From Myxococcota bacterium (lineage in GTDB: Bacteria > Myxococcota_A > Bradymonadia > Bradymonadales > GCA-2716585), in assembly GCA_963169075.1 (NCBI GenBank), contig CAUJGC010000187.1, forward strand, positions 1-38,484: a stretch of 38,484 nt of DNA. Reading direction: 5' to 3'. Made by a program: the position numbers and the translations under genes. Below, in pieces: positions 1 to 38,484 of this stretch; positions within the stretch are counted from its first letter, which is position 1; each line of letters begins with the position of its first letter. Under the pieces are notes generated by a model. The model saw only the letters and a program-made list of their open reading frames with translations, was not told the origin of the DNA and did not search any database.

Positions 1-355
1 CGCGGGGGTTCACCAGGAGGTACCACTGGCCGACGGGGAGGTTCTGGAGCTGGGCCGCGCGGACCTCCTCCGGGGTGACGTCCACGCGGGTGAGGCTGAG
101 GGTGCGCCCGGTGGCGCACTCGACCTCGCGGGTCTGCTTGAAGGCGGCCTCGTAGCGGAAGACGAGGAAGGTGGGGTCGTCGCAGGGGTCGGGCGGGGGG
201 GGGGTAGGCGCCGTGGCGGGCGGGGGGACGACGATCACGCGGGTGTTGTCCTGGGCGACGTGGGCGGGGCGGTAGGTCTCGGCAGCGTAGCCCCAGCCGC
301 AGGCGGTCAGCGTGATCAGGAGGAGCGAGGCGAGGAGGTGGCGTTCGTGGCGCAT
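1..355 (-). CDS. Partial putative lipoprotein; 3' end is outside the window
   Basis: ATG on the minus strand at 353-355; reads MRHERHLLASLLLITLTACGWGYAAETYRPAHVAQDNTRVIVVPPP... with an LTAC lipobox; open to the window edge. Confidence 0.7.
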   Translation of the reverse strand, partial: MRHERHLLASLLLITLTACGWGYAAETYRPAHVAQDNTRVIVVPPPATAPTPPPPDPCDDPTFLVFRYEAAFKQTREVECATGRTLSLTRVDVTPEEVRAAQLQNLPVGQWYLLVNPR

Positions 356-582
356 GAGCACATCGGGTGCAGGGTGAGCGTCGGGTTCGGCGCCTGGGGG
401 CGCCCATCGAGCCCATGTTAGGGGGGTCTTGGCGTGGTGTAAAGGCGCGCGGGCGCGGCGGTGCGCGACTCGGGTTTGCGGGGCTGGGGGGCGGTGTGGC
501 ATATTCTCCCTCTGGACGCCTCAGGCCGCGGAGGTAGGCTCCGCTTTGGCACGGGTGGAACCCCAAGCCCCGGAATAAGACG

Positions 583-3500
583 ATGAAGCGAAACCTCTGG
601 GCGGTGCTCCTGCTGGGCGCCGCGCTGGGACTCAACGGCTTCGGCTGCGCTGATGAACCCAGCTCGGGAGATGGCGGCGGTAACAACGCCAACAACAGCC
701 CGGTCAACAACAACCCCGCCAACAACAGCCCCAGCAACAACAATCCGGCGAACAACAACCCGGTCAACAACAATCCGGTCAACAACAGCCCGGTCAACAA
801 CGCCACCAACAACAACGCCACCAACAACAACAATCCGGTCAACAACAACCCGGTCTGTACGGACGCCTGTCCGCGCGACGGCGCGACGCAGTGCAACGCC
901 GACGGAGCGGTGGAGACCTGCGCGATGGGGGCAGACGGCTGCCTGGCGTGGTCGGGTGCCCAGGCCTGCGATGCCGGGGAGGCTTGTGTCGTCGAAGACG
1001 GCGCGGCGTCCTGCCAGGCGGTGGCGGTCTGCGAGGATCTCTGCGACGAGGCGGGCGCGGTGTCCTGCAACGCCGACGGCGACGTCGAGGTGTGTACGCT
1101 GGACGACGACGGCTGCCTGGCGCCGGTGGTGGTGAACGAGTGCGCTGCCGACGAGACGTGTGAGGTCCGCGCCAACGGCGCGGTCTGCGTCGCGCCCACC
1201 GGCTGCGAGAACACCTGCGACACGGCGGGTGAGGTCGCGTGCTCGCCGGGCGGCGACGTGGTGACCTGCGAGGCGGACGCGCAGGGTTGCCGGTCGATCC
1301 AGGTGACGGACGCGTGCAGCGACGCGGAGAGCTGCGTGGCGTCGGCCAGCGGGGCGGCGTGCGAGGTGGTGTGCGACAACACCTGCGACACCGAAGGCGC
1401 GACGGCGTGCAACGCCGACGGCGACGTGGAGGCCTGCGTGGCCGACGCCAACGGCTGCCTGGCGCCAGCGGTGGTGAACACGTGCAATAACGAGGAGACG
1501 TGCGAGGTCCGCGCCAGCGGCGCGGTCTGCGTCGCGCCTGATGGCTGCGAGAACACCTGCGCGACGCCGGGGGCCCTGAGCTGCTCGGCGGCGGGCGACG
1601 TGGCGCGGTGCCAGGTGAACGCGCAGGGCTGCCGGACGCTGACGACGCAGGACACCTGCGACGCGGACGAGGTCTGCGTGGCGGCGGGCGGTGGTGCGAC
1701 ATGTGAGGTGGTGTGCGACAACACCTGCGACACCGAAGGCGCCACGAGCTGCAACGCCGATGGCGACGTCGAGGCCTGCGTGGCTGACGCCGACGGCTGC
1801 CTCAGCCGGGTGGTGTTGAGCGCGTGCAGCGATGACGAGACGTGTGAGGTCCGCGCCAACGGCCCGGTCTGCGTCGCGCCCGACGGCTGCGAGAACACCT
1901 GCGACACGGCAGGCGAGGTCGCGTGCTCGGCGTCGGGCGACGTGGTGACCTGCGAGGTGGACGCCAACGGCTGCCGCCTCTTCCAGGTGACGGATGCGTG
2001 CAGCGACGCGGAGAGCTGCGTGGCTTCGGCCAGCGGGGCGGCGTGCGAGGTGGTGTGCGACAACACCTGCGACACCGAAGGCGCCACGAGCTGCAACGCC
2101 GACGGCGACGTGGAGGCCTGCGTGGCCGACGCCGACGGCTGCCTCTCCTCGCAGGTGGTCAACGCCTGCACGGGGGATGAGGTTTGCGAGTCCCGCGCCA
2201 ACGGCGCGGTCTGCGTGGAGCCAGCGGGCTGCGAGAACACCTGCGATACGCTGGGCGCGGCGCGGTGCGGCGCGGGCGGCACGGTGCTGGTCTGCACCGC
2301 AGACGCCGAGGGCTGCCGGACGCTGACGACGCAGGACACCTGCGACGCGGACGAGGTCTGCGTGTCGGCGGGCGGCGCGGCGACGTGTGAGGTGGTGTGC
2401 GACAACACCTGCGACACCGAAGGCGCCACGAGCTGCAACGCCGATGGCGACGTGGAGGCTTGCGTGGCCGACGCTGACGGCTGCCTGGCGCTGGCGGTGG
2501 TGAACGATTGCGCCGCGGGTGAGATGTGCCAGGTCCGGGCCAACGGTCCGGTCTGCGTCGCGCCTACCGGCTGCGAGAACACCTGCGATGTCCTGGGGGC
2601 GTCGAGCTGCGACGCCAACGGCGACATCGTGACCTGCTCCGCCGACGCCAACGGCTGCCGGGTGGCGACGGTGGCGCAGGAGTGCGGCGCCAACCAGCGC
2701 TGTGTCGCAGACGGCGGCGTGGCCTCCTGCCAGGTGGTCTGCGATGACACCTGCAACGTGGAGGGCGCGACGCGCTGCAACGCGGCGGGTGATGTGGAGA
2801 CCTGCACCGCCGACGCCAACGGCTGCCGGGCGTTCGTCGTCTCGGCGGAGTGCGCGGCGGACGATGTCTGCGAGGTGCGCAGCGGCGCAGCGTCCTGCAT
2901 CTCGCCTTCGGGGTGCGTGAACACCTGCGGCGCGGCGGGCGCGACGCGCTGCAACGCCGACGGCGAGCTGGAGACCTGCACCGCGGACGCTCAGGGGTGC
3001 CGCGCCTATGTGGCGAGCGCCTGCGACGCGGGGTTGAGCTGCCAGATGGACGGCGGCGCGGCGTCCTGCGTGGTGGAGTGCATCGACGCCTGCGGCGTCG
3101 AGGGCTCCACGGTCTGCAACGGCGACAACAACGTCGAGACGTGCGTGCGCGGGATGGACGGCTGCCTGGAGCTGGTGGAGACGCAGGTCTGCGGCTCGCG
3201 TCAGATCTGCGATGACGGCAGCGGCGCGGCGGAGTGCTCGTGCAGCAACAGCTGCGATGCGCCGGGCGCGGCGGTGTGCAGCGCGGACAACGCCTCGGTG
3301 GAGCGCTGCGCGGTGGACACCGACGGCTGCTTCTACACGGAGGTCACGCTCTGCGAGGGCGACACGGCCTGCGTCGCCAACGGGGGAGACGCCAGCTGCG
3401 AGGCGCCGCTGGCGGGGACGTGCGAGCAACCCATCCAGGTGGAGGGCTCCTCCTTCTTCCTCAGCGGCGACGACATCCGGGACTATGGCGACACCTTCAT

Positions 3501-5571
3501 CACCGATAACAACGCGAGCTGCGACACCGGCACGGGCGCGGATATCGTCTTCCAGGTGAACGCCAACCCGGGCGACACGATCATCGTGCGCGAGCTGGGC
3601 GGGCTGGACTCGGTCTTGAAGCTCCAGGAGAGCAGCTGCGACGCGATGGCGCTCTGCTTCGTGGACGCGGATCTGAGCGCCGATGAGTCCGAGGGCATCC
3701 GCTTCGATGTCACCTTCCCGGGCCCCTTCACCCTCATCACGTCGGCCTACTACGCTACGGGGGACAGCCGTCCGTGGGACTACGCGGTGGAGATCGTGGT
3801 GGTGCCGCCGGAGACGTGCGGCAACGGCGAGGACGACGACGCGGACGGCGACGCGGACTGCGACGACCAGGACTGCTTCGGCGTGGCGGGTGTCTGCGAC
3901 GTGGAGATGAACTGCGGCGACGGTCTGGACAACGACGCGGATGGCGATCCAGACTGCGATGACGACGAGTGCGCGTCGTCGGATGCCTGCCAGCCGGCGG
4001 TGGGACTCTTTGAGCGCTTCTCGCAGGCGGGGTCCTTCGATCTGACGGGGCGTTCGGTGCGCTTCATCCCCAGCGCCTCGGCGCCGAGCGGCTTCACCAG
4101 GTCGGTCAACGCCCTCCCGGGCGGGCAGCTCCTCTACACGCCGGGCAACGGCGTGCTGGGCAGCCAGAGCTTCGACCTGGGTGATGACGACGCGACGGAG
4201 ATCGTCCTGCCGGTCCCGGTGACGCTCTTCGGCCAGAGCTACACCACCCTCTACCTGGGCTCCAACGGCTTCATCACGCTGGAGGCGGAGGACACCACGC
4301 GCTCCAGCTCGGTGGGGAGCTTCTTTGAGTTCCCGCGCATCGCGGGCCTCGACGCGGACCTGAACCCGGGCGCGGGCGGTCAGATCATCCTGGACGTCTA
4401 CCCGACGCTGGCGACGATCTCCTTCGTGAACGTGCCGCGCTACAGCACGGGGGCGGTGGGCCAGACCAACACCTTCCAGATCGTGCTCTTCACGGTGGGC
4501 GGTGCGTCGGGCACCATCGAGCTGGCCTACCAGCAGGTGGATCCGGCCATCACGAGCATCTTCGTGGGTCTGGGCGACGGGGACGCGGCGAACAACGCCA
4601 TCTACCCCGATCCGCAGGACTTCTACATGGTGCCGCCGGTGATCAACGAGGTGATGTACGACAACCCCGACACCGACACCGTGGAGTACGTCGAGCTCAA
4701 GGGCGCGCCGGGCCAGGCCCTGACGGGCTTGACGCTGGTGCACCACAACGGCGCCAGCAACGGCGCGGTCATCTGGTCGCTGCCGCTGGACGGGGTGACG
4801 ATCCCGGCGGATGGCTACCTCGTGATCGGGAGCATGGCGACGCCCAACATGGATGTCCTCATCCCGAACCCGCTCCAGAGCGAGAACGAGTCCATCGTCC
4901 TCTACCGGGACCGCGGCCTCGCCAGTCAGACGGTGGTGGACGCCTACGCCTACGAGTTCACGGACAACCTGGCGAACAGCTACTTCGGTGAGGGCGACGC
5001 CGATCCGGGGCTGCCCTTCGGGACGCTCTCGACGGCGGTGGGCCGCATCCCGGACGGGATCGACACCGGTGACAACGCCACGGACTTCGACGTCCAGTGG
5101 TTCGCCACCCCCGGCGGTCCCAACATGCCGGCCTCGCCGCCCTCCGGTGTGGGCAACTATGTGCGCCTCTCGGGGGCGGACAACAACGCCAACATGTCGC
5201 TCCCGGCGGCGATCCCCGACAACGACCCCACGGGCGTCTCGCTCACGATCCCGGTGATCGCGGCGTCTTCGGGCACCGTCGCGGACGTGCTGGTGGGCCT
5301 CAACCTCCGCCACACCTACCGGGGCGATCTGCGGGTGACCCTCACCAGCCCGGCAGGGACGACGGTGGTCCTCCACGACGGGACGGGCGGCTCGGCTGTC
5401 AACCTCGTGACGATCTTCGACGTCCCGACGCCTTCGGCGCAGAGCCTCGACGCGTTCAACGGCGAGGTGCTTGTGGCGGGCGGCGTGTGGACGCTCAACG
5501 TCTCGGACAACGGCGGCGGTGATGTCGGGACGCTGCTTGACTGGGCGATCTGGGTGGACGTGACCCCGTAA
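583..5571 (+). CDS. Giant secreted Cys-rich repeat lipoprotein with C-terminal lamin-tail-like and proprotein-convertase P-like domains
   Basis: Signal peptide and lipobox-like LNGFGC, Asn/Pro-rich linker (NNNPVNNNP), repeated CDNTCDTEGATSCNADGDVEACVADADGCL modules, CGNGEDDDADGDADCDD motifs, VINEVMYDNPDTDTVEYVELKG (LTD-like), C-terminal SGTVADVLVGLNLRHTYRGDLRVTLTSPAGTTVVLHDG...WTLNVSDNGGGDVGTLLDWAIWV (P-domain-like). Confidence 0.9.
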   Translation: MKRNLWAVLLLGAALGLNGFGCADEPSSGDGGGNNANNSPVNNNPANNSPSNNNPANNNPVNNNPVNNSPVNNATNNNATNNNNPVNNNPVCTDACPRDGATQCNADGAVETCAMGADGCLAWSGAQACDAGEACVVEDGAASCQAVAVCEDLCDEAGAVSCNADGDVEVCTLDDDGCLAPVVVNECAADETCEVRANGAVCVAPTGCENTCDTAGEVACSPGGDVVTCEADAQGCRSIQVTDACSDAESCVASASGAACEVVCDNTCDTEGATACNADGDVEACVADANGCLAPAVVNTCNNEETCEVRASGAVCVAPDGCENTCATPGALSCSAAGDVARCQVNAQGCRTLTTQDTCDADEVCVAAGGGATCEVVCDNTCDTEGATSCNADGDVEACVADADGCLSRVVLSACSDDETCEVRANGPVCVAPDGCENTCDTAGEVACSASGDVVTCEVDANGCRLFQVTDACSDAESCVASASGAACEVVCDNTCDTEGATSCNADGDVEACVADADGCLSSQVVNACTGDEVCESRANGAVCVEPAGCENTCDTLGAARCGAGGTVLVCTADAEGCRTLTTQDTCDADEVCVSAGGAATCEVVCDNTCDTEGATSCNADGDVEACVADADGCLALAVVNDCAAGEMCQVRANGPVCVAPTGCENTCDVLGASSCDANGDIVTCSADANGCRVATVAQECGANQRCVADGGVASCQVVCDDTCNVEGATRCNAAGDVETCTADANGCRAFVVSAECAADDVCEVRSGAASCISPSGCVNTCGAAGATRCNADGELETCTADAQGCRAYVASACDAGLSCQMDGGAASCVVECIDACGVEGSTVCNGDNNVETCVRGMDGCLELVETQVCGSRQICDDGSGAAECSCSNSCDAPGAAVCSADNASVERCAVDTDGCFYTEVTLCEGDTACVANGGDASCEAPLAGTCEQPIQVEGSSFFLSGDDIRDYGDTFITDNNASCDTGTGADIVFQVNANPGDTIIVRELGGLDSVLKLQESSCDAMALCFVDADLSADESEGIRFDVTFPGPFTLITSAYYATGDSRPWDYAVEIVVVPPETCGNGEDDDADGDADCDDQDCFGVAGVCDVEMNCGDGLDNDADGDPDCDDDECASSDACQPAVGLFERFSQAGSFDLTGRSVRFIPSASAPSGFTRSVNALPGGQLLYTPGNGVLGSQSFDLGDDDATEIVLPVPVTLFGQSYTTLYLGSNGFITLEAEDTTRSSSVGSFFEFPRIAGLDADLNPGAGGQIILDVYPTLATISFVNVPRYSTGAVGQTNTFQIVLFTVGGASGTIELAYQQVDPAITSIFVGLGDGDAANNAIYPDPQDFYMVPPVINEVMYDNPDTDTVEYVELKGAPGQALTGLTLVHHNGASNGAVIWSLPLDGVTIPADGYLVIGSMATPNMDVLIPNPLQSENESIVLYRDRGLASQTVVDAYAYEFTDNLANSYFGEGDADPGLPFGTLSTAVGRIPDGIDTGDNATDFDVQWFATPGGPNMPASPPSGVGNYVRLSGADNNANMSLPAAIPDNDPTGVSLTIPVIAASSGTVADVLVGLNLRHTYRGDLRVTLTSPAGTTVVLHDGTGGSAVNLVTIFDVPTPSAQSLDAFNGEVLVAGGVWTLNVSDNGGGDVGTLLDWAIWVDVTP
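670..857 (+). repeat. Imperfect 15-bp repeats (AACAACAAYCCGGTC-like) encoding the Asn-rich linker
   Basis: Repeated aacaac(a/c)a(t/c)ccggtc and aacaacagcccggtc units. Confidence 0.85.
1027..3078 (+). repeat. Higher-order tandem repeat, about 6 units of 342 bp (114 aa), each made of two roughly 57-aa Cys-rich modules
   Basis: The anchor gt(g/c)tgcga occurs at 1027, 1369, 1711, 2053, 2395 and 2737 (exactly 342 nt apart); the next unit is one codon shorter. Confidence 0.9.
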
Positions 5572-5594
5572 GGGGCGCGGCGCCGCAGGCGATG

Positions 5595-5630
5595 GACACC
5601 CCCGGCAGGCTTCGGCCTGCCGGGGGTGTC
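5595..5630 (+). terminator. Strong hairpin after the giant lipoprotein gene
   Basis: Perfect 16-bp stem gacacccccggcaggc-TTCG-gcctgccgggggtgtc with a C(UUCG)G tetraloop, 24 nt after the stop; no obvious U tract. Confidence 0.75.
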
Positions 5631-5701
5631 TGCTTGGGGGAGGACGCTGGACCTGGCCGCGCGCTCGCGCTAGAGTCGCGCGTGGACGGCGCGCCACGCG
5701 C

Positions 5702-5717
5702 CTGAATCACGATTCAG
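5702..5717. promoter_or_regulatory. Inverted repeat CTGAATC-AC-GATTCAG, candidate operator
   Basis: Perfect 7-bp arms with 2-nt spacer, 20 nt before the likely start codon at 5738. Confidence 0.4.
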
Positions 5718-5737
5718 CGCCCCGGATGAGGTACCCG

Positions 5738-6718
5738 ATGAACGAACCTGCCCTGCCTGCCTTCTTTGATGCTGAGGCGGTGACCCCGCTCCGCCTGCCC
5801 CGCTACGCCGAGATCGAGGCCGCGGCCACCCTCGCCCGCGCCGCCGGGGTCCGCCCTGCGGAGGAGGACACGCGCCGCGTGGCGGTCTTCGGGATCGACT
5901 GCCAGGTGGGCTTCTGCACGCCAGGTGCGTCGCTCTTTGTCCCGGGCGCCGACGCCGACATGTCGCGGGCGGCGACCTTCATCCTCCGCAACGCGGCGCG
6001 GATCACGCGCCTGATCTTCTCGCTGGACACCCACACCGCCTACCAGATCTTCCACCCGGCCTTCTGGCGTGACGCGGCCGGCGCGCCGCCGGCGCCCCTG
6101 ACCGCGATCTCGGCTGCGGAGGTCCGCGCCGGGCGCTGGCGCCCCGCGGACCCGGCTCACGACGCCTGGGCGCTGGCCTACTGCGAGGCGCTGGAGGGCA
6201 CGGGCCGCTACATGCTCACCATCTGGCCCTACCACACCATGCTGGGCGCCCTGGATCACGCCCTCGTCCCCGGCCTCTTCGAGGTCGCCCACTATCACGC
6301 CCTCCTCCGCACCTCGCCGGTCATGCTGGAGACCAAGGGGCAGCACCCGCTCACCGAGAGCTACTCGGTCCTGGAGCCCGACGTGAAGCACATCGGCTCC
6401 AAGGTGGTGGGCTGCTTCAACCAGCCCCTCCTGGACGAGCTGCTCAGCTTTGATGAGGTGATCGTCTTCGGGGAGGCCTCCAGCCACTGCGTGCGCGCCA
6501 CGCTGCGCTCCATGCAGGAGGCCCTTGAGGAGCGCTCACCCGAGCTTCTTCGGCGGATCACCCTCCTGACAGACTGCATGAGCCCCGTGCCCGCCGTCTG
6601 CGGCCCGGACGGCGCGCCGCTCCCCGGGCTCGACTTCCCGGCGGAGGCGGCGGCTTCGCTCCGCGCCTTCGAGGCCGCTGGGATGCGCCTGGCGGACGCT
6701 TCGCTGCTCCTGGGGTGA
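5738..6718 (+). CDS. Isochorismatase/nicotinamidase-like cysteine hydrolase
   Basis: VFGIDCQVGFCTPGASLFVPGA near the N-terminus and VIVFGEASSHCVRATLRSM...ITLLTDCMSPV with the conserved Cys region; ATG at 5738 has an upstream GAGGT (the ORF track starts at 5726). Confidence 0.8.
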   Translation: MNEPALPAFFDAEAVTPLRLPRYAEIEAAATLARAAGVRPAEEDTRRVAVFGIDCQVGFCTPGASLFVPGADADMSRAATFILRNAARITRLIFSLDTHTAYQIFHPAFWRDAAGAPPAPLTAISAAEVRAGRWRPADPAHDAWALAYCEALEGTGRYMLTIWPYHTMLGALDHALVPGLFEVAHYHALLRTSPVMLETKGQHPLTESYSVLEPDVKHIGSKVVGCFNQPLLDELLSFDEVIVFGEASSHCVRATLRSMQEALEERSPELLRRITLLTDCMSPVPAVCGPDGAPLPGLDFPAEAAASLRAFEAAGMRLADASLLLG

Positions 6719-6758
6719 ACCCCTCGGGGGGCGAGCTGGGGGGGCTGGGTGGTGGCGA

Positions 6759-7772
6759 TTACGGCGCCGAGGAGGGGGGCTCGACGCGGCTCGGGCCGAT
6801 GTCCTGCGCGCCGTCGGTGTCGATGCGGGGCTCTTCGGGGGCCTGCTTGATGCGCTCGATGGCGACGGCGAGGCGCTGGGCGGTCTGGGGGTCGTCCTGG
6901 CTGTTGGCGCGGTCGCGGGCGGCCTCCAGGGCGGGGATCATGGCGCGGGTGCCCGTCTCTCCGAGGGCCTGGATGATGGCGAAGCGGACGACGGGGACGG
7001 GGTCGTTGATGTTCTTGAGGAGCGCCTCGGCGGCGCGGTCGTCGGGGAGGAAGGAGAAGGCCTCCGCGATCTTGATCTTGTCGGCGGGGTGGGCCTGGGG
7101 ATCTTCGAGGAGGGCGGCGTACTTGTAGAGCTGGCGCTCGTAGGCGAGGAAGGCCTCGGCGGCCTTCTCACCCTGGCCGAGCTGTCCGTAGAGGCCGCCG
7201 ATCTCGACCTGGGCGTGCATGAGGAGGGGGTTGAGGCGCACGCTCTCCTCAAAGGCGAGGATGGCCTTCTCCAGCTTGCCGCTGAGCTTGTAGGTGCGGC
7301 CCAGGACGAAGGCCAGCTCGGGGACGCGGGGGGCCTGGGTGACGGCGGGCTCCAGGAGGTTGAGGGCGTCGGTGAGCTGGCCGCGCTCGATGTAGAGGTC
7401 TGCCAGGACGAGGAGGCCGGTGAGGCGCGCGCCGCTCATGGGCTGGCTCTGGGCGAGGCGCTGGAAGGCGGCGATGGCCGCCTCGGGCTGCTCGGCCTGG
7501 AGGGCCTGGCGTCCGGCCTGGAGGAGGCTCTCCTGCTCCTGGGTCGGGGGCAGGAGGCCGTACTCATCGGCGTCGGGTGCGGCGTCGGGTGCGGAGGCGG
7601 GCGCTTGGGCTGCGGTGGCAGGCGGCGCCGTGCTGGGGTCGATGACCAGCGGCTTCTCCAGAGTGATCGGGGGGGGCGGGGGCTCCTCCTTGCAGGCGGC
7701 CAGGAGCGCCGGCGCAGCGAGGAGGGCGGCAGCCGCCGCGGCGAGGAGGGTGTGGAGGTCAGCTCTGTTCAT
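6759..7772 (-). CDS. TPR/HEAT-repeat lipoprotein
   Basis: MNRADLHTLLAAAAAALLAAPALLAACKEEPPPPP signal with lipobox; TPR-like repeats, then HEAT-like DPVPVVRFAIIQALGETGTRAMIPALE; start overlaps the 3' end of the upstream kinase gene. Confidence 0.8.
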   Translation of the reverse strand: MNRADLHTLLAAAAAALLAAPALLAACKEEPPPPPITLEKPLVIDPSTAPPATAAQAPASAPDAAPDADEYGLLPPTQEQESLLQAGRQALQAEQPEAAIAAFQRLAQSQPMSGARLTGLLVLADLYIERGQLTDALNLLEPAVTQAPRVPELAFVLGRTYKLSGKLEKAILAFEESVRLNPLLMHAQVEIGGLYGQLGQGEKAAEAFLAYERQLYKYAALLEDPQAHPADKIKIAEAFSFLPDDRAAEALLKNINDPVPVVRFAIIQALGETGTRAMIPALEAARDRANSQDDPQTAQRLAVAIERIKQAPEEPRIDTDGAQDIGPSRVEPPSSAP

Positions 7773-9705
7773 CGCCAAGGGGGATGCGGACGGTGAAGGT
7801 GGTGCCGCCGGCGCCGGAGTCGAAGTCGATGGAGCCGCTGTGCTCCTCGACGATCTTCTTGACGATGGCGAGCCCGAGCCCTGTGCCGCCCTCTTTACCC
7901 TGGGTGACAAAGGACTCGAAGAGGGAGGCGCGGATGCCCTCGGGGATGCCGGGGCCGGTGTCGGTGAAGCGGAAGACGGCCTCGTCACCGTCGCGGTCCA
8001 TGGTGATGGTGAAGGCGCCGCCGTGGGGCATGGCCTCCAGGGCGTTTCGGGCGAGGTTGAAGACGGCGCGCTTCATCTTGGCGTCGTCCATCTTGACGCC
8101 GCCGCGGTAGTCGGCGCGGATGGTGAGGTCGATGCCCTTCTCGCGCAGCTCGCGGCCGAGCAGCTCCTCCAGGTCCTCCGCGAACTTGTAGAGGAAGACG
8201 CGCCGGAGGAGGATGGAGGACTCCCCGCGGGCGAAGGCGAGGAGCTCCTTGGTCATCTTATTGAGCTGATCGAACTGTTTCAGTATGGAATCTGCATATT
8301 CTTTGCGTATATTTGCATCGTTTTGTCGCGCCATGAGCTGCACGTAGCCGCTGATGATGGTCACGGGGGTCTTGAAGTCGTGGATGACCCCGGAGAGCAT
8401 CTGGCCGATGGTGGAGAGGCGGTTGGCCTTCTCCTGGCGCTCGCGGAAGAGGCTGGCGGCGACGGGTCCGGCGAGCTGCCCGGCGACCAGGGTGAGGAGC
8501 TTGTTGTCGGAGTCGCTGAAGCCCTCCTCCAGGCGGGGGTGGGCGGGGTCGGGGCGCTTGTTGACCAGCTTGATGGCGCCGATGCAGCGATCTTCGACGA
8601 AGAAGGGGATGACGAGGACGTGCCGGACGCGGACGCGGGCGGTGGCGCGGACGCGGGTGAGGAGCGAGTCTGCGCTGCCGTAGGCGTTGTCGCGCAGCGG
8701 GCGCCCCTGGGCGATGGCGTCGGCCACCAGGCTCCCCTGGAGGGGCGCGTGGATCTCGGTGAAGGCGTCCTCGTCTGCGAGGGTGGCGCGGGGTGAGGGC
8801 TCGACCGGCGCGGCGCTGTGGAGGTCCAGGGCCTCCCAGGTGCGGGCGGCTGCGGGGACGAGCTTCTCGCGCTGGGCGATGAAGCAGCGCAGGTGCTCGC
8901 GCTCGCGGATGGCGACCACGCAGATGTCAGCGTGTACGGTGTCCAGGGCCTTGAGGGAGGCGGTGTGGATGAGGTCGGGGAGGCTGATGGCCTGGGCGAT
9001 CTCGCGCTGGATGGTGAGGAGGAGGTCAAACTCCGCGAGCTTCTGCTCCAGGCGCTCCTGGGTGTCGGTCAGCTCCTCGGTGCGGGCCAGGGCCTCGGCG
9101 TAGAGGGTGTAGTTCTCCAGGGAGATGGCGACCTGGGCGGCGATGGCGCTCAGGAGCGTCTCGTCCTCGGCGGTGAAGGCGCCGTCGAGCTTGTTGAGGA
9201 CCTGGACGACGCCGATGATGTCGCGCTTCTGGTTGCGGATGGGCTGGCAGAGGATGGTGCGGGTCTGGTAGCCGGTGCGGAGATCGACGCTGGCGTTGAA
9301 GCGCTCGTGGGTGTAGGCGTCGGGGATGTTGACCGAGCGGCCCGTCTGGGCGACCCAGCCCGCGATGCCCTCCCCGATGTTGAGGCGGATCTCGTTGATC
9401 TGGCCGCCCTGGAGGACCTGACTCCAGAGGACGCCCTCGGCGGGGTTGAGCAGGAAGAGCGTGGAGCGATCGGCGTCCATCAGGACGGTGATCTTCTCCA
9501 TGATGACCTGGAGGAGCGCGTCGAGGCTGGTGGCGGAGGAGAGGGCCTGCCCGATGTCCTGGATGCAGGCCATGCGGGTGTCCTGGAGCGCCACGACGCT
9601 GTGGAGGCGCTCGATCTCCGCGCGCAGCTGCTCCGGGGTCTCCAGCTCGATCACCTCGCCTGGAGGGGCAGCGCGCAGGGCCAGGTTTGTGGAGTCAGCG
9701 GGCAT
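7759..9705 (-). CDS. GAF-domain sensor histidine kinase
   Basis: GAF-like ADRSTLFLLNPAEGVLWSQVLQGGQINEIRLNIGEGIAGWVAQTGRSVNIPDAY, second GAF-like region, HisKA GVIHDFKTPVTIISGY, HATPase NLARNALEAMPHGG and DTGPGIP...GGTGLGLAIVKKIVEEH; start taken at MPADSTN. Confidence 0.9.
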   Translation of the reverse strand: MPADSTNLALRAAPPGEVIELETPEQLRAEIERLHSVVALQDTRMACIQDIGQALSSATSLDALLQVIMEKITVLMDADRSTLFLLNPAEGVLWSQVLQGGQINEIRLNIGEGIAGWVAQTGRSVNIPDAYTHERFNASVDLRTGYQTRTILCQPIRNQKRDIIGVVQVLNKLDGAFTAEDETLLSAIAAQVAISLENYTLYAEALARTEELTDTQERLEQKLAEFDLLLTIQREIAQAISLPDLIHTASLKALDTVHADICVVAIREREHLRCFIAQREKLVPAAARTWEALDLHSAAPVEPSPRATLADEDAFTEIHAPLQGSLVADAIAQGRPLRDNAYGSADSLLTRVRATARVRVRHVLVIPFFVEDRCIGAIKLVNKRPDPAHPRLEEGFSDSDNKLLTLVAGQLAGPVAASLFRERQEKANRLSTIGQMLSGVIHDFKTPVTIISGYVQLMARQNDANIRKEYADSILKQFDQLNKMTKELLAFARGESSILLRRVFLYKFAEDLEELLGRELREKGIDLTIRADYRGGVKMDDAKMKRAVFNLARNALEAMPHGGAFTITMDRDGDEAVFRFTDTGPGIPEGIRASLFESFVTQGKEGGTGLGLAIVKKIVEEHSGSIDFDSGAGGTTFTVRIPLGDEQS

Positions 9706-9787
9706 AACGCAGGCCGTCCAGGCAGGAGCGCGGGTCCGATACCACACCTCCGAACCCCCTCAATCTAGCACGGCCTCCCCTCCACAC

Positions 9788-11848
9788 TCAAGGGGCCTCC
9801 CCCCGGTAGCGCCCCGGGCAGAGGGCCTGGGCGGCCGCCCACGGATCGGCGGCGTCCCGCACCGGGGCCAGGGTGAAGGGCAGGAGCAGCTCGGTGGCGA
9901 ACTCCACAGGTTGGGGGTCCGTCATCAGCTGACGCAGGAGGCGGACGGCGATGGGGTACCACCGCGCCGCCTCACCGCGCCAGGGCACCTGCACGCGCCG
10001 GGTGTCCGAGGTCGCGTCGGCCTGGATGAAGGCGATCTCCTCCTGGAGGATGGCCTCGAAGCGCGCCAGCGAGACGCGGCCGTGGCGGACCTCCGCCCAG
10101 ACCTCCCAGCGGGAGCGCTCGGTGGTGGCGAGGTCGTCCATGACGCGGACGAAGACCCGCTCGCCGCGGGCGTCGGTCAGGGTGGCCGGCAGGGCGACGC
10201 AGCCGTTGCCCCGCAGCCAGTCCGCGAGGTACTGGAGCGCCTGGAAGACGTTGTAGCGCACCTCCTCCGGGTCGTCGTTGGCGATGAAGGCCTCCCCGGG
10301 GCCGATGGTCGCCGCCAGGACGCCGCGGGGGTAGCGCGGATCGTCGGCGGCGAGCCCCTCGATGTCGGGTCCGAAGACGAAGCTCAGGAGCGGCTCGTGC
10401 TCGACGGGGTCGGGGATCAGGTCGGTGATCAGGCCGCGGAGGTCGCTGGCGTCGCCGTCCTCGGCGTGGCGACGCCACGCCTCCCAGAGGGCGATGCCCA
10501 GGCGCACGAAGTCCGGGTGCGCCACCCAGAAGCCGTCCAGCCCGCGCTTGAGCTGCGTGGTGACGTCCTTGATGTAGCCCACCATGCTCGTCTGGAAGGA
10601 GGCCGGGTTGCCGTCCTCGTAGAGCACGCCGTACATGCCGCCGATGCGGAGCGCCCCCAGCGGGGTCAGCTCGCGCACCAGGATGCCGTGGGACTCGCGG
10701 ATGTGGTGGATGACGATGTTGGGGTCGGCCTTGACCGGGATGCGGTAGCGCGGGTCCTCGCGGAAGAGGCGCGCGGTGGAGCCCAGGAAGTCGTGCCACC
10801 CCAGGCTGCCGCCCACGAAGTGCGGGTGGAGCGCCTGCGCCATGGCCTGGATGCGGAAGATCGCCCGCGGGCTCTCGAAGACCAGGATCGCCTTGATGGT
10901 GCCGGGGGTGTAGCTGGGCTCCAGCGCGGCGAGGCGCTCCTCGGCGGCGGTGAAGAGGGCCTTGAGGTAGGCGGCCTCCTCCTCATTCTCCAGCTTGGGG
11001 ATGTAGAAGAGGAGCCCCTCGGGTCGGGCGCGGCTGTGGAAGGCGTGGAGGGCGAAGTCCACCAGGTGCAGCGGCAGCGGGTTGCCGCGCAGCAGGTGGT
11101 GGCCGTCCGGTATCGCCAGCCCTGCGACGCGCTTGATCGGGGTCGAGCGCCCGTCGGGCGCCAGCGTGTAGACGCGCTGCCGGGCGGTGTCCTCAAAGCG
11201 CAGCGTCCCGTCCAGGCACCCCGGGAGGTTCTGGCAGGCCAGGAGGAGGTCCTGCATGAGCGGGGTCTTGGAGTCCTCGCTGTCGGCGCCCCAGCGGGGC
11301 ACGATCCCGGAGGCCTCCACCAGCGCCGCGACCCGGGCGGGCTCCTGGGGGAGTCTGCGGTGGAGGGCGTTCATGGCGTTGATCGAGAGGCGCGCCGTGT
11401 CCGGCGGTCCGAAGAGCGTGATCTGGGGGCCCTGGAGGCAGGCGGGGATCTCGACGCGCTCCAGGGTCTGGGGCGGCGCGGTCGGCCCGACGACGACGCG
11501 CCCCCGGTCATCCCGGAGGCCGAGGGCTGTGGCGTATTCGGGCGACTTGTAGTCCAGCTCGCGGTTTTGCGCCACGGCAGCCCGGGTCGCCGCGTCGATG
11601 AAGGCGCGGTCGGCGGCGCGCTGGGCCAGGAGCTCCCGCAGCTGCCCCCGGGTCGCCTCGTAGACCGCGCAGACAAAGGCGAGCGCCTCGTCGGTGAGGA
11701 GGTCCGGGAAGGCGTCGCGGAGCCCCGGCGCGATCCGGAGGCCCTCCACCGCAGGCACGGGCTCGGCCTCGGCGTCCAGCCGCGCCAGCAGCTCAGGCGA
11801 GAGGAAGTCCAGGTAGGCGGGGATGTCGTAGGCGGTGGGAGCGGGCAT
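9788..11848 (-). CDS. Divergent malate-synthase-like protein
   Basis: LLFYIPKLENEEEAAYLKALF, GTIKAILVFESPRAIFRIQAMAQAL, GGSLGWHDFLGSTARL, GGMYGVLYEDGNPASFQTSMVGYIKDVTTQLKRGLDGFWVAHPDFVRLGIALWEAW resemble malate synthase barrel motifs but diverge from the usual GRWDYI signature. Confidence 0.6.
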   Translation of the reverse strand: MPAPTAYDIPAYLDFLSPELLARLDAEAEPVPAVEGLRIAPGLRDAFPDLLTDEALAFVCAVYEATRGQLRELLAQRAADRAFIDAATRAAVAQNRELDYKSPEYATALGLRDDRGRVVVGPTAPPQTLERVEIPACLQGPQITLFGPPDTARLSINAMNALHRRLPQEPARVAALVEASGIVPRWGADSEDSKTPLMQDLLLACQNLPGCLDGTLRFEDTARQRVYTLAPDGRSTPIKRVAGLAIPDGHHLLRGNPLPLHLVDFALHAFHSRARPEGLLFYIPKLENEEEAAYLKALFTAAEERLAALEPSYTPGTIKAILVFESPRAIFRIQAMAQALHPHFVGGSLGWHDFLGSTARLFREDPRYRIPVKADPNIVIHHIRESHGILVRELTPLGALRIGGMYGVLYEDGNPASFQTSMVGYIKDVTTQLKRGLDGFWVAHPDFVRLGIALWEAWRRHAEDGDASDLRGLITDLIPDPVEHEPLLSFVFGPDIEGLAADDPRYPRGVLAATIGPGEAFIANDDPEEVRYNVFQALQYLADWLRGNGCVALPATLTDARGERVFVRVMDDLATTERSRWEVWAEVRHGRVSLARFEAILQEEIAFIQADATSDTRRVQVPWRGEAARWYPIAVRLLRQLMTDPQPVEFATELLLPFTLAPVRDAADPWAAAQALCPGRYRGEAP

Positions 11849-11871
11849 GGTGACCTCGGCGCAGGGGGGAG

Positions 11872-11888
11872 CGCGGCCCGGGGCCGCG
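11872..11888. promoter_or_regulatory. 17-bp palindrome CGCGGCCC-G-GGGCCGCG upstream of the malate-synthase-like gene
   Basis: Perfect 8-bp arms around one central nucleotide, 24 bp upstream of the ATG. Confidence 0.3.
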
Positions 11889-11952
11889 AGCCGATCACCC
11901 TACCACACCTCGCCGCGCGGAAGATACGCGCGGCGCCTGCTCCGCCGCGCGC

Positions 11953-12333
11953 CTAGGCCGTGATCCCCAGCTTCGCGAGGATCGTCCGGATCTCGCCAGG
12001 GAGGTTCATCGGGTCGAAGGGCTTGCGGATCACCCCGACCGCGCCGGCCTGAAGGTAGCGCTCCACTTCGGCGCGCTGGACCTTGGCGGTGACGAAGACG
12101 ACGGGGATGGAGGCGAGGTCGGGCTCGGCGCGCAGGCGCGCCAGCGTCGCCATGCCGTCCATGCCGGGCATCATCATGTCCAGCAGGATCAGGTCGGGGC
12201 GGCGCTGCCGCGCGGCCTCGATGGCCTCCTGCCCCGAGGAGGCCAGGCTGGCCTGCCAGCCGCCGACGCCCTCCAGGCTCAGCTGGCCGATCCGGCGGAT
12301 GTCCTGTTCGTCGTCCACAAGGAGTACGCGCAT
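11953..12333 (-). CDS. Single-domain response regulator (CheY-like receiver)
   Basis: MRVLLVDDEQDIRR...PDLILLDMMMPGMDG...PVVFVTAKV...VGVIRKPFDP: DD, phospho-acceptor D, T and K all present. Confidence 0.92.
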   Translation of the reverse strand: MRVLLVDDEQDIRRIGQLSLEGVGGWQASLASSGQEAIEAARQRRPDLILLDMMMPGMDGMATLARLRAEPDLASIPVVFVTAKVQRAEVERYLQAGAVGVIRKPFDPMNLPGEIRTILAKLGITA

Positions 12334-12348
12334 GTCTTCTCTCCCAGG

Positions 12349-15300
12349 TCAGAGGGGGGCGGTGCGGTCTTCGCTGCGGCGGAGGATGCGAACCAGGAGC
12401 CCGCGCAGGTCTTCTGCCGAGGTCCGCGTCTTGACCAGCGCAGCGTGTACACGCCGCGCCAGCGCCGGGGAGGCGTCCTTGGCGGAGAAGATGACCACGG
12501 GGGTGTCTCCGACGCGGTCCAGGAGCAGCTCCCCGTCGCCGTCGGGCAGGCTGAGATCCAGCAGGATCAGCTCGAAGGTGCTGCGCTCCATCTGACGGAA
12601 GGCCTCCTGGAGGCTCCCCGCCTGGATCAGCTCCCAGGACGGCGGCAGCAGGCGCCGCATCATCCGACCCAGGTCCAGATCGTCCTCGACGTGGAGCACC
12701 CGGGGGCTGCGGGAGCGCGAGGTCAGGAAGGCCGCCGTGACCGCCTGCACCAGCCGATCCTCGTTCAGCGGCAGCTCCAGGATGTCCACCAGCGAGAACG
12801 CGCCCAGGTGGGTGTCCTCCTCCAGGAGCTGCCCCGCGATGGCGATCACCGGGATCGACGCCCACTGCGGCGTCCGACGCAGCTCCTCCAGCAGCGCCAG
12901 GCACGCCTCGCCGGAGGTCAGGTCCAGGAGGAGCAGGTCGCAGCGCCGCGCGCTCAGCAGCTCGCGGGCCTCCTCCGTCCGGGAGACAGGGTAGGCCTGG
13001 CAGGACAGGTGGCGCAGCGCCTCACCGAGCGCCCCAGCCAGCGCCGGAGAGGTCGAGCAGAGCATCACGATCGGCGCGTGGAGCAGCCCCGGGCGCTGTC
13101 CGGGGAGGGTGAAGAAGAAGATCGAGCCCCCGCCCGGGGCTGGCGCGTAGCCGATCTGCCCCTGCATGTGCTCCACCAGCGCCCGGGAGATGCTCAACCC
13201 CAGCCCCGTCCCGCCTTTGGAGCGCGTGTCGGAGGCGTCAGCCTGGGAGAAGCGCTCAAAGAGGCGCTCCCGGAACTCCTCCGGGACGCCGGGGCCCTGG
13301 TCCTCCACCTCGACCCGGAGCCCGTCGCCGTCGCTTCGCAGGCGCACCGTCACGACGCCCCCCTCCGGGGAGAACTTGACCGCGTTGGAGAGGAGGTTGG
13401 CGAGCACCTGCGCCAGCCGATCCGCGTCGGCCCACACCGCTCCGGGGGTCGACGTCTCCAGGAGGAGGCGCACGCCGTGGGCGCTGGCGTAGGCGGCGTT
13501 CGCCTCCAGCGCCTGGACGAGCACATCCTCCAGCTCCAGCGTCTCCATGTTGAAGTCCATGCGCCCCGCTTCGATCTTCTCCATGTCCAGGATATCATTG
13601 ATCAATCGGACGAGGCGGTCGCTGTTGTTCAGCGCGATCCCGATCATCTCCTGGGCTGCCGACGGCAGCGCCCCCAGCACCCCGCCCGCCAGGAGCCCCA
13701 GCGAGCCGCGGATCGAGGTCAGCGGCGTCCGCAGCTCGTGGCTCACCGTCGAGATGAACTCGGACTGGAGCCGCGCGATCTTCAGACGCTCGGTGATGTC
13801 GCGGATGATCCAGGTGGTCAGGGTCCGCTCTCCCAGACCCAGCGGGCTCTCGGTGATCTCAGCCGGGAACTCCGAGCCGTCTGCGCGCCGCACCCACACC
13901 TCGCCGCGCACGCGTCCCAGCGCCCAGGCGCGCCCCTCCAGCGCCGGGACGAAGCGCCCGATGGGCGATCCCACCAGCTCCGATGCGTCGGACCCCAGCG
14001 AGCGGGCGGTGGCGGGGTTGACGCGCTCGATGCGCCCGGTCTCGTCCAGCGTCAGGATCGCGTCGGTGGCCGTGTCCACGACGGCCCGGATGCGCGCCTC
14101 GCTCTCCTGGAGCGCCTGCTCGGAGCGCAGCCGGGCCGTGACGGCCCGGTGCGCCTCGATGAGGTTGGCCGTCATCGCCTTGAAGGGCTCCAGGCGCGCG
14201 AGGGCGCTGGCGTCGTAGCCCCCGGGGCGGTTCGCCAGCCCGATCATCCCCACCATGCGCTTGCCCCGGAAGAGCGGCAGCCCCAGGAACGCCGTCAGCC
14301 GGGGGTGCCCCTCGGGGACGCCCCGGCTGCGCGGATCGCGCGCCGGGTCGTTGGAGATGACCGCCACCCGCGTCGTCAGCACCTCCCCGAAGAGCGTCTT
14401 CAGGCTGCGGAACTCCAGCCCCGCGCCGACGTGCTCGCGGTAGAAGTCCGCGGAGGCTTGATCCCAGGCGATGTCGCTGATCGCGAAGGTCCGCAGGTAG
14501 GGCTGGCCTGCCTCGTCCTCCAGCGTCTCGCCCAGAAAGCCGAAGCGGCTCTCGGTCTGCTTGAGGATCGCGTCCAGCAGACGGTTGAAGACCTGGCGCG
14601 AGGCGTCGTTGAGGATGAAGTCCTCCTGGATGCGGACCATCGCGCTCTGGAGCTCGCTCAGCGCCCGGAGGCGCTGCTCGGCCTCGGCCCGGGGGCTCTC
14701 GTCGTGGATCAGCACCATCGTCTCGCCCTGGGGGGCGGGGGCGACGCGGGCCTCATAGGTCCGCACGACGCCTTGCAGCTCCAGCTCATAGCCCAGGATC
14801 TGCACCTGCTGCTCGCGGTGCGCCTGGCGGATGGCCTGCTGGAAGCGCTTCGCCACGTCCTCGGGCAGGATCTCGCTGAAGCTCCGCCCCAGGAAGACGG
14901 CGGGCGGGACCAGCAGGTCGTCGCTGTCGCGCCCGTGGTACTCCAGGAAGACCCCCGACGACGAGAGCCGGAAGAAGAGCCCGGGCAGCGCGGCGAGGAC
15001 CGCCTGGCGGGTGGCGCTCTGAGCGGCGCGGTCCTCCTGGGCGTCGCGCAGCTCCTGGGCGTTGCGGCGTAGCTCCAGCTGCGCGATCACCTGCCGCGCC
15101 AGGCGCAGCAGCGCCTCCCGGCTCGCGGCGTCCAGGCGCCGCGGCTGGCGATCGATCACGCAGAGCGTACCCAGCTTGTAGCCGTCCGGGCTCCGGAGCT
15201 GGAAGCCCGCATAGAAGCGGATCCACGGGTTCGCCGTCACCAGCGGGTTGTCGACGAAGCGCGCATCGAGGTGTGTGTCCTCGATGATCAGCGCCTCCTC

Positions 15301-15549
15301 CTGGAGGATGGCGTGCGCGCAGAACGAGACCGAGCGCGGCGTCTCCGGGGCAGCCAGCCCGTAGCGCGCCTTGAACCACTGCCGCTCGCTGTCGATCAGC
15401 GAGATGAGCGCGATCGGGGTCTGCGCGACGTGGGCCGCCAGGTGGACCAGGTCGTCGAAGGCCTCCTCGGGCGGCGTGTCGAGGATGGCATAGGAGCGCA
15501 GGCGCTCCAGGCGCGCCGCTTCCTGCGGGGGCAGCTTGGGTGGGACCAT
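12349..15549 (-). CDS. Hybrid sensor histidine kinase (GAF, PAS, GAF, PAS, HisKA, HATPase, degenerate REC, REC)
   Basis: LRSYAILDTPPEEAFDDLVHLAAHVAQTPIALISLIDSERQWFKARYGL GAF signature; FISTVSHELRTPLTSIRGSLGLL HisKA; DQGPGVPEEFRERLFERFSQADASDTRSKGGTGLGLSIS; C-terminal VLHVEDDLDLGRMM...FELILLDLSLPDGDG. Confidence 0.93.
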   Translation of the reverse strand: MVPPKLPPQEAARLERLRSYAILDTPPEEAFDDLVHLAAHVAQTPIALISLIDSERQWFKARYGLAAPETPRSVSFCAHAILQEEALIIEDTHLDARFVDNPLVTANPWIRFYAGFQLRSPDGYKLGTLCVIDRQPRRLDAASREALLRLARQVIAQLELRRNAQELRDAQEDRAAQSATRQAVLAALPGLFFRLSSSGVFLEYHGRDSDDLLVPPAVFLGRSFSEILPEDVAKRFQQAIRQAHREQQVQILGYELELQGVVRTYEARVAPAPQGETMVLIHDESPRAEAEQRLRALSELQSAMVRIQEDFILNDASRQVFNRLLDAILKQTESRFGFLGETLEDEAGQPYLRTFAISDIAWDQASADFYREHVGAGLEFRSLKTLFGEVLTTRVAVISNDPARDPRSRGVPEGHPRLTAFLGLPLFRGKRMVGMIGLANRPGGYDASALARLEPFKAMTANLIEAHRAVTARLRSEQALQESEARIRAVVDTATDAILTLDETGRIERVNPATARSLGSDASELVGSPIGRFVPALEGRAWALGRVRGEVWVRRADGSEFPAEITESPLGLGERTLTTWIIRDITERLKIARLQSEFISTVSHELRTPLTSIRGSLGLLAGGVLGALPSAAQEMIGIALNNSDRLVRLINDILDMEKIEAGRMDFNMETLELEDVLVQALEANAAYASAHGVRLLLETSTPGAVWADADRLAQVLANLLSNAVKFSPEGGVVTVRLRSDGDGLRVEVEDQGPGVPEEFRERLFERFSQADASDTRSKGGTGLGLSISRALVEHMQGQIGYAPAPGGGSIFFFTLPGQRPGLLHAPIVMLCSTSPALAGALGEALRHLSCQAYPVSRTEEARELLSARRCDLLLLDLTSGEACLALLEELRRTPQWASIPVIAIAGQLLEEDTHLGAFSLVDILELPLNEDRLVQAVTAAFLTSRSRSPRVLHVEDDLDLGRMMRRLLPPSWELIQAGSLQEAFRQMERSTFELILLDLSLPDGDGELLLDRVGDTPVVIFSAKDASPALARRVHAALVKTRTSAEDLRGLLVRILRRSEDRTAPL

Positions 15550-15558
15550 CGCGTCACC

Positions 15559-16077
15559 TCAGCGCAGCGCGGCGTCGCCGTAGCGAGCGCCGAGCCAGTC
15601 ACAGAGGGACTCCAGCGCCTCCTGATCGGCCTCCTCGAAGGCCCCCAGCGCGTCGGAGTCCACGTCCAGCACCCCGAGCAGGCTGCCCGCGGGGGAGATC
15701 ACCGGCACCACGATCTCGGCGCGGGTCGTGCTGCTGCACGCGATGTGCCCCGGGAAGGTCTCGACGTCGAAGACGCGCTGCGTCTGGCGGGTCCGGGCGG
15801 CGGCGCCGCACACCCCGCGGGAGAAGGGGATGCGCAGGCACCCGTGTCCGCCCTGGTAGGGGCCGACCCGCAGCTCCTCCGGCGCGGCAGCCCGGTAGAA
15901 GCCGGTCCAGTGGTAGTAGTCGAAGGCGTGGTGCAGCTCGCAGGCCACGGTCGCCATCGCGCTCACCCAGTCGTCCTCGTCCTCCAGCGCCGCCTGGATG
16001 CCAGCGATGACGGCGGCGTAGCGGGCGCGGCGGGTGGTTGCGTCGGCGGTGACGCTCAACGCCTGATCGACGATCAT
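15559..16077 (-). CDS. msrC: Free methionine-(R)-sulfoxide reductase-like GAF protein (fRMsr)
   Basis: WTGFYRAAAPEELRVGPYQGGHGCLRIPFSRGVCGAAARTRQTQRVFDVETFPGHIACSSTTRAEIVVPV retains the three Cys positions expected for fRMsr (HGC, GVC, HIAC). Confidence 0.85.
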   Translation of the reverse strand: MIVDQALSVTADATTRRARYAAVIAGIQAALEDEDDWVSAMATVACELHHAFDYYHWTGFYRAAAPEELRVGPYQGGHGCLRIPFSRGVCGAAARTRQTQRVFDVETFPGHIACSSTTRAEIVVPVISPAGSLLGVLDVDSDALGAFEEADQEALESLCDWLGARYGDAALR

Positions 16078-16095
16078 GGAGCCTCCTGCGGGGTG

Positions 16096-16114
16096 GGAGC
16101 GGCCTGGCCGCTCC
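16096..16114. promoter_or_regulatory. 19-bp palindrome GGAGCGGCC-T-GGCCGCTCC in the msrC / GNAT-nitrilase divergent intergenic region
   Basis: Perfect 9-bp arms around one central nucleotide, just upstream of the msrC-like start. Confidence 0.35.
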
Positions 16115-16230
16115 TCCCCTTATATGCGCTCTCTGCGTCGTAGGTCACGCTCCTTTACTCTGCGCCTGAAGTGCCTACATTGGACTACCTCTGCGTCCTC
16201 AGGGCGCTGCACCCCCACTCAGGAGCCTCT

Positions 16231-17766
16231 ATGCAGCCCGAGCGCGAAGGTCGCCTCATCCTCCGTCCCCTCACCTCGCAAGACTACGAAGCGGTCGCCG
16301 CGATCCAGCGCGCCTGCTTCCCTGAGATCGAGCCCTGGCGCGAGCCCAGCTTCATGGAGCAGCTGGCGCGCTTCCCGGAGGGACAGCTCGGGATCGAGCT
16401 GGACGGGCGCCTCGTCGCCACCTCCTCGGCGCTCATCGTGGCAGGAGACGACTGGAAGGAGGCCCACACCTTCGCGGAGGTCAGCGACGGCGGCACGATC
16501 AAGAGCCACGATCCCGACGGCGACTCGCTCTATGGTATTGATATCGCAGTCGATCCGAGCTATCGCGGCCTGCGCCTCGCGCACCGCATCTACGAGCACC
16601 GCAAGGAGCTGATCCGGCGCCTCAACCTCCGCAAGATGCTGATCGCGGGGCGCGTCCCGGGCCTCCACGACCACCCCGAGCAGACCCCGGAGGACTACGT
16701 CCGCAGCGTCGTCCGCAAGGAGCTGGTGGACCCGACCCTGACCCCCCAGCTCGCCCAGGGCTTCGCCATCCGCCGCGTCCTCCGCGACTACCTCCCAAGC
16801 GACGTCGAGTCCCGGGGGTGCGCCGTCCTCATGGAGTGGCTCAACGCCGAGTGGCTCCCGGAGGACCTCTCGGTGCGCCCCTCCGCGCGGGTCGCCGCGG
16901 TGCAGTACCGGATGCGGCCTGTGGACTCGTTCGAGGACTTCGCGCGCCAGTGCACCTACTACGCGGATCTGGCGGCAGACAGCCGCGCGGACTTCCTCCT
17001 CTTCCCCGAGCTGCTCACCAACCAGCTCATCCCCCTGGTCGAGCCCCGGCGCCCCGCCCTCCGGGTTCGCGAGCTGGATCAATTCACCTCGCCTTATCTG
17101 GCCCACTTCTCCCATCTGGCGATCAAGTACAACCTCAACATCATCGGCGGGACCCACCTGGCTGTGGAGGACGGCACCCTCTACAACATCGCCTGGCTCT
17201 TCCACCGCGACGGGCGGGTGGACAAGCAGTACAAGCTCCACATCACCCCCGCCGAGGCCCGCTGGTGGGGCGTCGCGCCCGGCCCGGCCCTGGAGGTCTT
17301 CGACACCGACTGCGGCAAGATCGCCATCTTGATCTGCTACGACGTCGAGTTCCCCGAGCTGGCCCGGATCGCACGCGCCAAGGGCGCCAACATCCTCTTC
17401 GTCCCCTACAACACCGACCTCCCCTCGGGGCACACCCGCGTCCGCACCTGCGCGCACGCCCGCTGCATCGAGAACAACATCTACGTCGTCCTCAGCGGCA
17501 TGTGCGGCGGCCTCCCCGGCGCCGACTGGTCGGAGATCCACTTCGCCCGCTCGGCCATCCTCACCCCCTCCGACATCCCCTTCCCACGCGACGGCATCGC
17601 CGCCGAGGCCAACGACAACATCGAGACGCTCCTCATCAGCGACCTCGACTTCGCCCGCCTCCGCAAGATGCATCGTCAGGGCGCGGTCCGCACCTGGGTG
17701 GATCGCCGCCACGACCTCTACACCGTCACCTGGCGCGAAGGCGGGAGCGAGCACAAGGTGGAGTAG
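16231..17766 (+). CDS. Bifunctional GNAT acetyltransferase / carbon-nitrogen hydrolase (nitrilase family) fusion
   Basis: N-terminal GNAT (LILRPLTSQDYEAVAAIQRACFP...YGIDIAVDPSYRGLRLAHRIYEHRKEL); C-terminal CN-hydrolase with E (LLFPELLTN), K (KQYKLHITPAE), C (ILICYDVEFPELAR); ATG at 16231 with AGGAG upstream. Confidence 0.92.
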   Translation: MQPEREGRLILRPLTSQDYEAVAAIQRACFPEIEPWREPSFMEQLARFPEGQLGIELDGRLVATSSALIVAGDDWKEAHTFAEVSDGGTIKSHDPDGDSLYGIDIAVDPSYRGLRLAHRIYEHRKELIRRLNLRKMLIAGRVPGLHDHPEQTPEDYVRSVVRKELVDPTLTPQLAQGFAIRRVLRDYLPSDVESRGCAVLMEWLNAEWLPEDLSVRPSARVAAVQYRMRPVDSFEDFARQCTYYADLAADSRADFLLFPELLTNQLIPLVEPRRPALRVRELDQFTSPYLAHFSHLAIKYNLNIIGGTHLAVEDGTLYNIAWLFHRDGRVDKQYKLHITPAEARWWGVAPGPALEVFDTDCGKIAILICYDVEFPELARIARAKGANILFVPYNTDLPSGHTRVRTCAHARCIENNIYVVLSGMCGGLPGADWSEIHFARSAILTPSDIPFPRDGIAAEANDNIETLLISDLDFARLRKMHRQGAVRTWVDRRHDLYTVTWREGGSEHKVE

Positions 17767-17768
17767 AA

Positions 17769-17803
17769 GGGGGTCTGGGGTCGCGACCCCAGCCGCCGGA
17801 GGC
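17769..17803 (-). terminator. GCCTCCGGCGGC-headed hairpin, copy 1
   Basis: Minus strand GCCTCCGGCGGCTGGGGTCGCGACCCCAGACCCCC; palindromic CTGGGGTCGCGACCCCAG; 11 nt after the minus-strand gene stop at 17815. Confidence 0.7.
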
Positions 17804-17814
17804 ATCCCGAAACC

Positions 17815-18720
17815 TCACCACGTCCAGAGCATATCCACCGTCGGGAGGAGATCGTGGGAGCGGACGTGGACGAGGCGGGTGAAGCCGTCGCTGTCCTGCT
17901 CCTCGACGACGCGCCGCTGGTCGCTGTTCCAGTACGCCAGCCCCAAGGCGAGGCGGGTGCGCTGGGAGGTCTGGAGATCGGCGCCGATCCACGCAGCCCA
18001 GGTCCAGCGGTCGCGGCCTGTGTCGCCCTGGACGCCCTCACCGACCCGGTAGAGATCGGCCTCGGCGGCGATCCGGAGCCAGGGGAGGACGCCGCGGTCG
18101 TAGCGGACGCCCAGGTGGGCGCGCCAGGCGTGCGCCACCGGGGCGAAGGCCAGATCGAGCGGCGCCAGCGTGTCCAGCGGCAGCGGCCGCGCGCCGGAGA
18201 GCGCCCAACCCACCGCGCCGTCCAGCCGCAGCGTCAGCGGGTGCTCCTCGCCCCACGAGGCGGCGATCCCGAGGCGCGGGATCAGCGTGGGCCCCGGGGC
18301 ATGGCAGGAGTCCCCGCGGGCGGGCTCCGCCGCCTCGACCTTGCAGGAGGGCGTCAGGTAGCCCTGCACCCCCAGCGGCGGCGCGAAGGCGAAGGCGGCC
18401 CAGGGCAGCGCCAGGCCGCCCTCCACGGTCAGCGCCACCGGCGCTCCCCGGAGGAGCGCGTAGCGCGCCGCGACGTTGGGCGCCGCGAAGGTCAGCAGGG
18501 GGTGGGTCTGCACCTCCAGCCCCTCCAGCGGCACCCAGGTGAGCGGGTTGAAGACGCCGACGCCCCAGGTGCCCTCGGGGGCGACGGCGGCGTGGCCGCG
18601 CGGCGCCAGCGGCTCGGCGCTGGCGTCGCCGCCTGGGGCAAGCGACGTCAAGATACACACGCCTGCACATGTCAAGATATACGTCTTGATGTGTCTTGAT
18701 ATATCATGCGCCGCGCTCAT
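17815..18720 (-). CDS. Putative exported/outer-membrane beta-rich protein of unknown function
   Basis: Start in an ATGA overlap with the upstream gene; signal-like N-terminus MSAAHDISRHIKTYILTCAGVCILTSLAPGGDASA; alternating aromatic/hydrophobic segments, ends VRSHDLLPTVDMLWTW. Confidence 0.65.
   Translation of the reverse strand: MSAAHDISRHIKTYILTCAGVCILTSLAPGGDASAEPLAPRGHAAVAPEGTWGVGVFNPLTWVPLEGLEVQTHPLLTFAAPNVAARYALLRGAPVALTVEGGLALPWAAFAFAPPLGVQGYLTPSCKVEAAEPARGDSCHAPGPTLIPRLGIAASWGEEHPLTLRLDGAVGWALSGARPLPLDTLAPLDLAFAPVAHAWRAHLGVRYDRGVLPWLRIAAEADLYRVGEGVQGDTGRDRWTWAAWIGADLQTSQRTRLALGLAYWNSDQRRVVEEQDSDGFTRLVHVRSHDLLPTVDMLWTW
18647..18708 (+). repeat. AT-rich island A with roughly 10-bp phased GTCTTGAT / GTCAAGAT units
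   Basis: gtcaagatac (18647), gtcaagatat (18671), gtcttgatgt (18683), gtcttgatat (18693), atcatg (18703). Confidence 0.7.
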
Positions 18721-19877
18721 CGCGTCACCTCCCAGGTGCCGATCACCGGGGCGTGATCGCTCAACCGCAGCGGGTCGCTCTGGAGGGGCGCGCCCCTCCA
18801 GACCTGCCCGGCCCGCTGCAAGACGTCGCTCTCGCCTGGGGTCCAGGCCGTGCCGGGGCTGGCGAAGAGGTAGTCCAGCGTGCGGTTCCAATCGCCGGGC
18901 TGGCCGACCTCGTTCACCTCGTCGGGGCCGAGGACGGAGTGGGTGAAGTAGCGGCGCTGCGCCTCCGCTGTGGTCCCGAAGGCGTCCAGGGGGAGCCAGG
19001 GCACCAGCTCGTCAAAGAAGGGCCGCATGGCCTCGGGGGTGTAGGGCGGCTGGACGAAGTCCTCGCTGCACACCGCCTCGGTGCGCTCGTCGGGGAAGCC
19101 CTCCAGCTGGAGCGCGCTGGGCGGCAGCTCGTTGAAGTCGCCGCCCAGCACAAACGGCAGCTCCTCCCCGTCCACCACCTCCTTGATCTGGCGCAGCTGC
19201 GCCTGCTTGGTGCCGTCTTGATCGTAGGCCTCGGTGTGGACGACGTAGATGGCCACGCGGAGGTCGGGGCGCGGGGCGATGACCGCGCGCCCGATCACCC
19301 GGTGGATGTAGAAGGCGCCCGTGACCGGGTCCTGATCGGTGCGATCCGGCTGGCGGATCGCGACGGCCTCCAGGATGGGGTAGCGGGAGAGGATCGCCAT
19401 CCCCAGATCCATACGCCCCAGCCCCTCGGACGGGATGTAGCGGCTGTCCCAGGTCCGGAAGTAGGCGGCGTAGTTGAGCGTCGTGCCGTTGAGCAGCGCC
19501 TCCACCTGGTTGACGTAGGCCGAGCGGCGGGAGTTGACCTCGATCTCCTCGGTCAGCAGCACGTCGGGCTCGACCTCCCGCAAGAGGGCGTTGAGCGCGC
19601 CGAGGTTGCCATCGACCTCGCCGCGGGTCATCGCGACCCGATCCCCCCAGCAGTCGAACCAGAAGGGGAGGCGCGCGGCGCCGTACTTGACGTTCCAGGC
19701 CATGACCCGCAGCGCCACGGGGTCGGCGGGCTCCGGCGCCGGCGTCAGCGCGTCGGCCCGGAAGAGGAGCGCCGGCGCCTGGTCAAAGTCGAGATCGTCG
19801 TAGAGCCACTCGCAGCCCGAGGCCGCGCCCAGCGCCGCCCAACCCAGCAAGAGCGCCGTCAAGACGCGCCGCCTCAT
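18717..19877 (-). CDS. Endonuclease/exonuclease/phosphatase-family lipoprotein
   Basis: LTALLLGWAALGAASGC lipobox; LRVMAWNVKYG, VEPDVLLTEEI, LPFVLGGDFNELP, NRTLDYLFAS, LSDHAPVIGTW motifs of the EEP superfamily. Confidence 0.85.
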   Translation of the reverse strand: MRRRVLTALLLGWAALGAASGCEWLYDDLDFDQAPALLFRADALTPAPEPADPVALRVMAWNVKYGAARLPFWFDCWGDRVAMTRGEVDGNLGALNALLREVEPDVLLTEEIEVNSRRSAYVNQVEALLNGTTLNYAAYFRTWDSRYIPSEGLGRMDLGMAILSRYPILEAVAIRQPDRTDQDPVTGAFYIHRVIGRAVIAPRPDLRVAIYVVHTEAYDQDGTKQAQLRQIKEVVDGEELPFVLGGDFNELPPSALQLEGFPDERTEAVCSEDFVQPPYTPEAMRPFFDELVPWLPLDAFGTTAEAQRRYFTHSVLGPDEVNEVGQPGDWNRTLDYLFASPGTAWTPGESDVLQRAGQVWRGAPLQSDPLRLSDHAPVIGTWEVTR

Positions 19878-20509
19878 GGTGTCTCCTCCGCGAGGAAGGC
19901 CACCAGATGGGCCTCGACAGCCTGGGTCAGCAGCCCCAGGTGGAGCCCGTCGACCAGGCCGTGGTGGACCGTCATCGAGAGGGTGAAGCCCTCGGGCTCG
20001 ACGCGACCCCAGAAGAGGCGCGGGACCGACTCCTCGGGGCGCCCCGAGCGCTCGGCGCGCACGGCGCGCACGTCCATCCAGGGCATGCAGCTGGCGTAGA
20101 AGACGTCGTCCCGGGCGTGAGCGCCGCTCAGGCGCTCCTGAGCGCAGGCCTCGGCGGCGCCGGACTCGACCGCAGCCAGGAAGGGCGCGCGCTCGGGGCT
20201 CCAGACGCCGCGCGCGAAGCGCACCGTGCCGTCCTCCGCCAGCACCGCCCAGGCGGGATGGACCGCCTCGTGCTCGACGACGACCGCGCCGCCCTCGCGG
20301 AGCCGCAGGCGGAGCGCAGGGACCTGGTTGACCCCGGCGTTGAGAGCGTGGAGCACCACCCCGAAGAGCGAGACGCCCCGCGCGCGGGCGCGCTCCTTGA
20401 GGCGCGGCGCGCGTATCCAGGCGGATATATCAAAGAATGGGTCTTGATATGTCTTGAACATATCAAAGTGATCTCGGCGGGGCCAGGTGGAGCGATCGAT
20501 GATCCGCAT
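19874..20509 (-). CDS. Chloramphenicol acetyltransferase-like (CAT family) protein
   Basis: MRIIDRSTWPRRDHFDMFKTYQDPFFDISAWI N-terminal CAT motif and catalytic TVHHGLVDGLHLGLL (HHxxxDG); ATGA overlap with the downstream lipoprotein gene. Confidence 0.8.
   Translation of the reverse strand: MRIIDRSTWPRRDHFDMFKTYQDPFFDISAWIRAPRLKERARARGVSLFGVVLHALNAGVNQVPALRLRLREGGAVVVEHEAVHPAWAVLAEDGTVRFARGVWSPERAPFLAAVESGAAEACAQERLSGAHARDDVFYASCMPWMDVRAVRAERSGRPEESVPRLFWGRVEPEGFTLSMTVHHGLVDGLHLGLLTQAVEAHLVAFLAEETP
20423..20468 (+). repeat. AT-rich island B with roughly 10-bp phased GTCTTGA units
   Basis: ggatatatcaaagaatgg gtcttgatat gtcttgaaca tatcaaag. Confidence 0.6.
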
Positions 20510-20684
20510 GGTGACTCGGGGCAGGAGGGAGCGCGGCGCGCCGCGCGACATCAGCACCCAGGAGGGTACAATGCGCCTCGGCGGCGCGTCCAGCCTTGAC
20601 GACACCCGTGAAAGGGGCTAAGGCGCTCCTCGGTCTGTGGTGGTCTCACATATCCCTCTCCCCCTGAAGTCTCAAGGTGTTGCG

Positions 20685-21347
20685 ATGCGTCGAATCCTCC
20701 TCCCTGCTGGCCTCCTCCTCACCCTCGGCGCCGCCTGCGCGACGACCGGCACCTCCGCCCCGATGGAGTGCCCCGAGGTGACCCCGCAGCCCGCCGCCGA
20801 AGGCGCCCCGGCCCTCTTCGACCCCGCGCTGGTGCAGGTGGCGCAGACCGCCCAGGGCACCCACAAGATCAAGCTCTTCTTCGACGCCGAGGGCCGCCCC
20901 ATCAAGCAGGCCGTCTACCACCGCGACTTCAAGCTCATGCCCGAGGCCGTCCGCAAGACCGTCGAGGCCGAGGCGCCCGGCGGCGAGCTGATCGCCGCCG
21001 AGAGCGAGCTCTACGCCGGCGTAGGCCGCGTCTTCGAGGTCGAGGTCAAGCTCCCCGACGGCCGCGAGCTGGAGGTCAGCGTCAAGGAGGACGGCACCCT
21101 CTACTACGTCGAGCGCAAGCTGGACCCCAAGCTCCTCGCGGACTCCGTGCGCGCCACCGTCGAGGCCACCGTCCCCGGCGGCACCATCGACGAGGTGGAG
21201 ACCAAGAAGGGCCCCGACATGGACGTCACCCTCCTTGAGGTCATCGACCCCCAGGGCGTCCAGCACTACCTCCGCTTCGCGCCGGGCGGCAAGCTGGTGG
21301 GCCACACCCTCCGCTTCACCGCCCAGGTCGAGGTCCCCGCCCCCTGA
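20685..21347 (+). CDS. Putative lipoprotein with two PepSY-like repeats
   Basis: MRRILLPAGLLLTLGAACATT lipobox; repeated LPEAVRKTVEAEAPGGELIAAE...VFEVEVKLPDG / LADSVRATVEATVPGGTIDEVE. Confidence 0.75.
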   Translation: MRRILLPAGLLLTLGAACATTGTSAPMECPEVTPQPAAEGAPALFDPALVQVAQTAQGTHKIKLFFDAEGRPIKQAVYHRDFKLMPEAVRKTVEAEAPGGELIAAESELYAGVGRVFEVEVKLPDGRELEVSVKEDGTLYYVERKLDPKLLADSVRATVEATVPGGTIDEVETKKGPDMDVTLLEVIDPQGVQHYLRFAPGGKLVGHTLRFTAQVEVPAP

Positions 21348-21357
21348 CGCATCAGGG
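21342..21357. terminator. Hairpin containing both stop codons of the convergent gene pair
   Basis: CCCTGA-CGCA-TCAGGG; TGA of the + gene (21345-21347) and TGA of the - gene (21352-21354) lie in opposite stem arms. Confidence 0.45.
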
Positions 21358-23133
21358 CGGCGAGGTGTAGATCCGCACCTCGCCGTCTTGAGCTTCGACG
21401 TGGCCGAACCCCAGCGCGACGTCGTCCCGGCCGTCGCCGTTGAAGTCGGCGGCCAGGACGGCCACGCGCCGGTTGGGCTCGTCTTCCAGCGGGATGAAGA
21501 AGGTCGCGTCTGCGGCTATGCTGCTCAAATCCCCTGGAAAGAAAGGACCATAGAAGAGCCAGGCCCCCACCCTGTCCGCGCCGTCGGTCTCGGGGACGAG
21601 GCCGCCGATCACGAGGTCGTCCGCCCCGTCGCCGTTGAAGTCGCCCACCGCCACCGCCGCGCCGAACCCCTCGCCAGGCGCGCCGCAGAGGCGCACAGGC
21701 GCCCCCTCGGCGGGCTCGGTGAGGCGCCCGGACTCTGGAGACGGCGCCACGTAGACGCAGCCCGCCCCGCTGTTCGCGCCCGGCGCCCCCAGGACCACCG
21801 CCGCTGCGCGATCCGCTCCGAAGAGACGCGACGCCCCGGCCACGGCATACCCCAGCAGGCTCCCCGACTGCGCGCTCTCCCAGACCCCCACCGCCTGCTC
21901 CGCGCTCGCCTCGCCGCGCAGGTTCGCGGCGAAGAGATAGGCCGCGCCGCGCTGCGGCGCGCCGATCAGCGCCCCGCCCAGCGGCCCGGCGGCCACCGCC
22001 GCGCCGAAGCCGCTCCCCGCGCTCGGGCCGCGGAGCCGCACGATCGCCTCGCCGCGCCCGGCGGCGGTGCTCCCGGAGGTGTGGGCGCCCGGCGGCAGCG
22101 CCTCGAAGAGCAGCGCCTCTCCCCAGGACCCGGCGTCGTGGTCGTAGCGCGGGTGGCCGACGATCAGCTCGTCCCCGGAGGTGTCCAGCGCGTCGCCCAG
22201 CGCGACGCTGGCGCCGAAGAGATCATCCTCATGCGCCCCGCGCCCACGCCAGAAGTCGTCATCGAGCATGTTGACCTGCGCCGAGCTGGACGCGCTGAAC
22301 GAGTCCACCGCCACCACCATCCCACCCCAGCCGGAGCCGTCCGCGTCGGGCGCTCCGGCCACGGCGAAGGGAGCCGTCGAGCGGCCGATGTGCCCCAGCG
22401 CGACGACGCTCCCCAGGTTGCCGTCGTGGATCGTGCAGTAGAGCCGCCCGGGGCGATCATGGCTCAGCTCCCGCGCCGCGTCCGCCGACTGACCCGGGCT
22501 CACCAGAAACGCCTCGCCGTCGCTGTGGGCGTGCTTGCCTGGCGCGCCGATGAGCAGCTCGTCCTGGCCGTCGCCGTTCATGTCGTAGGCCGCCAGGCTC
22601 CACCCCGCGCGGCGGTCGTGGCCGCCGCGGTAGGTCAGCGTCGCCTGATCGCGGGGGTAGCTCCCCTGGAAGGTGCAGGTGACGCCGCCGCAGCTCTCGG
22701 AGCGCGCCGTCGCGCAGCTCTCGCGGGCGTTGGGGTGGATCGCCGCGTCGTCGTCGTCGCAGTCCCCCTCCCGAGCTGCGGCGCGGGCGTCATCGCAGCT
22801 CACCCGGATGCTCCCACCGAAGCCGTCGCCGTCGGTGTCCAGCCAGCAGGTCGCCGGGGCCGCGCTGTCCTCTCCCACGTCGTCGTGATCCTCCTCCGCC
22901 GCGTCGGCCAGGGCTGCGTCGTCGCCGCTCGCCGCGTCGAGGCCGGCGTCCTCACCGGGGAGCGCGCTGTTGTTGGCGGCGCCTGCGTCGTCGATCCCTC
23001 CGCCGCCTGCGTCGCCCTCGCCTGGCGCGGCCACCCCCGAGGGGACCGGCGGCACCTCCCCGGCGAAGAGGCTGCACCCGCCCAGGCAGGCCAGCAGCCC
23101 CAACCATCCATACAATCTGGCGCGCTGTGTCAT
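21352..23133 (-). CDS. FG-GAP/integrin-alpha-like repeat lipoprotein
   Basis: LGLLACLGGCSLF lipobox; D/A-rich linker; repeats such as AAYDMNGDGQDELLIGAPG, VAVGDFNGDGADDLVIGG, LAADFNGDGRDDVALGFG. Confidence 0.9.
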   Translation of the reverse strand: MTQRARLYGWLGLLACLGGCSLFAGEVPPVPSGVAAPGEGDAGGGGIDDAGAANNSALPGEDAGLDAASGDDAALADAAEEDHDDVGEDSAAPATCWLDTDGDGFGGSIRVSCDDARAAAREGDCDDDDAAIHPNARESCATARSESCGGVTCTFQGSYPRDQATLTYRGGHDRRAGWSLAAYDMNGDGQDELLIGAPGKHAHSDGEAFLVSPGQSADAARELSHDRPGRLYCTIHDGNLGSVVALGHIGRSTAPFAVAGAPDADGSGWGGMVVAVDSFSASSSAQVNMLDDDFWRGRGAHEDDLFGASVALGDALDTSGDELIVGHPRYDHDAGSWGEALLFEALPPGAHTSGSTAAGRGEAIVRLRGPSAGSGFGAAVAAGPLGGALIGAPQRGAAYLFAANLRGEASAEQAVGVWESAQSGSLLGYAVAGASRLFGADRAAAVVLGAPGANSGAGCVYVAPSPESGRLTEPAEGAPVRLCGAPGEGFGAAVAVGDFNGDGADDLVIGGLVPETDGADRVGAWLFYGPFFPGDLSSIAADATFFIPLEDEPNRRVAVLAADFNGDGRDDVALGFGHVEAQDGEVRIYTSPP

Positions 23134-23305
23134 GACTTGGCTCCTTGGAGACGCCTTCGATCACCTCACCCATCCTAGCACCTGCCCGGACGGGAGGCGA
23201 GCCGAAGAAGGGGCGGTTGTGCTGCGCCGCACCTTCGCTTAGGCTGGGCCCACGCGCGGAGCGGAGGGACGCCGTGCCTACATCAACCTACACGGAAGGC
23301 CATCC

Positions 23306-24877
23306 ATGACGAGCAACCTGGAGAGCCGCAAGGCCGACCACCACAGCGCGGTCGCACACTACGGTAAAAAATCCGTCGAGGCGCTGGAGATCCTGATCGA
23401 CGCCGCGGCCTCCCCCCAGGAGGACCAGCAGGCGTGGGCCTGGCGCCAGCTCAAGGCGCTCAAGGGGCACCTGGGCACCGACGACGCCGCGCGGGCGATC
23501 CAGCGCCTCGACGACGCCCTCCAGAGCGAGGAAGAGGCCCGCGCCGTCACCGCCGCGCGCCTGCTCTGGCACCTCATGGAGCAGACGCGCCTCGCGGAGG
23601 GCGCCCTCTTGCTGGAGGTCATCGAGCGCGCCTGGCGCGACCCCCGCCCCAGCGTCGCCTTCCGGGCCTCGGAGCCTGCGCGCTACAGCCTGCCCCGAGT
23701 CAACGCCCGCATCATCAAGCCGGGCCTCCTCGCGGCGCTGGCGGACCTCATCCGACGCGCCAAAGGCCAGGAGCAGATCGGGGCGGTGGTCCGCATCGTC
23801 CTGGCCCTCCTGCGAGCCAAGCAGGCCGATCCGGCGCTCCGCCCCGCCATCGTCGAGCGCATGGCCTCCGAGGACGCCGCCACCCGGCGCGCCTTCGTCA
23901 ACGCCCTGGGCAGCGAGCTGCGCTGGAGTCGCCACACCTGGGTCGTCGAGGCGATCACCCGCCGCGACATCCCCGAGCTGGACGCCTCCGCCCTCCCGGT
24001 CATCTCGCGCCTGCCCCCCGAGCGGCGCAGCGCCATCCTCCAGCGCCGCATGCCCCAGGACGCGCTCCCGGCCTTGATGGAGGCGTGCGGCTCCTCCACC
24101 TCCGAGCCCGATCTGGTGGACGCCTGCGCCCGGGCCCTCTGCGATCCCGAGGAGGCCTACCGCCGCGCCGCGCTCCAGGGCCTCAGCTCCTATTGCAGCA
24201 GCTACCGCTACAACCACAGCCAGCACGACCGCCTCCTCCTCCGCCTGCTGGAGATCGCGCCGCCGGAGCGCTTCGAGGCCGCGCTCTTCTTCATGGAGAG
24301 CCTCGCCACGCCGGATCACCCCCTCTGGCGGAGCGGCCATGAGCACGCGGCTCGCGTGCGGGAGAAGCTGGCCGACCCGGAGCACCCCGCCTCAGCCGCC
24401 CTCGCCGCGCTCATCCCCCAGAGCGTCGAGCGCCTCCAGACCGCAGGGCGCTTCGAAGAGGCCCAGCGCGTCCAGCAGCTTGGGCGCCAGCTCCTCCCGG
24501 CGCCGCCTGAGATCGGCGCCTCGCTGGAGGTGGTGGTCCAGGGCCGCGACCGAGGCGGCGAGGCGCTGCTGGACGGCTTGAGCTTCGTATACTCCTATGG
24601 GGAGGACGTGTCCGGTGAGGTGTCGTTCAAGGCGGGCGCCATCGCATGGCGCTCGTCAGGGGCGGTGATGGGCGGCGCATCTTTTGAGGGGGCGTATACG
24701 GCCCGAGCCGTCCGGCCTTCGCTCTACCTCCTCTGGGTCGCTATGCCCTCGGGGGGGAGCGCGGCGCTGGTGCTCGATCTGGAGGCGAAGCGCCTCTGGA
24801 GCGCCGGCGGCAGCGCCGACGCGCGCTCCTTCGACGAGGCCGAGGTCCGCGGCGTGACCTGGCCCAGGGACGCGTGA
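23306..24877 (+). CDS. HEAT-like repeat protein with C-terminal calycin (MoaF/PAD)-like domain
   Basis: Helical repeat N-terminus (TRRAFVNALG, YRRAALQGLSSY); C-terminus LSFVYSYGEDVSGEVSFKAGAIAWRSSGAVMGGASFEGAYTARAVRPSLYLLWVAMPSGGSAALVLDLEAKRLWSAGG. Confidence 0.7.
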   Translation: MTSNLESRKADHHSAVAHYGKKSVEALEILIDAAASPQEDQQAWAWRQLKALKGHLGTDDAARAIQRLDDALQSEEEARAVTAARLLWHLMEQTRLAEGALLLEVIERAWRDPRPSVAFRASEPARYSLPRVNARIIKPGLLAALADLIRRAKGQEQIGAVVRIVLALLRAKQADPALRPAIVERMASEDAATRRAFVNALGSELRWSRHTWVVEAITRRDIPELDASALPVISRLPPERRSAILQRRMPQDALPALMEACGSSTSEPDLVDACARALCDPEEAYRRAALQGLSSYCSSYRYNHSQHDRLLLRLLEIAPPERFEAALFFMESLATPDHPLWRSGHEHAARVREKLADPEHPASAALAALIPQSVERLQTAGRFEEAQRVQQLGRQLLPAPPEIGASLEVVVQGRDRGGEALLDGLSFVYSYGEDVSGEVSFKAGAIAWRSSGAVMGGASFEGAYTARAVRPSLYLLWVAMPSGGSAALVLDLEAKRLWSAGGSADARSFDEAEVRGVTWPRDA

Positions 24878-24911
24878 CGCGACGCCTGGGGCCGAAGCCC
24901 CAGGCGTCGCG
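24878..24911. terminator. Bidirectional hairpin between convergent genes
   Basis: Perfect 15-bp stem cgcgacgcctggggc-CGAA-gccccaggcgtcgcg in the 40-nt gap between stops at 24877 (+) and 24918 (-). Confidence 0.8.
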
Positions 24912-24917
24912 CGCGCC

Positions 24918-27900
24918 TCAGCGGCGCCGCAGCGCCAGCCCCAGGGCGGCGCTCAGGAGGACCAGCACCGGCCAGAGCGCCGACCGACCCGCCGGGCGCG
25001 CCGCGCTGCAGAAGAGCCCGTTGCCCTCGATCCCGTAGGCCGTCGCCTCGGGGTTGATGGAGGCCTGGCAGGCGTCGCCCACGCCGTCACCGTCGGTGTC
25101 GCGCTGGTCGGGGTTCTCGACGTCGGGGCAGTTGTCCTCGTCGTCGCGGACCCCATCCCCGTCCTCGTCCTCGCCGGGCTCGTCGCAGGCGTCTCCGATG
25201 CCGTCACCGTCGGTGTCGCGCTGGTCGGGGTTCTCGACGTCGGGGCAGTTGTCGTCAGCGTCGTCCACGCCGTCGCCGTCGCCGTCCTCGATCTCCTCCT
25301 CGCAGGCGTCTCCGACGCCGTCGTTGTCGCTGTCGGCCTGATCCGGGTTGGCGACCCCGCGGCAGTTGTCCTCGCCGTCCACCACGCCGTCGCCGTCGCG
25401 ATCCATGCCGGGGTCCTCGTCGCAGACATCGCCCAGCCCGTCGCCGTCCAGATCGGCCTGCTCGGGGTTGGCGACCTGCGCGCAGTTGTCGTCGGCGTCC
25501 TCGACGCCGTCGCCGTCGTCGTCCGCGTCGCAGAGATCCCCCTGCCCGTCCGCGTCGAGATCCGCCTGGTCGGGGTTGGGGACGTCCGCGCAGTTGTCGG
25601 CGTCGTCCGCGACGCCGTCGCCGTCCAGATCGCCCTCGCAGGCGTCGCCCACGCCGTCCTCGTCCTCATCGGCCTGGTCGGGGTTGGCGACCAGCGGGCA
25701 GCTGTCCGCGTCGTCCTCCACGCCGTCCTCGTCGTCGTCCGCGTCGCAGGCGTCGCCTGCGCCGTCGCCGTCCAGGTCCAGCTGATCCGGATCGAAGACC
25801 AGCGGGCAGAGGTCGGCGTCATCGCCCACGCCGTCCCCGTCGTCGTCCTCGTCGCAGACATCCCCGAACCCGTCGCCGTCGGTGTCGGTCTGGTCATCCG
25901 AGGCGACCAGGGAGCAGCTGTCGTCCGGATCGATGACGCCGTCGCCGTCGTCATCCACGTCGCAGGCGTCGCCCTCGCCGTCCTCGTCGGTGTCCAGCTG
26001 GTCCGCGTTGGCGACGACCCGGCAGTTGTCGTCGTCGTCGCTCACGCCGTCGCCGTCGGTGTCCTCCTCGCAGACGTCGCCCACGCCGTCGGCGTCGGTG
26101 TCCTCCTGGTCGGGGTTGGCGATCAGGTAGCAGTTGTCGTCGGCGTCGTCGATGCCGTCGCCGTCGTCGTCCATGTCGCAGAGATCCCCCAGCCCGTCGC
26201 CGTCGGCGTCGGCCTGGTTGGTGTTGGGGACATCCACGCAGTTGTCGTCATCGTCCGCGACGCCGTCGCCGTCCAGATCGCCCTCGCAGGCGTCGCCCAC
26301 GCCGTCCTCGTCCTCATCGGCCTGGTCGGGGTTGGCGACCAGCGGGCAGCTGTCCGCGTCGTCCTCCACGCCGTCTTCGTCGTCGTCCGCGTCGCAGGCG
26401 TCGCCTGCGCCGTCGTTGTCGGTGTCCACCTGCTCGAAGTTGGCGACCAGCGGGCAGTTGTCCTCGTCGTCGTTGAAGCTGTCCCCGTCGGTGTCCACAT
26501 CGCAGGCGTCGCCTGCGCCGTCGGCGTCGGCGTCAGCCTGATCCGGGTTGGCGGTCAGCGGGCAGTTGTCGTCGTCATCGCTCACGCCGTCGTCGTCGTC
26601 GTCGTCGTCGCAGGCGTTCCCCTGACCGTCGCCGTCGGTGTCGGCCTGCGTGGGGTTGGCGATCAGCGGGCAGTTGTCGTCTGCGTCTGCGTCGCCGTCG
26701 TTGTCGTCGTCATCATCGCAGGCATCACCAAAGGCGTCGCCGTCGTTGTTGGCCTGATCCGGGTTGGCGACCAGCGGGCAGCTGTCGTCGTCATCGCTCA
26801 CGCCGTCGTCGTCGTCGTCATCGTCGCAGGCGTCGCCCTGGCCGTCGCCGTCGGTGTTTACCTGCAAGTCGTTTGCGACCAGCGGGCAGTTGTCGGCGTC
26901 ATCGCTCACGCCGTCGTTGTCGTCGTCCGCGTCGCACACGTCGCCCTCGCCGTCACTGTCGTTGTCGGCCTGGTCGTCGTTGGCGACCAGCGGGCAGTTG
27001 TCGTCATCGTCTGGGAGGGCGTCGTTGTCGTCGTTGTCGTCGCAGGCGTCGCCCTGGCCGTCGCTGTCGGTGTCTAACTGCAAGTCGTTTGCGATGAAGG
27101 GGCAGTTGTCCGCCCCGTCGGCCACGCCGTCGTTGTCGTCGTCCAGGTCGCAGGCGTCACCGAAGGCGTCGCCGTCGTTGTTGGCCTGATCCGTGTTGGC
27201 GAGCAGCGGGCAGTTGTCGGCGACGTCGTTGACCCCGTCGTTGTCGTCGTCCGGATCGCAGGCGTCACCGAGGGCGTCGCCGTCGTTGTTGGCCTGATCG
27301 GCGTTGGCGTTCAGCGGGCAGTTGTCCGCCGTATCCAGGCGTCCGTCGTTGTCGTCATCGGGATCGCAGGCGTCACCGAAGGCGTCCCCGTCGGTGTTGG
27401 TCTGCGCGCTGTTGGCGGTCAGCGGGCAGTTGTCGGCGCCGTCGCTCACGCCGTCGTTGTCGTCGTCCGGGTCACAGACGTCCCCGATGTCGTCGCCGTC
27501 GTTGTCGGCCTGATCATCATTGGCGACCAGGGGGCAGTTGTCGGCGGTGTCCGGGAGGGCGTCGTTGTCGTCGTTGTCGTCGCAGGCGTCGCCCTGGCTG
27601 TCGCCGTCGGTGTTCACCTGCAAGTCGTTTGCGGTGAGGGGGCAGTTGTCCGCCCCGTCGGCCACGCCGTCGTTGTCGTCGTCGGGATCGCAGACGTCGC
27701 CCAGGGCGTCGCCGTCGTTGTTGGCTTGATCCGGGTTGACGATCAGCGGGCAGTTGTCGGCGTTGTCGGGGAGGCCGTCGTTGTCGTCGTCGTCATCCCC
27801 CAGGTCGCAGCGCCCGTCCCCGTCGTTGTCCACGCCGTCCATCAGCGGGTTGGGGAAGCCCTCCAGCGCGCAGTCGTCGCAGGAGTCCATGTCGCTGTCA

Positions 27901-28856
27901 CGGCAGATGTTGCCGTCGCCCGGGTCGTCGTCGCATACGTCGCCCACCGTGTCGGCGTCGCCGTCGCCCTGATCGGTGTTCGGGTCGAAGGGGCAGTTGT
28001 CCTCTTCGTCACCGACCCCGTCCATGTCGGTGTCCACCTGGCAGTACTTGTTGCACCCGTCGAAGTAGTCGAGGTTGCCGTCGTCGCACAGCTCCCCCTC
28101 GTCCTGGATGCCGTTGCCGCAGAGGCTCACCATCCCGCCGCGGACAAAGAAGCGGTAGACGCCCGGGATGTTGACGTTGGACTGGGTGCAGACGTTGATC
28201 ACGTCTGCCGTCCGCGACTCCTCCGTCGCGAAGAAGTTGATCCCATCCCCCGCGTCGAAGCCCACCTGCGCCGGCGTCCCCCCAAGCCCCCCCGTCCCGT
28301 CGGAGGCGTCTCCGGTGGTCCACTCGCAGCGCTCGTAGCGGAACTCCACGTCAAAGTCACCCGGCTCGAAGTCCGCCGAGCGATCCGACAGGATCATCTG
28401 GAAGCTGTTGAGCTTGTCGACGTGCCGCGCGAAATAGCCCACGTTGAGCCACGTCACCACGACGCGCGCGGGCCCCTGCGCGAAGTGGATCCGGTTGTTG
28501 ACGCCGTCGCTGGTGCCGCGCAGATCCACGTCGGCCCAGAAGGGCGCGATCATCGGCTGCGCCGCTACAGGGAAGGGGGTCGGGGTGAAGCTCGACACCG
28601 CCCCTTCAAAGGTGATGTTCCCGTTGATGTTGACCCAGAGGTCGGTGTAGCTGGTCCCGAAGTAGTTGATCCCCAAAGGGAACGCGGTGGCGATGCTCTG
28701 CTGGGAGGACGGCGAGTCATCGCCGCTCAGCCCCACCACAGCCCCATAGCCCGCAGGCCCACCCAGGCCACCGATCAGCGGGACAGCCCCCGCCGGAGAC
28801 GCGAAGAACAAGACCACCCCCCCCGTCAGGAGGGGGAGGTAACGCGGCGCTTTCAT
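24918..28856 (-). CDS. Thrombospondin type 3 repeat surface protein with nidogen-like N-terminus and MYXO-CTERM-like tail
   Basis: Signal MKAPRYLPLLTGGVVLFFASPAGA; INYFGTSYTDLWVNINGNITFEG nidogen-like; CGNGIQDEGELCDDGNLDYFDGCNKYC; about 26 DxDxDGxGDxCDxDDDxDGVxDxxDNCP repeats; tail FCSAARPAGRSALWPVLVLLSAALGLALRRR. Confidence 0.93.
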   Translation of the reverse strand: MKAPRYLPLLTGGVVLFFASPAGAVPLIGGLGGPAGYGAVVGLSGDDSPSSQQSIATAFPLGINYFGTSYTDLWVNINGNITFEGAVSSFTPTPFPVAAQPMIAPFWADVDLRGTSDGVNNRIHFAQGPARVVVTWLNVGYFARHVDKLNSFQMILSDRSADFEPGDFDVEFRYERCEWTTGDASDGTGGLGGTPAQVGFDAGDGINFFATEESRTADVINVCTQSNVNIPGVYRFFVRGGMVSLCGNGIQDEGELCDDGNLDYFDGCNKYCQVDTDMDGVGDEEDNCPFDPNTDQGDGDADTVGDVCDDDPGDGNICRDSDMDSCDDCALEGFPNPLMDGVDNDGDGRCDLGDDDDDNDGLPDNADNCPLIVNPDQANNDGDALGDVCDPDDDNDGVADGADNCPLTANDLQVNTDGDSQGDACDDNDDNDALPDTADNCPLVANDDQADNDGDDIGDVCDPDDDNDGVSDGADNCPLTANSAQTNTDGDAFGDACDPDDDNDGRLDTADNCPLNANADQANNDGDALGDACDPDDDNDGVNDVADNCPLLANTDQANNDGDAFGDACDLDDDNDGVADGADNCPFIANDLQLDTDSDGQGDACDDNDDNDALPDDDDNCPLVANDDQADNDSDGEGDVCDADDDNDGVSDDADNCPLVANDLQVNTDGDGQGDACDDDDDDDGVSDDDDSCPLVANPDQANNDGDAFGDACDDDDDNDGDADADDNCPLIANPTQADTDGDGQGNACDDDDDDDGVSDDDDNCPLTANPDQADADADGAGDACDVDTDGDSFNDDEDNCPLVANFEQVDTDNDGAGDACDADDDEDGVEDDADSCPLVANPDQADEDEDGVGDACEGDLDGDGVADDDDNCVDVPNTNQADADGDGLGDLCDMDDDGDGIDDADDNCYLIANPDQEDTDADGVGDVCEEDTDGDGVSDDDDNCRVVANADQLDTDEDGEGDACDVDDDGDGVIDPDDSCSLVASDDQTDTDGDGFGDVCDEDDDGDGVGDDADLCPLVFDPDQLDLDGDGAGDACDADDDEDGVEDDADSCPLVANPDQADEDEDGVGDACEGDLDGDGVADDADNCADVPNPDQADLDADGQGDLCDADDDGDGVEDADDNCAQVANPEQADLDGDGLGDVCDEDPGMDRDGDGVVDGEDNCRGVANPDQADSDNDGVGDACEEEIEDGDGDGVDDADDNCPDVENPDQRDTDGDGIGDACDEPGEDEDGDGVRDDEDNCPDVENPDQRDTDGDGVGDACQASINPEATAYGIEGNGLFCSAARPAGRSALWPVLVLLSAALGLALRRR
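25603..25767. repeat. 165-bp near-identical repeat (copy 1) within the TSP3 array
   Basis: Matches 26251-26415 with one mismatch seen (25728 C versus 26376 T); offset 648 bp. Confidence 0.85.
26251..26415. repeat. 165-bp near-identical repeat (copy 2) within the TSP3 array
   Basis: See copy 1 at 25603-25767. Confidence 0.85.
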
Positions 28857-28917
28857 GATAGAGTCCTCCAGGTTGGGTTGGAGATGTAGGCAAAGGTAGC
28901 CCAACACCTCCACGCTA

Positions 28918-28934
28918 GCGCCGTCAGACGGCGC
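28918..28934. promoter_or_regulatory. 17-bp palindrome GCGCCGTC-A-GACGGCGC in the TSP3 / CoA-transferase divergent region
   Basis: Perfect 8-bp arms around one central nucleotide. Confidence 0.4.
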
Positions 28935-28975
28935 GGGCAAATGTTTCATGCGCTGAATCGCCAGGAGGAGCCACC

Positions 28976-31171
28976 TTGAGCGCCCTGCAAGGAGTTCGAG
29001 TTCTCGACGGGACCCACGGCCAGGCCGGCGCCTACGCAGGCGCCCTCCTGGCAGACCTGGGCGCCGAGGTCGTCCGGCACCCAGGCGTTGGGTGCCTCCT
29101 CCGCGGCCGCACCTGCCTCGACGACGACCCCGACGCCCTCTGGGCCACCCTCGCCCCGCACGCCGACGTCCTCCTCTGGGACGGCCCCCGCGCCCCCCTG
29201 GGCGCCGTCGCCCCCTGGCAGATCTTCTGCCACCTCCCCCCCTTCGCCCCCGGCGAGCCCCCCGCCCCAGGACGCCCCGGACACCCCGAGGCCTGGATGG
29301 GCCTCTACGCTCCCCCCGTCGGCGCCCGCCCCGCCGTCCACCACCTCGGCCTCCTCCCCCTCACCGCCGCCCTCTATGCCCTCAACGGCGTCCTCGCCGC
29401 CCTCCTCGCCCGAGAAGAGAGCGGCCTCGGCCAGGAGGTGCGCTGCGTCGAAGCCGACGCCGCCTACCCCCTCCTCGAACTCAACGCCCTCTTCACCCTC
29501 TCCCCCCCGCGCCGCTGGGCTACCCTCCCCTGGGCCGCCACCCCCTTCATCGGCCCCTGGCGCGCCGCCCGCGGCGGCTGGATCTACGTCCACCTCGGCC
29601 TCCGCGCCCACCTCGCCCGCTTCCTCGACGCCGCCGACGCCCTCGCCCCCGCCGAGGCCGCCCGCCTCCGCCGCGTCCTCAGCCCCGCCGTCCTGGCCGA
29701 GCCCACCTCCGTCGGCTCCGGCCTGGAGCAGCTCCGCCTCCGCCGCGCCCTCCGCGCCCTCTTCCTCCGCCTCGAAGCCCCCCGCTGGGAGGAGGCCCTC
29801 TCCGACGCCGGGCTCTGCGCCGTCGAGGTCCGCCCACCCACCACCTGGCGCGACTCCCCCCACGCCCGCGCCTCCCGACAGGTCGTCGAGCTGGACGGGC
29901 GCCTCGCCCCCGGCGCCGCCCTCACCCTCTCCGCCACCCCCGCCCTCCCTCGCCCCGCCGCCCCCGCAGACCGCCAGGACGTCCTCCGCCGCTGGCGCGC
30001 CGCGCCGCGACCCGCCCGCCGCGCCGCGCCCCCGCCGCACCCCCTCCACAACCTCCGCGTCCTCGATCTCACCCAGGTCATCGCCGGACCCACCGCCGCA
30101 CGCACCCTCGCGGAGCTGGGCGCTACCGTCCACCGCGTCGAGAACCCCCGCTTCGACGCCCCCTGGGTCGAAGCCTTCCACATCGCCTTCAACACCGGGA
30201 AATCCTCCGAGACGATCAACCTGAACTCCTCAGCTGGGCGCGCGCGCTTCTGGGAGCTTGTGGAGGAGCTGCGCCCGGACGTGGTGCTCCAGAACCTCCG
30301 CCCGGGCGCCGCCGAGGCGCTGGGGATCGGGGAGGCGGACGTGCGCGCCCGGCTCCCCGAGGTGATCTACGCCCACCTGACGGCCTGGGGCGAGGAGGGG
30401 CCGTGGGCGCCGCGCCCGGGCTGGGAGCAGACGGCGCAGGCGGCGTGCGGCGTCCAGGCGGTGTGGGGCGGCGACGCGGGGCCGTCGCTCTTCCCGCTGC
30501 CCTTCAACGACCTGGGGACGGGGCTCCTGGGGGCGCTCGGGATCCAGGCGGCGCTCTGGGCCCGCCGCCGCGGCCTGGCGGGCGGGCAGCGGGTGGGCGC
30601 CTGCCTCTCCGCCACGGCGACCTGGATGCAGGCCGCGACCCTCTTCGACGGGGCGCTCCAGCCCTGGGGCGCCTCCTCGCTGGGCGCCTGGCCCGGGCGC
30701 CGCGCCTACCGCCTGGCCGACGGCTGGGCCTTCCTGGAGGCCGCCCCTGCGACGCTCCGCGACCTCCACCGGGTCGAGGGCCTGGCGGCCTGCGGCGCCG
30801 CCTCGGGGGGCCCCGCCCTGGGCGCGGCGCTGGAGGCCGCCCTGGCGACCGCCCCCCTGGCGACCTGGCGCGCCCGCCTGGACGCCGCAGCGCTGGGGGA
30901 GGCCGTGGCGCTGACGCCGTGGCGCACATGGCGCGCGGCGCTGCTGGACCCGCGCGCCGCCCAGCGCGGCCTGGTCCACCGCCGCCACCACGACGGCATC
31001 GGAGAGGTGACCGAGACCGGCTCGCCGCTCCGCCTCCAGGGCACCCCGCTTGTCAAGACCGCGCCCGCCCCGCGTCGGGGAGAGGCTGATGTCGGCGCCC
31101 TCAGCGCGCCGAGCTGGATCCACGCCCAGGCGCGCGGCGCGCTGGGCCTCTTGCTCAGGAGGTGGTCATGA
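28976..31171 (+). CDS. Tandem-domain CoA-transferase family III (CaiB/BaiF)-like protein
   Basis: Two family-III-like N-termini (LQGVRVLDGTHGQAGAYAGALLADLGAEVVRH and LHNLRVLDLTQVIAGPTAARTLAELGATVHRVENP), NTGKSSETINLNSSAGRARFWELVEELRPDVVLQNLRPGAAEALGIGEADV; TTG start with AGGAGG at 28962-28967. Confidence 0.85.
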   Translation: MSALQGVRVLDGTHGQAGAYAGALLADLGAEVVRHPGVGCLLRGRTCLDDDPDALWATLAPHADVLLWDGPRAPLGAVAPWQIFCHLPPFAPGEPPAPGRPGHPEAWMGLYAPPVGARPAVHHLGLLPLTAALYALNGVLAALLAREESGLGQEVRCVEADAAYPLLELNALFTLSPPRRWATLPWAATPFIGPWRAARGGWIYVHLGLRAHLARFLDAADALAPAEAARLRRVLSPAVLAEPTSVGSGLEQLRLRRALRALFLRLEAPRWEEALSDAGLCAVEVRPPTTWRDSPHARASRQVVELDGRLAPGAALTLSATPALPRPAAPADRQDVLRRWRAAPRPARRAAPPPHPLHNLRVLDLTQVIAGPTAARTLAELGATVHRVENPRFDAPWVEAFHIAFNTGKSSETINLNSSAGRARFWELVEELRPDVVLQNLRPGAAEALGIGEADVRARLPEVIYAHLTAWGEEGPWAPRPGWEQTAQAACGVQAVWGGDAGPSLFPLPFNDLGTGLLGALGIQAALWARRRGLAGGQRVGACLSATATWMQAATLFDGALQPWGASSLGAWPGRRAYRLADGWAFLEAAPATLRDLHRVEGLAACGAASGGPALGAALEAALATAPLATWRARLDAAALGEAVALTPWRTWRAALLDPRAAQRGLVHRRHHDGIGEVTETGSPLRLQGTPLVKTAPAPRRGEADVGALSAPSWIHAQARGALGLLLRRWS

Positions 31172-32847
31172 ACCGGACGGTGCGGCAGGTGCTTGGGGTG
31201 CTCGGAGCAGCGGCGGTCCTGCTGGGCGGCCTGGGGAGCGCGGAGGCCTTCTGCGGCTTCTACGTCTCCGGGGCCACCGGCGACCTCTACAGCAAGGCGA
31301 CGATGACGGTCATGATGCGCGACGGGATGCGGACCGTCCTGGCGATGCGCAACGACTACCAGGGCCCCCCCGAAGACTTCGCCATGGTCATCCCCGTCCC
31401 CGTCGTCCTCAAGAAGGCGGACGTCAAGACCCTCTCCCCCGACCTCTTCGCCAAGGTGGACGGCATGGCCGCCCCCCGCCTCGTCGAGTACTGGGAGCAG
31501 GACCCCTGCAGCGGGGACCCTGGGGTCGCCTTCGGCTTCGGAGGCATCGGCCTCATCGGCACCGGGCGCGGCGGCGGCGGCGCCGGCTTCGGCTCCCTGG
31601 GCGCGGTCCAGATCGAGGCCCAGTTCGAGGTCGCAGAGTACGAGATCGTCATCCTCAGCGCCAAAGAGTCCACGGCGCTCGACGCCTGGCTCCGCGAAGC
31701 GAAGTACAACATCCCCAAGGGCGCCGAGGCCGTCCTCCGACCCTACGTCGAGGGCGGCATGTACTTCTTCGTCGCCAAGGTCAACGCGAAGAAGGTCAAG
31801 TTCCGCGAGGGGCGCGCGCAGCTCTCTCCGCTTCGATTTCATTACGATACAAAAACATTTGATCTCCCGGTTCGATTGGGGCTCTTGAACGCCGACGGGC
31901 CGCAGGATCTCCTGGTGCACATCTTCGCGAAGGGGCAGCGCTACGAGGTCGCCAACTACCCCAACGCGACGATCCCGACCAACCTCGACGTGGCGCCGGA
32001 GGCGCGGCGGAGCTTCGGGGGCTTCTACGCGGCGCTCTTCGACGAGGTGCAGCGCAAGACCCCGGGCGCGGTGGTGACCGAGTACGCCTGGGACGCCTCC
32101 ACCTGCGACCCGTGTCCGGGGCCGACCCTGACGGCGTCGGACCTCCTCTCGCTGGGGGCGGACGTGATGCCGGGGCGCGACACCAGCGGGCTGGTGCTCA
32201 CGCGGCTGCACGCCCGCTACGACGCGGCCTCGCTGCGGGAGGATCTGGTCTTCCGCGCCGCCGGGCCGCTGGAGGGCGGACGCGAGGTCTACCAACACGG
32301 CACCCTGGAGCGCGGCGCCAGGGAGGCCGAGCGCAACAACTTCCAGGCCCGCTACGCCATCCGACACCCCTGGGAGGGGGAGATCGCCTGCGACCGCTAC
32401 ACCCGGGGGCGCTGGGGGGCGCGGCCTGTCAAAGAAGGGGAGAGCCAGGAGCCTCAGGAGACGGCCTCGCCTCGCGCCCAGGCGGCCCGGGGGCTGGCCT
32501 ACGCCCCGCGCGACGAGGTGAAGCTGGCGAGCCTGCTCCGGACCGACCTGCCCGAGCTGAAGGTGGAGGCCGAGACGCGGACGCGGGACCTGCTCGGCGG
32601 GGGTGGCCGCGGCGCAGCGGCGCCTGTCGCGCCTGTCGCGGAGGCGGGGAGCGTGGCGGAGGCGGGGAGCGCGGCGCCGGCGGGGAGCGCGGTGGCGCCT
32701 GCGGCGTCGGCGGGATCGGCGCCTCCGGCGGCGGCTGGCGGGGTGGGGTGCGCGGCGGCGCGGGGGCGATCTCCGGGGTGGCTGGGCGGCGTGCTTGTGT
32801 TGGCGGGGCTCGTGGGGCTGCGTTTGGGGAGGCGGCGCAGGGTGTGA
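31168..32847 (+). CDS. DUF2330-like secreted protein with MYXO-CTERM-like tail
   Basis: Signal, then FCGFYVSGATGDLYSKATMTVMMRDGMRTVLAMRNDYQGPPEDFAMVIPVPVVL (DUF2330-like); tail GCAAARGRSPGWLGGVLVLAGLVGLRLGRRRRV; ATGA overlap with the upstream gene. Confidence 0.85.
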   Translation: MNRTVRQVLGVLGAAAVLLGGLGSAEAFCGFYVSGATGDLYSKATMTVMMRDGMRTVLAMRNDYQGPPEDFAMVIPVPVVLKKADVKTLSPDLFAKVDGMAAPRLVEYWEQDPCSGDPGVAFGFGGIGLIGTGRGGGGAGFGSLGAVQIEAQFEVAEYEIVILSAKESTALDAWLREAKYNIPKGAEAVLRPYVEGGMYFFVAKVNAKKVKFREGRAQLSPLRFHYDTKTFDLPVRLGLLNADGPQDLLVHIFAKGQRYEVANYPNATIPTNLDVAPEARRSFGGFYAALFDEVQRKTPGAVVTEYAWDASTCDPCPGPTLTASDLLSLGADVMPGRDTSGLVLTRLHARYDAASLREDLVFRAAGPLEGGREVYQHGTLERGAREAERNNFQARYAIRHPWEGEIACDRYTRGRWGARPVKEGESQEPQETASPRAQAARGLAYAPRDEVKLASLLRTDLPELKVEAETRTRDLLGGGGRGAAAPVAPVAEAGSVAEAGSAAPAGSAVAPAASAGSAPPAAAGGVGCAAARGRSPGWLGGVLVLAGLVGLRLGRRRRV

Positions 32848-32855
32848 TAGGGTGG

Positions 32856-32895
32856 GCGCCTCCGGCGGCCAGGGGAAGCTCCCCTGGACCCCTTT
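32856..32895 (+). terminator. GCCTCCGGCGGC-headed hairpin terminator, copy 2
   Basis: GCGCCTCCGGCGGCCAGGGGAAGCTCCCCTGGACCCCTTTT; 8-bp stem CCAGGGGA/TCCCCTGG followed by a T run; 8 nt after the stop. Confidence 0.8.
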
Positions 32896-32917
32896 TCTCT
32901 TGAGCTGAGGAGGCGCG

Positions 32918-33907
32918 ATGCGTGGGTGGTGGTGTGCGCTGGCGGCGGTGACGCTGCTGGCGGCGGGTTGCGGCGATGACGAGGCGTCGTCGGCTGCTCC
33001 GGCAGGTGGGGAGCAGCCCGACGGGGAGCCTGCGGAGCAGCCGGGGGCCGACGACCCGACGGCGCGCCAGGCGGCGCGGGCAGGGACGGCGTGGTATCCG
33101 GGGACCAAGGCGGCGCTGGACGCGAAGGTGGACGGCCTGCTGGCGGACGTGGGGGCGACGCCTGCGCCTGCGCGGGCGGTGCTGGTGCCGCACGCGTCGC
33201 TGAAGTACTCGGGGCACGTGCAGGCGGCGGCCTACGCGCGGGTGGAGGCGCCGGATGTGGCGATCGTGCTCGCCTCGGATCACGACCTGGCCGGGGAGGC
33301 GCTGGCGATCTGGACCGAGGGGCCGTGGCTGGTGCCGGGCTACGCGCTCTACACCGAGCAGGAGGCTGCGGCGTCGCTGATGGCGGCCTTCCCGGAGCTG
33401 AAGCCAGACCGCGCGGCCTTCGACAACCACCCGCCGGAGCTTCAGATGCCCTTCCTGGCGCGGCTGAACCCGGCGCTGCGCCTGGTGGTGATCGCGTTCC
33501 ATGACAACAGCCGCAACGACTTCAAGGGCTTCTCCCCCGAGCGGACGCGGGCGCTGGGCGCGGCGCTGGCCGACGTGATCCGGGAGCTGGAGGCGGACGG
33601 TCAGCGCGTCCTCATCGCGGCGACCACCGACCTCATCCACTACGAGCCGCTGGCCGACGCCGAGCGCCAGCACGACGACCTCCTGGGCTACATCGAGGCC
33701 CTGGACGTGGAGGGCCTCCACGCCTACGTCACCGCCGAGAGCACGTCGATCTGCGGCGAGGTCCCGACGGCGGTGATGATGGCGACGGTGGAGGCGCTGG
33801 GGGCGACCCCGGCGGACGTGGAGGAGGTGGCGCGGGACACCAGCGCCTCGATCAACAGCGACGAAGAGGCCGTGGTCGGCTACACGGGGGTGGTGATATG
33901 GAGATGA
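32918..33907 (+). CDS. Memo-like (AmmeMemoRadiSam system protein B family) lipoprotein
   Basis: LAAVTLLAAGCGDDE lipobox; RAGTAWYPG, AVLVPHASLKYSGHVQAAAYARV, LASDHD, HPPELQMPFLARL, IAATTDLIHYEPL, SICGEVPTAVMM. Confidence 0.88.
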   Translation: MRGWWCALAAVTLLAAGCGDDEASSAAPAGGEQPDGEPAEQPGADDPTARQAARAGTAWYPGTKAALDAKVDGLLADVGATPAPARAVLVPHASLKYSGHVQAAAYARVEAPDVAIVLASDHDLAGEALAIWTEGPWLVPGYALYTEQEAAASLMAAFPELKPDRAAFDNHPPELQMPFLARLNPALRLVVIAFHDNSRNDFKGFSPERTRALGAALADVIRELEADGQRVLIAATTDLIHYEPLADAERQHDDLLGYIEALDVEGLHAYVTAESTSICGEVPTAVMMATVEALGATPADVEEVARDTSASINSDEEAVVGYTGVVIWR

Positions 33908-35181
33908 AATCCATGCGTCTTATCGTGATCTTTGCGTCCATGATGCTCCTCGCGCTGGCGGGCTGCGGCGAGGAGGAGGAGGCGGCGCCCTTCGTGCTGC
34001 CGCCGCCGACGCCAGCGGTCTACGACGACACCTCGGCGCCGCGCGCGGCGCTGCCGGAGGGGACGACGCTGGCGGACGCCGACGCGCTGACGGCGCCGCT
34101 GGCGCTGGAGGGGAGCGACACGGGGGAGGAGGGGATCTTCTACGCGGCGGCGCTCGGGGGGTACTACCTCATCCGGGTGCAGCAGGCGGACGGGAGCTTC
34201 GGCTACCAGTACAACTTCAAGGAGGACGCCTGGGCCGACGACAACTCGGTCTACCGCCAGGCGGGGACGACCTACACCCAGGCGTGGCTGGCGACGCTGA
34301 CGGGGCGGGTGGAGTTCTCGATCTCGACGGAGTGGGCGCTGCGCTGGCTGACGGCGCAGATGACATCGGACGGCGCGGGGGGGATGAAGCTGCTGGACAT
34401 CGGGGGGACGGGGCTGGTGCTCCTGAGCCTGACCGAGCACGCGGCCTACACCGGGGACACGAGCCGGGATGACCTGATCCGGGCCAGCGGGGAGTACCTG
34501 CTGGCGCGGGTGGCGGAGGACGGCCGCTTCACCGAGAGCGTGCCGCTCCAGTGGGGGCAGGCGATGCAGGCGCTCTGGCGGCTCTACGTCTACCTGGGGG
34601 ATGTGCGCTACCTGGACGCGCTGGAGCGCGCCGGGCGCTACATCTACGACCACCCGGAGGTCCAAGGCGAGGAGGAGGAGGGGTACATCCTCACGCTCTG
34701 GATCAACGAGCCGCTGACGGACCTCTACAGCGTGCGCCCGAGCCCGTGGATCACGGAGCTGGTCTTCGGGCTGACCGACTACATCGTGGCGCATCAGTAC
34801 ACGGCGGACAACACGGACGAGCGGGCGTGGGTGGGGAGCTACATCATGCCGGAGTCCGGCAACAAGGGCACCTGGCGCACGGCCCTCCGGCTGGAGGGGG
34901 TGATCGACGCGGTGCGCCTGGCGCAGCTCTCGGGGGACGAGGAGCGCCTGGCGCGCTACACCGAGAGCACGCTCCTGGCGGTCTACTACCTCCAGAGCAT
35001 CCAGCTCCGGACGGGGCGGACCCGGGGCGCGAAGCGCCCGGAGCTGGTGGAGGGGGCCTTCCCCTTCTCGGGCACCGACAGCACGCTCCGGATCGACGTG
35101 ACGCATCACACGGCGAACACGCTGATCAAGGTGGTCAAGTATCTGGATCTGGAGGATTATCCAGGCGAGGTCGCGCAGTGA
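33904..35181 (+). CDS. Lipoprotein with alpha/alpha-toroid-like (six-hairpin) domain
   Basis: MKSMRLIVIFASMMLLALAGCGEEEE lipobox; helical pairs such as TGLVLLSLTEHAAYTGDTSRDDLIRASGEYLLARV, WGQAMQALWRLYVYLGDVRYLDALERAGRYIYDH; overlaps the Memo-like stop. Confidence 0.7.
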   Translation: MKSMRLIVIFASMMLLALAGCGEEEEAAPFVLPPPTPAVYDDTSAPRAALPEGTTLADADALTAPLALEGSDTGEEGIFYAAALGGYYLIRVQQADGSFGYQYNFKEDAWADDNSVYRQAGTTYTQAWLATLTGRVEFSISTEWALRWLTAQMTSDGAGGMKLLDIGGTGLVLLSLTEHAAYTGDTSRDDLIRASGEYLLARVAEDGRFTESVPLQWGQAMQALWRLYVYLGDVRYLDALERAGRYIYDHPEVQGEEEEGYILTLWINEPLTDLYSVRPSPWITELVFGLTDYIVAHQYTADNTDERAWVGSYIMPESGNKGTWRTALRLEGVIDAVRLAQLSGDEERLARYTESTLLAVYYLQSIQLRTGRTRGAKRPELVEGAFPFSGTDSTLRIDVTHHTANTLIKVVKYLDLEDYPGEVAQ

Positions 35182-36161
35182 TCACGACGCGGTGGATCCA
35201 GGCGCGCCAAGCGCCCGGGGTGCGGGCCGAGGTGACAGCGCTGGGGCCCCTGCGCTACAGCGCAGGGGCGGAGCCTGCGCTGGATCGTCCGCCTCATGTC
35301 CGCGCGGCGTCGGGGCTGCGCCGCTGGGGTGCGGGGTGGTTGATCGTGCAGGACGACGCCTCCTTCCTCGCCTATCGCCGCGACGACGGCGCGGTGGAGG
35401 GGCTCGCGCTGCCGGCGGGCCCTGACGGGCGCCGGACCTTCAGCAGCGCGGAGGGGAACAAGCAGCACAAGCTGGATCTGGAGGCCTGCGAGGTGTTGCC
35501 GACGCCGCAGGGGCCGTGCTTCCTGGCGTTGGGATCAGGCTCGACCCCTGCGCGGGAGGTCCTGGTGACGCTCCGCGAGGGAGAGGCACCCCAGCTGCGC
35601 CTCGCCTCCGCGCTCTACGCGTCGCTCCGCAGCGTGGAGGTCTTCGCAGGCGCCGAGCTGAACCTGGAGGGGGCGGCGCTGCTCGGCGCGGAGCTGCTCC
35701 TCTTCCAGCGCGGCAACGGCGCCGGGCGCCCCGGGCTGGAGGCGAGCAACGCCGTCGGGGCGCTGGAGGCCGCCGGGCTCCTGGCCTGGCTGGAGGGCTC
35801 CGGCCCGCCGCCGGAGCTGCGGCGCGTCCTGCGCGTGGACCTGGGGTGCTCCGCTGCGGGGACGCCCTACGGGTTCACCGACGCGGCGTCGCTCCCCGAT
35901 GGGCGGATCGCCTTCCTGGCTGCTGCGGAGGACTCTCCCAACGCCTACGACGATGGGGAGGTGCAGGGGGGGAGGCTGGGCTGGCTCGACGGCGACGAGG
36001 CGAGCTGGGCGCCGCTGCTCATGGCGTCGGGCGCGCCGTGCCTCCTCAAGCTGGAGGGGCTGGCGCCGGAGGGGCCTGCCTCATTCCTGGCGGTGGCCGA
36101 TGTGGACGATCCGGGCGCTGCGGCGCTCCTCTGCCGTGTGGTCCTCGTCGGTGACGGTTGA
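35178..36161 (+). CDS. Conserved hypothetical protein (DUF6929-like)
   Basis: GTG start overlapping the previous TGA (GTGA); SFLAYRRDDGAVEGLALPAGPDGRRTFSSAEGNKQHKLDLEACEVLP...NLEGAALLGAELLLFQRGNG. Confidence 0.7.
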   Translation: MITTRWIQARQAPGVRAEVTALGPLRYSAGAEPALDRPPHVRAASGLRRWGAGWLIVQDDASFLAYRRDDGAVEGLALPAGPDGRRTFSSAEGNKQHKLDLEACEVLPTPQGPCFLALGSGSTPAREVLVTLREGEAPQLRLASALYASLRSVEVFAGAELNLEGAALLGAELLLFQRGNGAGRPGLEASNAVGALEAAGLLAWLEGSGPPPELRRVLRVDLGCSAAGTPYGFTDAASLPDGRIAFLAAAEDSPNAYDDGEVQGGRLGWLDGDEASWAPLLMASGAPCLLKLEGLAPEGPASFLAVADVDDPGAAALLCRVVLVGDG

Positions 36162-36192
36162 GCGCCCGCGGCAGCTGTGCCATGTCTACAGC

Positions 36193-36257
36193 GTGTCATG
36201 GTGTGTCATGGCATGCTGTTCTGATGTGTCATGATATTTCATGACGTGTCGCGTTAT
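36193..36257 (+). repeat. AT-rich island C with roughly 10-bp phased GTGTCATG units, intergenic
   Basis: gtgtcatg at 36193, 36203 and 36226; atttcatg at 36236; gtgtcgcg at 36246. Confidence 0.75.
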
Positions 36258-36290
36258 ATTCAGGGGGCACATCTTGACGTCGGAGGCTCC

Positions 36291-37778
36291 ATGTCTGCTC
36301 GCTCCCGGCTCCTGGCGGCGCCTGCGCTGCTGCTCTTCGCGCTCTGGGGCGCGCCTGCGGAGGCCCACGGCATCTGGGGCCACATCCACGTCACCGGCTG
36401 GGCCATCGAGAACCTGCCCGAAGGCGAGGTGCGGGACTTCTTCGCGGACCCCGAGGTGATGAACGCGGCCCTCTACGGGGCCGCGTTCGCGGACTCGGGC
36501 TACTGGCCGCAGGGCGGATCGCTGGAGGCGCCCGCGCGGGCCTACGGCGAGCACACGCACTGGGAGCCCTTCATCGAGGACTTCGTGGCCTGGATGCAGG
36601 TCCACGACCCGCCGCCCTGGACCTCCCAGGAGTCGCGGCTGCGGGTGGCCTTTCTGATGGGGTGCGCGTCCCACGGCCTCCAGGACGAGCTTTTTGACTC
36701 GCTCTTCATCGATCAGGCGTCGCTGCACGACGGGGTGGGGCAGGAGGCCACCGATCCGGGGATCGACGGCTTCCTGGGGCTGGACGGCTGGCTGCGCTTC
36801 GCGCCGACGCCCTGGATCCCGATGGACGTGCTCCTGGAGCTCTACGCGCCGCTGGACGCGGGGGTGGACGCGGACGTGATCCAGCGCAGCGCCGACCTGA
36901 TGGAGCTGATCTACCTGAGGCGGCCCGAGGCGGCGGCCACGCTGGGGCAGCAGTACGCGCCCCGGATGCCCTGGACCCGCGCCAACTACCTCAACCCGGA
37001 CCTGCCGGGGAGCCTGCGGGCGGAGGTCCTCCCCACGGCGCGCTACCTCCAGGCCCTCTGGGATCGCCTCCACGGCGCCTCGCTGGCGGAGGCGCCGGTG
37101 ATCTACGCCTGGCCGGACGCGCCGCGCCGCCTGGGGAGCGGGGAGGCCGGCTCGCTGGACAGCCGCGTCACGCTCATCTTCGGCGCGGGGCTCCGCTACG
37201 GCGAGACCGCGCCGCGCTGGGAGGACGCGGCGACCGGCGCCGCCGTGCCCTTCACGCGCCGCAACACCCGCTGGGACAACCCCTGGACGCGCCTGATCCG
37301 GGTCTGGCCGGACGCCTCGCTGGCGCCGGGGAGCTGGCAGGAGGTGACGCTGCCTGCGGGGGTGACCCTCATCCACGGCGGCGTCACCACCGGCGACTTC
37401 ACCCACGCCGTGCAGGTCGCCTGCGAGCCCGGGCCCATGTGTCCCCCCGTCGAAGGGGCCCCGGTCGCAGACATCGGCGCGCCAGCCCCTCCGGAGGAGC
37501 CCGACGCGGGCGCGCCGCCTGAGGACGTGGGAGAGGATGCGGGGGGGGATGTGGGTGAGGAGGACGTCGCGGCGGCGGACGTGGGTGAGGACGTGGGTGA
37601 GGACGTGGCGGCGGACGACGCGGGGGAGGCGCCGCCGCCGCGCGGCAGCGACGCCAACAACGGGTGGGCCTGCGCGGCGTCGGGGAGGCCGGGGTCGGCG
37701 GGTGGGGTGGCGTGGGGGCTGGTGGCGCTGCTTGGGCTCGCGCTTGGGGTGCTGGGCCTCCGGCGGCCAGGGTCGTGA
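36291..37778 (+). CDS. Zinc-dependent phospholipase C-like secreted protein with acidic linker and MYXO-CTERM-like tail
   Basis: Signal MSARSRLLAAPALLLFALWGAPAEA; AHGIWGHIHVTGWAIENLP, HWEPFIEDFVAWM, RVAFLMGCASHGLQDELFDSLF; tail WACAASGRPGSAGGVAWGLVALLGLALGVLGLRRPGS. Confidence 0.7.
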   Translation: MSARSRLLAAPALLLFALWGAPAEAHGIWGHIHVTGWAIENLPEGEVRDFFADPEVMNAALYGAAFADSGYWPQGGSLEAPARAYGEHTHWEPFIEDFVAWMQVHDPPPWTSQESRLRVAFLMGCASHGLQDELFDSLFIDQASLHDGVGQEATDPGIDGFLGLDGWLRFAPTPWIPMDVLLELYAPLDAGVDADVIQRSADLMELIYLRRPEAAATLGQQYAPRMPWTRANYLNPDLPGSLRAEVLPTARYLQALWDRLHGASLAEAPVIYAWPDAPRRLGSGEAGSLDSRVTLIFGAGLRYGETAPRWEDAATGAAVPFTRRNTRWDNPWTRLIRVWPDASLAPGSWQEVTLPAGVTLIHGGVTTGDFTHAVQVACEPGPMCPPVEGAPVADIGAPAPPEEPDAGAPPEDVGEDAGGDVGEEDVAAADVGEDVGEDVAADDAGEAPPPRGSDANNGWACAASGRPGSAGGVAWGLVALLGLALGVLGLRRPGS

Positions 37779-37789
37779 TCCTGAACCCC
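37756..37789 (+). terminator. GCCTCCGGCGGC-headed hairpin, copy 3, overlapping the stop codon
   Basis: GCCTCCGGCGGCCAGGGTCGTGATCCTGAACCCC; CAGGGTC/GATCCTG stem with one G-U pair; stop TGA at 37776-37778 lies inside. Confidence 0.6.
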
Positions 37790-37799
37790 ATGCTGCTCT

Positions 37800-38408
37800 C
37801 TACTGCCAGAAGAGAAAGCCGCCGAACTCGCCGGAGCTGACCTCGCAGCGGGCGTCGCGTCCGGGGCGTCCGTCGCCCCAGAGGCCGATCCGGGCCTCGT
37901 CGTCTACAACCTCCAGGGGGAGGTTGACCCGGAAGCGCTCGGGGGGCTCGTCGGCGCGGACCAGGGCCGCGCGGGTGGAGGTCAGGCAGGCGGCGAGGTC
38001 GGGCCAGCCCTCTTCGGCGAAGGCGAAGGGGACGGCGGCGGGTGCGGTGAGGTGCTCGACGACCCGTGCGTCGAGGAGCCACCAGGCGCGTGTCCCGGAG
38101 CGGTCGGGCAGCTGCTCCAGGCGGCCCTGGAGGCGGACGGTCTGGCCGAAGAGCTCGGGCGGCCACCCGTCCAGGTTCGCGACGTAGACCGGCACCTCCG
38201 CAGGGCCCACCAGGAGGACCGCGCCGCCCCTGGCGTCGGCGGCGCTCCCCTGGAGGCTGATCTCGTCGCCCTCCGCGGCGATGCTCCCGACGCGGCCTTC
38301 GGGGGACCAGACCCCCTCGGGGGGGGCGCAGCTCCACGCCGCCCACCCCATGAGCAGGGCGGCGACGATCCGCCGCGCTGCTCCTCGCCATCTGGTGTTG
38401 TCGCTCAC
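37800..38408 (-). CDS. Putative lipoprotein of unknown function
   Basis: VSDNTRWRGAARRIVAALLMGWAAWSC lipobox; GTG start at 38408 preferred because of the GGAGG-rich RBS and the upstream promoter; the ORF track start is 38447. Confidence 0.6.
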   Translation of the reverse strand: MSDNTRWRGAARRIVAALLMGWAAWSCAPPEGVWSPEGRVGSIAAEGDEISLQGSAADARGGAVLLVGPAEVPVYVANLDGWPPELFGQTVRLQGRLEQLPDRSGTRAWWLLDARVVEHLTAPAAVPFAFAEEGWPDLAACLTSTRAALVRADEPPERFRVNLPLEVVDDEARIGLWGDGRPGRDARCEVSSGEFGGFLFWQ

Positions 38409-38453
38409 CTCCAACCTCCGCGCGCAGCCCCCCGGCCCCACCCGCACTTTTTG

Positions 38454-38469
38454 AGCAACAGGCGTGCCG
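38454..38469 (-). promoter_or_regulatory. Sigma54-type (-24/-12) promoter candidate
   Basis: Minus strand CGGCACGCCTGTTGCT against consensus TGGCACG-N4-TTGCW; GG and GC separated by the correct 10 nt. Confidence 0.6.
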
Positions 38470-38484
38470 GGGGAGATATTCGGC

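Follow-up and report, generated by a model that had tools for sequence, protein, structure and literature searches.

Three AT-rich islands (A, B and C) in the window, the whole stretch of 38,484 nucleotides of myxococcotal DNA analysed here, are members of a genome-wide family of short arrays in which the palindrome RTCWWGAY recurs at about one helical turn. We see about an even chance that these islands are cooperative binding arrays for one small dimeric DNA-binding protein that is used genome-wide. The islands and their genes are located as follows.

17815 to 18720, minus strand: gene holding island A, without a Pfam family.
18648 to 18709: island A, with TCWWGA units at 18648, 18672, 18684, 18694 and 18704 (the last TCATGC), in steps of 24, 12, 10 and 10.
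18717 to 19877, minus strand: preceding gene of the same operon, whose end adjoins island A.
19874 to 20509, minus strand: gene for a CAT-family acetyltransferase (PF00302, E 1.3e-9).
20430 to 20468: island B, within coding sequence, with units at 20430 (TCAAAG), 20442, 20452 and 20463 (TCAAAG), in steps of 12, 10 and 11.
36196 to 36277: island C, with units, some of them imperfect, at 36196 and 36206 (TCATGG), 36219 (TTCTGA), 36229 and 36239 (TCATGA), in steps of 10, 13, 10 and 10, and an outlying TCTTGA at 36272.
36291 to 37778, plus strand: gene 3' of island C, with a weak match to a Zn-dependent phospholipase C (Zn_dep_PLPC, PF00882, E 4e-4, below the cut-off).

The sequence-only reading that preceded this work had singled out a shared 20-mer at 18689-18708 (A), 20437-20456 (B) and 36224-36243 (C), and we find the three copies at these positions with the identities it gave, 18/20 between A and C and 17/20 between A and B. 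It had placed A and B at the 5' ends of genes. This is true of island A, which encodes the signal-peptide n- and h-region of its gene product (MSAAHDISRHIKTYILTCAGVCILTSLA...; n-region MSAAHDISRHIKTYIL...) in a gene whose ATG overlaps the stop codon of the preceding gene (ATGA, 18717-18720). Island B lies inside the CAT-family gene as codons 14-29, a segment that aligns without gaps to PDB 2i9d. Island C is intergenic, as had been stated, and stands upstream of the gene with the weak Zn_dep_PLPC match.

What recurs in the arrays is a palindrome, RTCWWGAY, with alternating Y/R flanks, (YR)RTCWWGAY(RY). Its centre is AT, AA or TT, the Y/R classes of the spacer are kept at 78-89% per position, and the sense strand carries TCAAGA (35) and TCTTGA (22) in roughly symmetric numbers. 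Only this unit is common to different islands, without a conserved larger unit. The step from unit to unit is 10, 11 or 12 bp, about one helical turn; in a sample enriched for island-holding contigs, the pair-distance histogram gives 18 pairs at 10 bp, 6 at 11 and 15 at 12, with more excess at 20-24, 32 and 42-46 bp. The earlier proposal of units phased at 10 bp therefore survives as a phased array and fails as a strict 10-bp step, and the decamer CAAGACATAT is not borne out as the unit, a strict decamer repeat being ruled out by the spacing histogram.

An excess of the motif over chance had been set beforehand as a test, and the family passes it. In the 5.85 Mb source genome, GTGTCWTGATATNTCWTG at up to 3 mismatches has 27 + 22 matches (49 in all) versus 0 + 1 for a reversed-pattern control, and pairs of TCWWGA at 10-12 bp (TCWWGAN{4,6}TCWWGA) number 57 versus 5 in the control. 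Control hexamers of the same composition (AGWWCT, GAWWTC, ACWWGT, TGWWCA and others) show no 10-bp clustering. This one GC-rich genome holds some forty AT-rich islands, about thirty of them strong and at least ten weaker; the island statistics were taken from about 0.74 Mb of contigs, in part picked because they hold islands, and the list of islands excludes GC-rich chance pairs and a low-complexity His/Asp array (L172). When AT-rich islands of this enriched sample are compared de novo with dinucleotide shuffles, the words that rank highest are TCAAGA, TATCAA, ATCAAG and GATATA. In the comparison with relatives, which had also been set beforehand, the islands' family is absent from genomes of the same taxonomic family, the closest ones available and all of other genera. 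A 3-unit, 10-bp pattern run over 379 genomes of the phylum gave just one match in the source genome itself and is too strict to gauge the family.

Most islands are non-coding and some lie deep within genes; 64% of them are no more than 60 bp away from a gene boundary, versus 13% expected, and many touch a start or stop codon. The genes beside the islands are ordinary ones with no relation to each other (ThrRS, TsaD, transaldolase, AcrB, FAS, methyltransferase); no coherent regulon is found among the island-flanking genes, which rules out a pathway regulon. The coding islands in FAS, M16, MoxR and CAT genes are gap-free against their homologues, several of them against PDB homologues. Since conserved coding sequence aligns in this way, these coding islands are, judged by the alignments, not inserted repeats, and repeat insertion is ruled out for them and hence as a general cause.

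Known dispersed repeats resemble the islands in part. REP elements, which are hairpins of 20-40 bp, owe their copies to a RAYT transposase. Like the islands, REP/BIME elements are extragenic, intercistronic palindromes; the islands differ in being made of 6-8 bp palindromes, and we find in them neither the common extended sequence nor, in the coding islands compared with homologues, the arrival by insertion that a transposase-copied repeat would show. For the TAACTGA direct repeats, which occur in Beggiatoaceae, Cyanobacteria and Bacteroidetes, 169 sets are reported, mostly just upstream of start codons; the repeats are scattered across phyla and precede genes without a functional pattern (PMC4679880). 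Together with the cyanobacterial STRR heptamers, they share with the islands dispersed arrays of few units near start codons, a scattered phylogeny, no functional pattern downstream and the concentration at gene starts and intercistronic sites. Their unit, however, is a 7-bp non-palindromic direct repeat of fixed sequence, whereas the islands are palindromic, degenerate by class and helically spaced.

Closer parallels come from unrelated bacteria. Lone matches in many named genomes at first looked like chance, and some proved on inspection to be operator-like arrays. Seven RHH-antitoxin/Doc operons (L189, L216, L183, L217, L276, L277, L278) are preceded, at a distance of 9-42 bp, by arrays of 3-4 TCWWGA units at 10 bp, and 10-bp TCWWGA arrays adjoin three padR genes (L186, L227, L212). 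Both are probable operators, as their position suggests in the case of RHH-antitoxin/Doc. The RHH-antitoxin/Doc (Fic family, TIGR01550) arrays are, like the islands, made of TCWWGA palindromes, 10 bp apart with mostly YNNR spacers; they lie beside a gene that encodes a small DNA-binding protein of the RHH type. They occur once per operon, whereas the source genome has dozens of arrays, in 10-12 bp steps, between and inside unrelated genes. Similarly, the padR-adjacent sites and those of NiaR share with the islands TCAAGA/TCTTGA palindromes, phased in these loci; the B. halodurans NiaR probe carries ATGTCTTGACAT (PMC7713382), and a further site of this group, L190, precedes nadB. PadR and NiaR have one site region per target promoter, unlike the dispersed islands.

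In Muribaculaceae (G064, G079, G072), tandem 10-bp TCATGATNNA arrays are found between cistrons, genome-wide and restricted to the lineage. They share the core palindrome ATCWWGAT with the islands and differ in their strict 10-bp step, their free spacer NN, the intergenic placement of all multi-unit arrays read and their phylum. At orthologous junctions the divergence is 4% for C..GA, 7% for WW, 12.5% for the outer AT and 19% for the spacer NN versus 29% for the flanks, and gaps number 0 in the arrays versus 82 in the flanks. These arrays are thus kept between species while their flanks decay. We note that Muribaculaceae junctions also hold several other degenerate 7-bp repeat families.

The sequence-only reading had left a choice between a phased operator array and a degenerate decamer that spreads. 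The operator array fits better and the spreading decamer less well, because the unit is a palindrome at helical-turn spacing, because its variation is that of a binding site (A/T centre, Y/R spacer), because bases in coding islands are replaced without insertion, and because unrelated bacteria have arrays of the same kind at probable operators. In such an array, each RTCWWGAY palindrome would be the site of a single dimer. Dimers on adjacent sites, 10-12 bp or one turn of the helix apart, would bind cooperatively to give a short nucleoprotein filament. The protein may be ribbon-helix-helix-like or winged-helix and may affect expression. Since the islands are spread genome-wide, for the most part near start codons or where cistrons meet, the putative binder would be a global or architectural regulator and not a single-pathway repressor.

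Several results speak against a DNA-binding array, namely the unrelated neighbours, an excess of TCWWGA in coding patches that is only modest (56 versus 42.6 expected given amino acids and AT-ending codon status), a slightly greater likeness of units within islands than between them and a negative search for the binder. In the source genome, which is 87% complete, PadR (PF03551) is absent, with control genomes positive, the Doc-antitoxin alignment has no match and RHH_1 gives none over the cut-off; among the flanking genes listed there is no RHH or Doc gene, so that the islands have the one-helical-turn palindromes of RHH-antitoxin/Doc operators and not their location. These three families were accordingly set aside as binder. 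A lead to the ZapT/ter organiser (PMC7188993) was dropped, the ATCATGAT matches there lying in its oligonucleotide table, in sequences read as FLAG-tag coding.

Dispersed short arrays of unassigned function are known already (STRR, TAACTGA), and few give a mechanistic lead. Here, helically spaced units that are clean palindromes, together with like arrays at probable RHH-antitoxin/Doc and PadR operators, lead to a testable idea of the binder, for which island A or C provides a bait sequence. If true, this would illustrate how a type of site used by a local autorepressor can become used across a whole genome. A further, speculative step, which we think rather unlikely, is a lineage-specific global system in which a small DNA-binding protein polymerises on dozens of phased RTCWWGAY arrays, both within genes and at their boundaries, and organises the chromosome or gates downstream cistrons; the parallel Muribaculaceae system would be independent, and both perhaps derive from a promoted toxin-antitoxin or PadR-type autorepressor.

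Among the alternatives to DNA-binding arrays, action in mRNA, as sites of an RNA-binding protein or in control of downstream-cistron translation, as proposed for the Beggiatoaceae TAACTGA repeats, would agree with the concentration at gene boundaries and start or stop codons and has a precedent in those 169 sets. Island C folds strongly as RNA, with two strong hairpins (z -5.0). However, folding is intermediate in B (-2.8) and ordinary in A (-1.2) and in two further islands (L163, -1.5; L133, -0.4), which rules out a hairpin as a common feature of the islands tested. The window has no Rfam match and thus no known structured RNA family. The palindromic, roughly strand-symmetric unit and the islands deep inside genes also argue against action in mRNA, which we regard as rather unlikely.

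Degenerate tandem repeats, spread by slippage or duplication and tolerated in intercistronic DNA without a binding protein, are in our view improbable. Units are slightly more alike within islands than between them (0.49 versus 0.435, permutation p 0.011), which also fits duplication, and the lineage restriction and the 7-bp families at Muribaculaceae junctions point the same way. Against such drift stand the gap-free coding islands, a palindrome kept while spacing varies from 10 to 12 bp, variation by class (W; Y/R) that is not random, and the slower decay of the Muribaculaceae arrays than of their flanks.

Finally, a composition artefact, in which AT-ending codon patches and AT-rich promoters of a GC-rich genome yield TCWWGA by chance, draws on the coding AT3 patches (51 versus 0.05 expected, most without the motif) and on the modest coding excess, but is quite improbable given that neither the reversed pattern nor permuted hexamers of the same composition cluster and that the motif dominates AT islands over dinucleotide shuffles, and it is already unlikely for the non-coding islands, which are the majority.

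Direct reading of the window finds all three 20-mers, one in each of the AT-rich islands A (18648..18709), B (20430..20468) and C (36196..36277), exactly where the sequence-only reading had placed them. The window's assembly comprises 5.85 Mb in 627 contigs, is 87% complete and has a GC content of ~71% (20-contig sample). Over this whole genome the motif excess on which that reading depended is clear, with 49 matches at ≤3 mismatches vs 1 for the reversed control. A second motif form, ATCWTGATATATCWTGAT, gives 40 matches vs 1 control, and the general form TCWWGAN{4,6}TCWWGA gives 57 vs 5; permuted hexamers of the same composition as TCWWGA reveal no clustering of the 10-bp type. The hexamers most over-represented in 390 AT-rich islands relative to dinucleotide shuffles are TCAAGA, TATCAA, ATCAAG, GATATA and ATCTTG, in a 0.74-Mb sample enriched for contigs already known to hold islands. 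In 224 kb of contigs picked regardless of islands, only four TCWWGA pairs lie 10-12 bp apart, a yield that fits a total of some tens of islands in the genome. Separately, the window holds, at 25254-27929 and 971-3210, a 108-bp tandem repeat of ~23 copies and a set of 342-bp repeats.

Structurally, each island is an array of two to six TCWWGA units. The ~10-bp phasing proposed earlier survives as a spacing of one helical turn but not as a strict step, since successive units lie 10, 11 or 12 bp apart; pair distances are also over-represented at about two, three and four turns. The two central bases of the unit read AT, AA or TT, hardly ever TA, and pyrimidines and purines alternate outwards through the flanks (78-89% per position), which together define the unit as (YR)RTCWWGAY(RY). 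The longest islands sampled are two:

L163 (a contig stretch of the window's genome), 5001-5062, island with steps of 10, 11, 11, 12 and 12 bp
L138 (likewise), 7352-7417, island with five steps of 12 bp

Of 39 islands, 64% lie ≤60 bp from a gene start or end, vs 13% of random positions, with genes called by a simple codon-usage gene finder whose starts are approximate. Junction islands lie between co-directional genes in 24 cases, divergent genes in 3 and convergent genes in 1; the background counts are 113, 27 and 19, and orientation by itself is therefore no strong indicator. Two islands (L163, L176) occupy the entire junction between one gene's stop codon and the next gene's start codon, and island A, L173, L177 and L178 encode signal-peptide-like N-termini. 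The neighbouring genes, among them those for ThrRS, TsaD, transaldolase, an AcrB-type pump, a methyltransferase and a periplasmic binding protein, share no pathway. In the stretch L150:2587-3894, a parB-like gene is followed immediately by an island and an ORF of 83 codons.

Ten islands lie within called genes. Where homologues permit a gap test, the encoded peptides align without gaps: that of the CAT gene (19874..20509, minus strand; island B) with 2i9d, and those of the fatty acid synthase (FAS) ketoreductase region, the M16 peptidase and the MoxR ATPase with their homologues. These four islands therefore arose by base substitution, largely through codon choice, rather than by insertion. 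As a caution, AT-ending codon patches (≥8 AT3 codons in 12) within GC3-rich genes number 51 vs 0.05 expected (0.74 Mb). Most lack the motif, and the FAS gene alone has three; TCWWGA occurs 56 times in them vs 42.6 predicted from amino acids and AT3 status, a modest excess. This FAS (L143:5874-15866) is a single-chain type I enzyme of 3,330 aa, kin to fungal and mycobacterial FAS. We note that the AT-rich first 96 bases of L112 and L115 (1-96 in each) are identical and that some contigs end homopolymer-rich; both point to a repeat or assembly edge.

We class the finding with dispersed short repeat arrays, a known kind. Cooperative DNA binding by a putative binder would explain the palindromic units, their helical spacing, their degeneracy by base class, the islands made by base substitution and the recurrence at probable operators, and we give this reading an even chance. 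The main rival is that the arrays act at the RNA level, for which TAACTGA repeats offer good precedent (PMC4679880). Island C (window 36180-36260) folds as RNA into two strong side-by-side hairpins (z -5.0), possibly a separate feature. As to the binder in the cooperative-binding reading, searches of the window's 87%-complete genome revealed no PadR (control genomes were positive), no match to a Doc-antitoxin alignment and no ribbon-helix-helix (RHH_1) hit over cut-off; nor is there a recognised regulator of such types among the flanking genes listed.

Among relatives, ATCWTGATATATCWTGAT at ≤3 mismatches has 0-3 matches in four same-family genomes vs 40 in the window's genome. Several class-level genomes (G043, G049, G046, G048 and others) yield 14-37 matches over low controls, nearly all, among the matches listed, at 3 mismatches and single; weak arrays may be present in some. 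Across 379 genomes of the phylum, a 3-unit, 10-bp pattern matches once in the window's genome and once each in three others (L276, L277, L278); in all three of these, a gene pair for an RHH antitoxin and a Doc (Fic-family) toxin follows the array.

A 3-unit array scan of ~85,000 species genomes returned 50 stretches, some of them real phased arrays on detailed reading. Arrays precede RHH-antitoxin/Doc operons in Hyphomonadaceae, Deltaproteobacteria, an actinobacterium and a gammaproteobacterium. An upstream TCWWGA array is shared by such operons in several phyla (L276, L277, L278, L189, L183, L216, L217), possibly an undescribed common operator type. In these seven cases the array lies 9-42 bp upstream of the antitoxin start; Pfam and NCBIfam matches, mostly below formal cut-offs, support the toxins as Fic/Doc (PF02661, TIGR01550) and their partners as RHH-like. 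Arrays also adjoin padR-like genes in Edaphobacter, Polymorphobacter and an archaeon, and one precedes nadB beside a NiaR-looking regulator in a Peptococcaceae MAG, both names coming from reading of the sequences rather than a family scan; NiaR sites of this form are already known (PMC7713382). For the arrays in Paraburkholderia (L221) and Bifidobacteriaceae (L202, L213), no partner is evident.

One match (L228) led to a Muribaculaceae MAG with strict 10-bp TCATGATNNA arrays (41 pairs vs 0 controls); two related genomes hold 35 and 15 pairs. The multi-unit arrays read all lie between genes, with 0 at divergent junctions. At orthologous junctions the arrays persist and their flanks decay: differences number 2/45 in C..GA, 2/29 in WW, 6/48 in the outer AT and 6/32 in NN, vs 80/274 in flanks, and gaps number 0 in arrays vs 82 in flanks. 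These figures come from three junctions, with units elsewhere lost or rebuilt (junctions J2 in genome G064, and J3), so this persistence is indicative. The comparison shows that arrays of this core can be under selection, which is not proof for the window's genome. Beside these 10-bp arrays, other degenerate 7-bp tandem repeats (TAATTCA/TAATGCA, AACGATT, AAAGATT and similar) lie between cistrons in Muribaculaceae stretches L246, L254, L255, L318 and L321 and turn over between species.
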